From positions 2,810,743-2,874,742 of the forward strand of contig NZ_CM001436.1 of NCBI RefSeq assembly GCF_000243255.1: a stretch of 64,000 nucleotides of DNA. Reading direction: 5' to 3'. Below are positions 1-64,000 of the stretch, piece by piece; the stretch's first letter is position 1, and every line of letters begins with the position of its first letter. Source of the DNA: Methanoplanus limicola DSM 2279. GTDB lineage: Archaea; Halobacteriota; Methanomicrobia; Methanomicrobiales; Methanomicrobiaceae. The position numbers were made by a program, and so were the translations under genes. The notes under the pieces were generated by a model. That model had not been told where the DNA came from. It made no database searches and worked only from the letters and a program-made list of their open reading frames with translations.

Positions 1-1131
1 TGAGATTGCACACTCAGCCCTCTTTTTCTTATCCGCAACTATGATGACACAGTCCTCATCAGCAGCACCGACAAACTCCCTGAGTTTTGCAACCTCATCC
101 TCAGTCACTCCATATGCCGGCAGTTCATCCGTATGGAAAAGCCCGCCGACACCGCACTTCTTTGCATAATCAGAGATCTCACTGCCAAGCCTTCTTCCGG
201 GCTGGATCTCCCTGCCTACAAGCCCTGCAAAACCTCTGAGATTCACCGCAAGAATAGTCTTAGCCTTCTTTAAAATGCTTGAACCGGTCTCAGAGAAGAC
301 AGATGTAACATCAGTATAATCTTCCGGAACAGAAGCATTGCGGCGGATAAGCTCAGCACGGATCTCAAGGAGATTCACCTGCCTTAAGGCCTCACGCTTC
401 ACAACCTCCTCAATAAGGCTTAAATCCTGAATACCCTTGATCTCAACACGGGCACCCTCACTGATGGAGATATTGACATCCTGCCTGATGGTCCCAAGCC
501 CTCTCTTAACGCGGCCTGTTGACCGGAGAATCATTCCGATATATGCTGCGACCTCCTTTACCTCATGAGGAGTCTTCATATCGGGGCCGGTTGTGATCTC
601 AGCAAGAGGAATGCCAAGCCTGTCAAGTGAGAATATATCACCCTCAACCCTCTGTGCCGCCTCCTCCTCAAGGCATATCGATTCAATGACTGCACCGGCA
701 GGGATTTTTCCGTTCAGTGCAACAAGTGCAGTCCTCTGAAAACCGGAAGTGTTTGAACCATCAATGACAAGCTTTCTCATCACATGAATCTGCTCAACAG
801 GAGTCATGCCAAGCATCTTTGCAATAGTCATTGCAAGCCCGACAGCCTCAGGGTTCATCGGTGCCGGAGGTTCCTCATCGTTCTCTACAAGGCAGGTCGT
901 GTCATAGGCATAATAGGTATAGGCACGATCCTCCTTCTTCATCTCCTCTTCTGCCGCCCGGTCAATCTTTCCCATCTCACTCTCGGTTGCCCGGAGAAAT
1001 CTGAAAAATTCTCCATTCCTCTCTTCAGCATCACGGAGCAGAGTAGGGCAGTGGCAGAAGAGCTTCTCCCTTGTATTGAGCTGCTGATGAATCTCAATTC
1101 CGGCCTTAAGACCTAATTTCTTATAATCCAT
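1..1131 (-). CDS. gatE: Glu-tRNA(Gln) amidotransferase subunit E (N-terminal 377 residues, runs off window)
   Basis: GatE binds Glu-tRNA(Gln), activates the misacylated glutamate with ATP and transamidates it using ammonia from GatD; GatDE is the archaeal route to Gln-tRNA. The frame starts at the ATG on 1131 and is open to base 1, with the GatB/GatE hallmark GIEIHQQL at residues 11-18 and further family blocks ([21 protein letters not shown]). Exactly 377 codons are present; full GatE is about 620 residues, so the C-terminal tRNA-binding part lies outside the window. The start lies inside the end of gatD (11-bp overlap), which implies translational coupling in an argH-gatD-gatE operon. The identification is secure; only the missing end is unknown. 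Confidence 0.96.
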
Positions 1132-2347
1132 GAGGTGTGCACCCCCCAAGTTCACCGCGTAAATCAGAGAGCATGAGCTGCCTCACCTTCTCCTTATCAT
1201 CTTCCATGCCAAGCACCCACATCAGTTTGACCATAGCAACCTCGGGAAGCATATCCTCACCCTCAATAATTCCGGCCTCAATAAGATCCCTGCCCGTATC
1301 ATAGACACGATCACATACCCTGCCATTCAGACACTGAGAGGTCATAACAACCGTAGTTCCGGATGATACAAGTTCCCTCAAAGGCTCAATACAGACTGAA
1401 GATGTGTGCCCGAGACCGCTTCCGGCAACGACAAGCCCGGCATAACCGTCATAACTGCGGATAACATCAGGACTCATACCAGGATAGAACTGCACAAGCC
1501 CTACCTTCTCCTCAAGATCAGCACAAAGTTCCGGTTCAGAACTGCCACGCCTCACGGCATGCTTATTCAGACTGACCTCAAGTGAGGGATATTCAACCTT
1601 ACCGAGAATGTCAATATCAATACTCCGGAACGCATCACGCCTGGAGGTATGCATCTTTCTGACCCTCGTGCCCCTGTGAATGGCGCAGTAGTCATCATTT
1701 GATGTCCCGTGCATCACAACCGAAACTTCGCCTAAGTCAGAGACAGCCGCAGCAGCACTGCACAGGCCATTCATCAGATTGTCACTTGACGGGCGGTCAG
1801 CTGACCTCTGAGAACCGACAAATACAACAGGAACAGGGGTTTTGAGCATGAAACTTACAGCAGCAGCCGAATACGACATGGTATCAGTACCGTGCGTAAC
1901 AATAACTCCCGCAACACCGGACTCAATCTCACTGTAAATGGTTGAGGCAAGCTCTTTCCAGATATAAGGAGTCATATTCTCCGAAAGAATAGTTGCCGGA
2001 ACATGAGAGGTGAAATTGCCAATCGAAGCCAGTCCCGGAATTGCCCTCATAATATCCTCAGCCTCAAACTGGCTCGTTACGGCTCCGGTTCTGTAATCAA
2101 TCCTGGAAGCAATCGTTCCTCCGGTTGATACAATAGCAAGATCAGGAAGGCCTTCTTCCCGGGTAAATCCACCCTTAACAGCCTCCCTCTTCTCAGCATC
2201 AGCGGTTTTTGTCACTGTATCAAAGGACACCCCGATGTTGTACCCGTTGTCAAGCTTAATTACCGCTTTGCCATCTCTCTTTGTAATATAGGTGCCCTCG
2301 AGCATGCTTCCGGCATAACTGCATGACACCCGGTCTCCCGAATCCAT
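1121..2347 (-). CDS. gatD: Glu-tRNA(Gln) amidotransferase subunit D (asparaginase-like)
   Basis: GatD is the type I asparaginase-like subunit that frees ammonia from glutamine/asparagine for GatE. The 408-residue protein has a small N-terminal beta domain (about 1-65) followed by the asparaginase fold. The first catalytic Thr motif TGGTIAS is at 75-81 and the second, THGTDT, at 151-156, so the active site looks intact. Its ATG shares one base with the argH stop (TAATG) and its end overlaps gatE by 11 bp, giving a tightly coupled operon. Length and motifs match archaeal GatD. A plain L-asparaginase is made unlikely by the N-terminal extension and by adjacency to gatE. Confidence 0.96.
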
Positions 2348-3840
2348 TATTCCATTACCAGTTCTCTTGCTTTTTCTATCATATGCTTCTCTGACGAGTG
2401 AAGATGCATCTTAAGACCCCTGATCCATTCAAGGTCATCCGCATATGCAGCCTCACTTCTCATTATACTGGCCATTACAGCCTGCGGCGACGGTCCGCCG
2501 GTTGCGTTCCGGACATTTACAGACGTACTTACCTCAAGACTGTCAGCAACTGCATCCTCCGTAAGGCCAAGCTCCACAAGGGATATCCCCGCCATCTCTT
2601 TTGCAGACATCTCAAGCGTTTCAAGGTCAAGTTTTCCAGTTCTGACAGCACGCCCGACGATGTTATGCGCAGTCCTGAAGGCCAGACCATACTCCCTTAC
2701 AAGAATATCGGCAAGTTCAGTTGCAGTCGTATTTCCCTTAACTGCCTCCTCCGCCATTCTCTTCCGGTTGATATGAGCAGTCCTTATCATCCCGTTCAGG
2801 ATCTTTATTGAACTCTTAGTATCACTAATCGCCTTCCAGAGATGAGGCCATAACTCCTGCATATCGCGGTTATAGCTCATAGGAAGGTTCTTAATTATTG
2901 AAAATGCCGCCATCTGGCACCCGGAGACAGAACCCGCCTTTGCCCTCATAATCTCGGCACAGTCGGGGTTCTTCTTCTGAGGCATAATTGAACTTGTAGA
3001 GCAGTATTCATCAGCAAGAATTACAAAGCTGACAAATGAAGAACTCCAGAATATAATCTCCTCACACAGACGGCTTATATTATTCATAAGGATAGCACAG
3101 TCAGAGACCACTTCAAGGGCAAAATCGCGGCCGGCAACACAGTCCATTGTATTCTCCAGAACACCGCCAAAGCCAAGCAGATCAGACGTATACTCCCTGT
3201 CAATCGGATATCCGGTAGAGGCAAAGGCAGCAGCGCCGAGAGGGCACTGATCAATCCTCAGATAAGCATCGCCAAGCCTCTCAAAGTCCCTTTTAAATGC
3301 CTGCTCATAGTTCATCAGGTAATGGGCAACCGTTGTCGGCTGTGCATGCTGGAGATGAGTAAATCCCGGCATGTAAATATCAGTATTATCCTTTGCAAAA
3401 CCGCAGAAGATACTCCTCAGGATAGCAATATCAGACATCAGGTCTAAGATCTCCTCTCTTAGTCTGATCCTGACGCATGTTGCAACCTCATCATTTCTTG
3501 AACGGCCCATATGAAGCCTGCCGCCGGAATCAATACCTATTTTATCTATAATATATGCCTCAATCCCGGCATGAACATCTTCAAATTTCTCGTCATATAC
3601 GGAATCAGGAAGACCCTCATCATGCAGTTTCAGCAGGACATTCATTATTTTTTTTGCAGAATCCTGGTCTATTATTTCCTGCCTGGAAAGCATCAGCAGA
3701 TGAGCAATATCTACAGACACATCTGCCATCCCGATGAAGCGGTCGGCCTCCATCGAAGATAAATAATCCCAGACTTCAGACGGGCGTGAGTCACCAAGGC
3801 GCCCACCCCTGAGTGGATCTTTTGTCATATGCAAAAACAA
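2347..3840 (-). CDS. argH: argininosuccinate lyase
   Basis: ArgH cleaves argininosuccinate to arginine and fumarate, the last step of arginine synthesis, in the cytoplasm as a homotetramer. The 497-residue protein has the superfamily signature SSIMPQKKNPD at about 283-293, which carries the catalytic serine, and the THLQHAQPT block with the conserved histidine at 161-169. The N-terminal GGRLGDSRP block is also typical. It is the first gene of the minus-strand operon argH-gatD-gatE and faces the ABC transporter divergently across 213 bp. An alternative ATG four codons in (MTKDPL) may be the real start. Confidence 0.96.
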   Translation of the reverse strand: MFLHMTKDPLRGGRLGDSRPSEVWDYLSSMEADRFIGMADVSVDIAHLLMLSRQEIIDQDSAKKIMNVLLKLHDEGLPDSVYDEKFEDVHAGIEAYIIDKIGIDSGGRLHMGRSRNDEVATCVRIRLREEILDLMSDIAILRSIFCGFAKDNTDIYMPGFTHLQHAQPTTVAHYLMNYEQAFKRDFERLGDAYLRIDQCPLGAAAFASTGYPIDREYTSDLLGFGGVLENTMDCVAGRDFALEVVSDCAILMNNISRLCEEIIFWSSSFVSFVILADEYCSTSSIMPQKKNPDCAEIMRAKAGSVSGCQMAAFSIIKNLPMSYNRDMQELWPHLWKAISDTKSSIKILNGMIRTAHINRKRMAEEAVKGNTTATELADILVREYGLAFRTAHNIVGRAVRTGKLDLETLEMSAKEMAGISLVELGLTEDAVADSLEVSTSVNVRNATGGPSPQAVMASIMRSEAAYADDLEWIRGLKMHLHSSEKHMIEKARELVME

Positions 3841-4053
3841 CTCCTCTTATTATTGGTGTCAGAATAAATGATTAAATCCACGCATAGGCACCGGAGAGTC
3901 AGCAGGCAGGTACATCCATGAAAAAAACCACCCCATTGTCCACAGAAACAGATAATTTAATACATAAAGCCAATAAAGTTGACCCAAACAAAACCAATTA
4001 AATACTTTTCTTAATGAAATTACTATAGAACTCCATCAGGAGAGGTTAAAGGT
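3841..4053. promoter_or_regulatory. divergent intergenic promoter region argH / ABC importer
   Basis: This gap separates argH (minus) and the solute-binding protein (plus). On the plus strand an A+T-rich TATA-like stretch (AATTAAATACTTT, about 3996-4008) lies about 50 bp before the ATG at 4054, and AGGAGAGGT at 4038-4046 is a strong Shine-Dalgarno-like site 7 bases from that ATG. No operator repeat was recognised. Confidence 0.45.
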
Positions 4054-5070
4054 ATGAAAAAAATTGCAGGATTAATATTACTGGCACTGATTTCATTATC
4101 GCTTGTGCTTACAGCAGGATGTACAGGCACAGATGAAACACCGGCAGGAACAGAAAAAACAGCAAAAAGTCTGAATTTCGGTTACCAGCCAAGCACACAC
4201 CAGATAGCCTATATGGCAGCAATGGAGAAGGGATGGTGGAGTGAGAACCTCGCACCATTCGGATACACCACCGACAGGAACAAAAACGAATTCCAGTTCC
4301 CTACAGGCGCACCGGAGATGCAGTCAATGATTGCAGGAGACATTGATGTCGCATACGTTGGCGCAGCACCGGTCATATCCGCACTTGCAACCGGACTTGA
4401 CGGAAAGATCGTCGCCGCAGTACAGACACAGGGATCTGCACTCGTTGTCGGCAATGACATTGCATATGAAAAACCCGAAGACTTAAAGGGACACACAATT
4501 GCAACATTCCCATCCGGAACAATCCAGGATACACTACTCAGGGGATGGCTCAGGGATAACGGCATTGATGATGAAAAAGATGTTGACATACGCCCGATGG
4601 GTCCCGGAGATGCAATCACTGCAATAACCGCAGGACAGATCGATGCAGTATTCCTTCCGGCACCCTCACCGACAATCATTGAAAATGACGGCGCAGGCAG
4701 AATTGTAGTTAATTCCGGTGAAATGATGAAAGATCACCCATGCTGCGTACTTGTAGTCAGCGGAAAGATGATAAGGGAAAACCCGGACGCAGTTGTGGAA
4801 ATTGTAAAGACCCACATTAAGGCTACAGATTATATCAGAGCCAACAAAGATGAGGCTGCTGAGATCTATTCAGGCTACACAAAGAACACAGTTGAAACAG
4901 TCAAAGATTCGTTCAGCAACTGGGACGGGGAATGGGTATCTGATCCAAATATCATCACCGGAGGAGTGATGGACTACGTCAAAACACAGGCAGAACTTGG
5001 ATATATCGAGAAAGAACTGACACAGGACGAAATATTCGACCTTTCATTCTACGAAAAGGCAACTGCCTGA
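4054..5070 (+). CDS. ABC importer solute-binding lipoprotein (SsuA/TauA/NrtA class)
   Basis: The 338-residue exported protein has a lipoprotein signal ending in the lipobox TAGC (Cys23), so it should be anchored outside the membrane and hand substrate to the permease. The mature part has the NMT1/SsuA-type periplasmic-binding fold: a beta strand plus GYQPSTHQIAYMAAMEKGWW near the N-terminus, then MIAGDIDVAYVGAAP and a second lobe with AGQIDAVFLPAPSP. The family binds sulfonates, taurine, nitrate, cyanate or thiamine precursors; the sequence does not decide which. It is followed after 133 bp by the permease and ATPase of the same importer. Confidence 0.9.
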   Translation: MKKIAGLILLALISLSLVLTAGCTGTDETPAGTEKTAKSLNFGYQPSTHQIAYMAAMEKGWWSENLAPFGYTTDRNKNEFQFPTGAPEMQSMIAGDIDVAYVGAAPVISALATGLDGKIVAAVQTQGSALVVGNDIAYEKPEDLKGHTIATFPSGTIQDTLLRGWLRDNGIDDEKDVDIRPMGPGDAITAITAGQIDAVFLPAPSPTIIENDGAGRIVVNSGEMMKDHPCCVLVVSGKMIRENPDAVVEIVKTHIKATDYIRANKDEAAEIYSGYTKNTVETVKDSFSNWDGEWVSDPNIITGGVMDYVKTQAELGYIEKELTQDEIFDLSFYEKATA

Positions 5071-5203
5071 AGAAGTCTGACAATCAGACAAATATTTTTT
5101 TTATTCCCTCAGCACAAATATCTGGGAAAAGTGTTTTTTGTGCATCACTGCCACATATACAGTTATACTGATGCACCCCGCCGCTAACGGATAGGTTTTA
5201 AAA
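5071..5203 (+). terminator. T-run in the gap between binding protein and permease
   Basis: The gap begins with a run of eight Ts interrupted only by flanking bases near 5093-5101, a typical archaeal intrinsic-termination signal. It would allow partial termination so that binding protein is made in excess over permease and ATPase. The rest of the gap shows no gene. Confidence 0.35.
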
Positions 5204-6001
5204 ATGAAAATTAAGAAGAAATTAACCAGTAAAAAACTGCTCCTTCCGGTTGGGACTATAATTGCTGTAATACTCATATGGCAGGCCTTTGCCGTATTTA
5301 TTGTAGGCAACAAATTTTTCCTCCCGTCCTTTACCGACGTCCTTGAAGCCCTTTATATGACGATCTTCGGTCCGAAAGGAACCCTGTTTAAAGACTTCCT
5401 CTACAGTATGCTCCATTTCTTCATAGGAATGATTGCGGCATTGCTTGTCGGAATTCCGGTAGGGATACTCATGGGATGGTTCAGGGACGCAGACTCTGCA
5501 TTAAACCCGATAATTGAGATATTAAGGCCGATACCTCCGCTCGCATGGATTCCTTTTGCAATAATCTGGTTTGGCCTGACAGATGTTGCCGCGGGATTCA
5601 TAATCTTCATAGGCGCCGTATTTCCGATAATGATCAATACATATACGGGATTTCGTAATGTTCCAAAAGTGTTTATTGAAGCCGGAAAAGTTCTCGGCTG
5701 CACGAAAGACATACCACTCATCAGAAAGATCGCATTCCCTTCGGCAGTGCCGTCAATAATTTCCGGGGTCAGAATCGCTATGGGCGTTGGGTGGATGTGC
5801 CTTGTTGCAGCGGAAATATTCGGTGCAGGGAGCGGAAAATACGGCCTTGGAAAGAACCTCTGGACATACTACAACCTCCACCAGATGCCAAGCGTTGTTG
5901 TATATATGCTTGTTTTAGGTTTTATCGGTCTTGTTATTGATCTTCTCTTCAGGTATTATGTCAACCGGGAGATGCTGAAATGGATGGAGGAGGGGATGTA
6001 A
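5204..6001 (+). CDS. ABC importer permease (SsuC/TauC class)
   Basis: A 265-residue integral membrane protein with about six hydrophobic segments. The cytoplasmic EAA loop that docks to the ATPase is visible around 160-185 (EAGKVLGCTKDIPLIRKIAFP followed by SAVPSIISGVR). The family pairs with SsuA/TauA-type binding proteins, as here. Its stop codon ends one base before the ATPase ATG, and the GGAGGAGGGG run just before that junction supplies a strong ribosome-binding site for the ATPase. Substrate not determinable. Confidence 0.92.
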   Translation: MKIKKKLTSKKLLLPVGTIIAVILIWQAFAVFIVGNKFFLPSFTDVLEALYMTIFGPKGTLFKDFLYSMLHFFIGMIAALLVGIPVGILMGWFRDADSALNPIIEILRPIPPLAWIPFAIIWFGLTDVAAGFIIFIGAVFPIMINTYTGFRNVPKVFIEAGKVLGCTKDIPLIRKIAFPSAVPSIISGVRIAMGVGWMCLVAAEIFGAGSGKYGLGKNLWTYYNLHQMPSVVVYMLVLGFIGLVIDLLFRYYVNREMLKWMEEGM

Positions 6002-6769
6002 ATGGCATTTTTATCAGTAAAAGACCTCAATAAAAAATTCTCAAAGGAGGGAGCAAAACCTCTTACCGCACTTGACAGCATAAACCTCGATATCGAAAAA
6101 GAGGAGTTCATATCCCTTGTAGGGCCATCAGGATGCGGAAAGACGACGCTTCTCAGGATAATTGCCGGACTTGAAGAACCTACTTCAGGGGAGATCCTCC
6201 TTGAGGGCAATGAGATAAGGGGGCCCGACCCTGAAAGGGGAATGGTCTTTCAGGAGTATTCTCTCTTCCCGTGGCTGAACATAATTGACAATATCGCATT
6301 CGGCCTGGAGATGAAAGGTATCGGAAAAGAAGAGAGAAGAAAGGCTGCCGCTGAATATATTGACATTGTAAATCTTAAGGGATTTGAGAACTCCTACCCG
6401 CATGAACTGTCAGGAGGCATGAGGCAGAGAGTTGCCATTGCAAGGGCACTTGCAAACGCGCCAAAACTTCTCCTGATGGATGAACCCTTCGGCGCCCTTG
6501 ATGCACAGACGAGGAACAGGATGCAGAATGAACTTCTGGACATACATGAAAAGACCAGAAAGACGGTAATATTTGTAACGCACAGTGTTGATGAGGCAGT
6601 TTACCTCTCAGACAGAGTGGTTGTCCTCAGCACAAGACCAGGAAGAATCAGGGAAATAATTGAGATCGATCTTCCGGAAGGTAAGAAAAGAGAGAGAACT
6701 GATCCGGAATTTATCAGGCTGAGAAAGTATATACTCTCACTTATCAGCGATAACCCGCAGGATCAATAA
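6002..6769 (+). CDS. ABC importer ATPase (SsuB/TauB class)
   Basis: The 255-residue ATPase energises the importer. Walker A GPSGCGKTT is at 41-49, the ABC signature LSGG at 136-139 and Walker B LLLMDEP at 157-162, with the switch histidine in VTHSVDEA. All catalytic elements are present. The GPDPERGMVFQEYSLFPWL block is characteristic of the nitrate/sulfonate/taurine subfamily. It directly abuts the permease gene and closes the operon. Confidence 0.94.
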   Translation: MAFLSVKDLNKKFSKEGAKPLTALDSINLDIEKEEFISLVGPSGCGKTTLLRIIAGLEEPTSGEILLEGNEIRGPDPERGMVFQEYSLFPWLNIIDNIAFGLEMKGIGKEERRKAAAEYIDIVNLKGFENSYPHELSGGMRQRVAIARALANAPKLLLMDEPFGALDAQTRNRMQNELLDIHEKTRKTVIFVTHSVDEAVYLSDRVVVLSTRPGRIREIIEIDLPEGKKRERTDPEFIRLRKYILSLISDNPQDQ

Positions 6770-6842
6770 TGTACATAGTTAATTTTATTATGATACATCC
6801 CCATTTTTTATAGCACATTTAGTTATTCAGGAGTATTCAGCA

Positions 6843-7355
6843 ATGGTTCGAAAACCCGCAAAAATGTACAGGGCAATCTCCAAGAGAGCATATACGAGGC
6901 GCGAGTATATGGGTGGTGTGCCCGGATCAAAGGTAGTCCAGTTCGATATGGGCAATACAAAAGCAGAGTTCCCAGTAAGAGTATCAATAATTGCTGATGA
7001 ATCATGCCAGATTCAGCACAAGGCTCTTGAAGCAGCACGTATGTCAGTTAACCGTAAACTTCAGAAAGAGATTGGAAGGATGAACTATCATTTCAAGCTC
7101 AGAACATACCCACACCAGGTTCTCCGTGAGAACAAGCAGGCAACAGGTGCAGGTGCGGACCGTGTTTCTGAAGGTATGAGATCGGCATTCGGAAAAGCAG
7201 TAGGCACAGCAGCACGTGTACAGTCAGGACAGAAAGTCTTCACAATCTACACAACCGATGCAATGGCTGAGAAAGCCAAGAAGAGTCTCAGGACTGCCGG
7301 GTACAAACTCCCGACACCAACGAGAATTGTAATCGAAAGACCTGCTGAAGCCTGA
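6843..7355 (+). CDS. rpl10e: ribosomal protein L10e (uL16 family)
   Basis: The 170-residue protein is the archaeal/eukaryotic L10e form of uL16, a large-subunit protein near the tRNA accommodation corridor. The start [10 protein letters not shown] and blocks such as [14 protein letters not shown] and [10 protein letters not shown] are family hallmarks, and the length is usual. It has its own A+T-rich upstream region (6770-6842), including TATA-like TTTTTTATAG at about 6805-6814, and the gene after it is unrelated, so it is probably monocistronic. Confidence 0.96.
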
Positions 7356-7516
7356 ATTCAGGGATAATATTAACAAATATTTCTTTTTATCCCAAATTAT
7401 AATAATTCAGAATAATTCAGACCGCCGTTGCAGGAACTAATTTCTAAGGGTCATATATTCCAAAAGGGAATGCAGATATACCGAAAATTAATAAATAAAG
7501 TTATTCGGGAATCTCT

Positions 7517-7684
7517 GTGAAGAAAGAAAAATCTACTTCAGGCCTGCTATTTCTGGCAACGGTGGTTCTTTTAATCGTATTTGATCTTCTTATTTTCATC
7601 TCATACGCATACGTCTTTGACGGAGTAACGGATACCGGAGTCCGGAACCCGGCAGAAGATTCAGATCAGGATAAAAAAACCTGA
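7517..7684 (+). CDS. hypothetical small membrane protein (55 aa, GTG start)
   Basis: A short frame from GTG at 7517 to TGA at 7682-7684. It begins with a basic stretch (VKKEKSTSG), has one long hydrophobic helix (LLFLATVVLLIVFDLLIFI and on) and an acidic tail ending in KKT. This positive-inside, single-span pattern and the A+T-rich promoter-like stretch just upstream (ATTAATAAATAAAG) support a real gene. No family recognised. It is followed three bases later by a second tiny hydrophobic frame. Confidence 0.5.
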   Translation: MKKEKSTSGLLFLATVVLLIVFDLLIFISYAYVFDGVTDTGVRNPAEDSDQDKKT

Positions 7685-7686
7685 CA

Positions 7687-7788
7687 TTGTCTTTTTTTAA
7701 AGAACCTGAAATTCTTCCGGGTGCAATAATCCTCATAATTGCAGCATTATTTATTCTGCTGATACTGAGGCACATACAGATTATTTAA
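7687..7788 (+). CDS. hypothetical tiny membrane peptide (33 aa, TTG start)
   Basis: A 33-codon frame from TTG at 7687 to TAA at 7786-7788, beginning two bases after the stop of the 55-aa frame. It holds a short charged start (SFFKEPE) and a hydrophobic segment (GAIILIIAALFILLIL). It may be a coupled partner of the upstream small membrane protein, but its length and TTG start make the call weak. Confidence 0.3.
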   Translation: MSFFKEPEILPGAIILIIAALFILLILRHIQII

Positions 7789-7910
7789 ATCCTGCAATCC
7801 GGAGCTCAGAACCCGGAGTGCAGTATATCCGCTTTTTCCGGAAGTTATCTCAGGAGAGCAGCACCACATATATTTTAACGAAAATATTACATAATCTGTG
7901 AAGTGTCACC

Positions 7911-8732
7911 ATGAATAATTTAAAGGAGAATATCGCATCCGCAACAGAAGAGGCGATACATGAGGCAGAGGTCAGACTTCCGGACGACTTCCTGCGTGCA
8001 ATGAACGCTGCAATAGAGAAAGAATCTAATCCTGTCGCAAAGGCGGAGTACAGAAACATTCTGGACAATATCAGGCAGGCAGAAGAGATGGACATTCCAA
8101 TATGCCAGGATACCGGGATGCACATCTTCTACGTTACAATACCGGAAGGGTTTGAAGACCGGGAAATAATCCATGAAGGGATTAAAGAGGGCCTGTTAAG
8201 AGCAAATTCAGGCGTCCCGCTCAGACCAAACGCAGTCGATCCCATAACCAGAAAAAATTCCGGAGACAATACAGGTGCCGGCTTTCCGGCAGTGCATATA
8301 AAAACGGGAGAAAAATTCACCATAACCGCCATGCCAAAGGGCGGCGGCAGCGAGAACTCATCAAGACTTGCCATGATGCTGCCGTCAGAAGTTAAGAATA
8401 TTAAGAAATTCGTTGCCGAAACTATGCTCCTTGCAGGGGGTAAACCCTGCCCTCCGGTTGTACTGGGAGTTGGCATAGGCAGCACCTTTGACGGTGTTGC
8501 ATCGCTTGCAAAAGAGGCACTGCTCATGCCCGTAGATGAGATGGACGAATACGAGCAGGAGTTATGCGATGCAGTAAATGAACTCGGCATCGGCCCGATG
8601 GGGCTTGGCGGAGACATTACGGCTATTGCAGTCAAGGTAAAAAAAGAGCACTGCCATACGGCATCACTGCCTGTGGCTGTCAATGTCCAGTGCTGGGTCT
8701 GCCGGCGGGCAACTGTTGAGGTGAATCTCTGA
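7911..8732 (+). CDS. fumA: fumarate hydratase, alpha subunit (class I, Fe-S)
   Basis: Alpha subunit of the two-part class I fumarase that interconverts malate and fumarate with a [4Fe-4S] cluster. The 273-residue protein has PICQDTGM with Cys65, GGKPCPPVVLG with Cys180 and a C-terminal CWVC (Cys261/264), the regions expected to ligate the cluster. RKNSGDNTGAG and GGGSENSS are family blocks. It overlaps the beta-subunit ATG by one base (TGATG). The pathway role is the fumarate step of the incomplete reductive TCA route whose later steps are encoded just downstream. L-tartrate dehydratase is related, but the context favours fumarase. Confidence 0.93.
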   Translation: MNNLKENIASATEEAIHEAEVRLPDDFLRAMNAAIEKESNPVAKAEYRNILDNIRQAEEMDIPICQDTGMHIFYVTIPEGFEDREIIHEGIKEGLLRANSGVPLRPNAVDPITRKNSGDNTGAGFPAVHIKTGEKFTITAMPKGGGSENSSRLAMMLPSEVKNIKKFVAETMLLAGGKPCPPVVLGVGIGSTFDGVASLAKEALLMPVDEMDEYEQELCDAVNELGIGPMGLGGDITAIAVKVKKEHCHTASLPVAVNVQCWVCRRATVEVNL

Positions 8733-9286
8733 TGAATGAAGACAAACAGGCAGTCAGGCTCAAAACACCCCTTGGTGAAGAAGTGCTGAACCTTAAAGCC
8801 GGAGATCACGTTCTTCTCTCAGGTACAATATATACAGCAAGGGATGAGGCACATCTTGAGATGATAGAGGACGGCATTCCTTTTAACCCGGAAGGTGCTG
8901 TAATCTATCACTGCGGCCCGGTAATTCAGGACAATAAAATAATAGCCGCGGGCCCGACAACTTCTGCACGTATGAACAATATCTGCTCATTCCTGCCGGA
9001 AAACGGTGTCCGGGCATTCATCGGCAAAGGCGGCATGAGTGATGAAGTATCAGAAGCTCTAAGAGGCAGGGGCGTTTATCTCGCATTCACAGGCGGCTGT
9101 GCCGCACTTGCAGCATCAAAAATGGAGCTTAAGGGAGTGTACTTTGAGGAACTCGGAATGGCAGAGGCTGTCTGGATAATAGAAATAAAAGATCTGCCAC
9201 TTACTGTTGCAATGGATTCAGAAGGCGGCAACCTCTACAGGGATGTAAGGGCAGTTGCAGAGGAGAAATTCAGCGGGCGCTTTTAG
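8732..9286 (+). CDS. fumB: fumarate hydratase, beta subunit
   Basis: The 184-residue beta subunit completes the class I fumarase. The motifs YHCGPVI, GPTTSARMN and IGKGGMSDE are hallmarks of the C-terminal domain of this family and build the substrate pocket next to the Fe-S cluster carried by alpha. The gene is translationally coupled to alpha. A T-rich tract (about 9309-9317) follows the stop, consistent with a terminator. Confidence 0.93.
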   Translation: MNEDKQAVRLKTPLGEEVLNLKAGDHVLLSGTIYTARDEAHLEMIEDGIPFNPEGAVIYHCGPVIQDNKIIAAGPTTSARMNNICSFLPENGVRAFIGKGGMSDEVSEALRGRGVYLAFTGGCAALAASKMELKGVYFEELGMAEAVWIIEIKDLPLTVAMDSEGGNLYRDVRAVAEEKFSGRF

Positions 9287-9544
9287 AACCACACAGATTT
9301 TGTGGACATCTGCCTTTTTCTTCTCCGGGATAAAAAAAAGATAAATTTTTTTTTTAAGAACCGGGCATAAAACCAATAATTATCCACCATACGGAATTAA
9401 AGCAAAAATAAGGACTTAAAATCGATAAAAACAGAAGAGGCGCAGAGCATATTTCCCGGCGGAAATATGAAAATTCAGGATATATTTAGTAGTTTTACTG
9501 ATAAATGATATAAACAACTATACACGGATTACCGGTTGATACCG
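9287..9544 (+). promoter_or_regulatory. fum/kor intergenic region: terminator tract and kor promoter
   Basis: The first part holds T-rich tracts (about 9309-9317 and a run of nine Ts near 9346-9354) suited to termination of the fum operon. The second part is A+T rich with TATA-like TATATTTAGTAG at about 9481-9492, the likely kor promoter. No gene is seen. Confidence 0.4.
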
Positions 9545-9817
9545 ATGAAACTTATAATTGATGAAACCCGCTGCAAGGGTTGCAACCTCTGCACGACAGT
9601 ATGCCCCTACAGCATTTTTACAGAAGGAAAAAAGCTAAACGAGAGGGGAATAGTTGTGCCTGTGCTTGACAGGCCGCAGAGGTGCACAAACTGCAGGCTG
9701 AGGAATCTATATAACCGGCAGCTCTGCGGAGTATGCCAGCTCATATGCCCGGATCAGGCAATATCCTGGATTGAGGATAAGGATGATCCAAAGGTGAGGG
9801 TGGTGATTGAATATTGA
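9545..9817 (+). CDS. korD: 2-oxoglutarate:ferredoxin oxidoreductase, delta (ferredoxin) subunit
   Basis: A 90-residue ferredoxin-like subunit that carries two [4Fe-4S] clusters and passes electrons between ferredoxin and the TPP subunits. The first cluster motif is C10-x2-C13-x2-C16-x3-C20-P; the second set is C47-x2-C50 with C61-x2-C64-x3-C68-P. I chose the ATG at 9545 over a TTG at 9536 because homologues start with M(K/R)(L/I)-x-(I/V). It heads the operon korD-A-B-C-sucC-sucD, all with overlapping ends, and its own stop overlaps the korA TTG start. Confidence 0.93.
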   Translation: MKLIIDETRCKGCNLCTTVCPYSIFTEGKKLNERGIVVPVLDRPQRCTNCRLRNLYNRQLCGVCQLICPDQAISWIEDKDDPKVRVVIEY

Positions 9818-10914
9818 CGCGTACTGTATTTATGCAGGGGAATTATGCCTCTGCTGAAGGAGCAATCGCTGCCGGATGTGACTTTTTCGGCGGTTATCCG
9901 ATAACACCATCGACAGAAGTTGCTGAACAGATGGCACTGCGCCTTCCGAAGATGAACAGGACATTTATCCAGATGGAAGATGAGATTGCCAGCATATCCG
10001 CGGTAATCGGCGCATCATGGACAGGTGCAAGGGCAATGACAGCAACCAGCGGCCCCGGATTCTCCCTCATGATGGAGAACCTCGGATACGCCGTCATGAC
10101 CGAGACCCCGCTTGTCGTGGTCAATATCCAGAGAGGCGGCCCTTCAACAGGACAGCCAACAATGTCGGCACAGGGTGACATGATGCAGTGCAGATATGGC
10201 TCCCATGGCGATTATTCAATAATCGCACTCACACCGTCAACTGTTCAGGAGATGTTTGACCTCACTGTAAAAGCTTTCAATCTTGCCGACCGTTTCAGAT
10301 GCCCGGTATTCCTGATGTCAGACGAGACGATCGGGCACATGAGAGAGAAGATCACCATCCCTGACTCTGTGGAGATTATCCGGAGAAAACCGTTGAAGGA
10401 AGGCATGCTTCCTTTTGAACCGGAAGAAGACGGAGTGCCGGGATTTCCGGAATTCGGGAAAGGCTACAGGACCCATGTGACAGGACTGACCCACAATATG
10501 AAAGGGTATCCTGACGCCACAGACTGTGAAGTCCATGCAAACCTTGTAAAAAGGCTTAACAGCAAGATTGAATCCAAAAAAGTGGAGATTGCAGACTTTG
10601 ACTTAGTCAACTCATCTGCTGAGATTGTCTTTGTCACATACGGCCCCGCCACACGAACGGTCAGGCAGCTGATGAAGGACAGAAGCGACATCCTGATAGG
10701 TCATCTCAACATGAGAATGGTCTGGCCATTCCCGGACCATGCACTCGCTGAATTTTCCAATGCAAAAGTCTTCATAGTCCCGGAGATGAACCTCGGACAG
10801 ATCGCAGGCGAGGTGAAGAAGAGCACAGATGTGCCGGTAATATCTGTTCCAAAGATCGGCGGTGAGATGCACACACCCACAGAACTCATGAATGTAATGG
10901 AGGACTTCCTTTGA
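9814..10914 (+). CDS. korA: 2-oxoglutarate:ferredoxin oxidoreductase, alpha subunit
   Basis: The alpha subunit (366 residues) provides the pyrimidine-binding part of the thiamine-diphosphate site of the CoA-acylating 2-oxoacid oxidoreductase. GNYASAEGAIAAGCDFFGGYPITPSTE at the N-terminus and TATSGPGFSLMMEN are diagnostic. In methanogens it makes 2-oxoglutarate from succinyl-CoA, CO2 and reduced ferredoxin. It starts at TTG within the korD stop (ATTGA), a coupled start. The neighbouring sucCD and fumarase genes support 2-oxoglutarate over pyruvate or indolepyruvate as substrate. Confidence 0.93.
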   Translation: MTRTVFMQGNYASAEGAIAAGCDFFGGYPITPSTEVAEQMALRLPKMNRTFIQMEDEIASISAVIGASWTGARAMTATSGPGFSLMMENLGYAVMTETPLVVVNIQRGGPSTGQPTMSAQGDMMQCRYGSHGDYSIIALTPSTVQEMFDLTVKAFNLADRFRCPVFLMSDETIGHMREKITIPDSVEIIRRKPLKEGMLPFEPEEDGVPGFPEFGKGYRTHVTGLTHNMKGYPDATDCEVHANLVKRLNSKIESKKVEIADFDLVNSSAEIVFVTYGPATRTVRQLMKDRSDILIGHLNMRMVWPFPDHALAEFSNAKVFIVPEMNLGQIAGEVKKSTDVPVISVPKIGGEMHTPTELMNVMEDFL

Positions 10915-11708
10915 GCAGTGACATAAACGACTGGCTCCGTCAGGACAGGCTCCCTCACATATACTGCACAGGGTGCGGAAACGGCACTGTCATAAACTGC
11001 ACGCTAAGCGCCGTCACACAGATGGGATGGGAGATAGACGATACAGTGTTTGTATCCGGAATCGGATGCTCATCACGTGCTCCGGGATATATATCCACAG
11101 ATTCCCTGCATACAACCCACGGGCGTGCACTTGCCTTTGCAACCGGAGTTAAGATGGCAAAACCTGAACTGAATGTGGTTGTATTCACAGGTGACGGAGA
11201 TCTCTCCGCAATAGGCGGAAACCACTTCATTCATGCCTGCCGGAGAAATATCGACATGACAGTCATCTGCATAAACAATATGATCTACGGCATGACAGGC
11301 GGTCAGGGAAGTCCCTGTACACCGGAAGGAAAGTTCTCTTCCACAACGCCATACGGCGCCCATGAACCTGCCTTTGACCTCGCAGAACTCGCTGCTGCGG
11401 CGGGGGCCAACTACTCTGCACGCTGGACAGCTTACCACGTAAAACAGCTCACAGATGCGATAAAAACCGGGCTTGAAAAACCAGGGTTCTCATTCATCGA
11501 GTCTATGACACAGTGTCCCACCTCATACGGCAGAAGAAACAAACTCAGAACCGCATCGGATATGATCGAATATATGAGAACAAATGCACTCCTGCTTTCA
11601 AAAAAGAGAAGAATGGAAGAGAGGGGGGAGGAAATTCCGGCAGAAAAATTCACAGTCGGTGAGTTTGTAAACCGGAATAAACCTGCAATGGGGGTGCCGG
11701 ATAAATGA
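10911..11708 (+). CDS. korB: 2-oxoglutarate:ferredoxin oxidoreductase, beta subunit
   Basis: The 265-residue beta subunit binds the diphosphate of thiamine diphosphate: the GDGD motif in VVFTGDGDLSAIGGNHF (about 97-113) is followed by the INN element. IYCTGCGNGTV near the N-terminus and the Cys residues there fit the family's Fe-S or structural site. It begins at a TTG overlapping the korA stop and ends overlapping the korC ATG. Functional assignment follows the operon. Confidence 0.93.
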   Translation: MSSDINDWLRQDRLPHIYCTGCGNGTVINCTLSAVTQMGWEIDDTVFVSGIGCSSRAPGYISTDSLHTTHGRALAFATGVKMAKPELNVVVFTGDGDLSAIGGNHFIHACRRNIDMTVICINNMIYGMTGGQGSPCTPEGKFSSTTPYGAHEPAFDLAELAAAAGANYSARWTAYHVKQLTDAIKTGLEKPGFSFIESMTQCPTSYGRRNKLRTASDMIEYMRTNALLLSKKRRMEERGEEIPAEKFTVGEFVNRNKPAMGVPDK

Positions 11709-12247
11709 GACATGAAGTTCTCTTTTCAGGATTCGGGGGACAGGGAATTATACTGTCCGCTGTAATTCTCGGAAAAGCTGCGGCGATATATGACGGTAAA
11801 TTTGCAGTCCAGACACAGGTGTACGGCCCTGAAGCAAGGGGCGGAGCCTCCATGAGTGCAGACATCATCGATGACGAGGAGATATTATACCCGAAGGTGA
11901 GCAGTCCGGATATTTACGTAATTATGTCACAGCAGGGATATGAAAAATACGGGACAGAAGCAGAGCAGACGGACTGCATGCTCATCGACTCAGGACTGGT
12001 CTTCTCACGCCCGGAGTGTAAATACTTCGAGATACCTGCAACCGAAGAAGCCAAGAACAGTCTGGGCAGACCGATTGTTGCAAATATCATAATGCTCGGC
12101 AGTCTTGTCGCGGCAACAGGTGTTGTGAGCAGAGAGGCAATTGAGATGGCAGTGCTCGACAGCGTACCCAAAGGGACCGAACAGCTCAACTTAAAGGCAC
12201 TGAATGCAGGATTTGAATTAATAGACAAAGGAGGAGTTCTCGATTGA
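11705..12247 (+). CDS. korC: 2-oxoglutarate:ferredoxin oxidoreductase, gamma subunit
   Basis: The 180-residue gamma subunit has the diagnostic N-terminus LFSGFGGQGIILSA and the block QTQVYGPEARGGAS that binds CoA in this superfamily. It overlaps korB by four bases (ATGA) and sucC by four. All four Kor subunits are present and full length. Confidence 0.93.
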   Translation: MRHEVLFSGFGGQGIILSAVILGKAAAIYDGKFAVQTQVYGPEARGGASMSADIIDDEEILYPKVSSPDIYVIMSQQGYEKYGTEAEQTDCMLIDSGLVFSRPECKYFEIPATEEAKNSLGRPIVANIIMLGSLVAATGVVSREAIEMAVLDSVPKGTEQLNLKALNAGFELIDKGGVLD

Positions 12248-13332
12248 AACTGCTTGAATACGAAGCCAAAGATATTTTCAGGGAATATAACATTCCGGTA
12301 GCGAAGGGATACACTGTAAAGAGTGCCGGCGGGATAGACGGACGTGAGAAGGACTTTGGAGATGAGGTCGTCTTAAAGGCCCAGATTGATGTCGGAGGAA
12401 GGGGCAAGGCCGGCGGAATCATCATCACAAAAACCGGTGATGTCATGCAGGAGGCCTCCAGACTCTTTGCAAAGGAGATCAAAGGAATTCCGGTTGATAA
12501 GATACTCATTGAGGAGAAACTTCCGATCTTAAAGGAATATTACGTCAGTATTACAATTGACCGTGCAAAGAAAATGCCGGTCATCCTCTTCTCCTCAGAC
12601 GGCGGTGTCGAAATAGAGGAGACCGCAAAGAAAAACCCTGACGCAATCCAGACCGTAAGAATCACTCCGATTCTCCATGAAATTCCGGATTTTATGATGA
12701 GAAGGCTCTTAAAGGACGCACCAAAGGAGTTAGCACCGGCAATAAACTCACTGTACAGGGTATTTTGTGAGAAAGATGCACTGCTGGCAGAGATAAATCC
12801 TCTGGTAGTCACTGAAAAAGGAGTCTATGCCGCGGACGCAAAGCTTGTAATAGATGACAATGCCCTCTACAGGCAGGGCATAAAGGTAAACCGCGACCTT
12901 ACGGACCGGGAGAGAAGGGCAGAAGAGTTCGGATTCTCATATGTCGAGCTGGAAGGTTCAATCGGAGTTATAGGAAACGGTGCCGGGCTTACGATGTCCA
13001 CCCTTGACCTAATCGAATACTACGGCGGAAAGGCAGCAAACTTCCTCGATGTCGGAGGAGGGGCGGCACGCGACAGAGTACGCAATGCAGTACAGCTTGT
13101 ATCCGAAATGCCGGGTGTGAAGGTCATAGTCGTAAACCTCCTCGGAGGCATTACAAGATGTGATGAAGTCGCCGCCGGAATAATTGATGCAGGCGTGCCT
13201 CAGAAGGTGATCGTCCGCCTTGCCGGAACAAATGAGCATGCCGGAAAAGAGATGTTAAAAGAGAAGGGGTACGATATGCTCGACACCATGGAAGATGTCG
13301 TAAAAACCGCTGTGGAGGTTGCAGAAGAATGA
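12244..13332 (+). CDS. sucC: succinyl-CoA synthetase, beta subunit (ADP-forming type)
   Basis: The 362-residue beta subunit carries an N-terminal ATP-grasp domain (LLEYEAKDIFREYNIPVAKG, then QIDVGGRGKAGG) and a C-terminal flavodoxin-like domain (NFLDVGGGA, then LLGGITRCDEVA). It catalyses the ATP-driven formation of succinyl-CoA with SucD. The start is a TTG overlapping the end of korC. The position directly behind Kor couples succinyl-CoA production to its reductive carboxylation. A related acyl-CoA synthetase is possible but less likely. Confidence 0.93.
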   Translation: MKLLEYEAKDIFREYNIPVAKGYTVKSAGGIDGREKDFGDEVVLKAQIDVGGRGKAGGIIITKTGDVMQEASRLFAKEIKGIPVDKILIEEKLPILKEYYVSITIDRAKKMPVILFSSDGGVEIEETAKKNPDAIQTVRITPILHEIPDFMMRRLLKDAPKELAPAINSLYRVFCEKDALLAEINPLVVTEKGVYAADAKLVIDDNALYRQGIKVNRDLTDRERRAEEFGFSYVELEGSIGVIGNGAGLTMSTLDLIEYYGGKAANFLDVGGGAARDRVRNAVQLVSEMPGVKVIVVNLLGGITRCDEVAAGIIDAGVPQKVIVRLAGTNEHAGKEMLKEKGYDMLDTMEDVVKTAVEVAEE

Positions 13333-14195
13333 TATACGGAGATAAGAAGACCCCTGTGATAGTCCAGGGTGCAACCGGAAAGCAGGGTGCATTCCACATT
13401 GACCTCATGAACCGCTACGCCGATGAAGTAGGAGGAAGAGGGGTTGTTGCAGGAGTTACACCCGGAAAGGGCGGACAGGAAGTGAACGGAGTTCCGGTGT
13501 ACAACTCAGTACGGGAGGCCCTGACAGAGCATGATGCAGAGGTGAGCGTACTCTTTGTGCCGGCGTTCGCAGCCGGAGATTCGATCATGGAAGCGGCATA
13601 CAACGGCATAGAGACTGTCGTTGCAATCACAGAGCATATACCGGTCCATGACGCCATGTGTGCAATATCATATGCAAAGATGGAAGGGTGCAGTGTAATC
13701 GGGCCAAACTGTCCCGGCATTCTCTCACCCGGAGAGATCAAACTTGGCATAATGCCCGCACACCTTGCAATGCCCGGAAATACAGGCATCATCTCAAGAA
13801 GCGGAACACTCACCTACGAGGTTGTCAGTGAACTCTCAAGGGCAGGCATAGGCCAGAGCAGCATTGTGGGCATCGGTGGCGACCCTGTAATCGGCCAGAC
13901 ATTTGTCGATGTCCTTGAGAGATTTGAGAAAGACCGGCAGACAAAGGCAGTAGTTCTCATCGGTGAAGTGGGAGGCAATCTTGAGGAGGAGGGTGCATCG
14001 TACACCAGCCTGCCGATTGTTGCATACATTGCAGGAGTATCCGCACCGCCTGAGAAGAGAATGGGGCATGCAGGTGCAATCGTTGCCGGAGGAGAGGATG
14101 ACGCAAAATCAAAGATCAGGCGTCTTGAGGACATAGGGATTACGATTGCCAAAAAGCCCTCAGATATTCCCGAACTGATTGAAGAGATGATCTGA
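13329..14195 (+). CDS. sucD: succinyl-CoA synthetase, alpha subunit
   Basis: The 288-residue alpha subunit has the CoA-binding Rossmann fold (VQGATGKQGAFH, about 12-23) and the active-site histidine His247 in MGHAGAIV, which is transiently phosphorylated. GPNCPGIL and GEVGGNLEE are family blocks. It overlaps sucC by four bases (ATGA) and is the last gene of the kor-suc operon. Confidence 0.95.
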   Translation: MIYGDKKTPVIVQGATGKQGAFHIDLMNRYADEVGGRGVVAGVTPGKGGQEVNGVPVYNSVREALTEHDAEVSVLFVPAFAAGDSIMEAAYNGIETVVAITEHIPVHDAMCAISYAKMEGCSVIGPNCPGILSPGEIKLGIMPAHLAMPGNTGIISRSGTLTYEVVSELSRAGIGQSSIVGIGGDPVIGQTFVDVLERFEKDRQTKAVVLIGEVGGNLEEEGASYTSLPIVAYIAGVSAPPEKRMGHAGAIVAGGEDDAKSKIRRLEDIGITIAKKPSDIPELIEEMI

Positions 14196-14306
14196 AGCCC
14201 GGATGGTTTTGGACAAAAAACAAATTACCCGGAAAATATTATACCCGCGAATACCGGCATCTTAAAGGAGAGGATAAAAACGGCTGAAAACTGCACAGAG
14301 AAAGCT

Positions 14307-15092
14307 ATGGTGATGATGAAAAGCGCAGAGAAGATTGCAGAGGAGATAGGAGCAAAAGCGATAGTCTCCTTCATGAGAGATATTGAATTTGAATCTGAAA
14401 TTCCGGTAATAAAAGTAGAGGACCTCCAGCTTGACGTCTTAAAAGACCTGACAATGCACGACATCCTTGAAATTTCTGAGAAGCATCTTCATGATGCCGC
14501 TGTTCAGATATATCTCCTCAAAAATTTTGCAGAAGGACAGGTAGTTGCAGTATTCCCCTACGCCCTTGTGATATATGACATCGATCAGGGGAAAAATTTC
14601 ATCGACCTGAAATCCTTTGAAGACCTGATACCCCGTGAAATAATGTCGGCCGTCCTCAGGCTCGCACTCAATATCGCGATTGAGGGACGTGAAGGAAGAC
14701 CCATCGGCACAGCATTTATCATGGGTGACCCGGAGAAGATACTTGCTCATTCATACCAGGCGATAATCAACCCGTATAAAGGTCAGGTGGAAGAGGACTG
14801 CGATATAAAAAACGAGAACAACTGGGAGAGCATCAAGGAGATTGCACAGATAGACGGAGTCTTTGTAATTAATGAAACAGGGCATGTTGTCTCAGCCGGA
14901 AGATACCTCAATATAAATACCGCCTCAAATAATCTTCCCGGAGGGATGGGAGGACGGCACCTTGCCACTGCGGCGATAACACTTGATATCCCGGTTATCG
15001 GGGTGACAGTCTCTGAATCCGGAGGAGTTGTCAGGGTATTCCGTGACGGGAAATGCGCAATAACCATCAGATCTGATGTCAGAATCAGATAG
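14307..15092 (+). CDS. dacZ: diadenylate cyclase (archaeal DacZ type, DisA_N domain)
   Basis: The C-terminal half is a DisA_N domain that condenses two ATP into cyclic di-AMP: the DGA-like motif is DGVFVINETG (Asp183) and the RH motif is GGRHLATAA (Arg217, His218). The N-terminal half matches the extra domain of archaeal DacZ. The ATG at 14307 gives 261 residues, but the frame stays open and codon-like back to the sucD stop without an ATG or GTG; an ATG at 14203 lies in another frame and would join if the A-run at 14215-14220 had one more base. The true N-terminus is therefore uncertain. Confidence 0.85.
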   Translation: MVMMKSAEKIAEEIGAKAIVSFMRDIEFESEIPVIKVEDLQLDVLKDLTMHDILEISEKHLHDAAVQIYLLKNFAEGQVVAVFPYALVIYDIDQGKNFIDLKSFEDLIPREIMSAVLRLALNIAIEGREGRPIGTAFIMGDPEKILAHSYQAIINPYKGQVEEDCDIKNENNWESIKEIAQIDGVFVINETGHVVSAGRYLNINTASNNLPGGMGGRHLATAAITLDIPVIGVTVSESGGVVRVFRDGKCAITIRSDVRIR

Positions 15093-15292
15093 CCCGGACA
15101 AAAACCACAAAAACCACAATAATAATATTATTATTGCCTACAATAATTCTTTCACTTTTTTCACCGGAATTTTAGAGAGAATATACCTGTCTGTCTCATA
15201 AAATTACTGACAATCATAAATGTCGTGAGAAAATATATTTATACAATAATTACTAAATTTTAGAATATTATATAGGAGATTGAGAATTCAAT
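15093..15292 (+). promoter_or_regulatory. metK promoter region
   Basis: A very A+T-rich gap. A TATA-like ATATATTTATAC (about 15232-15243) lies about 50-60 bp before the metK ATG, and TAGGAG at about 15271-15276 is a Shine-Dalgarno-like site. A palindromic AATAATATTATT occurs at 15120-15131, just after dacZ, with unknown role. No gene is seen. Confidence 0.45.
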
Positions 15293-16498
15293 ATGCCAAG
15301 AAATATTTCAGTAGAGCGACTGACACAGACACCAATTGAAAAGCAGCAGATCGAGATTGCCGAGAGAAAGTGCATCGGACATCCTGACAGTATTGCAGAC
15401 GGAATTGCAGAGGCTGTATCAAAGGCACTCTCAAAAGCGTACCTCGAAGAGTGCGATGCAGTCCTTCACCACAACACTGACCAGGGTGAGATCGTTGCCG
15501 GAGAATCTATGCCGAAGTTCGGCGGCGGAGATATACTCAGGCCGGTCTATGTGCTCCTGACAGGACGCGCAACAAAGAACTATGAAGGCAAGAGCATCCC
15601 GACCGATTCAATAGCACTGAAAGCTGCACGCGATTACATCAAAGAGACTCTCCGGTTTATTGACATGGACAGTGACGTAATTGTTGACTGCCGCATGGGT
15701 GTCGGATCATCAGACTTAAGGGACGTATTTAAAGCCTGCAACAACAACCCAATCCCGCATGCAAACGATACATCATTTGGTATAGGTCACGCCCCCTTCA
15801 GTGACCTTGAAAAAATAATTCTCAATGTAAGCGAGCACATTGACGGAAATGTCAGGCCAAAAAAGCCAGTTATAGGCACAGACATTAAGATCATGGGACT
15901 CAGGGAGAAAGATGACATCTCACTTACACTATGTGTGCCGATGGTAGACAGATTCTGCTCCGGAATGGATGATTACAACGAAGCAAAGGCATTCATGGTT
16001 GAGGAAGTCCGGAAAGTCGCATCCGCTTCCACAGACAGAAAGGTAAACGTATTCGTAAATACCGGCGACAACCCTGAAAACGGCAGCATCTTCCTTACAG
16101 TGACCGGAACTTCAGCCGAGATGGGTGATGACGGAAGTGTCGGCAGAGGAAACCGCTGCAACGGACTTATCACACCACAGCGCCCGATGAGCATGGAAGC
16201 CACAAGCGGCAAAAATCCAATCAACCACATAGGAAAGATATACAACCTTCTTTCAACAGAGATCGCAAAGGAATGTGTTGCAAAGGTTGACGGGATTGAT
16301 GACCTCTACATCAGGCTGCTCTCACAGATCGGAAAGCCGATCGATCAGCCGCTTGTTGCAAGCGCACAATATATCTACAACGGCGACGGCAGCGAATCTG
16401 TAATTGAGAAGGAGATTAACGCAATAATTGACGATAATCTTGCTGACATCAGAACAATTACCGAGCGCGTCATACGCGGTGAATTAAAGACATTCTAA
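15293..16498 (+). CDS. metK: S-adenosylmethionine synthetase, archaeal type
   Basis: The 401-residue enzyme makes S-adenosylmethionine from methionine and ATP. It belongs to the archaeal MAT family, distinct from bacterial Met[21 protein letters not shown] near the N-terminus, [14 protein letters not shown], and [23 protein letters not shown] toward the C-terminus are diagnostic. Length is typical. It is followed 21 bases later by hisG. Confidence 0.97.
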
Positions 16499-16519
16499 TT
16501 ACAAACTCTTTTTTGATCT

Positions 16520-17404
16520 ATGAATACAAGGCAAACAGAGAAGAGAATTCTCCGTCTTGCAATTCCAAACAAAGGCAGAATTGCAGACCCAATCATTGAA
16601 CTCATCGAGGACAGCGGACTGATTCTGCAAAACAGCGTCAGCAGAAAGCTGATTACCGGGACATCAGACCCTGCAATAGAAGTCCTGTTTGCGCGTCCGG
16701 TTGACATCCCGGCCTATGTAGCAAGCGGTGCGGCAGACCTTGGTATTACCGGCAGGGATATGGTTATGGAGAGAGGTGCAGATGTCGAAGAACTTATGGA
16801 CCTTAAATCCGGAAAGGCAACCCTTGTGATCGCCGTCCCTGAGGACTCAGATATAGCAGATGTAAGAGATCTCGACGGCAAAAAGATTGCAACTGAATTT
16901 CCGGGGATATGCGAGAGATATTTCAGGGATGAAAAACTAAGCGTCTCAATTGTATCTGTCGGCGGAGCATGCGAAGCGGCACCATACCTTGGAATCGCCG
17001 ATGCAATCGTTGACCTCTCAAGTTCAGGCAACACAATAAGGACGAACAACCTGAGGGTTATCTCGGAAATTTTAGTCTCAACAACAATACTCATAGCAAA
17101 CAGGGATGCACAGAAGATCTACAGTGAAAAGATAGCTGAATTCTGCCTTGCAATTGAGAGTGTAATGCGTGCAAAGGGTAAGAAGTACCTGATGATGAAT
17201 GTCCACAGAGAGGCGCTTGAAGCTGTCAGAAATGTCCTGCCCGGACTTTCAGGGCCGACGGTTATGGATGTGGCCTCAGAGGACAATCTGGTGGCTGTGC
17301 ATGCCGTTGTATCGGAAGATCATCTGTATGGTCTTGTCAGCAGCCTGAAAAACGCAGGTGCAAGAGACATCCTTGTTGTCCCTATCGAAAGAATGATCAG
17401 GTGA
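16520..17404 (+). CDS. hisG: ATP phosphoribosyltransferase, long form
   Basis: HisG catalyses the first, feedback-inhibited step of histidine synthesis. The 294-residue protein has the catalytic PRPP-binding block [17 protein letters not shown] and the N-terminal [10 protein letters not shown]. The C-terminal segment after about residue 215 matches the regulatory domain of the long (HisZ-independent) form. It leads a hisG-hisA-hisB cluster. Confidence 0.96.
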
Positions 17405-17411
17405 TTTGACC

Positions 17412-18122
17412 GTGAAGATATTTCCTGCAGTTGATATCCTGGGCGGGCAGTGCGTTCAGCTTGTGCAGGGCAGAAAGGAGAGTTCCAGAAGATACGGTGA
17501 CCCTCTGAAGTGTGCATCCGGGTGGATAGAAGAGGGTGCCGACTGCCTGCACATCATAAACCTCGACGGCGCATTCGGTGATGCCGGGAAGAATGCAGGG
17601 ATCATCAGGGAAATAATTGATGAGACCGGAGTCTTCATTCAGCTCGGAGGCGGCATCAGAAGCATCACAGATGCCTCAGGATGGCTGAATACCGGTGTGG
17701 ACAGAGTTATCATAGGGACAATGGCAGTAAAGGAACCTGAGACTGTCAGAACCCTTGCCGATGAGTGGGGCAGTGAGAGAATCTGTGCCGGAGTGGACGC
17801 TAAGGACGGGCAGGTCGTCGTTAAGGGATGGGAAGAGTCTGCGGGTGACTACCTCTCATGGGCAGAAAAATTTGAGGAACTCGGAGCCGGGTCACTGCTC
17901 TATACCAATGTTGATGTTGAAGGCCTTGAGAGAGGCATATCGTCAGAACCTGTCCGTGACCTCATATCAAAGACAAAAATTCCGGTGATAGCCTCCGGCG
18001 GTGTGACCTCAACCGAAGATGTAAAGGTTTTGTATGACATGGGTGCAGGAGGAGTTGTCCTCGGGTCTGCACTTTACAGTGGTAAGATTAACTTTAAGGA
18101 TGCACTGGAAGTGATAAGATGA
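17412..18122 (+). CDS. hisA: ProFAR isomerase
   Basis: HisA, a beta/alpha barrel, isomerises ProFAR in histidine synthesis. [17 protein letters not shown] holds the first catalytic Asp, and the second half has [15 protein letters not shown] chose the GTG at 17412 because AGGTGA lies seven bases before it and the protein then starts VKIFPAVD as in homologues; a TTG at 17406 is the alternative. It overlaps hisB by four bases. Confidence 0.95.
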
Positions 18123-18697
18123 GAAAGGCTGAAGTTAAAAGAGAGACCTCTGAAACGGAAATATCCGTAACCTTTGACCCTGACGGAAGCGGTTCTGTCA
18201 GCTCAGATACGGGAATTCCGTTTCTGGACCACATGATAAATGCCATGGGAAAGCATGGCGGTTTTGATCTGGATATAAAGGCCAAAGGGGACCTTGAGAT
18301 CGACTGCCACCACACGATGGAGGACATCGGAATCGTACTGGGGCTTGCAGTCCGGAAATCTGCCGGAGAGAAGAGAGGCATTAAGAGGTTTGCACATACA
18401 GCAGTCCCTATGGACGAGGCAATAGCCCATGTTACGCTTGACTTCGGCGGGCGCTTCTACCTTGTCATGAAAGGTGAATTTTCCGGCAGGGACATCTCAT
18501 CCATACCCCCGGATATGTTTGAGCACTTCTTCTACAGCCTCTGCTCAAACGCAGGAATAACGGCCCACATTACATTTGAAGGTAAAAACGACCATCACAT
18601 ATGTGAAGCGATCTTTAAAGCCTTTGGAGTGGCTCTGGGCGACTCTGTGAGGATTGTGGAAGGAAAAGGCGTCCCAAGCACAAAGGGTGTCCTGTAA
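18119..18697 (+). CDS. hisB: imidazoleglycerol-phosphate dehydratase
   Basis: The 192-residue HisB dehydrates imidazoleglycerol phosphate using two metals bound by two histidine-rich motifs: [10 protein letters not shown] (about 62-71) and, in the second half, [20 protein letters not shown] near residue 38 is also typical. Monofunctional, no phosphatase domain. A T-rich tract follows the stop. Confidence 0.96.
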
Positions 18698-18999
18698 AAA
18701 ATTATTTTACACGCAAAGGAAATTATAAACTAAATTATTTTTTCAGCAGAACAGTTCAGGCGTAATGCCCGGCACTGAATATTCTTATCGCCCACAAATT
18801 TACATTTTCTGTTTAAGGACCAGAAATTGCGGATACATTCCTGTAAAACATCCGGGCAGCATGAGAAGAGACGGCATCTTCATTTAAGCGAAGGATACAG
18901 TGACAGTATTTGCCGGCATCAGAAAAGATCTGCGGGCAATACCTAGGAAAATTTACGAAAACAGTTCGGAATATAATTTACTTTTTTAAAAAGAAGGTT
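18698..18999. other. intergenic region, no gene seen
   Basis: About 300 bases between convergent hisB and the histone gene. A short palindrome-like tract and T-rich runs occur next to both gene ends, suiting termination from both sides. No RNA gene, repeat or credible frame was found. Confidence 0.4.
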
Positions 19000-19206
19000 T
19001 CAGGCATTTACTGCCATATCAACATCTTCCTTCTTGATTGTCTTGCGTCCTGCATGCTGAGCATACTTTGCTGCCTCTGTTGTCAGAGTTGCAATGTACT
19101 CTTCTGCTGCGTCAACAATTGCCTGTGCTGCATCTGAACCGACTCTTTCTGCGCCGTGTTTCTTTGCAATTCTTACTACTGCTGCAATAGGTAGATCATT
19201 AGCCAT
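19000..19206 (-). CDS. archaeal histone (HMf-like)
   Basis: A 68-residue single histone fold that dimerises and wraps DNA. It starts MANDLPIAAVVRIAKKHGAERV, contains the loop and helix residues of HMf/HMt (GSDAAQAIVDAAEEY) and ends in RKTIKKEDVDMAV. Length is typical. On the minus strand TTTTTATAG (about 19236-19245) and GAGGTTG about ten bases before the ATG act as TATA box and ribosome-binding site. Confidence 0.97.
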   Translation of the reverse strand: MANDLPIAAVVRIAKKHGAERVGSDAAQAIVDAAEEYIATLTTEAAKYAQHAGRKTIKKEDVDMAVNA

Positions 19207-19400
19207 TAGAATTCAACCTCAAATGAAAGTATATCGGCAGCTATAAAAACCTTTTGGGATTAAACCGTGATTTCAACCTATTTCCATGAAAAATAGATTT
19301 AAACACGATAAATTGGATTTTATTAATAACACACCAAGATCACAAAAATAACCACATAATGACGCCAGAATAGAAAAATAAAGACATTTGCGAGCCAAAA

Positions 19401-20135
19401 CTATTCTGAGAGCGCTGAAGCGAGCAAAATGGCATTGGAATAATCTGGAGAGGCGCGCGAAGTATCCACAAATATTCTGTCGAGATTTACCACAGGTGCT
19501 CCATGTGCAAATCCGCCTCCAATCATGGTAAGTGTACGGAATATCAGGTTTCCGGAGATGCCGTCCGGAGCTATAATAATTCCATGATCTTTTATGGCAT
19601 CCTCGATAAGAATCTCGCAGTGATCTGAACCTGTAATCTTTGCCGCAAGTTCGGCATCTGCAAGGGAACGGTCCACCGCTGTGTGCCTTCCGGCATCACC
19701 ATAGCGCCCTCCGGAAAGTATCGCCACATTATCACTGATCCCGAACTTAGGGGCTATTTTACGTGAAAAATTTACAAAATCTATCTTTTCCCTGACAGTC
19801 CACCCCTCATCAACACCTACAGGTGCAAGAATAAACCGCCTGCCCCCCGGAGTTTCAAGAAATGCAACCCTCTTAAGTGAACAGCAGCCGGAAATTTCTT
19901 TTAAATACCCAAGAGTATGATTTGCCGGGAGTGTACCACGTACAGCCGCAGATATTTTACCGCTGTACAAATCCTGAATCATAGCCTCCCAGGGTTTTTC
20001 ACAGACAAAAGTATCACAGGAAGCATCAGATGCCCCCAAACTATAAACCCTTACATCAAAACTTTTGGAAGCCAGTTTTGAGACCTGCCCAAAGACCTTA
20101 CCCCCGTCATCCCCTGCCCCTATACCAATGATCAC
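19401..20135 (-). CDS. mmp4: methanogenesis marker protein 4 (MtxX-like)
   Basis: A 244-residue protein restricted to methanogens and distantly related to phosphate acyltransferases; it was earlier called MtxX, a presumed methyltransferase, but the biochemical role is unsettled. Recognised from the N-terminus [13 protein letters not shown], the [13 protein letters not shown] block and the C-terminal [21 protein letters not shown]. The start is a GTG. It lies 12 bp behind marker protein 2 on the same strand. Confidence 0.85.
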
Positions 20136-20147
20136 AAAAAATGCCTC

Positions 20148-21152
20148 TCACTCAAAATATAAGCCCATAATACCTTCTTTACTAAGGTCAAAGACAGAAG
20201 TTTCCTTATTGTGATATTTTATAGTAAGATTTGACGTATCGTCGATATAACCAATATCCGCAGCGTCCATACCGGCGGCTCTGAAGAGTGAGATAATCTC
20301 ATCCACGCACTCTTCTTTTGCAGTCAGAATAAAACCCATTCCGGGATACATCCTGACCCAGTGTGAGAACGGAATATCAAGTGCTGACAGGTCAGGCCTT
20401 GGAATCCTTGAAAGCTCAATTACAGCACCTTTCCTGCTTGTCTCAAGAAGCATCCCCAGAGTACCGATTACACCGGGGTTGCTGATGTCCTTTCCGGCAG
20501 TTACAAGATGCCTCTTCCCAAGCTCCTGCATCACACCGATCTGCGAGCGAAGCTCCTCAGGTGACCTGAGTGTTGCAGAATCCCAGTTGAGAGCACAGGA
20601 AGGATGGATACGTCCGTCAAGATCAAAAGCAGCGATTACCCTGTCACCCGCGCAGGCGGTATGGGAACAGATGGCGTCACTGATCTTCACAATGCCCATT
20701 ATTGCCACATCAATTGCTGAAAAATCTGTATCCGGGTGGAGATGCCCGCCTACAACCGGCACTCCGAATTTCGAGGAAGCATCCGACATTCCCCTCAGCA
20801 CTTCATGGCAGATCTTCTCATCCTCTACAGAGAGAATATCAACCATAGCAAGAGGTTTACCGCCCATTGCCGCAATATCATGAACATTTACAAGAACAGA
20901 ACAGAAACCTGCCCAGTATGGGTCTGCCTGCATAAGCATGCTCCATATACCGTCTGCCGCAAGTAAGAGGCCGTCCTCACCATTACGGATAAGGGCCGCA
21001 TCCTCTCCGAAAGAGACAACCACATCCTCCGATTTAAAATTAAAAGCGTGGACTATCTCACCTATTGCATGTTTTCTTCTCACGCCCGCATATTCGCGGA
21101 TTGTTTTTGCTATATTATCTGTGGAACAGTTCTCCTCCACAATGAACACCAT
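20148..21152 (-). CDS. mmp2: methanogenesis marker protein 2 (AIR synthase-related)
   Basis: A 334-residue member of the PurM/ThiL superfamily found in methanogens. SFGEDAALIRNGEDGLLLAADGIW carries the Asp residues that bind Mg-ATP in this fold, and HDIAAMGGKPLAMVD is the central PurM-type block. The reaction is unknown; thiamine-monophosphate kinase is the nearest well-known relative. It probably forms an operon with marker protein 4. Confidence 0.87.
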   Translation of the reverse strand: MVFIVEENCSTDNIAKTIREYAGVRRKHAIGEIVHAFNFKSEDVVVSFGEDAALIRNGEDGLLLAADGIWSMLMQADPYWAGFCSVLVNVHDIAAMGGKPLAMVDILSVEDEKICHEVLRGMSDASSKFGVPVVGGHLHPDTDFSAIDVAIMGIVKISDAICSHTACAGDRVIAAFDLDGRIHPSCALNWDSATLRSPEELRSQIGVMQELGKRHLVTAGKDISNPGVIGTLGMLLETSRKGAVIELSRIPRPDLSALDIPFSHWVRMYPGMGFILTAKEECVDEIISLFRAAGMDAADIGYIDDTSNLTIKYHNKETSVFDLSKEGIMGLYFE

Positions 21153-21280
21153 CCTGACCTATATTTTAACCTTTTATAAAATAAGATGTCTGATTCTTTC
21201 TCTGGAACAGTATGCCTGCCCCATCAGGACGGCACCAGATATTTTTACAACATGAAAACCATAAATAACTGTACTGTTCT

Positions 21281-22774
21281 ATGCTTGACTGGGTTGAAAA
21301 ATACAGGCCGAAAACTCTGAAGGATATCGTTGGAAACCGGAGTGCTGTCCGCCAGATGGTCGAATGGGCCAGAAAATGGGAGTCCGGAAAAGAGCCGCTT
21401 CTACTCTACGGAAAGCCGGGTATAGGTAAGACCTCTGCTGCATATGCCCTTGCAAATGATATGGAGTGGGAGATGCTTGAGCTTAACGCAAGCGATCAGC
21501 GTACAAAATCAATAATCGAAAAGGTAGCCGGAAGCTGTGCAACGACTATGAGCCTCTCCGGTGCAGAGAGAAAATTACTCCTCTTCGATGAAGCTGACAA
21601 TCTTCACGGCAGTGCTGACAAAGGCGGAGCAAGAGCCATCCTGGATATAATCAAAATCTCAAAACAGCCGATAATACTAATTGCAAATGACAGCTACGGC
21701 ATTGCAAAGGAGTTAAAATCGGTCTGCGAACAGGTCCAGTTCAGGGCGCTGACGGCAAAAACCATCTCTGACCATCTGCGGGACATATGCTCACTTGAAG
21801 ACCTGAAATGCAGTGAATCAACCCTGGCCGAAATTGCCGAAGGGTCAGGCGGGGATATGAGATCTGCCCTGAATAAGCTTTATGCGGCAAGCCTTGGTGA
21901 AGATACATTAAGAGAAGCAGCAGTGAGTACTGCATCAAAGGACGAGCGTGCCTCGATATTTGATCTTGTCGGATCAGTGCTGAAATCAAGGGAAGATCAG
22001 AGACTTATGCAGCTCTCGGCCGAAATTTCAGAGACTCCTGATGTTATGTCACAGTGGATAGAGGAAGGCGCTTCTTACATTCAGAATGAGAAGAAGAGAG
22101 CACAAGCTTACCATTACCTCTCTCAATCTGACATCTACATAGGCAGAACATTCAGCAGGCAGTACTATACCCTCTGGAGATATGCATCTGCACTAATGCT
22201 TATTGGTACGGCATATGCAGCAGAAGGGGAAGGAATATCAGCAAGGATAATGCCCCCTTCAAGATGGAGAAAGATGGCCGGCGCAAGAAAGCAGAAAAGT
22301 ATCAGAAATTCGGTCTTCAACAACCTCTCGGAGAAATACCATATGCCGGCAGATACACTTCGGGATGATTATATAAATCTGATATCAGTCCTGATTGAGG
22401 ACAATCCAGCCGGATTTGCAAGAGAGACAGGATTTGACAGGGATGAACTGGACTTCTTCCTCCATGATAAAAAAAAGTCGGCAGATATTATAAAAGAGAT
22501 AAAAAAAGAGGAGAAAGAGCGGGAAAAATCCGAAAAGGCTTCAAAGAAGAGGGAAGTTTCAAAGAAAGAACCGGCAAAGAAAACGGACGAGACTCCGCCA
22601 GTAAAAGACCAGAAAACCCTTGAAGCAGCATTTCAGAACAGATCCGGTGATGAAAAGAGCACGGAGAGCAAAACAGAGAACAGGCCACCAGGTAAAGAAA
22701 AAGAAACGGATAACGGATTAAACGGCAAAGATAAAAAGAAAGCCGCACAGGCCACACTCTTTGACGGATTTTAA
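21281..22774 (+). CDS. rfcL: replication factor C large subunit
   Basis: The large subunit of the clamp loader that opens PCNA at primer ends. The 497-residue protein starts DWVEKYRPKTL (RFC box II), has Walker A YGKPGIGKTS at about 43-52 and Walker B LLLFDEADN near residue 107. The C-terminal third is a charged, low-complexity Lys/Glu linker (about 405-485). The last residues, QATLFDGF, look like a PCNA-interacting (PIP) motif. Confidence 0.96.
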   Translation: MLDWVEKYRPKTLKDIVGNRSAVRQMVEWARKWESGKEPLLLYGKPGIGKTSAAYALANDMEWEMLELNASDQRTKSIIEKVAGSCATTMSLSGAERKLLLFDEADNLHGSADKGGARAILDIIKISKQPIILIANDSYGIAKELKSVCEQVQFRALTAKTISDHLRDICSLEDLKCSESTLAEIAEGSGGDMRSALNKLYAASLGEDTLREAAVSTASKDERASIFDLVGSVLKSREDQRLMQLSAEISETPDVMSQWIEEGASYIQNEKKRAQAYHYLSQSDIYIGRTFSRQYYTLWRYASALMLIGTAYAAEGEGISARIMPPSRWRKMAGARKQKSIRNSVFNNLSEKYHMPADTLRDDYINLISVLIEDNPAGFARETGFDRDELDFFLHDKKKSADIIKEIKKEEKEREKSEKASKKREVSKKEPAKKTDETPPVKDQKTLEAAFQNRSGDEKSTESKTENRPPGKEKETDNGLNGKDKKKAAQATLFDGF

Positions 22775-22786
22775 AAATATCTTTTT

Positions 22787-23179
22787 TCAGCGATATTTAT
22801 GCAGAATAACACCGCAGTCAATAATTTCACCGCCATCTCTGTAGATCTCACATCCGAGATGATAGACTATCAGATCAGAATCCGTCTGATCGGCAATTGA
22901 GATAAGAGACGGGACCATCTCCACTCCGGGGCGCACAGAATAGATAACCTCTCTGCCTACATAGAGGGAGAGATTCGGCGAATATATATCGTCACAGTGA
23001 AACTCAATACCGTAATCTTCAGCAATATTCCGGATGTCAACCGCTGAAACATCAACACCCTTCTCTTTTAGTGCTGCTGCCACATCAGGATTTCTGCCAA
23101 TCCCGATTTCAACCGCAGAAGTGTAGTTATCTGATAGATAATCTGCAATTTTTGCTTCAATATCCTTATAGCAAACCAT
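22787..23179 (-). CDS. UPF0146 family protein (methyltransferase-like fold)
   Basis: A 130-residue archaeal protein with a Rossmann-like start: VEIGIGRNPDVAAALKEKGVDVSAVDI resembles a SAM-binding loop followed by an acidic second strand. The fold is shortened compared with true methyltransferases. Known only as an uncharacterised archaeal family. It is convergent with rfcL and divergent from the archaemetzincin gene. Confidence 0.75.
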   Translation of the reverse strand: MVCYKDIEAKIADYLSDNYTSAVEIGIGRNPDVAAALKEKGVDVSAVDIRNIAEDYGIEFHCDDIYSPNLSLYVGREVIYSVRPGVEMVPSLISIADQTDSDLIVYHLGCEIYRDGGEIIDCGVILHKYR

Positions 23180-23200
23180 AACGTATATAATACTCTGAAT

Positions 23201-23752
23201 ATGGGAATTCTTATCTTTTGGGATAATGACGTGGAAAGGGGAATAAGAGAGTCTGCCGAGAAGATGATATCAGTTATACTGGATATGCCTGTAAACTCAC
23301 AGGAGAATCCAGTCATGCTCAGAGGATATGACCGGACGAGGAACCAGAATGATGCCAGCAGAATTCTGGGTGACATGCAGGATTTTTATACACGCAGAAT
23401 GGGATGCGGCAACTCCATACTGATAGTTACCGGAAAAGATCTCTACATACAGGGCCGGGATTTTGTATTTGGACTTGCAAGACCGGGAGTAAACGTATCA
23501 ATAGTCTCAAATGCCAGGCTGAGAAACAGCTGGTACGGGCGGCAGGACAATGCAGACGATATGACTGACAGACTTGTTAAGGAAGGAACACATGAATTAT
23601 GCCACTGCATGGGTCTTGACCACTGTGAAGATCCGGAGTGCATCATGTACTGCCCGCAGACGCTTGACGAACTTGACAGGAAAAAAAAGACACTCTGTGA
23701 AAAATGCTCCCAGGAGTTAAATATCTACAGATTTTCAGATTTGGCTGATTAA
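23201..23752 (+). CDS. amzA: archaemetzincin (zinc metalloprotease)
   Basis: A 183-residue cytoplasmic metalloprotease. The zinc site is H131-E-x2-H135-x5-H141 (HELCHCMGLDHC), followed by Cys142, Cys147-x-Met149, and CEKC (Cys166, Cys169), the conserved Cys layout that binds a second structural zinc in archaemetzincins. Function in cells unknown. It is intracellular (no signal peptide) and not close to the exported metzincins further right. Confidence 0.9.
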   Translation: MGILIFWDNDVERGIRESAEKMISVILDMPVNSQENPVMLRGYDRTRNQNDASRILGDMQDFYTRRMGCGNSILIVTGKDLYIQGRDFVFGLARPGVNVSIVSNARLRNSWYGRQDNADDMTDRLVKEGTHELCHCMGLDHCEDPECIMYCPQTLDELDRKKKTLCEKCSQELNIYRFSDLAD

Positions 23753-23907
23753 AACTCTGCGCCGGAGGGCTGAAATGCCCATATTGCTCCGGGAACTGCA
23801 TTTCTGAAACGGCAGATGAAAGATTGGCGGAAGATATAATTCATGCCCGACTGCAAAAATTACCGGAATAAAAAACAATAATAAATCATATGGAGATATT
23901 TAACTGA

Positions 23908-25215
23908 ATGGACTCCAGAAGGCTGGATATAATTGCACTCATTTCTGCGCTTGCAATAGTCGTTGCAATATCTTTTATACTGAATATGCCAGCCGGAGAG
24001 ACCACCGGTTCTGAAAATAAGGAGGATTTTACAGAAATCTATGCCTATGTACAGGAGGCACTGCATAGTATCATGCCTTCTGACGGCAGTGATGAGCAGG
24101 GAAAGGCAACCACCGACTATTCAGCCGGCACAACTGAACTTTCACGATACAGAAGTGATACAGGATTTATATCTGCCAGTGAAAAGAAAGAGATGAACGG
24201 CAGAAAAGTATCATGGGCGATGGACTACTATACACCTTCTGTCAGAAATGCGGCAAACAGAATGATACCTGAAGAGCACGGCGGTGTCTTTACAATAGAG
24301 CAGGTATGCGACATCTGGGACGGACTACAGGAAAAATGGACAAAGGAGAGTTCCGGAGGAATAACAGATATCCAGCCGGCAAGCAGAACGGTCCATATCG
24401 GCTATTCAGGAGATGATGCTGATTTTGCCATTACAATGGCCTCATTTATAAAAGCAATAGGCGGTGAGGCAAGAATACGCACAGCCTGGAGTCCGGAACT
24501 GGGCGAGCATACATATGCTGAATTATTTCTGGGAGACAACAGCATATTAAGCCGGAAAGTTATTAACAATCAGAAATATGCTGCATTCAGGGCGAATAAT
24601 TCATTTATATATGACTATGACCCCTCCGGCCTTACAGTAATGAGATACAGGTACAGTGTAATAGGGGTGAACAACCCGCCTGCTGAGATAGGAGGGGTAA
24701 CCGGACCTGATGGAAATACCGCCAGCATACCGCCGGACAGCACCAATAATGCACTATTTGACCTCATTAATGTAGGTGCCGATGATACCATTACAGCAGC
24801 GGTGACCACCGGCACAGATACAAGAGATAATGACAGACCTGTTGAATATTCACATCCTCTTCTGACAATAATGAACGAACCGGAGAAATACGGTGAGATA
24901 TGCTACAGGTATCCTGAACTGATCAATTATCTTCTTCTGTTCCCGGAGATAAATACGGCAGACTTTGAACTTATGTATATTCAGGTCAGGTACGGAGAGA
25001 AGGATGAAAACTACCACGGGGACAGAGATGTCAGGGATGTCGCCTATACATACAATTACGAGAAGGACGGTTCAAAAACGTACTGGATGAAGATGGACTA
25101 CAACGGGAGATACCCCGGAGATGTATTATATCCTGATTCAGGCACTTCAACTGTATATTATTCTGACGGAACATGGGATAACCTCAGGGTAAATGATATG
25201 CCAGGTCCGCCATAA
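23908..25215 (+). CDS. exported transglutaminase-like protein lacking the catalytic Cys
   Basis: A 435-residue protein with an N-terminal membrane anchor (IIALISALAIVVAISFIL, about 8-25). The middle region (about 105-210) aligns by eye with the transglutaminase-like protein at 25425: a helix rich in small residues, then GEARIRTAW and GEHTYAELFLG with His201. Where the paralogue has GDCDDF this one has GDDADF (168-173), so the nucleophile position is Asp170. It is therefore likely non-catalytic. The C-terminal half is Tyr/Asp-rich and unrecognised. It precedes the 12-bp repeat tract and the active-looking paralogue. Confidence 0.75.
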   Translation: MDSRRLDIIALISALAIVVAISFILNMPAGETTGSENKEDFTEIYAYVQEALHSIMPSDGSDEQGKATTDYSAGTTELSRYRSDTGFISASEKKEMNGRKVSWAMDYYTPSVRNAANRMIPEEHGGVFTIEQVCDIWDGLQEKWTKESSGGITDIQPASRTVHIGYSGDDADFAITMASFIKAIGGEARIRTAWSPELGEHTYAELFLGDNSILSRKVINNQKYAAFRANNSFIYDYDPSGLTVMRYRYSVIGVNNPPAEIGGVTGPDGNTASIPPDSTNNALFDLINVGADDTITAAVTTGTDTRDNDRPVEYSHPLLTIMNEPEKYGEICYRYPELINYLLLFPEINTADFELMYIQVRYGEKDENYHGDRDVRDVAYTYNYEKDGSKTYWMKMDYNGRYPGDVLYPDSGTSTVYYSDGTWDNLRVNDMPGPP

Positions 25216-25234
25216 CCTGAAAATCACCGGAAAA

Positions 25235-25366
25235 AACAATAAAAAGCACAATAAAAAGCACAATAAAAAGCACAATAAAAAGCACAATAAAAAGCACAAT
25301 AAAAAGCACAATAAAAAGCACAATAAAAAGCACAATAAAAAGCACAATAAAAAGCACAATAAAAAG
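25235..25366 (+). repeat. 12-bp tandem repeat (CACAATAAAAAG), 11 units
   Basis: Ten perfect consecutive copies of CACAATAAAAAG at 25247-25366, preceded by one imperfect copy (25235-25246). The tract lies between the stop of the first transglutaminase-like gene and the start of the second. Twelve is a multiple of three, so one plus-strand frame reads Lys-His-Asn-Lys repeats, but that frame has no recognisable start or domain and I treat the tract as non-coding. Copy number is expected to vary between strains. Confidence 0.95.
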
Positions 25367-25424
25367 CAGAAATTTCCGGAAATCATCCGTGCCTGACTAA
25401 AAAAAATAAAGAGAGAGAAGACTG

Positions 25425-26255
25425 ATGGATCAAAAAAAAGGACTGATAACACTGATTGCACTCGCCGCAGGAGTAATAATTGTCTCACTCATTTTTTTTC
25501 AGACGGCAGAAGGTGCATTATCAAATCCCTATCCTTACGATGAGAGTACCAAAGCCACATATACCGATTACAACACCCAAAAAGCTGCAATGTACAGGGA
25601 CGCACTCCAGACAGGCGATCCACAGATAAAAAAATTTACTCAGATTAGAGTAAAACCCCGGAATTCAGACGGCCCTGACATTGCAAAGATCTGTGACCTC
25701 TGGGATTATACAAATAACGAATGGACCATTGTCAGTGACCCGCGCGGGCCTGAATTCATATCTCCGGTTACTGAAACGGCAAAGGCAGACCTGCACGGCG
25801 ACTGCGATGATTTTTCAGTCTTTCTCTCAGGAATGATTAACTCCCTTGGCATTGATACCAGAATCGCCAGTGTTGACAATACCGGTATAAATCCCGGCCA
25901 CGCATATCCGGAGGTATATATAGGAGACAGTGAATCTGACATCAGAACCACAGGAGAATATATCAGGCAGAGATATGACTGTGTAAATGTATATTTCTCA
26001 TCATCATATGATGGAAATAAAGCAGGATACTGGCTGAATCTCGACTGGAAAATTGGCATTCCGCCACCTGAGGGTTACTTTATCTACGGGAAATCCAGCC
26101 TGGTACATGACATTTACCATCCCGGAGGAGAGTATTACAGCCCGGAAAAAACAGTAGTATATTTCTATCCTGACGGGGAGTGGAAGAAGGAATCAAAGCA
26201 GATTGTCTATTTTGGTAAGACTAAATTCGGGGAGCCGGAGATATATGGAATATAA
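25425..26255 (+). CDS. exported transglutaminase-like protein (intact Cys-His-Asp)
   Basis: A 276-residue protein with an N-terminal signal anchor (LITLIALAAGVIIVSLIFF). The transglutaminase-like core has HGDCDDF with Cys127, NPGHAYPEVYIG with His159 and NLDWKIG with Asp207, a complete catalytic triad. Such domains act as transglutaminases or as thiol proteases on the cell surface; the substrate is unknown. It follows its Cys-less paralogue and overlaps the next lipoprotein gene by 11 bases. Confidence 0.82.
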   Translation: MDQKKGLITLIALAAGVIIVSLIFFQTAEGALSNPYPYDESTKATYTDYNTQKAAMYRDALQTGDPQIKKFTQIRVKPRNSDGPDIAKICDLWDYTNNEWTIVSDPRGPEFISPVTETAKADLHGDCDDFSVFLSGMINSLGIDTRIASVDNTGINPGHAYPEVYIGDSESDIRTTGEYIRQRYDCVNVYFSSSYDGNKAGYWLNLDWKIGIPPPEGYFIYGKSSLVHDIYHPGGEYYSPEKTVVYFYPDGEWKKESKQIVYFGKTKFGEPEIYGI

Positions 26256-26832
26256 ACAGTTTTTTTTGCTGGGAATCATACTCTTTGCCCTCATACTCAT
26301 TCCGGGGTGTTCTGAAGAGGATAACTGCGGACCGCTCATATCAGATATAGATAATCTCGAAAAAGCTGCCGATGACAGACTGAAAACACTTGACCTGTCA
26401 GATGCAGGAGACGGAATTACAGTTGCGCAGACTGATGCCTCAAAAGAGCAGTACTACGGGGCCCTGAATATAATATTCAGCATGAAAGATATGGGGTGCA
26501 TGGATGTATTCATCTACAACAACAGGCTACGGTACCTTCAGCTGAAGTACGACACTCTTGATGTGTACCAGTCTGTAAACGAACTTGAAGAGAGAACAGC
26601 AGTCATTTTTGCATCCGGACCTTCAGAATTTAAAAAAGAAATCTCAGATATATTGACCGGCGCCGATACTCTGGACAAAAGAGCGGAGTATCTTGGATAT
26701 ATGGCAGATGAGATCAACAAAAAGGCCCTGAGCGAAGAGAGCCAGGAGATAATTCCGGTGATAAAAAAAGGCCTTGAATTACAGCAGTCAAGGCTCAGGC
26801 AGATATCCGGACATCTTCTGCCATACAGGTAA
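26245..26832 (+). CDS. hypothetical lipoprotein
   Basis: A 195-residue predicted lipoprotein: the N-terminal hydrophobic segment FFLLGIILFALILIPGC ends in a lipobox (Cys22). The mature part is rich in helices and charged residues (ISDIDNLEKAADDRLKTL and similar), possibly coiled coil. I chose the ATG at 26245 because the signal begins there; a longer frame starts at 26203 inside the previous gene. No family recognised. It may work with the two transglutaminase-like proteins with which it is co-transcribed. Confidence 0.7.
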   Translation: MEYKQFFLLGIILFALILIPGCSEEDNCGPLISDIDNLEKAADDRLKTLDLSDAGDGITVAQTDASKEQYYGALNIIFSMKDMGCMDVFIYNNRLRYLQLKYDTLDVYQSVNELEERTAVIFASGPSEFKKEISDILTGADTLDKRAEYLGYMADEINKKALSEESQEIIPVIKKGLELQQSRLRQISGHLLPYR

Positions 26833-26988
26833 TATAGTTATCACCCGGATTTTTCCGGCACTTACGGAATATAAGAACAGCCGGATATTTATTTTGCCGG
26901 ATGCTGCATCACTAATGAAGACAGAAAACCGGAACAATTCCCCAAAACTTATGGGATTACAGATCTTAAGAGATAATGACTAATACGG

Positions 26989-27540
26989 ATGAAAAATATG
27001 GGCTACTACTCATCACTCATAAACAGAAAATTCAAAGACGTTGTAGGGCAGCGTTATGAAGAAATTATGAAGGATTATAAGGAATTCTTCATATCTGAAG
27101 AGGAATTTCTTGAGATGGAGATCAAAAAGGTTCTCTTCCCGCTGGACATCTCTGTGAAGAAAATTCCGGACAGCATATATAATCTTTTTGAGCTGTATGG
27201 ATGCGAAATAACCCTGGTATATATAACTGACAGTTACATCTGCTCGGTAATAGAAGAGGTTCTTGGAAAAAATACGGCGGAAAACTACCATCTTAAAAAA
27301 GATATTATGGGAGAGGAAATTCTGGATGAAATAACCAAAAAAATAGAGAGAAAAGGTCTTGTTGTCAAAAAGAGGATGTTTTCAGGGAATAAATGGGACG
27401 ATGTTGAGAGAATGTCCGAAGAATTTGACATGATTGCGATTTCTAAAGATTACGGCGGAGTCAGAGGAGATGAAAATGAGATCAGCCCTGTCGCAGAGAG
27501 GCTGATTCAGCAGCTGAGAGTAAATACAGTGCTTTTCTGA
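26989..27540 (+). CDS. universal-stress-protein-like protein
   Basis: A 183-residue protein. After a charged N-terminal extension (about 45 residues) it shows a Usp-like start (KVLFPLDISVKKIPDSIYNLFELYGCEITLVYITDS), and the C-terminus has the DMIAISKDYGG and VAERLIQQLRVNTVLF pattern that aligns with Usp strands 4 and 5. The ATP-binding G-x2-G-x9-G-(S/T) motif is degenerate. It precedes an ion antiporter gene by 12 bases, and a second Usp follows that gene. Confidence 0.65.
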   Translation: MKNMGYYSSLINRKFKDVVGQRYEEIMKDYKEFFISEEEFLEMEIKKVLFPLDISVKKIPDSIYNLFELYGCEITLVYITDSYICSVIEEVLGKNTAENYHLKKDIMGEEILDEITKKIERKGLVVKKRMFSGNKWDDVERMSEEFDMIAISKDYGGVRGDENEISPVAERLIQQLRVNTVLF

Positions 27541-27552
27541 TGGTCTGGTAAA

Positions 27553-28884
27553 ATGTTTCCGATTGAAACCCTCGTTGCGATAGCAATTTTTCTGATAACA
27601 TATGCTCTCATAATAGATGAGAGAATCCACAGGACCGTTGCTGCAATGGCAGGCGCGGCAATACTTGTCATACTTGGCATAGTGCCGTGGGATGCAATGC
27701 TTGAGCATATCGACTTTGGTACGATATTCCTGCTTATGGGAATGATGATTATCGTCAATGTGGCAAGCAACAGCGGACTCTTTGAATATCTCGCAATAAT
27801 AACGGCGAAATCAGCAAAGGGAAGCCCGATGAAGGTATTGTTCCTCTTCTCCATAGTGACGGCAGTTACAAGCGCATTCCTTGACAATGTCACAACCGTT
27901 CTTCTGCTTACACCGATGCTTCTGTACATAGCAAAGGTTATGGACTTAAATCCGATTCCGTTCCTGATGGCTGAGATCATCGCCTCAAATGTTGGAGGCA
28001 TGGGTACACTCATAGGAGATCCACCAAATATCATGATCGCCTCATCTGCCGGACTTTCATTCAATGAATTTCTTATGATTATGGGGCCTATTGCCTTAGT
28101 TGACCTGCTGATTATCTTAGTAATCTTCTTCCTGATGTACAGAAAGAATCTGAAGGTTGATGAAACAGAGAGGAAGGCTATAAAAAACACCCTGGATTCA
28201 CTGGACGAAAAAGCAGCAATCCAGGATATTGAACTCTTTAAAAAGTCAATAATCACACTTGCATTTGTAATTGCACTCTTCTTTATGCACAGCAGCATCG
28301 GGGAGATACTTCACCTGGTAATTCCGTTTGTTGACCCTTCAATGACTCTTGAACCGGCAGAAGTTGCACTTATAGGCGCTGCACTCATACTCATCTGGTC
28401 AAGGCAGTCTCCGGAGATGGTATTTGAAAAGATTGAATGGCCGGCCCTCTTCTTCTTTGGAGGGCTTTTTGTCCTCGTAGGTGGTCTTGTTGAGACAGGA
28501 GTAATAGCTGACATAGCACAGTTTATGATTGACAATGTAAAAACAACAGGTGAAGCAATGTTTGTTATTGCATGGTTTGCAGGAATCGCCTCTGCAATTG
28601 TGGACAATATACCGCTCACGGCTGCACTGATTCCCCTGATACATGACATCGGTGCAAATCCGGCAACTGCAATAGATACATACCCGCTGTGGTGGGCACT
28701 GTCACTTGGAGCATGTCTTGGAGGAAACGGTACTGCAATTGCTGCATCAGCAAATGTCGTTGTAATCGGTATCGGTGAGAGGGAAGGCATCCATATATCA
28801 TTTATGGACTTTCTTAAAATCGGAATGCTTGTGCTCTTCATAACAATTTCTGTCGGGCTTTTAATGCTTTATATGATGTTTTAA
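27553..28884 (+). CDS. ArsB/NhaD-type ion transporter (IT superfamily)
   Basis: A 443-residue membrane protein with about 11-12 hydrophobic segments. The repeated family blocks are visible: SAFLDNVTTVLLLTPML and GGMGTLIGDPPNIMIAS in the first half, SAIVDNIPLTAALIPL and GACLGGNGTAIAASANVVVIG in the second. This is the ArsB/NhaD/CitMHS fold, transporting Na+/H+, arsenite or organic acids; the paired DN and GxxxGxPxN motifs favour a Na+/H+ antiporter or dicarboxylate carrier. Flanked by two Usp genes, which suggests stress-linked control. Confidence 0.88.
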   Translation: MFPIETLVAIAIFLITYALIIDERIHRTVAAMAGAAILVILGIVPWDAMLEHIDFGTIFLLMGMMIIVNVASNSGLFEYLAIITAKSAKGSPMKVLFLFSIVTAVTSAFLDNVTTVLLLTPMLLYIAKVMDLNPIPFLMAEIIASNVGGMGTLIGDPPNIMIASSAGLSFNEFLMIMGPIALVDLLIILVIFFLMYRKNLKVDETERKAIKNTLDSLDEKAAIQDIELFKKSIITLAFVIALFFMHSSIGEILHLVIPFVDPSMTLEPAEVALIGAALILIWSRQSPEMVFEKIEWPALFFFGGLFVLVGGLVETGVIADIAQFMIDNVKTTGEAMFVIAWFAGIASAIVDNIPLTAALIPLIHDIGANPATAIDTYPLWWALSLGACLGGNGTAIAASANVVVIGIGEREGIHISFMDFLKIGMLVLFITISVGLLMLYMMF

Positions 28885-28897
28885 GGAGGAAATAAAA

Positions 28898-29353
28898 ATG
28901 AATAAAATACTAGTGCTCCTGGACGGATCAAAATGGAGCCATAAAGCCGCAAAGCATGCCAAAATGCTTGCGGAGAAGAAAGGCGATACTGAAATAGTAT
29001 TATTTTCAGTAATTGACAGGGAAGAGATCAGATCCACCGCCTTTTATTATTGTAAACAGAACAACTCATGCAATATAATAAAGGATTACGAGGAGAAGAT
29101 CCAGAGAGATATACGCCATGACATAAACGAGGAGATCTCTGAGATTCTCCTAAGGTTTAACAAAGAAGGCATAAAGTGCTCTTCACGGTTAGCAGTCGGA
29201 CTTCGTGAGGAAGAGATATTAAAAGAAGTTAATTCTGAAGATTACTTATACATTGTCATGGGTGCTTTTGGTAAAAAATCCAATGTTAAAACCGGAACAT
29301 TAGCAGGAATAGTAGCGAAGGATATTGAAATTCCGATGATAATCATTCACTGA
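28898..29353 (+). CDS. universal stress protein
   Basis: A 151-residue Usp domain: KILVLLDGSKWSHKAAKHAKMLAEKKGDTEIVLFSV at the N-terminus and YIVMGAFGKKSNVKTGTLAGIVAKDIEIPMIIIH at the C-terminus. The nucleotide loop is G-A-F-G-K-K rather than a perfect G-x2-G-x9-G-(S/T), so ATP binding is possible but not certain. GGAGG lies seven bases before the ATG (28874-28878 region). It is the last gene of the Usp-transporter-Usp group. Confidence 0.85.
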   Translation: MNKILVLLDGSKWSHKAAKHAKMLAEKKGDTEIVLFSVIDREEIRSTAFYYCKQNNSCNIIKDYEEKIQRDIRHDINEEISEILLRFNKEGIKCSSRLAVGLREEEILKEVNSEDYLYIVMGAFGKKSNVKTGTLAGIVAKDIEIPMIIIH

Positions 29354-29506
29354 GTAAATACTATCTGCCAGCAGGAAGGTTCTGAAACCAAAGAAGTCAT
29401 ATTAGCTCTAAAATGCAGGCAGATGAGAAATTTATATTTTATATCCGGAAAAATTTCCGGGATAATAATCACAAATAATATATTTTAAATTTGGGGAAGA
29501 TATTAC

Positions 29507-30838
29507 TCAGCCCTTCCTCAGTTCCTCAAATTCAAGTGACTTCATCTCAATTTTATTCACAAGGACGTTTATATCGGAGTTGTAATCAGATATCTCAGTG
29601 AGATTGGAATCATCTTTAGAAGCCGATCTCTTCATAATCTCAAAAACAGGGTTCTTCATAGCTTTAATAGATGACATCATCCCATCTATAAAGAATTCAA
29701 GGCGGTCTATCCTCCCCTCAAGGTCTTCTTCCATATCATCATATCGCCTCTCCACAGTGATATCTGTCATCCGGACAGCAACATGAGTTATTTTTCCGTC
29801 TGAGAGGAGCGGAATCCTCATAAATTCAATATAAAGGGAATCATTTCCTTTCTTAAATAATTTAACGGAAAAATCCGGATTTTTAAGCCGCATGGTATCA
29901 CGATAATCATCAATCTCACCAAACACAGAAAAACCCGGTATTTCATATACAGGGCGGCTCAGAAAATATTCTGATATTCCAATATTCCTGCATATGTCTA
30001 AAAATAAAGAATTGTAATATATTATATTAAGGGATTTATCAATGATAAAAACCGGATATTTGTCATATTCAAGAATCTGAAGGTAAATATTCTTCTGATC
30101 ATTCTTCTCCCCGTCATCCGGAAATTTACTCTGAACATGCAGAATTAAACCTGAAAACTCCCCGTCAGGGTTGTGCATATAGCCGGCATTGAGAATTACA
30201 GGTTCATCTGAGTCACCAGTCCTGAGATTTAACTGATCAGGCCATACAATATTTCCACCATCAACTGATTTTTTGGAATGGACAATTATATCCGGTACAA
30301 AAACACCCTCAGCCTCAGATTCACTAACACCGGCCATCTCTGAAAATGCCTGATTTATACCAATAATCCGGAATTCTTTATCTGTAGCTAATACCGGTTC
30401 TTTGAGAACTCTTATACTCTTAATCGCATCGGCATTTCCGGCAGTGCTCCTCTCATCCACCCGGCTTTTAATTCTGGATTTGTAAAGGGACATCTCGATA
30501 TTGGTATGAAGTTCCCTCTCGTTGAAGGGTTTGACGAGATAACCGGCAGGTTCAGCCTTAATAGCTCTCTGCATTGTGTCAAGATCGGAATGTGCTGTCA
30601 AAAATATTACGGGGATCCCATACAGAGACTTTATTCTTTCCGCTGCATCAACCCCATCCATCTCCCCCTTTAACCTGATATCCATCAGTATCAGGTCAGG
30701 TTTTAGCTCACCTGCTTTAAGTACTGCATCTTCACCTCTTGTAGAATGTCCAACAATATCATATCCAAGGTTTTTTAGGGATTTTTTAATTGCCATCGCA
30801 ACAATCATCTCATCCTCAACAACAAGAATTCTTTTCAT
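29507..30838 (-). CDS. response regulator with C-terminal PAS domains
   Basis: A 443-residue cytoplasmic response regulator. The receiver domain (1-120) has acidic residues ED at 9-10, the phospho-acceptor Asp53 in LILMDIRL and the conserved Lys in YLVKPF. It is followed by one or two PAS-like domains (about 145-260 and 265-375) and a helical C-terminus; no DNA-binding or HATPase domain is seen. Such receiver-PAS proteins are common signal integrators in methanogens. It lies 12 bases after the histidine kinase gene and should be its partner. Confidence 0.85.
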   Translation of the reverse strand: MKRILVVEDEMIVAMAIKKSLKNLGYDIVGHSTRGEDAVLKAGELKPDLILMDIRLKGEMDGVDAAERIKSLYGIPVIFLTAHSDLDTMQRAIKAEPAGYLVKPFNERELHTNIEMSLYKSRIKSRVDERSTAGNADAIKSIRVLKEPVLATDKEFRIIGINQAFSEMAGVSESEAEGVFVPDIIVHSKKSVDGGNIVWPDQLNLRTGDSDEPVILNAGYMHNPDGEFSGLILHVQSKFPDDGEKNDQKNIYLQILEYDKYPVFIIDKSLNIIYYNSLFLDICRNIGISEYFLSRPVYEIPGFSVFGEIDDYRDTMRLKNPDFSVKLFKKGNDSLYIEFMRIPLLSDGKITHVAVRMTDITVERRYDDMEEDLEGRIDRLEFFIDGMMSSIKAMKNPVFEIMKRSASKDDSNLTEISDYNSDINVLVNKIEMKSLEFEELRKG

Positions 30839-30850
30839 CGAAATTATTCC

Positions 30851-33067
30851 TCACTGTACCGGAAAGATAAGTATATACTTCAGACCACCGTTATTTTCAA
30901 TTTCAAGTTTCCCGTCAAGCTGTTCTGCCAGGTTTGTAATCAGTTCAAAGCCCAGACTCTCGGAATCTTCTATTCTGAAACCCTCCGGGAGGCCGCAACC
31001 GTTATCTGAGTATATAAGCCTGTAATTACCGTAATTATACTTTTGCAGAGAAATGCTTATCTGTCCGGGACCATCACCTGAAAATGCATACTTCAGTGAA
31101 TTGGTAATCATCTCATTCAGCATAAGGCTGAGTGGTATACCCTTATCAAGGGAGAATCTGATCTCAGGGTCAATATCAGCCAGAAATCTTACATCTGCCC
31201 CTCTCGCAGATATCTCATTTATGAGATATGAACCAAGAGATCTTATATGGTCATCAGCACCAACATCTGAAAGGGTATCTGAGCGGTACATCTTTTCATG
31301 AAGCATGCTCATAGAATAAACCTGATTATAGCATTCCTGCAATATATCCTTAAGGCCCTGATCAGATGTATTGTATGAGTGCAGTCTAAGGATACTTGTG
31401 ATAATCTGGAGGTTATTCTTTACCCTGTGATGGACCTCTTTTAGCAGAGTCTCTTTCTCCTTAAGTGACTCTTTAAGATTTTCGATGTATAAATTATTGC
31501 TGAGATTATAAACAGCATCAGGCTCTTTAACATTGCTTAAATCTATAACAATACCTCTGACACCTACAGGGGTCCTTCCTCTCATAATGGGACTTGTAAA
31601 AAGCATTGCACCGAATAATGTCCCGTCTTTCTTCTTCATAGTGTACCTGATTCCAAGTTCCCTGCCATATGATGACAAAACAATATTGTCAAGTGCCCTG
31701 TTATGATCTTCGGGAATTACAAGGTCCAGAAAACCAAGCCCTTTATCCAGGTCATCCGGAGAGTAACCAAGTTTGTCATAGCCCCTTTTATTAAGGAAGA
31801 CAACATTCCTCTTAATATCAAGTTCAAAAACTGTCTGGGGCAGAAAATCACAGAGATCCCTGAATTTCTTCTCAGCTTTAAGCAGATCTTCTATGGCATT
31901 TTTCTGGTCAGTAATATCCCTGCCGATTGCCTGATATTCACGTACATCTCCATGTTCATCAAAGAAAGCTACTATATCCCATCTAATCCAGCAGGTACTC
32001 CCGTCAGGCAGGACAGCTCTGTTCTCAACTGAGCCGGAGAATTTATCAGGTGTAAGAGAACTGAAAAAATCGGAGAATAATGATATATTCTCCCCGCATA
32101 TGTCCAGCCCGAAGAGATTTCCGGATATCTCCTCCGGACTTTTGCCCAGTAGTCTGCAGTATGCCTCATTGCAGAATGTAATTGTGCGGTCATCCCTGAA
32201 TCTTACAATATATTCAGAATTTACGTCCACAACATCCCTGTAAAGTTCACGACTCTCAAGCAGTTCCTTCTCAGTGTATTTAAGTCCGGTTATATCCTCA
32301 AAGACCTGAATTGCACCTGTAATATTGCCCTCATTGTCCTTTAAAAGTTCAGCACTCATTCTGAACCAGGTGTCACCTATACCGCCGGGATTATTAAAGT
32401 GCCTCGTCTCCTCAATGCCATTGTAACCAAATGCAGAAGGATCATATGAAGACAGTTCTGAATCCCTGCCTTTATGATCGATAACAAGATCTGCAAGCAT
32501 AGGAGTTTTTTCCTTAAAGAATGGTTTCCAGGCATCTTTAGTCCCTATAATATCCCCCGCAGAGATTCCGGTATAATTCTCAAGCGCCACATTCCAGCGT
32601 GTAATAATATGATCTTTGTCCATTGCAAATGCCGGAACCGGAAGAAAACTTATGATATTATCCAGAAGTTCGTTAATTCTTAGAAGTTCTGATTTTGCCG
32701 CCAGTATTTCAGTAACATCATAGAGCACCATGATAAAACCAAAATTCCGCCGGTTCTGTGAGATCATAATGAATAAAAGATTATACTTTTTTATTCCGTC
32801 AGGAGTAACAACTTCAGTGCATATAACGGAATCTTCCGGTATTTCTCCCGCAATACATTTTTTTACTGAATTATTGATCTTTTTGAGGTTTTCTCCTGAG
32901 AAGAGTTCGGGTTCAAGAATATTTCTGCCTTTTAAATCTGTGTACTTAAATTTAACCAGATCTGCAAATTTATCATTTACATCCAGAATTTTGCCGGAAT
33001 TGTCCATATTTATCGCAGGTGCCGGAATGTTTCTGAAAAGGGCGTTAAATCCGGAAAAATTCTTCAC
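30851..33067 (-). CDS. multi-PAS sensor histidine kinase (HisKA_2 type)
   Basis: A 738-residue kinase with four to five PAS/PAC domains (about 5-120, 125-260, 270-385, 395-510), then a HisKA_2 dimerisation domain with the phospho-accepting His in LLKEVHHRVKNNLQII and a HATPase domain (NEMITNSLKYAF, SDNGCGLPEG). It has no membrane segment of its own. The start is a GTG with AGCAGGTAG upstream, lying just after the stop of a small membrane protein, so the sensor appears split into a membrane piece and a soluble piece. Confidence 0.9.
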   Translation of the reverse strand: MKNFSGFNALFRNIPAPAINMDNSGKILDVNDKFADLVKFKYTDLKGRNILEPELFSGENLKKINNSVKKCIAGEIPEDSVICTEVVTPDGIKKYNLLFIMISQNRRNFGFIMVLYDVTEILAAKSELLRINELLDNIISFLPVPAFAMDKDHIITRWNVALENYTGISAGDIIGTKDAWKPFFKEKTPMLADLVIDHKGRDSELSSYDPSAFGYNGIEETRHFNNPGGIGDTWFRMSAELLKDNEGNITGAIQVFEDITGLKYTEKELLESRELYRDVVDVNSEYIVRFRDDRTITFCNEAYCRLLGKSPEEISGNLFGLDICGENISLFSDFFSSLTPDKFSGSVENRAVLPDGSTCWIRWDIVAFFDEHGDVREYQAIGRDITDQKNAIEDLLKAEKKFRDLCDFLPQTVFELDIKRNVVFLNKRGYDKLGYSPDDLDKGLGFLDLVIPEDHNRALDNIVLSSYGRELGIRYTMKKKDGTLFGAMLFTSPIMRGRTPVGVRGIVIDLSNVKEPDAVYNLSNNLYIENLKESLKEKETLLKEVHHRVKNNLQIITSILRLHSYNTSDQGLKDILQECYNQVYSMSMLHEKMYRSDTLSDVGADDHIRSLGSYLINEISARGADVRFLADIDPEIRFSLDKGIPLSLMLNEMITNSLKYAFSGDGPGQISISLQKYNYGNYRLIYSDNGCGLPEGFRIEDSESLGFELITNLAEQLDGKLEIENNGGLKYILIFPVQ

Positions 33068-33070
33068 AAA

Positions 33071-33403
33071 CTACCTGCTTAAAAGTGAGATAATAACCGC
33101 AACTGAGAGCATAATAAGCGCCCTTAAAAGAATCTCAGTTATGACGGCAGGATCGCTTAAGAGAAGCAGGGAAGAGGAAATGTAGAATAATATAATGCAG
33201 AGAGATACATACATACCCTCCCGTCCAAACCAGATTACAAACAGTAATATCGGTATATAGTACAGATGGGATGAGACCAGAGTATAACTATTTAACAAAA
33301 ATATAATATTTGCCAGAATCACGGCTGCAAGAATAGAGAGAGAGATCATGAGGCGATCTCTCCTCTGAATTCTAAAAAAAGAAGAATTGATAGAATCCGA
33401 CAT
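33071..33403 (-). CDS. small four-helix membrane protein, probable sensor module
   Basis: A 110-residue protein with about four hydrophobic helices (LSILAAVILANIIFLL, LYYIPILLFVIWFG, MYVSLCIILFYISSSLLLL, ALIMLSVAVIISLL). The YYIP-x-LL-x-x-x-WFG-R-x-G pattern resembles the N-terminal membrane domain often fused to methanogen PAS histidine kinases (from memory). Here it is a separate gene whose stop is three bases upstream of the kinase GTG, so it probably anchors the kinase or senses for it. Confidence 0.6.
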   Translation of the reverse strand: MSDSINSSFFRIQRRDRLMISLSILAAVILANIIFLLNSYTLVSSHLYYIPILLFVIWFGREGMYVSLCIILFYISSSLLLLSDPAVITEILLRALIMLSVAVIISLLSR

Positions 33404-33566
33404 AATATAACTCCTTGTTCACCATACCATATAAATCTACCAACTCTCTTTAATAGAACGAAAAATTCCCGGAAAAAATGCCTTTGAACCGGAATTTTGC
33501 GGCATATATTTTCATTGAACTTTTATCAGATTACAATAGAACGACCACCAACATAAATACTATGAA

Positions 33567-33581
33567 GTACAATTATGTACA
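33567..33581 (+). promoter_or_regulatory. palindromic operator upstream of the first TrpP-like gene (contains TGTACA)
   Basis: GTACAATTATGTACA: 5-bp arms GTACA/TGTAC around ATTA, including the hexamer TGTACA. It lies a few bases downstream of a TATA-like AAATACTAT (33556-33564) and about 55 bases before the ATG, the position of an archaeal repressor site. TGTACA is the TRP-box core bound by TrpY in Methanothermobacter (established knowledge). Confidence 0.55.
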
Positions 33582-33634
33582 TTGAAGTATTGTAAAATGC
33601 AACGTACTAAAAAAACATTCAGGTGAAAAAGTAA

Positions 33635-34153
33635 ATGAAATCAAAAGATATAGCAATTGTAGGAATATGCCTTGCAATCGGGGCAATTCTAAGGTTTGTT
33701 GCAAATATGTTCCCCGGAGCAATTGTCGGAAATCCGGTAATTGCCCTTTACTGCCTTGCAATTATTCTTATAAGACCATCGGTAAAGGAAGCAGCAGGAA
33801 TAGGGCTTGTGGCAGGGGTTATGTCAATGATGATCAGCCATTCGATATTTCCGCCGGCAAACCTCATCAGCGAGCCTTTGGGAGCAGTTGTATGCGCAGT
33901 GACATACAGTCTGTTAAAGGAGAAGATACCATTAAAAGAGGCCGTTACAACATTTGTATCAACATGTGTAAGTGGATTTTCCTTCATAGGAATCTGCATG
34001 GCTGTGATGCTGGCATCAGTTGTAGCGGTTCCTACAGGGACAGTTACCGGATTTTTCATTGCCGTTCTTCCAATAGTGATAATAACAGCAGTCATTAATT
34101 CGGTTGTTACACAGATACTTTACATTCCGTCAAAGAAAGTTCTGGCAAGGTGA
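33635..34153 (+). CDS. TrpP-like ECF transporter S component
   Basis: A 172-residue membrane protein with about five to six helices. It resembles the TrpP tryptophan-transporter family (family recognised from memory): AIGAILRFVANMFPG, then NPVIALYCLAIILIRPSVKEAAGIGLVAGVMS and FPPANLISEPLGAVV. S components bind the substrate and use a shared ATPase/EcfT module. It is a near-duplicate of the first domain of the next gene, which carries the ATPases. Tryptophan as substrate is inferred from family and operator. It may also be a separate S component for a related compound. Confidence 0.75.
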   Translation: MKSKDIAIVGICLAIGAILRFVANMFPGAIVGNPVIALYCLAIILIRPSVKEAAGIGLVAGVMSMMISHSIFPPANLISEPLGAVVCAVTYSLLKEKIPLKEAVTTFVSTCVSGFSFIGICMAVMLASVVAVPTGTVTGFFIAVLPIVIITAVINSVVTQILYIPSKKVLAR

Positions 34154-34172
34154 ATAATTACACTAATTAACC

Positions 34173-34196
34173 TTGATGTATAACAATATACATCAA
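34173..34196 (+). promoter_or_regulatory. palindromic operator upstream of the TrpP-ATPase fusion gene
   Basis: A perfect 10-bp inverted repeat, TTGATGTATA and TATACATCAA, around ACAA, 22 bases before the ATG at 34219. The sequence right after the palindrome (AAAGTATTTTAA) matches that after the first operator (GAAGTATTGTAA), so both genes share a regulatory module. A TATA-like ACTAATTAA (34162-34170) lies just upstream. Confidence 0.6.
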
Positions 34197-34218
34197 AGTA
34201 TTTTAACCGGGGCAATTA

Positions 34219-36297
34219 ATGAAATCACGGGACATCGCCATAGCAGGAATACTCCTGGCAATAGGTGCAATTTTAAGGTACCTCTCAAACATAGTACCGG
34301 GCGCCATAGTAGCCAATCCGATAATAGCCCTTTACTGCCTTGCAATTATACTCATTGCACCGAAAGTGAAGGATGCACTTGGAATTGGCATAGTCGCCGG
34401 AATTATATCCGCAATAATCAGCCATTCGATTTTTCCGCCGGCAAACCTCATCAGTGAGCCAATTGGTGCACTAGTCTGTCTTGGAGTATATAACCTTACC
34501 AGGAACAGAATTCCGCTCTCGCCCGGAATTTCAACCTTTATTGCAACACTTGCAAGCGGATTTTCATTCCTCATCATAAGCATTGTAGTGATAATGTCTT
34601 CTATAATCTCTGCACCCGGAGAGTCCTTCACATTTGAGGTATTTGTGCTGACAGTATCACCAATAATTATTCTTACAGCCATCGCAAACTCTGTAATTAC
34701 CCAGATACTCTCAATTCCTTCATCAAGAATTCTGATGAGAAACTCCTCAGGCATTCCCGAGGAAAGTTCATTTTCCGGACATACAGGAACAACTGCCGAA
34801 AAGAGAGAGAGAAGAGATGAATTTCCGGCTTTCAGATTTGAAAATTATTCATACAGATACCCACAGGGTAATGTTGAGGCGCTCAGCGAAATTAATCTTG
34901 AGATTGAAAAAGGTGAATTCATCCTTGTAAACGGGACTACAGGTGCAGGAAAGACAACATTCTGCCTTGCAGCAGCCGGCATTTTAAACCATGAATATGA
35001 AGGAACCTCTGGTGGCAGGCTGGAGATTTTCGGCAGAGAAGTTCTGGAATACCAGGATATGGGAGAGATTGGCAGTCATATAGGCTTTGTATTCGATGAC
35101 GCAGACGCTCAGCTGATCTTTACGACTGTAGAAGAGGAAGTGCTCTCCGGGCTTGAGAACCGCGGGCTTGATGAAAGATCAGTCAGGGACAAACTTGAGG
35201 AGATTATGGACCTGACTGAAATTTCGGGCTTAAGGTACAGGGCACCGCATACACTCTCCGGGGGGCAGAAACAGAGGGTAGCACTGGCGGCAACTCTTGC
35301 GTCAGGAACTGAATGCTTAATTCTTGATGAGGCAACTGCAGAACTTGACACTGAGGCAACTGAGAAGATAATAAAGATCCTCTCTAAACTTAAAAGTGAA
35401 GGCAAAACTATCATCGTTGTCGAGCAGAAACCCGAAGAGATGTCGGGAATTGCTGACAGAGTCGTAATTATAGATAACGGAAGGATTTCCGGAAACTACC
35501 CCGCAGACGAATATTTCAGAGATTATAATATACGGAAAGATGAGAGCAGTGCTGAAGTGGAATGTGCCGGAAAAATATTTGTAAATACAGCAGAACTTAC
35601 AGAGAGAAACATTGACAGGACAGTCGTTGAATTTAAAGATGTCACACATAATTACGGCAAAGAGACAGCCCTTGACAATGTATCATTAAAGATATATAAG
35701 GGAGAACTGATTGCCATAATAGGTGAGAACGGTTCGGGAAAGACAACACTGTCAAAGCATATAAACGGGCTGTTAAAACCGACCTCAGGGGAAGTTGTGG
35801 TCGCCGGAATCAATACCGCAGGAAGTACAGTCACAGAACTTGCAAAACATGCAGGACTGGTATTTCAGAATCCCGACACCATGCTCTTTGAGGACAGTGT
35901 CGAGAAGGAGATATTATTCGGCCTTAAGAATACCGGCGCTGATTTGGCCAAAGATCCGGATTACATCAACAGAATCCTTGAAGAGTTCGGGCTTTCAGGC
36001 AGAAACGATACATTTCCCCGTTCAATGAGCCGTGGGGAGAGGCAGAGGCTTGCAATTGCCTGTGTAACCGCGATGAAACCGGAGATTATCATACTTGATG
36101 AACCGACAACCGGGCTTGACCCTGAGGAGTCGCTCAGGATAATGAATATCATCCGCCGTCTTGCAGAGGATGGGCATACAGTCATTATGGTCAGCCATGA
36201 TATGAAGATTGTAGAGAAGCATGCCGGAAGGATCATAAAAATGGAAGGCGGAAAGATTACCAGAGATATTTCATGCAGTATTTCCGGGGTGAACTGA
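34219..36297 (+). CDS. ECF transporter: S component fused to two ABC ATPase domains
   Basis: A 692-residue fusion. Residues 1-175 are a TrpP-like S domain close to the preceding gene; a polar linker (about 176-205) leads to ATPase 1 (Walker A GTTGAGKTT near 238, signature LSGGQKQR near 346, Walker B CLILDEA) and ATPase 2 (Walker A GENGSGKTT near 502, Walker B IIILDEP). The second signature is MSRGERQR instead of LSGGQ, so the two sites are asymmetric. EcfT follows two bases later. Fusing S to both EcfA domains in one chain implies a dedicated, not shared, ECF module. Confidence 0.88.
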   Translation: MKSRDIAIAGILLAIGAILRYLSNIVPGAIVANPIIALYCLAIILIAPKVKDALGIGIVAGIISAIISHSIFPPANLISEPIGALVCLGVYNLTRNRIPLSPGISTFIATLASGFSFLIISIVVIMSSIISAPGESFTFEVFVLTVSPIIILTAIANSVITQILSIPSSRILMRNSSGIPEESSFSGHTGTTAEKRERRDEFPAFRFENYSYRYPQGNVEALSEINLEIEKGEFILVNGTTGAGKTTFCLAAAGILNHEYEGTSGGRLEIFGREVLEYQDMGEIGSHIGFVFDDADAQLIFTTVEEEVLSGLENRGLDERSVRDKLEEIMDLTEISGLRYRAPHTLSGGQKQRVALAATLASGTECLILDEATAELDTEATEKIIKILSKLKSEGKTIIVVEQKPEEMSGIADRVVIIDNGRISGNYPADEYFRDYNIRKDESSAEVECAGKIFVNTAELTERNIDRTVVEFKDVTHNYGKETALDNVSLKIYKGELIAIIGENGSGKTTLSKHINGLLKPTSGEVVVAGINTAGSTVTELAKHAGLVFQNPDTMLFEDSVEKEILFGLKNTGADLAKDPDYINRILEEFGLSGRNDTFPRSMSRGERQRLAIACVTAMKPEIIILDEPTTGLDPEESLRIMNIIRRLAEDGHTVIMVSHDMKIVEKHAGRIIKMEGGKITRDISCSISGVN

Positions 36298-36298
36298 C

Positions 36299-37096
36299 AT
36301 GGCAGAGATATTACAGTACAAAAGAATAAACGGCATATTTCACAACTTAAATGCACTCTCAAAGGTGCTCTTTTTAATTTTTGTACTGCTGACCGCAATT
36401 GCAGCGACTGATCCTGTTATAATTGCCGGGCTTGTGGTAGTTCTCTTTATCCTTTCTGCAATCGGTAAATTCGCAGGCGAACTTGCAAGACAGGTGCCTA
36501 TGCTTGTATTCCTCTCTGCCGGACTTGTGCTGCTTACGGTTCTGACCATGCAGAGCGGAGATGTGGTAGGATACCTGATTCCGTCAGCAGTTCCTGTGAT
36601 AGGAGGAAATATACCGATAACAACAGGTGCCCTTAACTTTGCGGCAATTCTCTCACTGAGGTTCTTTGCAATGCTCTTTGCATTCCAGATACTTATCATA
36701 TCCACACAGCCAAGGGACCTTGTCCATGCACTTCAGAAGGCCAGAATGCCGGTGGACTACACCCTCATGCTCCTGATAGCAATCAGGTTTATCCCAAGTC
36801 TTCAGCTTGAGGGTAAGAGAATTCAGGAGGCACAGCTTGCAAGGGCATACAATCCGGGAGGGGGCATCACCGGAAAAGTGAAATCACTGACACCGATCAT
36901 AATTCCGCTTGTTTCAAACGCACTTGGAAAAGCAAACGTCCTGGGACTCACCATTGACATGAGGGGCTTAAGGACAATGAAAAGGACACCGCTTGTAGAG
37001 GATCGGTTAAAGAGTGCCGATTATATCTGTATTGTACTGATACTTGTTGCAGGTGCTGTGATGGCAGCGTATTTCACAGGTACGATTGCACTCTGA
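36299..37096 (+). CDS. ecfT: energy-coupling factor transmembrane protein EcfT
   Basis: A 265-residue membrane protein with five to six helices and the two Ala-Arg-Gly type coupling motifs of EcfT, seen here as LQKARMPVDYTLMLLIAIRFIP and EAQLARAYNPG. It links the S component to the ATPases. It begins one base after the ATPase stop, so the S-EcfA-EcfA' fusion and EcfT form a complete transporter in two polypeptides. Confidence 0.88.
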   Translation: MAEILQYKRINGIFHNLNALSKVLFLIFVLLTAIAATDPVIIAGLVVVLFILSAIGKFAGELARQVPMLVFLSAGLVLLTVLTMQSGDVVGYLIPSAVPVIGGNIPITTGALNFAAILSLRFFAMLFAFQILIISTQPRDLVHALQKARMPVDYTLMLLIAIRFIPSLQLEGKRIQEAQLARAYNPGGGITGKVKSLTPIIIPLVSNALGKANVLGLTIDMRGLRTMKRTPLVEDRLKSADYICIVLILVAGAVMAAYFTGTIAL

Positions 37097-37171
37097 ACCT
37101 GTGAAACTGATAACAGGGAACAACACAACAGTCAGATAAAAGTAATAGCAGATAAAAACATAGAGTCAGAT

Positions 37172-37375
37172 ATGAGTAATTTCACGGCAGTAATCTTTGA
37201 AGAAGAAGGATGCTATATTGCAGAATGTCCGGAAGTCGGGACCGTGAGCCAGGGAAGAACAATAGAAGAAGCACTAAAAAATCTAAAAGAGGCTACAGAA
37301 CTCTACCTTGAAGAATTTCCGGTTACGAAAAGAGGGAATCCCATCATAACTTCCTTTGAGATAATTCCGGCATAA
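37172..37375 (+). CDS. hicB: HicB-like antitoxin
   Basis: A 67-residue HicB N-domain (partial RNase H-like fold): FTAVIFEEEGCYIAECPEVGTVSQGRTIEEALKNLKEATELYLEE. No C-terminal DNA-binding domain is present, as in short (UPF0150) HicB proteins. It is followed after 11 bases by a hicA gene with two stop codons, so the antitoxin is intact while its toxin is not. hicB alone may persist as an orphan antitoxin. Confidence 0.88.
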   Translation: MSNFTAVIFEEEGCYIAECPEVGTVSQGRTIEEALKNLKEATELYLEEFPVTKRGNPIITSFEIIPA

Positions 37376-37386
37376 ATAAGTGGCAC

Positions 37387-37617
37387 ATGAAACCCGTTTC
37401 AGGCGAAAAAGCAATAAAAGTCCTCTGTAACAAGTAATGATTTACAATATCCGGCCAAAGCGGGAACCATGTAAGACTGTCCAGAATTACACCCTTTGGA
37501 AAAGTTGGAACTGTCATCCCAAAGCATAAGGAACTAAAACCCGGAACCTTAAGAGGTGCCTTAAAACTTGCTAAGATTGACATTGATGACTTTTACAAAA
37601 AACTGCATGGAGATTGA
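37387..37617 (+). pseudogene. hicA: hicA mRNA-interferase toxin, inactivated by two adjacent stop codons
   Basis: Reading from ATG 37387 in one frame gives MKPVSGEKAIKVLCNK, then TAA TGA (37435-37440), then FTISGQSGNHVRLSRI and on to HKELKPGTLRGALKLAKIDIDDF, ending at TGA 37615. All parts match HicA (dsRNA-binding fold with the catalytic His in the GSH-like GNH). Family members have an aromatic residue and Gly where the stops sit, so TAT-GGA to TAA-TGA substitutions would explain it. The rest of the frame is undamaged, implying recent loss. Confidence 0.85.
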
Positions 37618-37744
37618 TGAATTCTCTTTTCACCGGAATTTAGCTTATCATCTGAAAGTTCCTAATGACTGTTGACATGTCTGTATCCGCAACCGGAATA
37701 GTCCATTGAGATCCTATCTGAAACCCCCTGTCTGCTGCAAAAAT

Positions 37745-38458
37745 TTAGTTTTTAAGTTTAGAAGAGAGAACAGAATTTATGGAATACATCTTCTGCGTTC
37801 CGGCTTTCTCCTCCAGAATTGTTTCTGCTTCCTTAAGCTTTCTTATATGGTATGTAACTGTTCCCTTGTTCACACCCAGAATTACGGCAATCTGTTTGTT
37901 TGTAATTCCGGGATTATTATCAATAATGCTGATAATTCTCATTGCTGCCTCATTTCCAGATATGACAATTGCTTTTTTCTGGTTCTCTGAATATCTTCCG
38001 CTGTTATAGAAGAGATGTGCTTTATTTCCCCTGTGCATTATTGATATTTTATGAGATGAATTCAGAATATCAATATGGTACCTGAGAGTGCCCCTGTTTA
38101 TCATTAATGACCTTTCAATATCAGAAAGTGTCGCACCTGGATTTTCGGAGATATAATCCAGTATCAGATTTCGTTTTGGATTTTTTCTGTATGTCTTTGT
38201 TTTTCCAATTAAGACAGGCAAATATTTTATAATTGCAAACAATGAAAAAATTAAACATACAATTTCTGAGACCTGCACCCACAACGGGAGATCAGCAAAG
38301 GTTTCATTGCCATCAGCACCGCTAAAGTCAACTCCCGGCATATCTTCCGGATATTCATTACTATATGGTGTAACTATATATTCACCTGAAACTGCTGATG
38401 AGAAAGAAGATAAAATAATTATTACAAACAAAAAAACAGAGTGGAAATTTGGTCTCAC
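37745..38458 (-). CDS. membrane-anchored regulator with two winged-helix domains
   Basis: A 237-residue protein. A signal peptide (LFVIIILSSFSSAVS) is followed by a short exported segment, a membrane helix (about 63-85: VSEIVCLIFSLFAIIKYLPVL), and then two winged-helix domains on the cytoplasmic side: NLILDYISENPGATLSDIERSL/NRGTLRYHID and AAMRIISIIDNNPGITNKQIA/NKGTVTYHIRKL. Both are of the archaeal MarR/ArsR-like 'GTxxYHI' type. It likely binds DNA while tethered to the membrane. It directly flanks the secreted-protease array and is the best local candidate for its regulator. Confidence 0.78.
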   Translation of the reverse strand: MRPNFHSVFLFVIIILSSFSSAVSGEYIVTPYSNEYPEDMPGVDFSGADGNETFADLPLWVQVSEIVCLIFSLFAIIKYLPVLIGKTKTYRKNPKRNLILDYISENPGATLSDIERSLMINRGTLRYHIDILNSSHKISIMHRGNKAHLFYNSGRYSENQKKAIVISGNEAAMRIISIIDNNPGITNKQIAVILGVNKGTVTYHIRKLKEAETILEEKAGTQKMYSINSVLSSKLKN

Positions 38459-38479
38459 AATGATAATAATATGAAACTA

Positions 38480-38923
38480 TCAGATAGAATAATCTTCGGT
38501 TCCTGAGACACTGTAACCATAGACTTTGTAATCCCATCTCCCGGATGCGATACCATCAGGATTTGTTATGGAGAGAGATATTTTCCCATCTGTCCGTCCA
38601 TCGGCATTGTCATAATATGGCCCAAGAATTTCTCCATCAGCAGTATATATTTTGAGGCTGAGAGAGTTTGAAGGATTGCCCCAGTTAAGGTTAATATTCA
38701 ATACATTTGTAGATGAAGAAACCTGTTTGTAGTGCCAGTTTGTTTCCCCCTGAGATATAGAAGAATAGACTGTTCTCATATTATCATCTGATTTACATAA
38801 TACTCCTGATTTAACCACATACCCGCCATTATCCTCACTAACTAATCCATCACCTGCTGCTATAACAGGACAAACAAGCAGCATAACTATAGCTGACGCT
38901 AAAACAATAGACCTTTCAAGCAT
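38480..38923 (-). CDS. hypothetical secreted protein (pre-peptidase C-terminal-like)
   Basis: A 147-residue exported protein. The ATG at 38923 follows GGAGAAA and opens a signal peptide (SIVLASAIVMLLVCPVIAA). The mature domain (about 30-147) has a beta-sandwich look: WHYKQVSSSTNVLNINLNWGNPSNSLSLKIYTADGEILGPYYD resembles PPC-type (bacterial pre-peptidase C-terminal) domains. A longer frame to 39034 was rejected because it runs into the inverted 26-mer repeat. It is divergent from the protease array and shares its 26-mer upstream. Confidence 0.7.
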   Translation of the reverse strand: MLERSIVLASAIVMLLVCPVIAAGDGLVSEDNGGYVVKSGVLCKSDDNMRTVYSSISQGETNWHYKQVSSSTNVLNINLNWGNPSNSLSLKIYTADGEILGPYYDNADGRTDGKISLSITNPDGIASGRWDYKVYGYSVSGTEDYSI

Positions 38924-39002
38924 AGACAAATTTCTCCTTAAATTACAAATTACCCGATTATTGGGATTTGTCTGAATTAAAGTCTCTAAAAATGAGTACT
39001 TA

Positions 39003-39028
39003 TAATTTCTGTCCAGAGTCTCCAACAA
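39003..39028 (-). repeat. inverted copy of the array's 26-mer promoter element
   Basis: The reverse complement of this stretch begins TTGTTGGAGACTCTGGACAG and is identical over 26 bases to the element upstream of the plus-strand cassettes. It points to the secreted protein at 38923, and lies about 80 bases before its ATG. The hairpin leader that follows the plus copies is absent here, so the 26-mer is a separable unit. Confidence 0.85.
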
Positions 39029-39198
39029 AGACACTTTCTCTCAGGAATAATTAAGCTATAGCGCACAAACAAGCACAAATGAGAGATAATCCAACAAGAC
39101 ATATTCGCCATACAACATAATACAAACCACATACTGCCACAAGTTATACATTAAAACTCACTGCGCAGATTCACCCACAAAGTGTAGAAATCCTCGCC

Positions 39199-39481
39199 TT
39201 GTTGGAGACTCTGGACAGAAATTACTTATAACAATATTTAGAGATATAAAAAAACGGCATAAAAGACTGAAGAGAAGAGAAACTAAAGGCCACAAAACGG
39301 ACATTAGACCTGAAGGCTCCTTACTCTTCAGCAGTTTCAGATGCCAGCCATAACAGCAGGCAGTACTAATTAATTAGCTGCATTATTGCAGATTAAGGTT
39401 TGCATGCCGGTTGTTCTTAGAACCTAGGTTTGCCAGTTTGAGTAAAACCCTCCAGGCAAACTTAAGATGGAGACGAAAAAC
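39199..39481 (+). repeat. type I leader, copy A
   Basis: 26-mer (39199-39224), TATA-like TTACTTATAAC directly after it, then the conserved leader with CTGAAGAG/CTCTTCAG hairpin arms, the CTGCATTATTGCAG mini-hairpin and the GGTTTGCATGCCGGTTG block near its end. Copy A also carries an extra inverted repeat (39423-39434 with 39455-39466) between that block and the gene. It is shared with copies B, C, F, G and H. Confidence 0.85.
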
Positions 39482-40828
39482 ATGAACGCAAAGAAAGGAG
39501 TGCGGGCGTTGAGCCTGCTTTTGGTAATTGCACTTGCCGGGGCAATGTTCGTTCCGGCTGTTAGTGCGGAGAACAATGAATCTAAAATGGAACAACATCT
39601 CTTAATTGATGGAATGACTAACATTAATGTCCTTAACGCTCAAAAAACAGAGGATCTTATTGCATCTGGCATCCAATCACCAGAAGAACTTACAATTCCT
39701 CAAATCATAACAAAATATGACATGATTACTTTTGACATCCCTGATATCAAAAATGAACTTGAAAATTTTGAAAGCCTATATATTACAATTGGGAATCAGA
39801 AGTATTCCATGAAATTAACAAAAGCTGATTTCAGTAAAGTTAAAGATAATATCGAATCATATTACGGCACCCTTAATGGAATAGAAAATAGTGAAATCTT
39901 CCTTACAATTTCAGATACGGTAATTGTAGGTAGTATCTCCATCGATTCAGAGACATTCTACGTTAAACCAGTTGAACCAAGAAAGCGGGTTTCTTCTGAA
40001 AAACCAGTTTTACACATAATCTATTCATCCAATTCTGTAAATCAGGAAAAACCAATAAAAATCGATGACGGTACTTTAGAAACTCCTATAATAAAAGATA
40101 CAAAGGAATTAATTTCTTCAAATGATGGATTATCTCAGGAGTCTCGCTCAGTAGACTCAACAAAACAATGGACCACAGTTAACATACTAATAACAACGGA
40201 CAATCAATTCTATTTAGATGAAAGTGATTGGAAAGCTACAGCAGAAGATATAATTAATACTGCAAACAGTCAATCATCCTTCGGTAGGGATGACGTTCAG
40301 GTTTCCCTGTGTGTTGTAGCATACGATGATTCAAAACGAATGGATCTGTCAAATGACCCAGATATCACAAGCGAACCATTAGGGACATTTTATGAACATT
40401 TTGATAATAACTACCTAAATGCACGTTATGCAGATATTGCTCTATATCTAGGAGGATACAATGCTGATGGTGGAAGTCAGGGCCTGGCATGGGGATTTGG
40501 AAACGGACCCTATTGGGGACAGTGGGCGTGGTCCCAAATGGTTTACGACGACCCGCTTTATACGGGGACGGTTCATGGTCGGCGTTGTATAAGCATTCAT
40601 GAATTAGGACATATCTTTAATGCAGACCATGAAAATTCAGCAGGAACTAACAGAGCATATGGTTGGTGGGATCCTTTGCCAAAACATACTGTTATGTGGA
40701 GTGACTTTATTGAGGCATATAATGTATATGAATATTCATCAATAGATTACCATGGGGAGGCTACACGCAACAACGCCTTGGCTATTAGGAATGCAAAAAG
40801 CACAGTTGCAACTTATAGGAATAGTTAA
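39482..40828 (+). CDS. secreted metzincin-like metalloprotease, array copy A
   Basis: The array signal peptide (KKGVRALSLLLVIALAG, ending VSA) is followed by a propeptide-like domain (about 30-180; QIITKYDMITFDIPDI, NQKYSMKL, YGTLNGIENSEIFLTIS) and a protease domain with H373-E-x2-H-x5-H (HELGHIFNADHE) and a Met-turn-like VMWS. The position that is Gly in classic metzincins is Asn. I chose the ATG at 39482, which has GGAG nine bases upstream and matches the starts of the other copies; an ATG at 39467 is also in frame. The small anchored partner follows after 20 bases. Confidence 0.85.
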   Translation: MNAKKGVRALSLLLVIALAGAMFVPAVSAENNESKMEQHLLIDGMTNINVLNAQKTEDLIASGIQSPEELTIPQIITKYDMITFDIPDIKNELENFESLYITIGNQKYSMKLTKADFSKVKDNIESYYGTLNGIENSEIFLTISDTVIVGSISIDSETFYVKPVEPRKRVSSEKPVLHIIYSSNSVNQEKPIKIDDGTLETPIIKDTKELISSNDGLSQESRSVDSTKQWTTVNILITTDNQFYLDESDWKATAEDIINTANSQSSFGRDDVQVSLCVVAYDDSKRMDLSNDPDITSEPLGTFYEHFDNNYLNARYADIALYLGGYNADGGSQGLAWGFGNGPYWGQWAWSQMVYDDPLYTGTVHGRRCISIHELGHIFNADHENSAGTNRAYGWWDPLPKHTVMWSDFIEAYNVYEYSSIDYHGEATRNNALAIRNAKSTVATYRNS

Positions 40829-40848
40829 CTATTTCTATTTTTTTAATC

Positions 40849-41238
40849 ATGAAAAATATAAAAAAAACCCGGAAAAAGGCAATTGCTCTCATCGCAGCAT
40901 TCTGTATCATTTCTGTTGCAGTAATTGGTTCATATGTTCTATATCATCACTTATTTACACCTGATACGGTTTTTTTCGCAGGAGCTTATCCTTTTGAAGA
41001 GACGGAATTAAACCCGGACTATGTTATTCTCAATATAAGTGATTCCGATTTCGAGCAATATCCCGTTCTAAGAGAGCTGGTATCTGATCCCGAAGGCGGC
41101 CATATTACATTCAGTCACTTTGAATGGGATTATGATGAAATTCAGGAATTCAGGGACATCTACTGCGTTAAAAGAGAAGTCAACAGGTATGTCTTCTGGA
41201 ACGATACATATTATCAGATTGTCATCGGGCAGTCATGA
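40849..41238 (+). CDS. small membrane-anchored partner protein, copy A
   Basis: A 129-residue protein: basic start, one membrane helix (AIALIAAFCIISVAVIGSYVLY), then an extracytoplasmic domain. The array-wide partner signature is V-I-L-N-I-S-D-S-D-F-E-Q-Y-P-V-L-R-E-L here, with a Tyr-rich end (DTYYQIVIG). Similar proteins follow the proteases of copies B, C, F and G. Function unknown; inhibitor, anchor or protease-immunity factor are the reasonable ideas. Confidence 0.75.
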   Translation: MKNIKKTRKKAIALIAAFCIISVAVIGSYVLYHHLFTPDTVFFAGAYPFEETELNPDYVILNISDSDFEQYPVLRELVSDPEGGHITFSHFEWDYDEIQEFRDIYCVKREVNRYVFWNDTYYQIVIGQS

Positions 41239-41256
41239 GAGTATGAGATTTAGTAT

Positions 41257-41405
41257 GATCCAAGAAGAGGCCGGAGTTATACAAAAGGGGGAGGAGGAGA
41301 TACACACTCGAAGAGATTTCCGCAAGGAAGGAGTTTGACGTGGAGTTTAATTCGTGGTTGGCTGAGGGTGAGGAAATGAGAGAATACATCTCCTTCATGA
41401 AGTAG
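41257..41405 (+). pseudogene. orphan ORF remnant
   Basis: An open frame of about 48 codons, with no start codon, ending at TAG 41403-41405: it reads YTLEEISARKEFDVEFNSWL then AEGEEMREYISFMK. The charged, helical composition looks protein-like but the 5' end is missing. Probably the tail of a deleted gene; family not recognised. Confidence 0.3.
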
Positions 41406-41577
41406 ATTCAGGCATAGCGCAGGAAGAAAACCGGCGACCATATGCAGTTTTTACACGAAAAATTCCAAAAACATTGTTTTGCACAGATTCAATAAAATGA
41501 CAGGGTACATCAATAAAATATTTTTTTCAACTTGGACAAATCCTTTTCTCGGCAGTAATTGTATATTACGCCTGAAT

Positions 41578-41615
41578 TGAACACCTGTTCCGTTCGACAA
41601 TGAACACCCGTTCCG
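41578..41615 (+). repeat. pair of imperfect GAACA-NN-TGTTC palindromes
   Basis: TGAACACCTGTTCCG (41578-41592) and TGAACACCCGTTCCG (41601-41615) are 14/15 identical direct repeats 23 bases apart; each is a palindrome or near-palindrome. They lie in the gap before cassette B. They could be a paired operator or the end of a lost mobile element. Confidence 0.5.
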
Positions 41616-41681
41616 GCAGGACTAAACATTAAATCCGTCAAAACTGCGCAAATTCAGCTACAAAGTACAGAAATCCTCACC

Positions 41682-41921
41682 TTGTTGGAGACTCTGGACA
41701 GAAATTACTTATAACAATATTCAGAGATATAAAAAAACGGCATAATAGACTGAAGATAAGAGAGCCTATAGGCCGCAAAACGGACATTAGACCTGAAAGC
41801 TCCTTACTCTTCAGTAGTTTCAGATGCCAGCCATAACAGCAGGCAGTACTAATTATTTAACTGCATTATTGCAGATTAAGGTTTGCATGCCGGTTGTTCT
41901 TAGAAACTATGAGGTACAACT
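41682..41921 (+). repeat. type I leader, copy B
   Basis: 26-mer at 41682-41707, TATA-like TTACTTATAAC, hairpin leader, and the GGTTTGCATGCCGGTTG block, ending ACTATGAGGTACAACT directly before the ATG (GAGGT is the ribosome-binding site). From this block through the signal peptide it is nearly identical to copy F. Confidence 0.85.
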
Positions 41922-43317
41922 ATGAAATTAAAGAAAGGCATGCGGGCCTTAAGCCTGCTATTGATAATGGCACTGCTGACGGCGATGCTTGTTCCGGTTG
42001 TTAGTGCTGAGGAAAAAAATCCTGTGAAAGTTAACCAGAATAATCAAAAAGCAATTTTTGAACTGTGTGATTATACTCACGAATTTAAAACACAGGTCTT
42101 AGCCGAAAGTAAAACAGCAGATGCACTGGCTGTTGAATATGGTAAGTTAAACATTCCATCCACCATTAAAAAATATGATATTGTTCAGTTCAGTGAAGTA
42201 AGCATTAATCAAAATCAAAAAAACTCATTAAAAGTAAAAATTTATGATAAAGAATATACTATGAATCTTGAAAGGATGAACTTTGAAAATATTGATGATG
42301 GGATCGATTCATATTCCGGAAGCATTGATGGATTAGACAATTCTGTTACAATATTTACATTTGGCAAAAATCTGGTCCATGGCACAATTCAGTTTCAGGA
42401 TGAGATTATCTTTATTGAACCTGTACAAAACAGAGAATACGCAACGAAAACTGCAATGCCGTTGCATATAATATATTCTTCAAAGGATATGATACAGCCA
42501 AGTGAATCTGAAATTGCTAAATTGGAAAAATTATCTTCTGAAAGATCAAAGACAACAAAAATTAATTCTCCTTCAGATTTATATGGTGTGCCAGTATCAT
42601 TAGATTCAGTTAAAGCTTCTAAAAGCTGAGAATCAATATATGTTCTTGTAGCTACAGATGATGAATAATTATGAGCTTGAGTCAAACTGGGTATCTTCCG
42701 CACAGAGTTACATGGCTCAGGCAGCATACCAGTACCAAAGATCAGACATAGATGTGTTCCTGAATGTTGTAGAGTATGATGCATCAAAAAAGGACATTTT
42801 ATCAAGTAATGCCAATACATACAGAAGAATGAATGAGCCTTTAGATTTATTTAAAGATATTTTTGAGACATCATACCTGAATAATAAAAATGCTGATGTT
42901 GCAATTTATCTTGGAGGTAACGATATGATTGGTTCCGCTCAGGGTCTGGCATGGGGATTTCAAGCATACCTTGACGGATATTTAGAACATTGTCGTTACG
43001 CATGGTCACAAATGGTAGATGATTCTGACACAATAGATCTTTACGATGGTTCATACCATGCCAGAGTGTACTGTATTCTTCATGAGATGGGACATGTATT
43101 TTTCGCAAATCACGAAAATTCAGGAGGCACGAATCAGGCATATGTATGGTTTGAATCTTTAATCATTCCAAAAAACACGGTTATGTGGAGCATATATAAA
43201 GGAAGTATTACTACCCAATGTGAATATTCATCACCAAGCTATCATGGAGATTCCAATCATAATAATGCAGGATCTATTAGTTTAGCAAAGAGCTATGTAG
43301 CAGACTTTTGTGTATAA
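41922..43317 (+). pseudogene. metzincin-like protease, array copy B, broken by a stop and a frameshift
   Basis: The first part (41922-42629) has the array signal peptide and the propeptide domain, then TGA at 42627. The homologous protein continues in the same frame (ESIYVLVATDDE) until about 42661, where a frameshift moves it to the frame read from 42658 (YELESNWVSSAQSYMAQAA and on), ending at 43317. The zinc motif HEMGHVFFANHE and the Met-turn-like VMWS are in the second part. Two independent lesions make a pseudogene more likely than recoding. Its partner gene downstream is intact. Confidence 0.8.
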
Positions 43318-43422
43318 AATATATAGTGCTGAATTTCTTTTAATAAAGAAAACATTACAAAATAATATTTTTATATATTTGATTGAAAAAACAGAAATTA
43401 CATAATATACTGGAAGGAAAAG

Positions 43423-43785
43423 ATGTCAAAAAAATATAAAATCGCCATATCTGCAATTCTATTACTTTTAATCTTTGCTATATCCTGCATACTGATAATA
43501 GGTTTCATAGGATCGAGTGGATCAGGGGGAAAAATGCAGCTTAGCGAGATTCCTGAAGAAAAACTAGACACGATTATGGCTCCCACAATTGAAATTTCGG
43601 GCGCAGATTTTAAAAAATATCCTGAATTGAAAGAACTGTTTTACAATATAAACACGAGTAGTGGTGAATTCGTCAGCGAAATCTATGTCAGGCCCGGGAG
43701 ATACGGGGAGATTTATCATGAGTATGTACCGGGTATTTTACACTACAATGAAAGCTATTATACAATTCTGGCTATGGTTCCATAG
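43423..43785 (+). CDS. small membrane-anchored partner protein, copy B
   Basis: A 120-residue protein with an N-terminal helix (IAISAILLLLIFAISCILIIGFIG) and the partner signature TIEISGADFKKYPELKEL, followed by a Tyr-rich C-terminus (HYNESYYTILAMV). It has its own A+T-rich upstream gap of 105 bases after the broken protease. It survives although its protease is inactivated. Confidence 0.72.
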   Translation: MSKKYKIAISAILLLLIFAISCILIIGFIGSSGSGGKMQLSEIPEEKLDTIMAPTIEISGADFKKYPELKELFYNINTSSGEFVSEIYVRPGRYGEIYHEYVPGILHYNESYYTILAMVP

Positions 43786-44138
43786 TTTAGGGTTAAAACC
43801 ATCACGAGTTCACCGAAGGTCAACAGGCACTGTCTGAAAATCCAGTGACATCTGATCATTCATAATGACCGGTTACTTTCCCGGTTGGTTTGAACAGAGA
43901 AAATCAGTTTCATACTTACGCATCACTGAAATATCTGACTGTGCCATACAAACTTTCAAACAAAGACAGTTTCTCCCATGAACAATTGAACAGCGAATTC
44001 GTTTGACCACGACACAAATAAGCAAATACATTACCACACCACATTCTGCACAGTAGAGAATCCGAACCACATACAATCAGAAACTATACATTAAAACTCA
44101 CTGCGCAGATTCACCCACAAAGTGTAGAAATCCTCGCC
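43786..44138. other. intergenic region with an older duplication of the 39.04-39.2 kb segment
   Basis: No gene is seen. The second half (about 43945-44138) resembles 39020-39198: shared blocks include AAACAAAGACA...TTTCTC, ACAAATAAGCAAAT-like tracts and finally near-identical DNA from ATACATTAAAACTCACTGCG up to the 26-mer. So cassettes A and C share an extended upstream duplication that B, F, G and H lack. Confidence 0.5.
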
Positions 44139-44421
44139 TTGTTGGAGACTCTGGACAGAAATTACTTATAACAATATTCAGAGATATAAAAAAACGGCAT
44201 AAAAGACTGAAGAGAAGAGAGCCTATAGGCCGCAAAACGGACATTAGACCTGAAGGCTCTATACTCTTCAGCAGTTTCAGATGCCAGCCATAACAGCCGG
44301 CAGTACTAATTATTTAGCTGCATTATTGCAGATTAAGGTTTGCATGCCGGTTGCTCTTAGTACCTAAGTTTGCCAGTTTGAGTGAAACCCTCCAGGCAAA
44401 CTTAGGATGGAGACGAAAAAC
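44139..44421 (+). repeat. type I leader, copy C, with clearest hairpin
   Basis: 26-mer at 44139-44164 and TATA-like box, then a 15-pair stem: 44207-44224 pairs with 44254-44271 (CTGAAGAG/CTCTTCAG and AGAGCCT/AGGCTCT, separated by a 3x3 internal loop). A second perfect 12-bp inverted repeat, CCTAAGTTTGCC (44363-44374) and GGCAAACTTAGG (44395-44406), ends directly before an ATG at 44407. Confidence 0.85.
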
Positions 44422-45750
44422 ATGAATGCAAAGAAAGGATTGCAGGCGTTGAGCCTGCTATTGATAATGGCACTCATTGGGACGATGTCCGTTCCGGCGG
44501 TTAGTGCGGAGGAAGAGAACGACAAAGAATATTTATCAACTCCTTTGATTATTTTTGAAGGATCTACAAAGCAGATAGATGCTAGTCAAATAAAATCAGA
44601 TTTAAAAATTGACAATACTATTGAGAAATATGATCTGGTATCATTTGATATTCCTGAAATTAGAAATGAAATTTTTAAAAAAGGGGAATTACCAGTTTGT
44701 ATTCAAGGTAAGCAATATTCAATGATATTGAATGAATTACTTGTTAATGATAAAGGAGTGAATCCTGAAACACATTCATACAATGGTTATCTCAAAGGTG
44801 TTGATAATAGTAATATTGTTCTTACTATAAGTGAATCTGTATTTCTTGCAAGCATAATTATAAATGGAGAAGAATATTGTATTGATAGTTTATCTGCAAA
44901 AGATCCATCCGGAGATAAGTATCACATTGAATATATGGTAAAAGATATCAAAATCGAGGGAAATTACCTTTATGGTATTGAAGATTATCTCGCACATTCC
45001 ACAATGTCTGATGATGAGTTGAAAATTAGAAGTGAAGAGGCTAAAATTGAGGAAAAAGAAAAGGCTACAAAAAGTATTACTTATGTAAGAATACTTGTTA
45101 TGACAGATGCCAAATGGATTTATGATGAGCCAGACTGGCAATCTAAAGCTCAGCTTATAATTGCTCAGGCCAATAACCAGTTTGGAAGATCTGATATTCA
45201 ATTAAATCTAATTGCCACATATGATTCATCTAAAGCAAGTGAACTTGCTGCTGATGCCCAGAATCTTGTACAAAATCCATTAGACACCTTCATAAATCAC
45301 GTTGATGTAAGTTATCTGAACTCAAAATATGCAGATATTGCAGTATATCTTGGTGGTTATGACTGTACAAACCCAAACTGGGGTGTAGGTGCAACATGGG
45401 GATATGATGATAGTGATCCTTCAGATAGGAGATATGCATGGGTACAGATGGCTGATGATCCTTCTCCTTATGATCCAAATATTCATGACAGGACTGTAGC
45501 ATCACTTCATGAAATAGGACACCTGTTTGATGCTGATCATCAGGATGGAATGCAGGGTCCAAATCAGGAAAGTTATAACAGAGCATACCAGTGGAATTCA
45601 GGTTCAACAACACAGTCTGTTGTATGGGCGCCAATATTAAGAAGTACAAGTTATGAATATTCATCAAATGATTATAATGGAGATTATTACCATAACAATG
45701 CGCTGAGAATATATAATACCAGAAATGTTGTAAGGGATTATTATATCTAA
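44422..45750 (+). CDS. secreted metzincin-like metalloprotease, array copy C
   Basis: About 442 residues. Array signal peptide, propeptide domain (NTIEKYDLVSFDIPEIRNEIF, then GKQYSMIL and NIVLTISESVFLASI), then the protease: VRILVMTDAKWIYDEPDWQ opens the domain and H363-E-x2-H-x5-H (HEIGHLFDADHQ) is the zinc site. Asp stands where classic metzincins have Gly, and the Met-turn position reads VVW rather than VMW. It is the closest relative of copy G. Start chosen at 44422 (GGAG spaced nine bases); 44407 is the alternative. The partner gene starts 26 bases after the stop. Confidence 0.85.
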   Translation: MNAKKGLQALSLLLIMALIGTMSVPAVSAEEENDKEYLSTPLIIFEGSTKQIDASQIKSDLKIDNTIEKYDLVSFDIPEIRNEIFKKGELPVCIQGKQYSMILNELLVNDKGVNPETHSYNGYLKGVDNSNIVLTISESVFLASIIINGEEYCIDSLSAKDPSGDKYHIEYMVKDIKIEGNYLYGIEDYLAHSTMSDDELKIRSEEAKIEEKEKATKSITYVRILVMTDAKWIYDEPDWQSKAQLIIAQANNQFGRSDIQLNLIATYDSSKASELAADAQNLVQNPLDTFINHVDVSYLNSKYADIAVYLGGYDCTNPNWGVGATWGYDDSDPSDRRYAWVQMADDPSPYDPNIHDRTVASLHEIGHLFDADHQDGMQGPNQESYNRAYQWNSGSTTQSVVWAPILRSTSYEYSSNDYNGDYYHNNALRIYNTRNVVRDYYI

Positions 45751-45776
45751 TTTAAAATTTATTTTTTTGTGATAAC

Positions 45777-46235
45777 ATGAAAAAAAATCGAATACTATCT
45801 GGTGTAATTGTGGCATTTATAATAATTACAGTCGGATTCCTACTTCTTTCTGATTTAAACAACAGTAATGTGTCTGAAATTGATATTATCAATACACCCA
45901 ATCCTGAAAAAACGGCAGCTGTTATACAAACTACAGAATCTACCCCTGCATTCCATGGTTATCACATGGAGCTGATAAATGTAAGTGAAAGCACTTCATG
46001 GAGGTATCCACAAAACAGCACTATTGAGGAGCTTGTCAGCCGGGGATATAAAAAAATTATTGTTACAGATAAAACTTTTGAGGAATACCCATTTATTAAA
46101 GAAATTCTTGAGCCAAAATATCTAACGACAAAGGCCGTTGAAGGTGAAGAAAAAGAGATTTTTTTTAAACAATTTTATGAAGTTACATTTAGGTATAAGG
46201 GCTATAATTACGTTATTGGCGCCTTTAAAAATTAG
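45777..46235 (+). CDS. small membrane-anchored partner protein, copy C
   Basis: A 152-residue protein with an N-terminal helix (GVIVAFIIITVGFLLL), a polar linker and the partner domain (KKIIVTDKTFEEYPFIKEIL, ending FYEVTFRYKGYNYVIGAF). It is very similar to the partner of copy G (54160), just as the two proteases are, so protease and partner were duplicated together. Confidence 0.75.
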   Translation: MKKNRILSGVIVAFIIITVGFLLLSDLNNSNVSEIDIINTPNPEKTAAVIQTTESTPAFHGYHMELINVSESTSWRYPQNSTIEELVSRGYKKIIVTDKTFEEYPFIKEILEPKYLTTKAVEGEEKEIFFKQFYEVTFRYKGYNYVIGAFKN

Positions 46236-46538
46236 AATTTATAAAATATCCCAGAGATTTTTATGACAAGAAAATTGAACTTTCTAAAACAAATCCTGCT
46301 ACCTGCATTCCCTGAGACACATAACCATGTGGTGAAAAATACGGCACATGATTCGCCCGATTATAATTTAATGGATAAATAAGATTGATTATGAAAAAGA
46401 CCAATCACGTCATGTGTGTAATCAAGACCTAACGTGCAGGATTATGTCAATCAATTAAAATGACTCTGATTCTGATTTAAGTTGATATTCAGCCATTAAA
46501 ATGTGTGGCTCGTTATGAATTTGCGGGAATCCAGGCTG
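46236..46538. other. intergenic region left of the MITE, nothing recognised
   Basis: About 300 A+T-rich bases between the copy C partner and the MITE. No frame, repeat or hairpin of note was found. It does not match the upstream part of the type I leader, although leader DNA resumes directly right of the MITE. Confidence 0.4.
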
Positions 46539-46663
46539 CTAGGAGGCTGTCCGGCAATGTAAATTCTCAAAAAAACGATGACAAATGAAGCATAATTTAA
46601 GCCTTAAATTAGAAAAGAATCTATTATTATCTGGTCACATTTTATTCCCGGACAGCCTCCTAG
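46539..46663. mobile_element. MITE with CTAG target duplication
   Basis: A perfect 16-bp inverted repeat bounds 125 bp: CTAGGAGGCTGTCCGG (46539-46554) and CCGGACAGCCTCCTAG (46648-46663). It is best read as a 117-bp element with 12-bp terminal repeats GAGGCTGTCCGG flanked by a 4-bp duplication CTAG. There is no coding capacity. CTAG duplications are typical of some IS5-family elements, which would supply the transposase in trans. Confidence 0.8.
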
Positions 46664-46790
46664 GAGGCTCTCTACTCTTCAGCAGTTTCAGATGCCAGCC
46701 ATAACAGCCGGCAGTACTAATTATTTAGCTGCATTATTGCAGATTAAGGTTTGCATGCCGGTTGTTCCCGAAAAACTAAGAGTTACAACT
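46664..46790 (+). repeat. type I leader, truncated copy D
   Basis: Only the 3' half of the leader is present, starting at GGCTCTCTACTCTTCAG next to the MITE; 26-mer, TATA box and left hairpin arm are missing. It runs through GGTTTGCATGCCGGTTG to a mini-ORF at 46791. The promoter is therefore lost. Confidence 0.8.
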
Positions 46791-46931
46791 ATGAAATTAA
46801 AGAAAGACATGCCGGCCTTAAGCCTGCAATTGATAATGGCATTGATGACGGTGATGTTCATTCCGGCTGTTAGTGCTGTCGATACGGATTTTATTTCCCC
46901 CAACTATGCAGGAAAAATTATTCCGTTTTGA
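46791..46931 (+). pseudogene. truncated signal-peptide mini-ORF, copy D
   Basis: A 46-residue frame: array signal peptide (KLKKDMPALSLQLIMALMT, ending VSA), then a 17-residue tail VDTDFISPNYAGKIIPF. The same tail occurs after the signal peptides at 52277 and 54978. It is either the stump of a deleted cassette or a tiny exported peptide. A type II leader and a full gene follow. Confidence 0.6.
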
Positions 46932-47322
46932 GATAGGCGCAGTGATATTTTAGAGAGTAAAATCCAATATTTATTAAAAATAAGCCATCAGCGATGATTT
47001 TACAAAAACATTGTCACCCAAAATCTCCAAATCCCGGATATTGCTGTCAATATTACAATAACAGTTCAATGATGTGGTGAGAGGTCTATATATAGTCCTA
47101 CTTTCTACTTTTAACTGAGGAGTAACAAAGAGTGATCTTTTGATTAAACCTTACTAAAAAGTGGTAACTGACAGGAAAGAATAAGGGCCGTTTTAACCAA
47201 TCCAGTCTCCTTATCCTGCCCTGTTGTCTGCCAGTTATAGTCAACCGGCATTTATCTGATTTCACATTATTGTAAATTAAGGTTTGCATGCCGGTTGCTC
47301 TTAGAAAATATGAGATACAACT
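46932..47322 (+). repeat. type II leader, copy E
   Basis: About 390 bp that follow the mini-ORF and lead to the caspase-like gene. It has a TATA-like CTATATATAG (about 47087-47096), an AACTGACAGG...CCTGCCC...CAGTT hairpin region, and ends with GGTTTGCATGCCGGTTG and the ribosome-binding context shared with type I. Homologous copies are at 52415, 55116 and (shorter) 57474. Confidence 0.8.
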
Positions 47323-48021
47323 ATGAAATTAAAGAAAGGTGTGCAGGCCTTGAGCCTGCTATTAATAATGGCATTGATGACGGCGATGTTCGTTCCGGCT
47401 GTTAGTGCATACCAGGCAGATGCATATGGATTCAGTACAAATAACCCAAGTACCATAGATACAACGCAAACAGCATATTACGTAGATAATAAACTTGCTG
47501 CAATGGGCTATAATCCATCAGATCATCATTACAATAATAGAGCACTGGATGGATATAGTGAACTGGAAGATACCGATATTTTCTTCTTTAGTGGACATTC
47601 ATCTCCAGGGAGACTCCAGTTTGGAACAAACTCAGGAGGTAGTTTAACCTTTATCTTTGCTGACGGAGTTGTTTTACCAAGAATCAGTGAAATGCCTTCA
47701 AATCAATTGTATAATCTAAAACTGGCAGTATTTTTAGGATGTAATTCAGGTGAAGATGACGCAAATCTCGGAAATCTTGTAGAAGAAGCAAGAGGGAAAA
47801 ACGCAAAATGTGTTATAGGATTTATGGAAAGTGTCTCCTCCGGTCAGGCAGATTACTGGGCAAAAAAATTTTATGATCGGCTTGATAACAGAGAAACCAT
47901 CAGGAATGCTTTTGACGGAGCATGGCGGGATGTTGTCGGTTATTATGGAATTTTCAATGACGGAGGAATAGGTGATAAAACAATTGACGGGGATGAAAAT
48001 CAGATTATAGACTTATATTAA
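47323..48021 (+). CDS. secreted caspase-like (clan CD) cysteine peptidase-like protein
   Basis: A 232-residue protein with the array signal peptide (1-29) and one caspase-like domain. His92 in FFFSGHSSPG and Cys140 in LAVFLGCNSGEDD follow strongly hydrophobic strands, the arrangement of the clan CD His-Cys dyad; NAKCVIGF follows as expected for the next strand. No propeptide of the metalloprotease type is present. It is followed after 13 bases by a PepSY/YPEB-like protein. Relation to metacaspase, gingipain or CHAT families was not resolved. Confidence 0.7.
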   Translation: MKLKKGVQALSLLLIMALMTAMFVPAVSAYQADAYGFSTNNPSTIDTTQTAYYVDNKLAAMGYNPSDHHYNNRALDGYSELEDTDIFFFSGHSSPGRLQFGTNSGGSLTFIFADGVVLPRISEMPSNQLYNLKLAVFLGCNSGEDDANLGNLVEEARGKNAKCVIGFMESVSSGQADYWAKKFYDRLDNRETIRNAFDGAWRDVVGYYGIFNDGGIGDKTIDGDENQIIDLY

Positions 48022-48034
48022 AAGGTGATCAATC

Positions 48035-48868
48035 ATGAAATATACAAAATACATATCGGTTCTTATAATATTTGCCATCATCACAACATTATGCTGTGCA
48101 CAAACAATAACTACCGTTGAAAAACATGAATTTAATGCTGAAGAAGCAAAACAAAACCTAAAGGAATTCCTTTCATCCATAAAAGAAATGAAATCATACG
48201 GAGATTTAAACATCATAAAAGTGGATGAATTTAACACTCCATCTGGCGATTACTTCCAGTTTGAGGCAGAAGAAGGAAGTTTTAAAGTTAATAAAAATAC
48301 CGGAACAGTTGAATCACTATTTTTCTACAGCGACGAATCAGAAATAAGAAGTGAAGATCTTTCCAAAGATGAAAGTTTAAAAATAGCTGAAGAGTTTGCA
48401 CTTAAACATTATTCAAATTTTAAGAATATGAATATGGAACTGACAAATTCTGAGAAACTTGAAGGAAATTATGATAAAACAAGATATCTCTTTTCGTGGT
48501 ACGAAATTCAGCGCTCTGCATCCGGTTTAAAAGTATATATGCCAAATTATGTAACAATTGCAGTCGAAGGAGGTGAAATTATTGGGTACATTGGCATTGA
48601 AAGAGATACTCAGATATCATTAGATCCAAATCTTAGTGAGGATACGGCAATAGAAATTGGAACTGAAACAATAGGAATTCCAACTAATGATATTAAAACA
48701 GCTAAATACGATAATAAACTGGCTGTATCCTATTATGAAGGAAGACAACATCTTACATGGGTCATTAATGTAGACAACGGTAAAGATTCCTGGGGATATG
48801 CATGGGGTGGTCAGGCAATAATTGATGCTCAAACTGGAGAAGTCCTTATGGAAAATCCTTATCTATAG
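48035..48868 (+). CDS. exported PepSY/YPEB-like protein, probable protease partner
   Basis: A 277-residue exported protein. The signal segment ISVLIIFAIITTLCCAQ could be a lipoprotein signal. The mature part has two repeats of a fold resembling YPEB/PepSY protease-inhibitor domains: SLKIAEEFALKHYSNFKNM followed by YLFSWYEI, and NLSEDTAIEIGTETIGIPTN followed by HLTWVINVDN, ending AIIDAQTGEVL, the classic PepSY finish. PepSY domains inhibit proteases as propeptides. Its place between two caspase-like genes suggests that role. Confidence 0.72.
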   Translation: MKYTKYISVLIIFAIITTLCCAQTITTVEKHEFNAEEAKQNLKEFLSSIKEMKSYGDLNIIKVDEFNTPSGDYFQFEAEEGSFKVNKNTGTVESLFFYSDESEIRSEDLSKDESLKIAEEFALKHYSNFKNMNMELTNSEKLEGNYDKTRYLFSWYEIQRSASGLKVYMPNYVTIAVEGGEIIGYIGIERDTQISLDPNLSEDTAIEIGTETIGIPTNDIKTAKYDNKLAVSYYEGRQHLTWVINVDNGKDSWGYAWGGQAIIDAQTGEVLMENPYL

Positions 48869-48901
48869 AGGCATGAATAAAATGAAGAAAAAAATATAAT
48901 A

Positions 48902-49618
48902 TTGTTTTCCTTTTTTTTACTGTTTGTGATTGTAGCAACTATCTTTTCAGCTGATTTTTTTAACAATGCAACTCCAAAAATAACTTTAAAAGATATTGAT
49001 AAAAATCCCCGGCTTTCAAACAACACAAATGCACACTGCTATGGAGGTTACCCATGGGTAGAGGAAATTATCTATGGAAGGGATGTCAGCCTACCAACAA
49101 TTTATGCAGATAAAATCCTGAATGAAATCGGCTACAGTTCAGATTACTACCTTGAATCAGATTCAAACCTGATACTTACAAATATAACAAATTCCTCCGT
49201 AATATACTACATAGGGCACGGTTGTCCTTCTGCCTTATGCTTTGATTCATCATCAGGCATTGGCCAGAGAGATATCGCAAAGATGAAGGACGGTGAATTG
49301 AGTGATCTGGACCTGGCAATATACATTTCATTCGGCTCAGCCTCCGATAGCAGAAATGGAAATATTGCCAATGAAACATATCAAAAAGGAGCAAAATGTG
49401 TTGTCGGATTTCAGTCAAAAATATTAATGGAAAATTCAAAGAAATGGTCAGATTACTTTATGGAGAGGCTCAAGTCAAATATGACCGTCAGAAATTCAGC
49501 AAATACTGCACTTTGGGATGAAATTCTGTATTTTGGCGGCGATACAGGAAATATGGAGCATATAAAAATATATGGTTCTGAAAATATTATGATTAAAAGA
49601 AGTACAATTAAAACATAA
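48902..49618 (+). CDS. caspase-like paralogue without the catalytic Cys; 5' end frameshifted
   Basis: A 238-residue frame from TTG. It has a hydrophobic export signal (FSFFLLFVIVATIFSA) and the caspase-like fold: His106 in YYIGHGCP and the strand LAIYISFGSASDS, where the equivalent of the nucleophile Cys140 of the 47323 gene is Phe144. NAKCV-like KGAKCVVGF follows. It is likely inactive. A better start, ATG at 48882, is out of frame by one base in a run of seven As; eight As would give MKKKNIILFS and a normal signal. It lacks the array signal peptide. Confidence 0.65.
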   Translation: MFSFFLLFVIVATIFSADFFNNATPKITLKDIDKNPRLSNNTNAHCYGGYPWVEEIIYGRDVSLPTIYADKILNEIGYSSDYYLESDSNLILTNITNSSVIYYIGHGCPSALCFDSSSGIGQRDIAKMKDGELSDLDLAIYISFGSASDSRNGNIANETYQKGAKCVVGFQSKILMENSKKWSDYFMERLKSNMTVRNSANTALWDEILYFGGDTGNMEHIKIYGSENIMIKRSTIKT

Positions 49619-49669
49619 AATATTTTCAGAAACACACATATTCAGACGCAAGGCATAGTTCTCTTTACC

Positions 49670-49908
49670 TTGTTGGAGACTCTGGACAGAAATTACTTAT
49701 AACAATATTCAGAGATATAAAAAACGGCATAAAAGACTGAAGATAAGAGAGCCTAAAGGACACAAAACGGACATTAGACCTGAAGGCTCTCTACTCTTCA
49801 GCAGTTTCAGATGCCAGCCATAACAGCCGGCAGTACTAATTATTTAGCTGCATTATTGCAGATTAAGGTTTGCATGCCGGTTGTTCTTAGAAACTATGAG
49901 GTACAACT
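49670..49908 (+). repeat. type I leader, copy F
   Basis: 26-mer at 49670-49695, TATA-like box, hairpin leader (CTGAAGAT/CTCTTCAG arms, AGAGCCT/AGGCTCT) and the common 3' block ending ACTATGAGGTACAACT. From that block through the signal peptide it is almost identical to copy B. Confidence 0.85.
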
Positions 49909-51246
49909 ATGAAATTAAAGAAAGGCATGCGGGCCTTAAGCCTGCTATTGATAATGGCACTGCTGACGGCGATGCTTGTTCCGGTTGTTAGTGCTGAGTC
50001 TAATAAAAACTTAAGTGATCATATTCAGGAGAAGAAAAAAAACCCAATTATAAATATTGAAGGTATTTCAGAGATAATATCAGACATTCCTGAGAAAGAA
50101 TCACTAAATATTCCTGAAAACTTTGAAAAATATGAGTTACTCACCTTAGACATTCAGAAAATGCGTAATGAATTAGCAAACGGAAGAATGGTTCCGATCT
50201 GCATTGACGGCGTTTTTTATAAAATGAATCTAAGTGAGATAATGGTAAATGCTCCCGATGTAAAATCTCAAACACTTTCATATACAGGTCATCTTGAAAA
50301 CTCAAATAAAAGTGAAGTTGTTCTTACAATTAGTGAGCGGGTACTGATTGCAAGAATTAATGTAAATGGTATTGATTATGTAATTGAAAGTATACCCCAT
50401 AAAGAAAAATCCGGGAAAGTAATACATTATGCACACCGATCAAGTGATGTTAAAGAAGAAGGCGAATATCTATCCGGAACTGATGATTACCTTGCTCATA
50501 AAGAGTACTCTGCTGAAGAACTAAAAATAAGAGAAATTGAAGCTAAAACTGAAGAAGAGGAAATGGCTGTCAGAAGTGAAGTTGCTGTAAGAATTCGCAT
50601 ATTTACAGACGATCAATGGATTTCCGATGAACCGGACTGGCAGGCTAAAGCACAGGATATTATTGCAGAGCTAAACAATCAGTTCCAGAGATCTGATATA
50701 CAGGTACATTTCTATGCCCATTATGACACATCAAAGGCATCTGCACTATCAGGAGATATCAATCATATATCAAGACCATTTCAATCAATTATGGATCAGG
50801 TGTCCATAACTTATTTGAATAGCAATCATGAAGATCTGGCATTGTACTTAGGTGGTTACGATAGTACATATAATGCAGTTGGAGCAACATATGGATATGA
50901 CAGTCCATATCCAGATCAGAGAAGATATGCATGGGTTCAGATGAAAGATGATCCATCACTATATGACGGTGAGCATGAAGACAGAACAAAAGTAACCATA
51001 CATGAAATTGGTCATTTATTCGATGCAGATCATCAGCCAGGGCAACAAGGTCCAGGGCAGGAATCCTACAACCGTGCCTACCAGTGGACAGAACAGGGAA
51101 CCACCAAACAAACAGCTCTCTGGGCTCCATTTTTAAAGAGTAACACTTACGAAATCTCTTCAAATGACTACAATGGAGATTACTACCACAATAATGCTTT
51201 AAGAATATACCAGACAAGAAATGTAATTGCATCATATGTATGGTAA
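49909..51246 (+). CDS. secreted metzincin-like metalloprotease, array copy F
   Basis: A 445-residue protein: signal peptide (1-29, KLKKGMRALSLLLIMALLT, ending VSA), propeptide domain (FEKYELLTLDIQKMRNELAN, VVLTISERVLIARI), protease domain opening RIRIFTDDQWISDEPDWQ and zinc motif H365-E-x2-H-x5-H (HEIGHLFDADHQ). The Met-turn position reads TALW. The C-terminal SSNDYNGDYYHNNALRIYQTRNV block is shared with C and G. Secreted, with no C-terminal anchor. The partner gene follows. Confidence 0.85.
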   Translation: MKLKKGMRALSLLLIMALLTAMLVPVVSAESNKNLSDHIQEKKKNPIINIEGISEIISDIPEKESLNIPENFEKYELLTLDIQKMRNELANGRMVPICIDGVFYKMNLSEIMVNAPDVKSQTLSYTGHLENSNKSEVVLTISERVLIARINVNGIDYVIESIPHKEKSGKVIHYAHRSSDVKEEGEYLSGTDDYLAHKEYSAEELKIREIEAKTEEEEMAVRSEVAVRIRIFTDDQWISDEPDWQAKAQDIIAELNNQFQRSDIQVHFYAHYDTSKASALSGDINHISRPFQSIMDQVSITYLNSNHEDLALYLGGYDSTYNAVGATYGYDSPYPDQRRYAWVQMKDDPSLYDGEHEDRTKVTIHEIGHLFDADHQPGQQGPGQESYNRAYQWTEQGTTKQTALWAPFLKSNTYEISSNDYNGDYYHNNALRIYQTRNVIASYVW

Positions 51247-51271
51247 ATATGTTTAATATTTGGTAATAATA

Positions 51272-51687
51272 ATGAAAGTAAATGTATCGGCAATATGTGG
51301 GATAATTTTGACTTTGGTCATAATATCACTTTTTTTTTATTGGACAGCACAACGCCAGTCAGTTCATCCAATGATGAAACAAATTTATCTGATAACAGAG
51401 TAGCTTCACATTTCCTGACAATATTTAACATTACCAGCGGAGAATTCACTATAAGCAATCCACATTTAAGTGCTAACCCTACAAGAGAAGATCTGAAAAA
51501 TGAGGGTTATAGAATTATTATAATCAATGAAACATTTATCAAAGAAAGATCTGCTCTATTCCGCGCTTTTGAAAATGATGGCTTGTCTCCAATATATCAG
51601 GAAGAGCGAAATGAAACATTTGCTCTGCAGGGTGCGATATTAGATTACAACGGATCATTATATCATGCTTTGATAGGCTCAACTTAA
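51272..51687 (+). pseudogene. small membrane-anchored partner protein, copy F, frameshifted in a T-run
   Basis: From ATG 51272 the frame gives a normal start and membrane helix (MKVNVSAICGIILTLVIIS) but ends early; the partner domain continues in another frame (LLDSTTPVSSSNDET, then GYRIIIINETFIKERSALF, ending LYHALIGST). A run of nine Ts at 51340-51348 joins them; ten would restore the frame. The ATG at 51295 gives only an unanchored product. Sequencing error, true mutation or slippage cannot be separated here. Confidence 0.65.
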
Positions 51688-52037
51688 CTGTAAACATTAA
51701 TCTGACTTTCCGGAATATAACAAAAATAATCGGATTTCTTGCAGAATTTCAGATGCTCATCTACAAAGTATCCCAAGTTTGACACTTTGTTCAAAAATCC
51801 ATTTTGGATCCCAAAATCTCCAAAAATTCGGAATTGAATTTGACAGTTGGCCAAATTAAAGAGTAAAATATGAGTTTTACTTTTTTGAATGACAATAATG
51901 CATTATATTTAAGCTCAAATTGTAGAGATTTTGAGAGATTTTTCTGCAAAACTGTGGAAATGTCAAAATCTTTTTTGCCACAATTGGGGGAGGAACTGTA
52001 CGAACTGTCAAACTTAGGAAGTATAGAATTCATCACC
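51688..52037. other. intergenic region with a long-spaced inverted repeat
   Basis: AAGTTTGACA (51775-51784) and TGTCAAACTT (52006-52015) form a perfect 10-bp inverted repeat bounding 241 A+T-rich bases. Two short frames inside are not convincing. It could be the footprint of a small non-autonomous element, but no target duplication was found. Confidence 0.4.
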
Positions 52038-52276
52038 TTGTTGGAGACTCTGGACAGAAATTACTTATAACAATATTCAGAGATATAAAAAAACGGCATA
52101 ATAGACTGAAGAGAAGAAAACCTTAAGGCCGCAAAACGGACATTAGACCTGAAGGATCTCTACTCTTCAGCAGTTTCAGATGCCAGCCATAACAACCGGC
52201 AGTACTGATTATTTAGCTGCATTGTTGCAGATTAAGGTTTGCATGCCGGTTGTTTTTAGAAACTATGAGGAAAAAT
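52038..52276 (+). repeat. type I leader, copy G
   Basis: 26-mer at 52038-52063, TATA-like box and hairpin leader, leading not to a full gene but to the mini-ORF at 52277. Very similar to copy H over its whole length. Confidence 0.85.
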
Positions 52277-52414
52277 ATGAGAGTTAAAGGCATAAGGGCT
52301 TTAAGCCTGATATTGATAATGGCACTTGTCGGGGCAATGTTCGTTCCGGCTGTTAGTGCTGTCGATACGGATTTTATTTCCCCCAACTATGCAGGAAAAA
52401 TTATTCCGTTTTGA
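52277..52414 (+). pseudogene. truncated signal-peptide mini-ORF, copy G
   Basis: A 45-residue frame: array-type signal peptide (MRVKGIRALSLILIMALVG, ending VSA) plus the 17-residue tail VDTDFISPNYAGKIIPF. It has a promoter, leader and ribosome-binding site (GAGG) and could be expressed. Either a cassette stump or an exported small peptide. Confidence 0.6.
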
Positions 52415-52804
52415 GATAGGCGCAGTGACATTTTAAAGACAACAATCCAACATTTATCAAAAATAAGCCATCAGCGATGATATTACAAAAACATCGTCAC
52501 CCAAAATCTCCTAATCGCAGATATTGCTGTCAATATTACAATAACAGTTCAATGATGTGGTGAGAGGTCTATATATAGTCCTACTTTCTACTTTTAAATG
52601 AGGGGTAACAAAGAGTGATCTTTTGATTAAACCTTACTAAAAAGTGGTAACTGACAGGAAAGAATAAGGGCCGTTTTAACCAATCCAGTTTCCTTATCCT
52701 GCCCTGTTGTCTGCCAGTTATAGTCAACCGGCATTACCTGATTTCACATAAACTCAGATTAAGGTTTGCATGCCGGTTGATCTTAGAAACTATGAGGTAC
52801 AACT
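52415..52804 (+). repeat. type II leader, copy G
   Basis: The leader between mini-ORF and protease G. TATA-like CTATATATAG lies at about 52569-52578. A hairpin can form from AACTG (52649-52653), CAGG (52655-52658) and ATAAGG (52664-52669) with CCTTAT-CCTG (52692-52701) and CAGTT (52715-52719). It ends with the common block and GAGGTACAACT before the ATG. Confidence 0.8.
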
Positions 52805-54130
52805 ATGAAATTAAAGAAAGGCGTGCGGGCCTTGAGCCTGCTATTAGTAATGGCATTGATGACGGCGATGCTTGTTCCGGCTGTTAGTGCTGATAAGATA
52901 AATTACAACGATAATTTGTCAATTCCCCTAATTAATATTGAAGGAACAACAGAAAAATTAGAAACTGATCAAATAAAAGCAGATCTGAAAATCCAGAGCA
53001 CTATTGAAAAATATGATCTGGTATTATTTGATATTCCTAAAATCAGAGATGATATTTTTAAGGATGGTGAATTAGCTGTTTGTATTGATGGTAAAAATTA
53101 TTCAATGACGTTAAAGGAATTACCTGTTAATGATAAAGGTGTAAATCCGGATACACATTCATACACAGGTAATCTCAAAGGTGTAGAGAATAGCAATTCT
53201 GTATTGACAATAAGTAAATCAGTACTAATTGCAAGTATAATATTAAATGGAGAGGAGTATTGCATAGACAGTTTATCAGCTACAGATTCCTCCGGTAATA
53301 AGTACCACATCGAGTATAAGGTTAATGACGTAAAAATCGAAGGCAATTATATTTATGGTATTGAAGATTACCTTGCCCATACTGAAATGTCTGATGAAGA
53401 GATGAGAATCAGAAATGAACAGGCCAATATTGAGGAAGAAGAAAAAGCATCAAGGAGTACTGCTTATGTAAGAATACTTGTCATGACAGATGCAAAATGG
53501 ATATATGACGAACCGGACTGGCAAGTAAAAGCTCAAAATATAATATCTCAGGCAAACAATCAGTTTGGAAGATCTGATATTCAGATATATTTACTTGCCA
53601 CATATGATTCATCTAAAGCAGGTGAACTCGCTACTGATGCCCAGAATATAGTTCAAAATCCACTGGATACATTTATTAGTCATGTTTCACCGAGTTATTT
53701 AAATTCAAAATCTGCAGATATTGCTATTTATCTTGGAGGTTATGACTGTACAAATCCAGACTGGGGCGTAGGGGCGACCTATGGATATGACAGTAACAAT
53801 GCAACAAAAAAGAGATACGGATGGTCACAGATGGCTGATGATCCATCCCCATATGATGCAATTCACCATGACAGAACTGTAGCAACACTTCACGAAATAG
53901 GACACCTCTTTGATGCCGATCACCAGGATGGTATGCAAGCAGCAAATCAGGAAAGTTATAACAGAGCATATCAATGGAATTCAGGATCCATCACACAGTC
54001 TGTTGTATGGGCCCCAGTATTAAGAAGTACAAGTTATGAATATTCATCTAATGATTACAACGGGGATTATTATCACAACAATGCTCTGAGAATTCATCAG
54101 ACCAGAAATGTTGTTGCTTCATATTTCTAA
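52805..54130 (+). CDS. secreted metzincin-like metalloprotease, array copy G
   Basis: A 441-residue protein close to copy C along its whole length: signal peptide, propeptide domain (STIEKYDLVLFDIPKIRDDIF), protease domain opening VRILVMTDAKWIYDEPDWQ and zinc motif H363-E-x2-H-x5-H (HEIGHLFDADHQ), Met-turn position VVW. It differs from C mostly at scattered positions, unlike the sharp boundary seen between unrelated cargoes. The partner gene (54160) starts 29 bases after the stop. Confidence 0.85.
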   Translation: MKLKKGVRALSLLLVMALMTAMLVPAVSADKINYNDNLSIPLINIEGTTEKLETDQIKADLKIQSTIEKYDLVLFDIPKIRDDIFKDGELAVCIDGKNYSMTLKELPVNDKGVNPDTHSYTGNLKGVENSNSVLTISKSVLIASIILNGEEYCIDSLSATDSSGNKYHIEYKVNDVKIEGNYIYGIEDYLAHTEMSDEEMRIRNEQANIEEEEKASRSTAYVRILVMTDAKWIYDEPDWQVKAQNIISQANNQFGRSDIQIYLLATYDSSKAGELATDAQNIVQNPLDTFISHVSPSYLNSKSADIAIYLGGYDCTNPDWGVGATYGYDSNNATKKRYGWSQMADDPSPYDAIHHDRTVATLHEIGHLFDADHQDGMQAANQESYNRAYQWNSGSITQSVVWAPVLRSTSYEYSSNDYNGDYYHNNALRIHQTRNVVASYF

Positions 54131-54159
54131 AAATAATCATTTCATTTTTTTGTGATATC

Positions 54160-54618
54160 ATGAAAAGAAAACAAATAATTACCGTCGGAATTATAGCAAT
54201 TATAATCATTTCAGCAACATACATATCTATTTTAAATTACAATTCCTGGAATGAGTATAATGAAATAAATCTAAATACTACAGTTTCTGAAAAAATTGAC
54301 AATGATAAAACAACAACAGAACCTACCCAGGCAGTACATGGACAGATTATGGTCTTGGTTAATGTAAGTGAAAGTAATTCATGGATGTATCCACAAAACA
54401 GCACTATTGAGCAGCTTGTCAGTTTTGGATATAAAGAAGTCGAAGTAAGTGATGAAACCTTTGAGGATTATCCGTTTATAAAAGAAATTCTGGAACCAAA
54501 ATATATGACAACAAAAGCTGTTACAGGTAAAGAAAAAGAGATTTTTTTTGAAAAGTTCTATGGTGTCACATTTAGATATAAGGACAACAATTATGTTATT
54601 GATTGTATTCTAAATTAG
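54160..54618 (+). CDS. small membrane-anchored partner protein, copy G
   Basis: A 152-residue protein with an N-terminal helix (IITVGIIAIIIISATYISIL) and the partner domain KEVEVSDETFEDYPFIKEIL, ending FYGVTFRYKDNNYVIDCIL. Closest to the copy C partner. Same gene spacing as in C, which supports a functional pair with its protease. Confidence 0.75.
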   Translation: MKRKQIITVGIIAIIIISATYISILNYNSWNEYNEINLNTTVSEKIDNDKTTTEPTQAVHGQIMVLVNVSESNSWMYPQNSTIEQLVSFGYKEVEVSDETFEDYPFIKEILEPKYMTTKAVTGKEKEIFFEKFYGVTFRYKDNNYVIDCILN

Positions 54619-54740
54619 TCATTAATTAAATGAAGGTATTTGCTGTCAATACGACTTAATTTTCCAACCATCTAATAGAATTACTGGAAATATTTACAAA
54701 ATTGCGCAGACATAACCACAAAGTTCAGAAATCATCACCT

Positions 54741-54977
54741 TGTTGGAGACTCTGGACAGAAATTACATATAACAATATTCAGAGATATAAAAAAACGGCA
54801 TAATAGACTGAAGATAATAGAGCCTAATGGCCACAAAACGGACATTAGACCTGAAGGCTCTTTATCATCAGCAGTTTCAGATGCCAGCCATAACAACCGG
54901 CAGTACTGAGTATTTAGCTGCATTATTGCAGATTAAGGTTTGCATGCCGGTTGTTTTTAGAAACTATGAGGTAAAAT
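54741..54977 (+). repeat. type I leader, copy H, with compensatory hairpin changes
   Basis: 26-mer at 54741-54766, then a TATA-like box with one change (TTACATATAAC). The leader stem 54808-54825 / 54855-54871 keeps pairing although both arms changed (GATAA on the left, TTATC on the right, where other copies have CTCTTC). It leads to the mini-ORF at 54978. Confidence 0.85.
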
Positions 54978-55115
54978 ATGAGAGTTAAAGGCATAAGGGC
55001 TTTAAGCCTGATATTGATAATGGCACTTGTCGGGGCAATGTTCGTTCCGGCTGTTAGTGCTGTCGATACGGATTTTATTTCCCCCAACTATGCAGGAAAA
55101 ATTATTCCGTTTTGA
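54978..55115 (+). pseudogene. truncated signal-peptide mini-ORF, copy H
   Basis: The 45-residue frame is identical in protein sequence to the mini-ORF at 52277: signal peptide plus VDTDFISPNYAGKIIPF. The surrounding DNA is almost identical too, so recent duplication or gene conversion explains the identity without selection on the peptide. Confidence 0.6.
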
Positions 55116-55506
55116 GATAGGCGCAGTGACATTTTAAAGACAACAATCCAACATTTATCAAAAATAAGCCATCAGCGATGATATTACAAAAACATCGTCA
55201 CCCAAAATCTCCTAATCGCAGATATTGCTGTCAATATTACAATAACAGTTCAATGATGTGGTGAGAGGTCTATATATAGTCCTACTTTCTACTTTTAAAT
55301 GAGGAGTAACAAAGAGTGATCTTTTGATTAAACCTTACTAAAAAGTGGTAACTGACAGGAAAGAATAAGGGCCGTTTTAACCAATCCAGTTTCCTTATCC
55401 TGCCCTGTTGTCTGCCAGTTATAGTCAACCGGCATTACCTGATTTCACATAAACTCAGATTAAGGTTTGCATGCTGGTTGTTCCAGAAAAACTAAGAGTT
55501 ACAACT
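55116..55506 (+). repeat. type II leader, copy H
   Basis: Nearly identical to the copy at 52415-52804 (TATA-like CTATATATAG, hairpin region, common 3' block), but the last bases before the gene read GTTCCAGAAAAACTAAGAGTTACAACT, like the DNA before mini-ORF D rather than that before protease G. This mosaic end suggests recombination. Confidence 0.8.
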
Positions 55507-56754
55507 ATGAAATTAAAGAAAGACATGCGGACCTTAAGCCTGATATTAGTAATGGCATTGCTGACGACGATGTTCATTCCGGCGGTTAGTGCTGAAATTA
55601 AAATACCCAATGAACCAGAGGAAGTTACTTCGGTAACTAAAGATACTTCTTTGGAATTACCAGATTTTCAGCCAAGTATAATGGATGAATTATCATATGA
55701 AGACGAAAAGAATTTTATTAAATATCTTACTCCAACCCCTCCACTAAAAGATTCAGACACTGTTCAAATAATTGTCCCAAAAAAATGGTTATTACAGAAT
55801 GATGAAGATAAGAGTCAGGAGATTATTAAATTTACAATCCCATCGAGTTGGTTAAAAGAAGCTGTGGTAAATGAAAGTGAACCTGTTGTTTCACTACAAA
55901 TACCAAAAAAGATGTTAGAACTTGATAATTCAAATTCAGACCCAAATATGATTACAGTTTCTTATCCTCTGGAAATGTTTAATATCTACCAAAACATGAG
56001 TGATCTGAGAACAAATAAAATAAATAGTAAAAATGTAATATGTCCAACTAATAATCAACTACCAGGAAATCAGTCCAGTATTATTAATTTAAATGGTTTA
56101 GATGAAAAAAGCAGAGAGGTCAATAAAGCTACCTCCGCCTGGTATCATAGAAATACAAATTATGATGTTATAACAGTCTTTGGGATTATTAAACCAATTT
56201 CCTATTCTAATCAAGGAGAGACCTTTAGGAACTATAACGAGAGAGAAATTCGTCTTAATCGTGATGGCGATACCATCGAATTCATATCTGATTATATTGA
56301 TAGTGGTAATTCCTATATATGGACAGCAATATACGATGAACATTCATGGATAACCCCATGGAATTGGTTATTGCTAGACGTAACTGGAACTCTTCAACAA
56401 ATTGAATACCGTCTCTATATCAACAATGGGATCTATGATTTATGGCTAAAAGATACATCTACAGGCAATTGGTACCACAATTCTTATGATGATAGTGATA
56501 ATCCTTCAACAAAAGTTGAGTGGCTTGCAGGCACAACTGAAGTTGATACTGTTGGTGGAATCTCAGAATACTTTAGAACAGAAACAAATCCAATCAGAGA
56601 TGAATGGACATATGCAAATAATGACTGGCATCGTCCAAAAACAACTTTTAATTGGAATAGTTATAACGCCGATGAGCAATATGTTTATATCAATGCCCGG
56701 TGGGACGGATCTGATAGGCTCAACACCCAACATATTGCAGGAACATACTATTAA
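55507..56754 (+). CDS. secreted protein of unknown function, array cassette H
   Basis: A 415-residue exported protein with the array signal peptide (KLKKDMRTLSLILVMALLT, ending VSA). The N-terminal half contains three similar blocks (IIVPKKWLLQND, FTIPSSWLKEAV, LQIPKKMLEL), an internal repeat. The C-terminal half is rich in Trp and Tyr (NYDVITVFGIIKPISYSNQGE, WTAIYDEHSWITPWNWL, RLYINNGIYDLWLKD) and looks like a beta-sandwich. No protease motif. Function unknown; a surface or carbohydrate-binding role is a guess. A lipoprotein gene follows. Confidence 0.7.
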   Translation: MKLKKDMRTLSLILVMALLTTMFIPAVSAEIKIPNEPEEVTSVTKDTSLELPDFQPSIMDELSYEDEKNFIKYLTPTPPLKDSDTVQIIVPKKWLLQNDEDKSQEIIKFTIPSSWLKEAVVNESEPVVSLQIPKKMLELDNSNSDPNMITVSYPLEMFNIYQNMSDLRTNKINSKNVICPTNNQLPGNQSSIINLNGLDEKSREVNKATSAWYHRNTNYDVITVFGIIKPISYSNQGETFRNYNEREIRLNRDGDTIEFISDYIDSGNSYIWTAIYDEHSWITPWNWLLLDVTGTLQQIEYRLYINNGIYDLWLKDTSTGNWYHNSYDDSDNPSTKVEWLAGTTEVDTVGGISEYFRTETNPIRDEWTYANNDWHRPKTTFNWNSYNADEQYVYINARWDGSDRLNTQHIAGTYY

Positions 56755-56839
56755 ACACCGCACATATTTATTTTTTAGAATTATCGAAATTAATGAGTTA
56801 TAAACATAGAAATATTTTCAATTGAAAGATGGACGACAT

Positions 56840-57472
56840 ATGAAACCCAACATAAAAATAATATTTATCTGGATATCTATTGGCCTGCTTATTGCAGCAG
56901 GAGTGATTACTTCTGGATGCTCCAATGAGAATGCTTCAAAGGTACCTGTAATCACAGACACATTGCATGCACCGGAAACAACACCTGTACCAGGAATTTC
57001 AAAACCACCTTCTTTGACTGTCGGTGCCATTCCGGAAATATCCTCATACCTGCCGGGAGAAACAGTTCAGGTCAGAATTGCGTTTAAAAACTCTGGTGAA
57101 AATCCGGTGCAGATAAAATCATTTCCACCTGAAATATCTGTAAATAACCCGTCTTTTGGTGTTGTACGCAGTTATCCCTGTGGCAGCGATACAATTACTA
57201 TTGAATCCGGTGGAAGTTATGACTATATCATGAAGTGGGATCAATGCAACAATGATGAAAAACAGACAGAACCCGGCATATACTCTGTTGAAATATTAGA
57301 TGTTTCATGTGTGGAGAATGGCAATGAAATACTGTATTACTCAGAAGGAAGAGATGTCGCACAGGTTGTCATAGAATATCCGGGTGGGGCTGTCAATGAC
57401 GGTTTAATTTTTCCCACATCTAAAGAAATTACTGAAAATATTTACAAAGCGAGACAACTGTCTTCGATATGA
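56840..57472 (+). CDS. hypothetical lipoprotein, possible partner of cassette H
   Basis: A 210-residue lipoprotein: signal IFIWISIGLLIAAGVITSGC with lipobox Cys, a Thr/Pro-rich linker, then an Ig-like domain (SLTVGAIPEISSYLPGETVQVRIAFKNSGENPVQIKSF). I chose the ATG at 56840; a TTG at 56822 adds six residues. It occupies the partner position behind the cassette H cargo but is unrelated to the small partner family. Confidence 0.65.
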   Translation: MKPNIKIIFIWISIGLLIAAGVITSGCSNENASKVPVITDTLHAPETTPVPGISKPPSLTVGAIPEISSYLPGETVQVRIAFKNSGENPVQIKSFPPEISVNNPSFGVVRSYPCGSDTITIESGGSYDYIMKWDQCNNDEKQTEPGIYSVEILDVSCVENGNEILYYSEGRDVAQVVIEYPGGAVNDGLIFPTSKEITENIYKARQLSSI

Positions 57473-57473
57473 G

Positions 57474-57748
57474 AATAACAGTTCAATGATATAGTGAGAG
57501 TAAATTTATAATTCAATAGACTATTTTTAAATGGAGATGACATCAAAGGATTGCTCTTTTGATTAAATCTTCCTTAAAACAAGTTATTTGGTAACTGACA
57601 GGAAAGAATAAGGGCCGTTTAACCAATCCAGTTTCCTTATCCTGCCCTGTTGTCTGCCAGTTATAGTCAACCGGCGTTTACCTGATTTCACATCAACTCT
57701 GATTAAGGTTTGCATGCCGGTTGTTCTTAGAAAATATGAGGTACAACT
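57474..57748 (+). repeat. type II leader, copy I (shortened, diverged 5' part)
   Basis: Homology to type II starts at ATAACAGTTCAATGAT and is diverged until GGTAACTGACAGGAAAGAATA, after which it is near identical through the hairpin and the GGTTTGCATGCCGGTTG block. There is no 26-mer, type I leader or mini-ORF here. Confidence 0.75.
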
Positions 57749-58432
57749 ATGAAATTAAAGAAAGGCGTGCGGGCCTTGAGCCTGCTAATGGTTTTAGCAT
57801 TTCTAACAGCGATGTTCGTTCCGGCTGTTAGTGCTGAAAATATAAATGCTGATAAATCAACTCAAATTAGTGATAATAAATTAGGAAATTTTTTTGCAAT
57901 GAAATCAAATGACGTTGTAAAAGCTTCAGAAGTAATTAATCTCGTAAATCCTAAATATTATCAAAATTTGACAAAAAATCAGAAAAAGGAATTTGAGAAT
58001 CTGGATGTATTCATTCCAGATATAAATGATCCAAAAATAACTATGGACTTCAATATATCTGCAAAAAAGAAAAACACTGATTCAAAAGGTGAATATTATG
58101 TCTGGGCTCATGTGACTGGATTTGTCGACAATGCATTTGTATGGTTAGGAATAGAAGGAGTAAATTATTTAGGATCACAGACTGCCGACATTATTATGCC
58201 ATCAATGGAAACATCAGCCACTCTTTTCCATCGAACCAACTCAAATTGGCTCCAGGAAGAGTATATAACTTCATCATCCACATATTGGAACTATGATGAG
58301 GCCATGTCAACAATGTGGAATCCAGATTCAGGAGATTACAGAACAACAGCAGTTATTTACGGAGTATTTCCAGCAGGATATGAACCTGCAAGTTATTGTG
58401 AAGTAGGATATTCTGGAATTATTTCAAAATGA
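57749..58432 (+). CDS. secreted protein of unknown function, array cassette I
   Basis: A 227-residue exported protein with the array signal peptide (KLKKGVRALSLLMVLAFLT, ending VSA). The mature part has a Lys-rich stretch and a compact C-terminal domain (YYVWAHVTGFVDNAFVWLGIEG, TSATLFHRTNSNWLQEEY, TTAVIYGVFPAGYEP). No family or catalytic motif recognised. Last cassette of the array. Confidence 0.7.
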   Translation: MKLKKGVRALSLLMVLAFLTAMFVPAVSAENINADKSTQISDNKLGNFFAMKSNDVVKASEVINLVNPKYYQNLTKNQKKEFENLDVFIPDINDPKITMDFNISAKKKNTDSKGEYYVWAHVTGFVDNAFVWLGIEGVNYLGSQTADIIMPSMETSATLFHRTNSNWLQEEYITSSSTYWNYDEAMSTMWNPDSGDYRTTAVIYGVFPAGYEPASYCEVGYSGIISK

Positions 58433-58532
58433 AAAGACAATAATATCTTTTCACTTTATTTTTTAGATTTAATTACAGATCATATCACATTTTAAATTGA
58501 TTACGGCCAATAAAAACAAGGTTATTTAATAT

Positions 58533-59012
58533 ATGAATGAAAAGAAATTTTTGCTCTTTATCTTTATAATCAGCATACCCATAATACTCTCAACCGGATG
58601 CATTGACAATATGCCCCCAATGAGTGAAGGAACTCCCGTACCGGATGACAAAGCAACACATCAGGAATGGATGAGACAATACAAAGAAAATCCAGAAAAA
58701 TATCTTTACAATCCAGAAAATCCTCTGGAGTGGACACTGAAAGGGCTGGCATGCGCTGCTTCGGGTGGTGAACACGAAAAGGCGCTGGAGTATTTTGATA
58801 CTGCAATAGAACTTGATCCAGAATTTGCAGAACCATATTATGCAAAAGGTGTCTCTTTGCTTAACATGGAAAGATACGATGAAGCAGAAGAGTATTTCCA
58901 GAAAGCAATAGCCTTAAATCCACATTATAAACCCCTAACAGAGGATTTTATGCATTACTTTACATCAAAGAGATCTAATGATTATAGTGAACTGCATAAT
59001 GTTTTGGGATAA
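58533..59012 (+). CDS. TPR-repeat lipoprotein
   Basis: A 159-residue lipoprotein (signal FLLFIFIISIPIILSTGC) with two tetratricopeptide repeats: EHEKALEYFDTAIELDPEFAEPYYAKG and RYDEAEEYFQKAIALNPHYKPL. TPRs mediate protein contacts. It follows cassette I by 100 bases in the place where other cassettes have a partner gene, so it may play a partner role, but this is inference. Confidence 0.75.
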   Translation: MNEKKFLLFIFIISIPIILSTGCIDNMPPMSEGTPVPDDKATHQEWMRQYKENPEKYLYNPENPLEWTLKGLACAASGGEHEKALEYFDTAIELDPEFAEPYYAKGVSLLNMERYDEAEEYFQKAIALNPHYKPLTEDFMHYFTSKRSNDYSELHNVLG

Positions 59013-59196
59013 TCGGAGTGTAACGGAGATTATTCCAAACCATGCACTTATACCGCACTTCATAGTAATAAGCAAACTTTCCGGATTATTCCGGAAAGTT
59101 CTGCATTATACTATAATAATTACACACAATATATGGAGATAAAAAAAATAAGAGGAAAAAAGGTAAGATAATAATTAATAATATTTTTCAAAAATA

Positions 59197-59736
59197 CTAA
59201 TCTTTGCAACTCTCTTTAAGATTATTAACAGCGGAGATGACAAAACCTGACAATTCATCAACTCCCCACTTCTCAGAATTTATAACGAGATCATATACCG
59301 AAAGGTCAGTTATATCGATATCATAATACATCTTATATCTTGCAGTCTCCGAGAGTTCTCTCTTGATAGTTTCGTCCTTTGCAGACTCAAGATCAGACTC
59401 TTCCCTTCCGGAGATCCTCCTGGCACGGCACTCCGGTGAGGCAGCAACCCAGATCTTAATATCCGCATTGTCTACCATATGCCCTGCAAGTCGGCCTTCA
59501 ATAATAATATTATCCTCTCTTTCACCGATCTCTTTCTGCCGTTCATCAATAAGCCTGTCCACTTCCGGATCAGACTCACATAATTTACCAAACTCAATAA
59601 GATCCATTCCCTTCTCCTTTGCAAGGGAACGGAACACCTCTCCGGCAGATATAAATTTAAAAGAAAAAGTTTCAGAGAGTTTTTTGGATAGTGAGGTTGT
59701 CCCGCTTCCGGGAGGGCCGCTCACTGTAACCCTCAT
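59197..59736 (-). CDS. cmk: cytidylate kinase (archaeal type)
   Basis: A 179-residue P-loop kinase that phosphorylates CMP/dCMP. Walker A is GPPGSGTTS near residues 7-15, and the lid holds RRISGREESD. It starts at ATG 59736, overlapping the DUF106 stop (TGATG); an upstream in-frame ATG at 59814 lies inside that gene and is rejected. The position at the end of the L18-S5-L30-L15-secY-adk-DUF106-cmk string is the usual archaeal one. Confidence 0.93.
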   Translation of the reverse strand: MRVTVSGPPGSGTTSLSKKLSETFSFKFISAGEVFRSLAKEKGMDLIEFGKLCESDPEVDRLIDERQKEIGEREDNIIIEGRLAGHMVDNADIKIWVAASPECRARRISGREESDLESAKDETIKRELSETARYKMYYDIDITDLSVYDLVINSEKWGVDELSGFVISAVNNLKESCKD

Positions 59737-60341
59737 CAGAGACCTCCGATATCCAGAGTCTTTCTGATGACCTGACTGAGTGTCAGAGAGCAGAGCATAT
59801 ACCAGAGAATCCATGCAGGCAGAATAAGGAATGTTGGATCATTCAGGCCCAGAGTACCCATAAACGGGAATGTAATTTCCCCCATATCGGGTGCCATATG
59901 CAAAAGCCACAGGAATATAGGAATGGTAATCAACATAATCCAGCCCATAGGCTTAAACTGCTCCTGAGACATTGCAAGCTGGTCCTGCATCATCCTGTCC
60001 CTCTTCTCATTCATCTTTTTGACTCTCTTCTCATCGCCGGAAAGCTGAGCCTCACGAAACTCCTTCTGGAAATCACGCATCTTCTTCTGAACAGCCTGCA
60101 TCTTCTCATAATCAATTGTATATTTCTGAAGAAGAGAAGAGTAACAGCCCGTAATTACTGCAAGAAGAAGAATCATCTCCGGCCATGAAATACCAAGAAT
60201 ATTGTATATAGGATTTAAGAGAACTCCTGCTATAGAAGCCACCAGATCCCTTAGCGCCGGAATACTGTAGATGACCATGGCAATGACCATTATTATTAAA
60301 AAATTAAACATTCCGGCGTTCTGAGTCTTTGCCTTAGCCAT
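59736..60341 (-). CDS. DUF106/EMC3-like membrane protein
   Basis: A 201-residue integral membrane protein of the archaeal DUF106 family, related to YidC/Oxa1, Get1 and EMC3 (established relation), which insert membrane proteins. It has an N-terminal helix (FLIIMVIAMVIYSIPAL), a second at LILLAVITGCYSSLLQKY, a cytoplasmic coiled coil (MQAVQKKMRDFQKEFREAQL) and a third helix (MGWIMLITIPIFLWLL). Its place next to secY supports a role in membrane insertion. Confidence 0.9.
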   Translation of the reverse strand: MAKAKTQNAGMFNFLIIMVIAMVIYSIPALRDLVASIAGVLLNPIYNILGISWPEMILLLAVITGCYSSLLQKYTIDYEKMQAVQKKMRDFQKEFREAQLSGDEKRVKKMNEKRDRMMQDQLAMSQEQFKPMGWIMLITIPIFLWLLHMAPDMGEITFPFMGTLGLNDPTFLILPAWILWYMLCSLTLSQVIRKTLDIGGL

Positions 60342-60347
60342 AATGTA

Positions 60348-60923
60348 TCACCTCAGAAGTGTAACCATCTCAGATATTGCATTATCCAGAAGATAATCAA
60401 GATTCTTAATTATTTTCACAGTACATCCGGTCATCATCGAATATGAAGCTGCCATATAGCGGTTATATCTCTGATGATCTTTAATTGCCGCATATCCTTC
60501 CATATCACGCTGCCTGCTCATATCAGAGAGGCGGCGTTTAAGGATCTGATCTTCATCTGTCTCAACAAGCACGATAATGTCAGGCTTCAGTTCATTTAAA
60601 ACCCAGGCCGGAAGACCTGCCAGATAACCTGACGGTGTGCTCACTGTACAGTGCGTATCGACAATAACATTCTCATTGATTCTTGCTATAACCTGGGCCG
60701 CAGTCTTTTGCAGTGAGCACTGAATATCCTGATCAAGACGCCTCATCTCGTCACGATCATGGACATTTTCCTGCTCACATGCAACTTCAAACATGCAGGT
60801 CCCAAAATTAATGGAGGTGTAATTAATACCCTCCTCCTTAAGCGCCTCAAGAGAAGCATTAATCACAGTTGTCTTTCCAACTCCGGGAACGCCCGTTATT
60901 ACAACCTTTCTGCCAGTACTCAA
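60348..60923 (-). CDS. adkA: adenylate kinase (archaeal AdkA type)
   Basis: A 191-residue archaeal adenylate kinase that equilibrates AMP, ADP and ATP. Walker A ITGVPGVGKTT is at the N-terminus. The RLSDMSRQRD region lies in the lid. The start is a TTG at 60923, giving STGRKVVITGVPG. Sits between secY and DUF106 in the usual order. Confidence 0.92.
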   Translation of the reverse strand: MSTGRKVVITGVPGVGKTTVINASLEALKEEGINYTSINFGTCMFEVACEQENVHDRDEMRRLDQDIQCSLQKTAAQVIARINENVIVDTHCTVSTPSGYLAGLPAWVLNELKPDIIVLVETDEDQILKRRLSDMSRQRDMEGYAAIKDHQRYNRYMAASYSMMTGCTVKIIKNLDYLLDNAISEMVTLLR

Positions 60924-60930
60924 AACCTGT

Positions 60931-62364
60931 TCACTCCTTTCCGAAGAATCCCCTCATAAACGGATACATCTCCATAATCTGCTCACTTGCAATCTCTTCA
61001 TAAAGCCTGTATACAATACTGACAGTAAGAAGAAGTCCTGTACCTCCTACAGCACCTATAACACCAAGATAGTTGGCAAGGACACTGAGCAGACCGACTG
61101 CAATACCGCCGATAACAGTTACACGGGGGATGTATCTGTCAAGGTATTTTACAAGAACCTGTTCATTGCGCCTGTAGCCGGGGATATGCATTCCGCTTCT
61201 CTGAATCTGTCTTGCGACATGTGGTGAATCAAGTCCTGCGGTCTTTACCCAGAAGAGAGCAAAGATCGCACCTCCGACCACCATTACAAAGAAATCTATT
61301 CCCATACGCAATAGAACTTCCCATACCGGATGGCCGAGATCAGAGAGCCACCACATCCAGTCAGTAGGGGCATTAATCGGAGCTGTCACATACATGATTC
61401 CGTCAACAGGAGTCTGGCCGTCAAACTTTCCAAGGAAAGTAATACCGATATTGTTCAGGAACAGACCAACCATCTGCCAGTTTGCCTGAAGAACACGGAC
61501 AAGAATCATCGGAAGAACACTTGCATATATAAGCTTGACAGGGAATCTTCCTCTTGCACCCCTCACAGCCGAATGGGCAAGCGGAATTTCAATCCTCGTA
61601 GATTCTGCATATACAACAAGACCAAATATGAATATTGTTGTGAGCAGAGCAAGGATTTCAAGCCCGAAATATTCGACAAAATTTGCACCATCAGCAATCA
61701 CTGCAAAAAGCCTGGGGAAGAATCCAATTGGATAAGCATCATTTACAGGGGACCAGTTCAGGAAACCGTTTATCAGACCCTGTGAAACACCGGCAACGAT
61801 AAACAGGCCAACACCTGACCCGACACCCCATTTCGTGACAACTTCATCCATCAGAAATATCAGTACCCCGCCCATGCACAACTGCAGAAATATCAGGATT
61901 GTAACAATCATCATACTTCCGCCGAAGAGCTGCATAGCAATTGCAGAATCAGGTCTCAGAAAGCCGCCGACCACGTTTGGAGCAGCTTCAAGCACAATCA
62001 TCACAAAGATCATCAGTTTCTGAAGACCCATGTACATAACCTGTCCACGGGTGTCAGATGTATTGATGCCCAGAAGATCTGCACCATTTAAGAGCTGGAG
62101 CACAATAGACGCTGTGACAATCGGTCCTATTCCAAGATGGACAAGAGACCCGCTTGCACCGGCAAGAAGAGCACGGTACATTCCGAGCCAGTCCTGAGAT
62201 TCAGGACTAAGACCAAATATCTGAACATTTGTCAATAAAAAATACAATATCAGAACAGCTACTGTCCACAAAACTTTATTTTTAAAGTGGACATGCCCCT
62301 CTGGTGCTCTGACAGCCGGCATTGCTGCCAGAAGCGGCTCCATTCGATCCAGCATCGCTCCCAT
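60931..62364 (-). CDS. secY: preprotein translocase subunit SecY
   Basis: The 477-residue channel protein of the Sec translocon with ten expected membrane helices. Family blocks such as GIGPIVTASIVLQLL (plug/helix 2 region), AESTRIEIPLAHSAVRGARGRFPVKLIYAS and the C-terminal GFFGKE are visible. It would export the array proteins, which carry Sec-type signals. Confidence 0.96.
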   Translation of the reverse strand: MGAMLDRMEPLLAAMPAVRAPEGHVHFKNKVLWTVAVLILYFLLTNVQIFGLSPESQDWLGMYRALLAGASGSLVHLGIGPIVTASIVLQLLNGADLLGINTSDTRGQVMYMGLQKLMIFVMIVLEAAPNVVGGFLRPDSAIAMQLFGGSMMIVTILIFLQLCMGGVLIFLMDEVVTKWGVGSGVGLFIVAGVSQGLINGFLNWSPVNDAYPIGFFPRLFAVIADGANFVEYFGLEILALLTTIFIFGLVVYAESTRIEIPLAHSAVRGARGRFPVKLIYASVLPMILVRVLQANWQMVGLFLNNIGITFLGKFDGQTPVDGIMYVTAPINAPTDWMWWLSDLGHPVWEVLLRMGIDFFVMVVGGAIFALFWVKTAGLDSPHVARQIQRSGMHIPGYRRNEQVLVKYLDRYIPRVTVIGGIAVGLLSVLANYLGVIGAVGGTGLLLTVSIVYRLYEEIASEQIMEMYPFMRGFFGKE

Positions 62365-62386
62365 ATATGATTCACCAAAAAAAAGA

Positions 62387-62812
62387 TCAGGCGGTCAGAG
62401 CCTGACCACCGTTCTCTTCGATTTTTGCCCTTGCACTCTCGGAGAATGCAGGAGCAGTAATATTCATTTTATGATTAATCTTTCCGCCGCCAAGTATTTT
62501 ATCAATTCCTATTTGTTCGGCGTCAATCACGACAACATCATCCTGCATGGTAGCAAGACCCTGTTTAATAAGGGAATCCACCAGCTGGTCAAGGTCGCCG
62601 ACATCAATCACATTAGCTGAAACTTTATTCTTACTTACAAAACCGTGCTTTCCGTTGTGGACTTCACCGAGCAAAAGGAAATGTGTAAACCTGTGATCCC
62701 TGTGACCTGCACGTCCTTTTCCTCCGCGATTTCCTGCACCACGGCGGTTTTTATGGGTACCGCCGCCACATGTGCGTGAACCACGGTACTTTGATCTTTT
62801 ATTTACCGGCAT
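62387..62812 (-). CDS. rpl15: ribosomal protein L15 (uL15)
   Basis: A 141-residue archaeal uL15 starting MPVNKRSKYRGSRTCGGG, followed by the basic glycine-rich HKNRRGAGNRGGKGRAGHRDH typical of the extended tail. It lies between L30 and secY as in other archaea. Confidence 0.95.
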   Translation of the reverse strand: MPVNKRSKYRGSRTCGGGTHKNRRGAGNRGGKGRAGHRDHRFTHFLLLGEVHNGKHGFVSKNKVSANVIDVGDLDQLVDSLIKQGLATMQDDVVVIDAEQIGIDKILGGGKINHKMNITAPAFSESARAKIEENGGQALTA

Positions 62813-62818
62813 TTAAAT

Positions 62819-63280
62819 TCACCTCATCCTGTAGAGAAGTCCGTTGATCTCACTTCCGTAATTTCCAAGAGCACCACCCTGCTGGTATGTGCGCTTTATG
62901 GACTTGTATCCCTTCCTGGGTGGGTGTAGACGGAGAACCGGTTTTAAATCCGGAATATCAGTCAGTTTTGCCTCACCAGCACAGACTGCCTCTGCAAAGG
63001 AAGCAATATCTGCAAAGTCTGAATTCTCCTTCACATACTCATCCGTAAGCTTACCATCTGCTGAAAGGCGGCCACGGGTTGTGAGAAGTGTCGCAAGAAC
63101 ACCGGCATCTGCCTGACCATATGCAACATAGTCCTTTACCTTCCTGATCATACCCATGTATGCCGGGGTTTCAGGCAAAATGACACAGTGGTTGACATGA
63201 TGCAGACGAAGCATCTTAAGAGTGTCCTTAATTTCCTTTCGGGCGTTTACAACACCGCGAACCTGCACAACGAAATACAT
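62819..63280 (-). CDS. rpl30: ribosomal protein L30 (uL30)
   Basis: A 153-residue archaeal-type uL30: [20 protein letters not shown] and the C-terminal domain [25 protein letters not shown] are diagnostic and longer than the bacterial form. It overlaps the S5 stop by one base. Confidence 0.95.
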
Positions 63281-63900
63281 TATCTTGAACCTCCGCCGGT
63301 TCTGACAAGATTTGCCTGCTTGAGCGCATCAAATGTCGCCTTGGCGAAATTAATTGTTGTTCTGGTCTGTCCGCTTGACGATGTCCAGACATCCTTAACT
63401 CCGGCAAGTTCGAGCACTTTCTTTCCGATGTCACCGGTAACAAGACCGATTCCCTGTGGTGCCGGCATAAGGTTTACCTTTACACTGCCAGCCCTTCCTG
63501 TAACACGCACCGGGATAGAGTGACCCTGCCCGCATGCACATTCCCAGCTGCCACAGCCTCTCTTAACTTTGATAATATTGAGCTTTGCATTGGCAATTGC
63601 CTTTTTAATTGCATTGCCAACCTGGGCATCCTTGCCCTGGCCAAAGCCAATATATCCGTTGCGGTTTCCGACAACCACAGCACAGCGGAATTTTACACGC
63701 CTTCCACTGTCAGTCATCCTCTGAACCATGTTAATATCGAGAACTTCATCCTCAAGATCCGGGAGGAAGTAATCGACAATCTGAGGTTCCTTTATTGGCC
63801 TGCCGCCTTCAAGAATTGCTTCAAGACTGGAAAACTCTCCGGCCACGACCTGTTTACCAAGGCCAGTGAGAGGAATCCATTCTTCCTGTTCATAGGCCAT
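63280..63900 (-). CDS. rps5: ribosomal protein S5 (uS5)
   Basis: A 206-residue archaeal uS5 with the double-stranded RNA-binding-like N-domain ([25 protein letters not shown]) and the C-domain ([21 protein letters not shown], then [17 protein letters not shown]). It overlaps L18 upstream by one base and L30 downstream by one base. Confidence 0.96.
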
Positions 63901-64000
63901 TATTTCAGCTCCTTCATTATTGCATCTTCAGCCGCTTCGACATTTTCTTTAAGGTCGCCTGCCTTTTCAGGCTGATATGCTACGATATGAGCGCCCTTTA
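63900..64000 (-). CDS. rpl18: ribosomal protein L18 (uL18), C-terminal 32 residues
   Basis: The minus-strand frame open from the window edge ends at TAA 63900-63902, overlapping the S5 ATG by one base. It reads [20 protein letters not shown], then [12 protein letters not shown], consistent with the end of archaeal L18, and position before S5 is the conserved order. The rest lies outside the window. Confidence 0.8.

What the first reader, a model, noticed from the sequence alone, without database searches (positions are those of the whole stretch)
39003..58432. Tandem array of 'same front end, different cargo' secreted-protein cassettes
Seen directly: nine signal-peptide-bearing frames, plus a pseudogene, share nearly identical upstream DNA and signal peptides (K-K-G-x-R-A-L-S-L-L-L-I-M-A-L, ending V-S-A), and similarity ends at the predicted cleavage site. 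Cargoes are five metzincin-like proteases, one caspase-like protein, two unknowns and three 17-residue stumps. Cassettes B and F have near-identical front ends but well-diverged cargo. The boundary at the signal-peptidase site implies front-end exchange or gene conversion, or front-end homogenisation, producing coordinated expression and export of a varied protease/effector set. I know of no described system with this layout (inference, from memory).
Basis: partly seen in the sequence, partly recalled or inferred. Interest (0 to 1): 0.88.

Follow-up and report, generated by a model that had tools for sequence, protein, structure and literature searches.

The report
Swappable secreted protease–inhibitor gene cassettes
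A methane-producing archaeon carries a regulated array of different secreted protease genes, each behind the same interchangeable 'promoter plus export tag' and each followed by its own membrane-protein partner, probably a protective inhibitor; the cargo-partner pairs have jumped between genera, much as in bacterial toxin-immunity systems.

Summary
Observation confirmed and extended. Eleven front ends (promoter, conserved 5'UTR element, signal peptide) lie in the array: eight cargo genes, three stumps. DNA identity of 0.75-0.88 falls to about 0.33 just past the signal-peptidase codon. The genome has ten more copies at two other loci; front ends with about 20 cargo clusters occur in five other genera of the family. 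Metzincin and partner distances correlate (r=0.87, p=5e-5); signal-peptide distances correlate with neither. One cargo-partner pair passed recently between genera (81/81 identical 4-fold sites; SecY 109/219) behind each host's own front end. The sister species lacks the whole 22-kb island. Partner homologues also form islands without cargo, including membrane-anchored stand-alone ADAM-type propeptides, two carrying the partner domain. Best explanation: a regulated, horizontally exchanged arsenal of secreted protease effectors with cognate membrane inhibitors (immunity), exported through a resident front end. Modular exchange is shown; inhibition and antagonism are inferred. A new variant of the polymorphic effector-immunity theme.

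The parts
37745..38458 (-). membrane-anchored regulator with two winged-HTH domains (c1 family)
   Evidence: Pfam HTH_HVO_0163_N 8e-16, HTH_24 9e-16; homologues at 15 of the cargo-bearing loci, none at the orphan islands
38480..39034 (-). exported protein (c3 family) paired with the regulator; its upstream region carries an inverted copy of the promoter element
   Evidence: no Pfam family
39199..39568 (+). front end A: promoter element 39199, TATA-like 39243, 5'UTR element 39392, SP to 39568
39467..40828 (+). cassette A cargo: SP + ADAM-type propeptide + M12B-like metzincin
   Evidence: Pfam Reprolysin_5 3e-8; profile hits ADAM17 prodomain and snake-venom/ADAMTS catalytic domains
40849..41238 (+). 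partner A: small protein with N-terminal TM helix (A3 family), putative cognate inhibitor/immunity protein
41682..42008 (+). front end B
41922..43317 (+). cassette B cargo, broken metzincin: SP+propeptide frame 41922-42629 and catalytic frame 42658-43317, separated by a nonsense codon and a frameshift
43423..43785 (+). partner B, intact
   Evidence: modelled as TM helix + alpha/beta domain at modest confidence
44139..44508 (+). front end C
44407..45750 (+). cassette C cargo: metzincin, near-identical to G013 L053:5714-7099(-) from the SP end
45777..46235 (+). partner C, end of the horizontally transferred unit
46665..46931 (+). stump 1: front end + SP + 17-residue peptide (ORF 46791-46931)
47083..47409 (+). 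front end D (TATA-like 47088)
47323..48021 (+). cassette D cargo: caspase/CHAT-like, His-Cys motif SGHSSPG...LGCNSG
   Evidence: weak Pfam DUF6345 0.003 and CHAT 0.01; alignment; not significant against PDB
48035..48868 (+). partner D: exported YcdB/PepSY-like protein
   Evidence: Pfam DUF4901 6e-4 (below cutoff), PepSY 0.03
48902..49618 (+). homologue of D cargo without the front end and without the catalytic Cys (SFGSAS)
   Evidence: 28% identity to D
49670..49995 (+). front end E
49909..51246 (+). cassette E cargo: metzincin
51295..51687 (+). partner E (its TM-coding start lies in another frame before a run of 9 T)
52038..52414 (+). stump 2: front end + SP + 17-residue peptide (ORF 52277-52414)
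52566..52891 (+). front end F (TATA-like 52571)
52805..54130 (+). cassette F cargo: metzincin
54160..54618 (+). partner F
54740..55115 (+). stump 3: front end + SP + 17-residue peptide (ORF 54978-55115)
55267..55593 (+). front end G (TATA-like 55272)
55507..56754 (+). cassette G cargo: unknown exported protein with C-terminal beta-rich region
   Evidence: no Pfam/PDB match; homologues L059, L026, L045
56822..57472 (+). partner G: lipoprotein with weak similarity to BsuPI (proteinase inhibitor) fold
   Evidence: Pfam BsuPI 0.055, below cutoff; family follows this cargo family 4/4 times
57600..57835 (+). front end H
57749..58432 (+). cassette H cargo: unknown exported protein; homologue behind a front end in G017 (L132:4154-4852)
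58533..59012 (+). partner H: TPR lipoprotein; a homologue also follows the H-type cargo of G017 (L132:5148-5594)
   Evidence: Pfam TPR_1 3.5e-17

Best explanation
The array is a set of two-gene cassettes: a secreted effector (mostly proteases of unrelated folds: ADAM-like metzincin, caspase-like, C39-like papain fold) and a cognate membrane-anchored partner that protects the producer by inhibiting or sequestering it. All effectors are expressed and exported through one resident front end: shared promoter block, a dedicated 5'UTR element and a stereotyped signal peptide that is cut off on export. The front-end copies serve as homology for recombination, so cargo+partner cassettes arrive from other species, land behind the local front end and are amplified or lost. 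When an effector is lost or has not arrived, partners are kept as orphan immunity genes. A divergent membrane-anchored HTH regulator with an exported companion probably controls expression. SHOWN: shared front end, sharp boundary, cargo-partner linkage and co-divergence, horizontal transfer, island absence in the sister species, orphan partner islands, stand-alone propeptides. INFERRED: inhibition by the partners, recombination mechanism, regulator role, use against neighbouring microbes.
For: Boundary. Front ends in own genome and relatives. Front ends group by genome, cargo by family. Cassette C versus another genus: 99.0% DNA identity and 81/81 identical 4-fold sites over the first 260 cargo codons, against 109/219 for SecY; identity drops to about 40% after the partner stop and to SP-typical levels at the cleavage site. 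L060/L069: same SP+cargo+partner at 98-100% DNA behind two different 5'UTR types with unrelated flanks. Partner family tracks cargo family 70/91 vs 5.3 expected, max 24 in 10,000 shuffles; without metzincins 25/36 vs 1.3. Catalytic-partner distance r=0.87, p=5e-5; SP-cargo r=-0.07. 12 of 14 metzincin catalytic genes have an A3-family partner next to them, also in Methanocalculus and a Methanosarcinales MAG without this front end. 21 of 33 A3 members are not directly behind a module or metzincin gene, several in tandem islands without cargo. Stand-alone TM-anchored metzincin propeptides, two carrying an A3 domain; the propeptide profile matches ADAM17 prodomain, E 1e-8, and isolated ADAM17 prodomain is a nanomolar ADAM17 inhibitor (PMC5159831). 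PepSY protein in the own-genome orphan island, 7e-10. Broken B protease keeps an intact partner. UTR element: 17/17 copies in the genome are at front ends.
Against: No partner has been shown to bind or inhibit its protease; the A3 fold has no significant structural match. Several partner families are multi-pass membrane proteins or lipoproteins without similarity to inhibitors, and some cargoes have no recognisable enzymatic domain. No target cell or delivery route is known. Orphan clustering was read from single-linkage clusters, some of which (c4-c7) mix generic lipoproteins. Cargo-partner co-divergence also follows from co-inheritance, although the equally linked SP shows none.
Confidence: 0.66

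Rival explanations
1. Regulated nutritional or surface-remodelling protease set: secreted proteases process the cell's own S-layer or scavenge peptides; partners are membrane anchors, chaperones or housekeeping inhibitors that prevent self-damage; no antagonism.
For: Proteases with membrane-bound regulators are common; a membrane-anchored HTH regulator and shared 5'UTR suggest a physiological regulon; no delivery apparatus seen.
Against: Accessory presence (absent from the sister species), rapid inter-genus transfer, about 20 unrelated cargo clusters behind one front end and orphan partner islands are typical of conflict systems, not of core physiology.
Confidence: 0.22
2. Plain tandem duplication with divergence: the signal peptide stays conserved by purifying selection while cargoes diverge; no front-end exchange.
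For: Five of eight cargoes are one family; SP conserved at protein level in relatives.
Against: Unrelated cargo folds share front-end DNA including upstream non-coding DNA; SP and cargo distances uncorrelated; orthologous cargo in another genome carries that genome's front end; same cargo behind different 5'UTR types.
Confidence: 0.05
3. Partners are sensors or receptors that the proteases activate by cleavage (shedding-type signalling) rather than inhibitors.
For: Single-pass membrane anchors with exposed domains would suit proteolytic signalling; ADAM-type enzymes are sheddases elsewhere (general knowledge).
Against: Orphan partners kept without protease; stand-alone propeptides fused to the partner domain; partner diversity of folds.
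Confidence: 0.1

Closest known systems
Bacterial polymorphic toxin systems (review PMC3482391)
   Same: Constant export part, exchangeable effector part, adjacent immunity gene, orphan immunity genes, recombination at the junction
   Different: The constant part here is only promoter + 5'UTR + cleavable signal peptide and is absent from the mature effector; cargoes are whole secreted proteins, mostly proteases, not C-terminal nuclease-type toxin domains
Archaeal polymorphic toxins/archaeocins predicted by Makarova et al. 2019 (mBio 10:e00715-19; text not held, known only through citing papers PMC8416519, PMC12352652)
   Same: Predicted archaeal effector-immunity gene pairs
   Different: PMC8416519 says DNase/RNase domains are the commonest toxin moieties there; whether this protease set is included could not be checked
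Bacteriocin/halocin-immunity operons
   Same: Secreted antagonist with membrane-bound immunity partner
   Different: Proteins of 200-450 aa with enzymatic domains; many unrelated cargo families share one front end
Staphopain-staphostatin type protease + neighbouring inhibitor pairs (from memory)
   Same: Secreted protease with cognate inhibitor in the next gene
   Different: Inhibitor there is cytosolic; no shared swappable front end or orphan islands
Terminal reassortment of type III effectors; conserved signal peptide with divergent mature part in aphid effectors (PMC7495047) and conotoxins (from memory)
   Same: Conserved 5' export module with divergent cargo
   Different: Prokaryotic Sec-type signal peptide, with a linked partner gene that moves with the cargo

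Membership tests
Polymorphic toxin / effector-immunity system | constant export module fused to variable effectors | tested here: met
   but the constant module is cleaved off
Polymorphic toxin / effector-immunity system | immunity gene directly downstream, family-matched to the effector | tested here: met
   partner position and concordance, (immunity function itself not tested)
Polymorphic toxin / effector-immunity system | orphan immunity genes | tested here: met
Polymorphic toxin / effector-immunity system | recognised toxin domain (nuclease, pore former and the like) | tested here: not met
   proteases or unknowns only
Polymorphic toxin / effector-immunity system | toxicity and protection by the partner | not testable with these tools
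   needs experiment
M12B (reprolysin/ADAM-like) metzincin peptidases | profile match and HExxHxxxxxH zinc motif | tested here: met
   Pfam Reprolysin_5 3e-8 and 6e-8; H368, E369, H372, H378 invariant; the Gly of HExxHxxGxxH is D/N in most members and the Met-turn is missing in C, E, F
M12B (reprolysin/ADAM-like) metzincin peptidases | ADAM-type propeptide | tested here: met
   profile hits ADAM17 prodomain at 1.1e-8
Caspase/CHAT clan (cargo D) | significant profile match | tested here: inconclusive
   DUF6345 0.003 and CHAT 0.01, below cutoffs; PDB CHAT 0.6; His and Cys motifs present
Known anti-phage defence systems | PADLOC profile match of a cargo | tested here: not met
   no match

The most novel reading that the evidence does not exclude
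A previously undescribed archaeal weapons system: mobile protease-inhibitor cassettes that plug into a species-specific, regulated 'promoter-5'UTR-signal peptide' socket by recombination, with islands of orphan membrane inhibitors, including tethered ADAM-type propeptides, as acquired defence against neighbours' proteases.
Probability: 0.5. Interest if true: 0.88.

Novelty: new variant of a known kind. Interest (0 to 1): 0.77.

Why it matters
It would add methanogens to the microbes with polymorphic effector-immunity arsenals, with secreted proteases as weapons and membrane-tethered propeptides or inhibitors as immunity, and it gives a clean case of a signal peptide acting as the interchangeable socket at which horizontally acquired effectors are captured. 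It makes function prediction possible for dozens of 'hypothetical secreted protein + membrane protein' pairs, and the cargo-partner specificity is directly testable with purified proteins.

Tried and rejected
Rfam search of the array: nothing credible. PADLOC and NCBIfam on cargoes: no system; only weak adhesin-type matches. Metzincin C in plasmid and phage collections: none. Structure of partner B (pLDDT 70.6) had no significant PDB match; single-sequence model of cargo G was useless (pLDDT 35). RNA covariation of the 5'UTR hairpin arms: arms are complementary in most copies but mostly invariant; only two G013 copies hint at compensation, so inconclusive. Stumps as peptide pheromones: the 17-aa frame is invariant, but so is the DNA after the stop, and one further copy is frameshifted, so there is no sign of coding selection. 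An early idea that A3 partners next to 'broken proteases' at 1.09 Mb marked pseudogenes was replaced: those are intact TM-anchored stand-alone propeptides. An automatic propeptide/catalytic sorting confused by signal-peptide hits was redone on mature sequences. Assigning the genome to Methanosarcinales was my first guess; genome sizes and the Methanocalculus hit point rather to Methanomicrobiales (inference only).
Full report
Setting. The window is G000:C1:2810743-2874742 of a complete 3.2-Mb archaeal genome. Its family has 28 genomes in the search set.

The observation. Eleven copies of one front end lie between 39.2 and 57.8 kb. Six of them start with the same promoter block (TTGTTGGAGACTCTGGACAGAAATTA..., then GATATAAAAA 44 nt on); others use a second TATA-like block (TATATATAG). 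All but cassette G, which has a one-base variant, contain the exact 5'UTR element ATTAAGGTTTGCATGCC, and all end in a 28-34-residue signal peptide. Mean pairwise identity is 0.75-0.88 up to the SA codon and about 0.33 from 12 nt past it. The element occurs 17 times in the genome, always at front ends and on one strand, with no match for the reversed control pattern. The genome has ten further front ends at 646-661 kb and 1138-1143 kb; eleven other genomes in five other genera of the family have them too, with three different 5'UTR types.

Front end and cargo evolve apart. For every cargo family shared between genera, the SP of each copy is more similar to an SP with unrelated cargo in its own genome than to the SP of its cargo homologue, with one marginal exception. 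Over 11 metzincin cassettes, SP distances are uncorrelated with cargo (r=-0.07, p=0.69), while catalytic and partner distances correlate strongly (r=0.87, p=5e-5). The strongest single case is cassette C: against a different genus, DNA identity is 96-100% from the cleavage codon over about 800 nt, 80-96% to the end of the cargo and 68-94% through the partner, then background; upstream, the SP is about 78% identical and further DNA near background. All 81 comparable 4-fold sites in the first 260 cargo codons agree, against 109/219 in SecY, so the cargo was transferred recently. Two genomes of one other genus carry an SP+cargo+partner unit at 98-100% DNA identity in unrelated flanks and behind different 5'UTR types. 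In the sister species (SecY 99% aa; flanks 86-93% DNA) the 22 kb from 37075 to 59133 are replaced by 1.9 kb holding one unrelated gene.

The second half of the cassette. In 51 scored cases a gene follows the cargo closely. In an earlier count of 52 such genes, 48 had at least one hydrophobic membrane segment; one of 52 mature cargoes did, but 243 of 394 background genes in these regions also had a segment or lipobox, so this alone is weak. The stronger fact is family matching: same-cargo pairs share the partner family in 70 of 91 cases, expected 5.3. Metzincins have the A3 partner in 12 of 14 cases, and also in a Methanocalculus and a Methanosarcinales MAG whose metzincins lack this front end.

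Why inhibitors. Partner-type genes occur without cargo in tandem islands: own genome 1.084-1.094 Mb (L136), G013 (L137), G003/G009 (L057, L068), G017 (L132), G011 (L135). These islands hold TM-anchored proteins homologous to the metzincin propeptide with no catalytic domain (E 1.5e-33 to 7.7e-7), and two such propeptides are fused to an A3 partner domain. The propeptide profile matches the ADAM17 prodomain, whose isolated form is a nanomolar inhibitor of its protease (PMC5159831). The own-genome island also has a PepSY protein (7e-10), the type of domain found in peptidase propeptides. In the window the B protease is broken while its partner is intact. These are the usual marks of immunity genes, as in orphan immunity of bacterial antagonism systems (PMC12247911, PMC9484751, abstracts).

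Cargo. Besides M12B-like metzincins there are C39-like peptidases (L030 3.6e-14, L055 1.1e-9), a caspase/CHAT-like group (weak) and DUF6345 (L026, 5e-39), plus unknowns; about 20 clusters by single-linkage at 1e-5.

Regulation. A membrane-anchored double winged-HTH protein and a small exported protein lie divergently beside the array, with an inverted copy of the promoter element. Homologues lie at 15 of the cargo-bearing loci and at none of the orphan islands examined. That they control the front ends is inferred.

Mechanism of exchange (inferred). Cassettes in the array are flanked by front-end repeats of up to 300 nt on both sides, which would allow homologous replacement of cargo+partner by incoming DNA or between cassettes. 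B and E share a 333-nt tract at 96.7% ending 3 nt past the SP, as expected from recent conversion.

Limits. No biochemical evidence; partner fold unknown; the most relevant survey of archaeal toxin systems was not readable, so priority is uncertain. I rate the modular exchange as established (0.95), inhibitor/immunity partners as likely (0.7), and intermicrobial antagonism as plausible (0.55).

Noticed in passing
window 46791-46931, 52277-52414, 54978-55115; L025:6882-7022; L026:7516-7656: Five intact stumps encode the identical 17-residue peptide VDTDFISPNYAGKIIPF after the SP, always about 0.5 kb upstream of a second front end; a sixth copy (L026 near 933) is frameshifted. The DNA after the stop is equally conserved.
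   Followed up: partly
window 51272-51345: Partner E: the TM-coding start is in another frame than the body, joined at a run of nine T; frameshift, phase variation or sequence error.
   Followed up: partly
window 48902-49618: Caspase-like homologue of cargo D with the catalytic Cys position replaced (SFGSAS instead of LGCNSG), without the front end: possible pseudoenzyme decoy.
   Followed up: partly
window 39393-39466 and 44333-44406: Front ends A and C carry an extra perfect hairpin CTAAGTTTGCC...GGCAAACTTAG between the 5'UTR element and the start codon, and an SP start resembling that of the third 5'UTR type: mosaic front ends.
   Followed up: partly
L027 front ends; L034 (G025), L037 (G011): A second 5'UTR type, TGACCAAATCATCG...CGATTTGGTCA, with a matching change on both arms in other genera (CACATCATCG...CGATGTGG).
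   Followed up: no
L138 (G001:2535-2552 kb) and L139 (G000:560-576 kb): Shared orphan c19-c10 partner genes next to a family (c15) that is present five times in tandem in the sister species.
   Followed up: no
L136 (G000:1.084-1.094 Mb): Orphan partner island in the window's own genome: A3 partner, two TM-anchored metzincin propeptides, a PepSY protein and a TPR lipoprotein.
   Followed up: partly
window 33635-33895 and 34218-34479: Both segments match two places in the sister species in an all-against-all manner (73-75% for the cross matches), suggesting a local duplicate.
   Followed up: no
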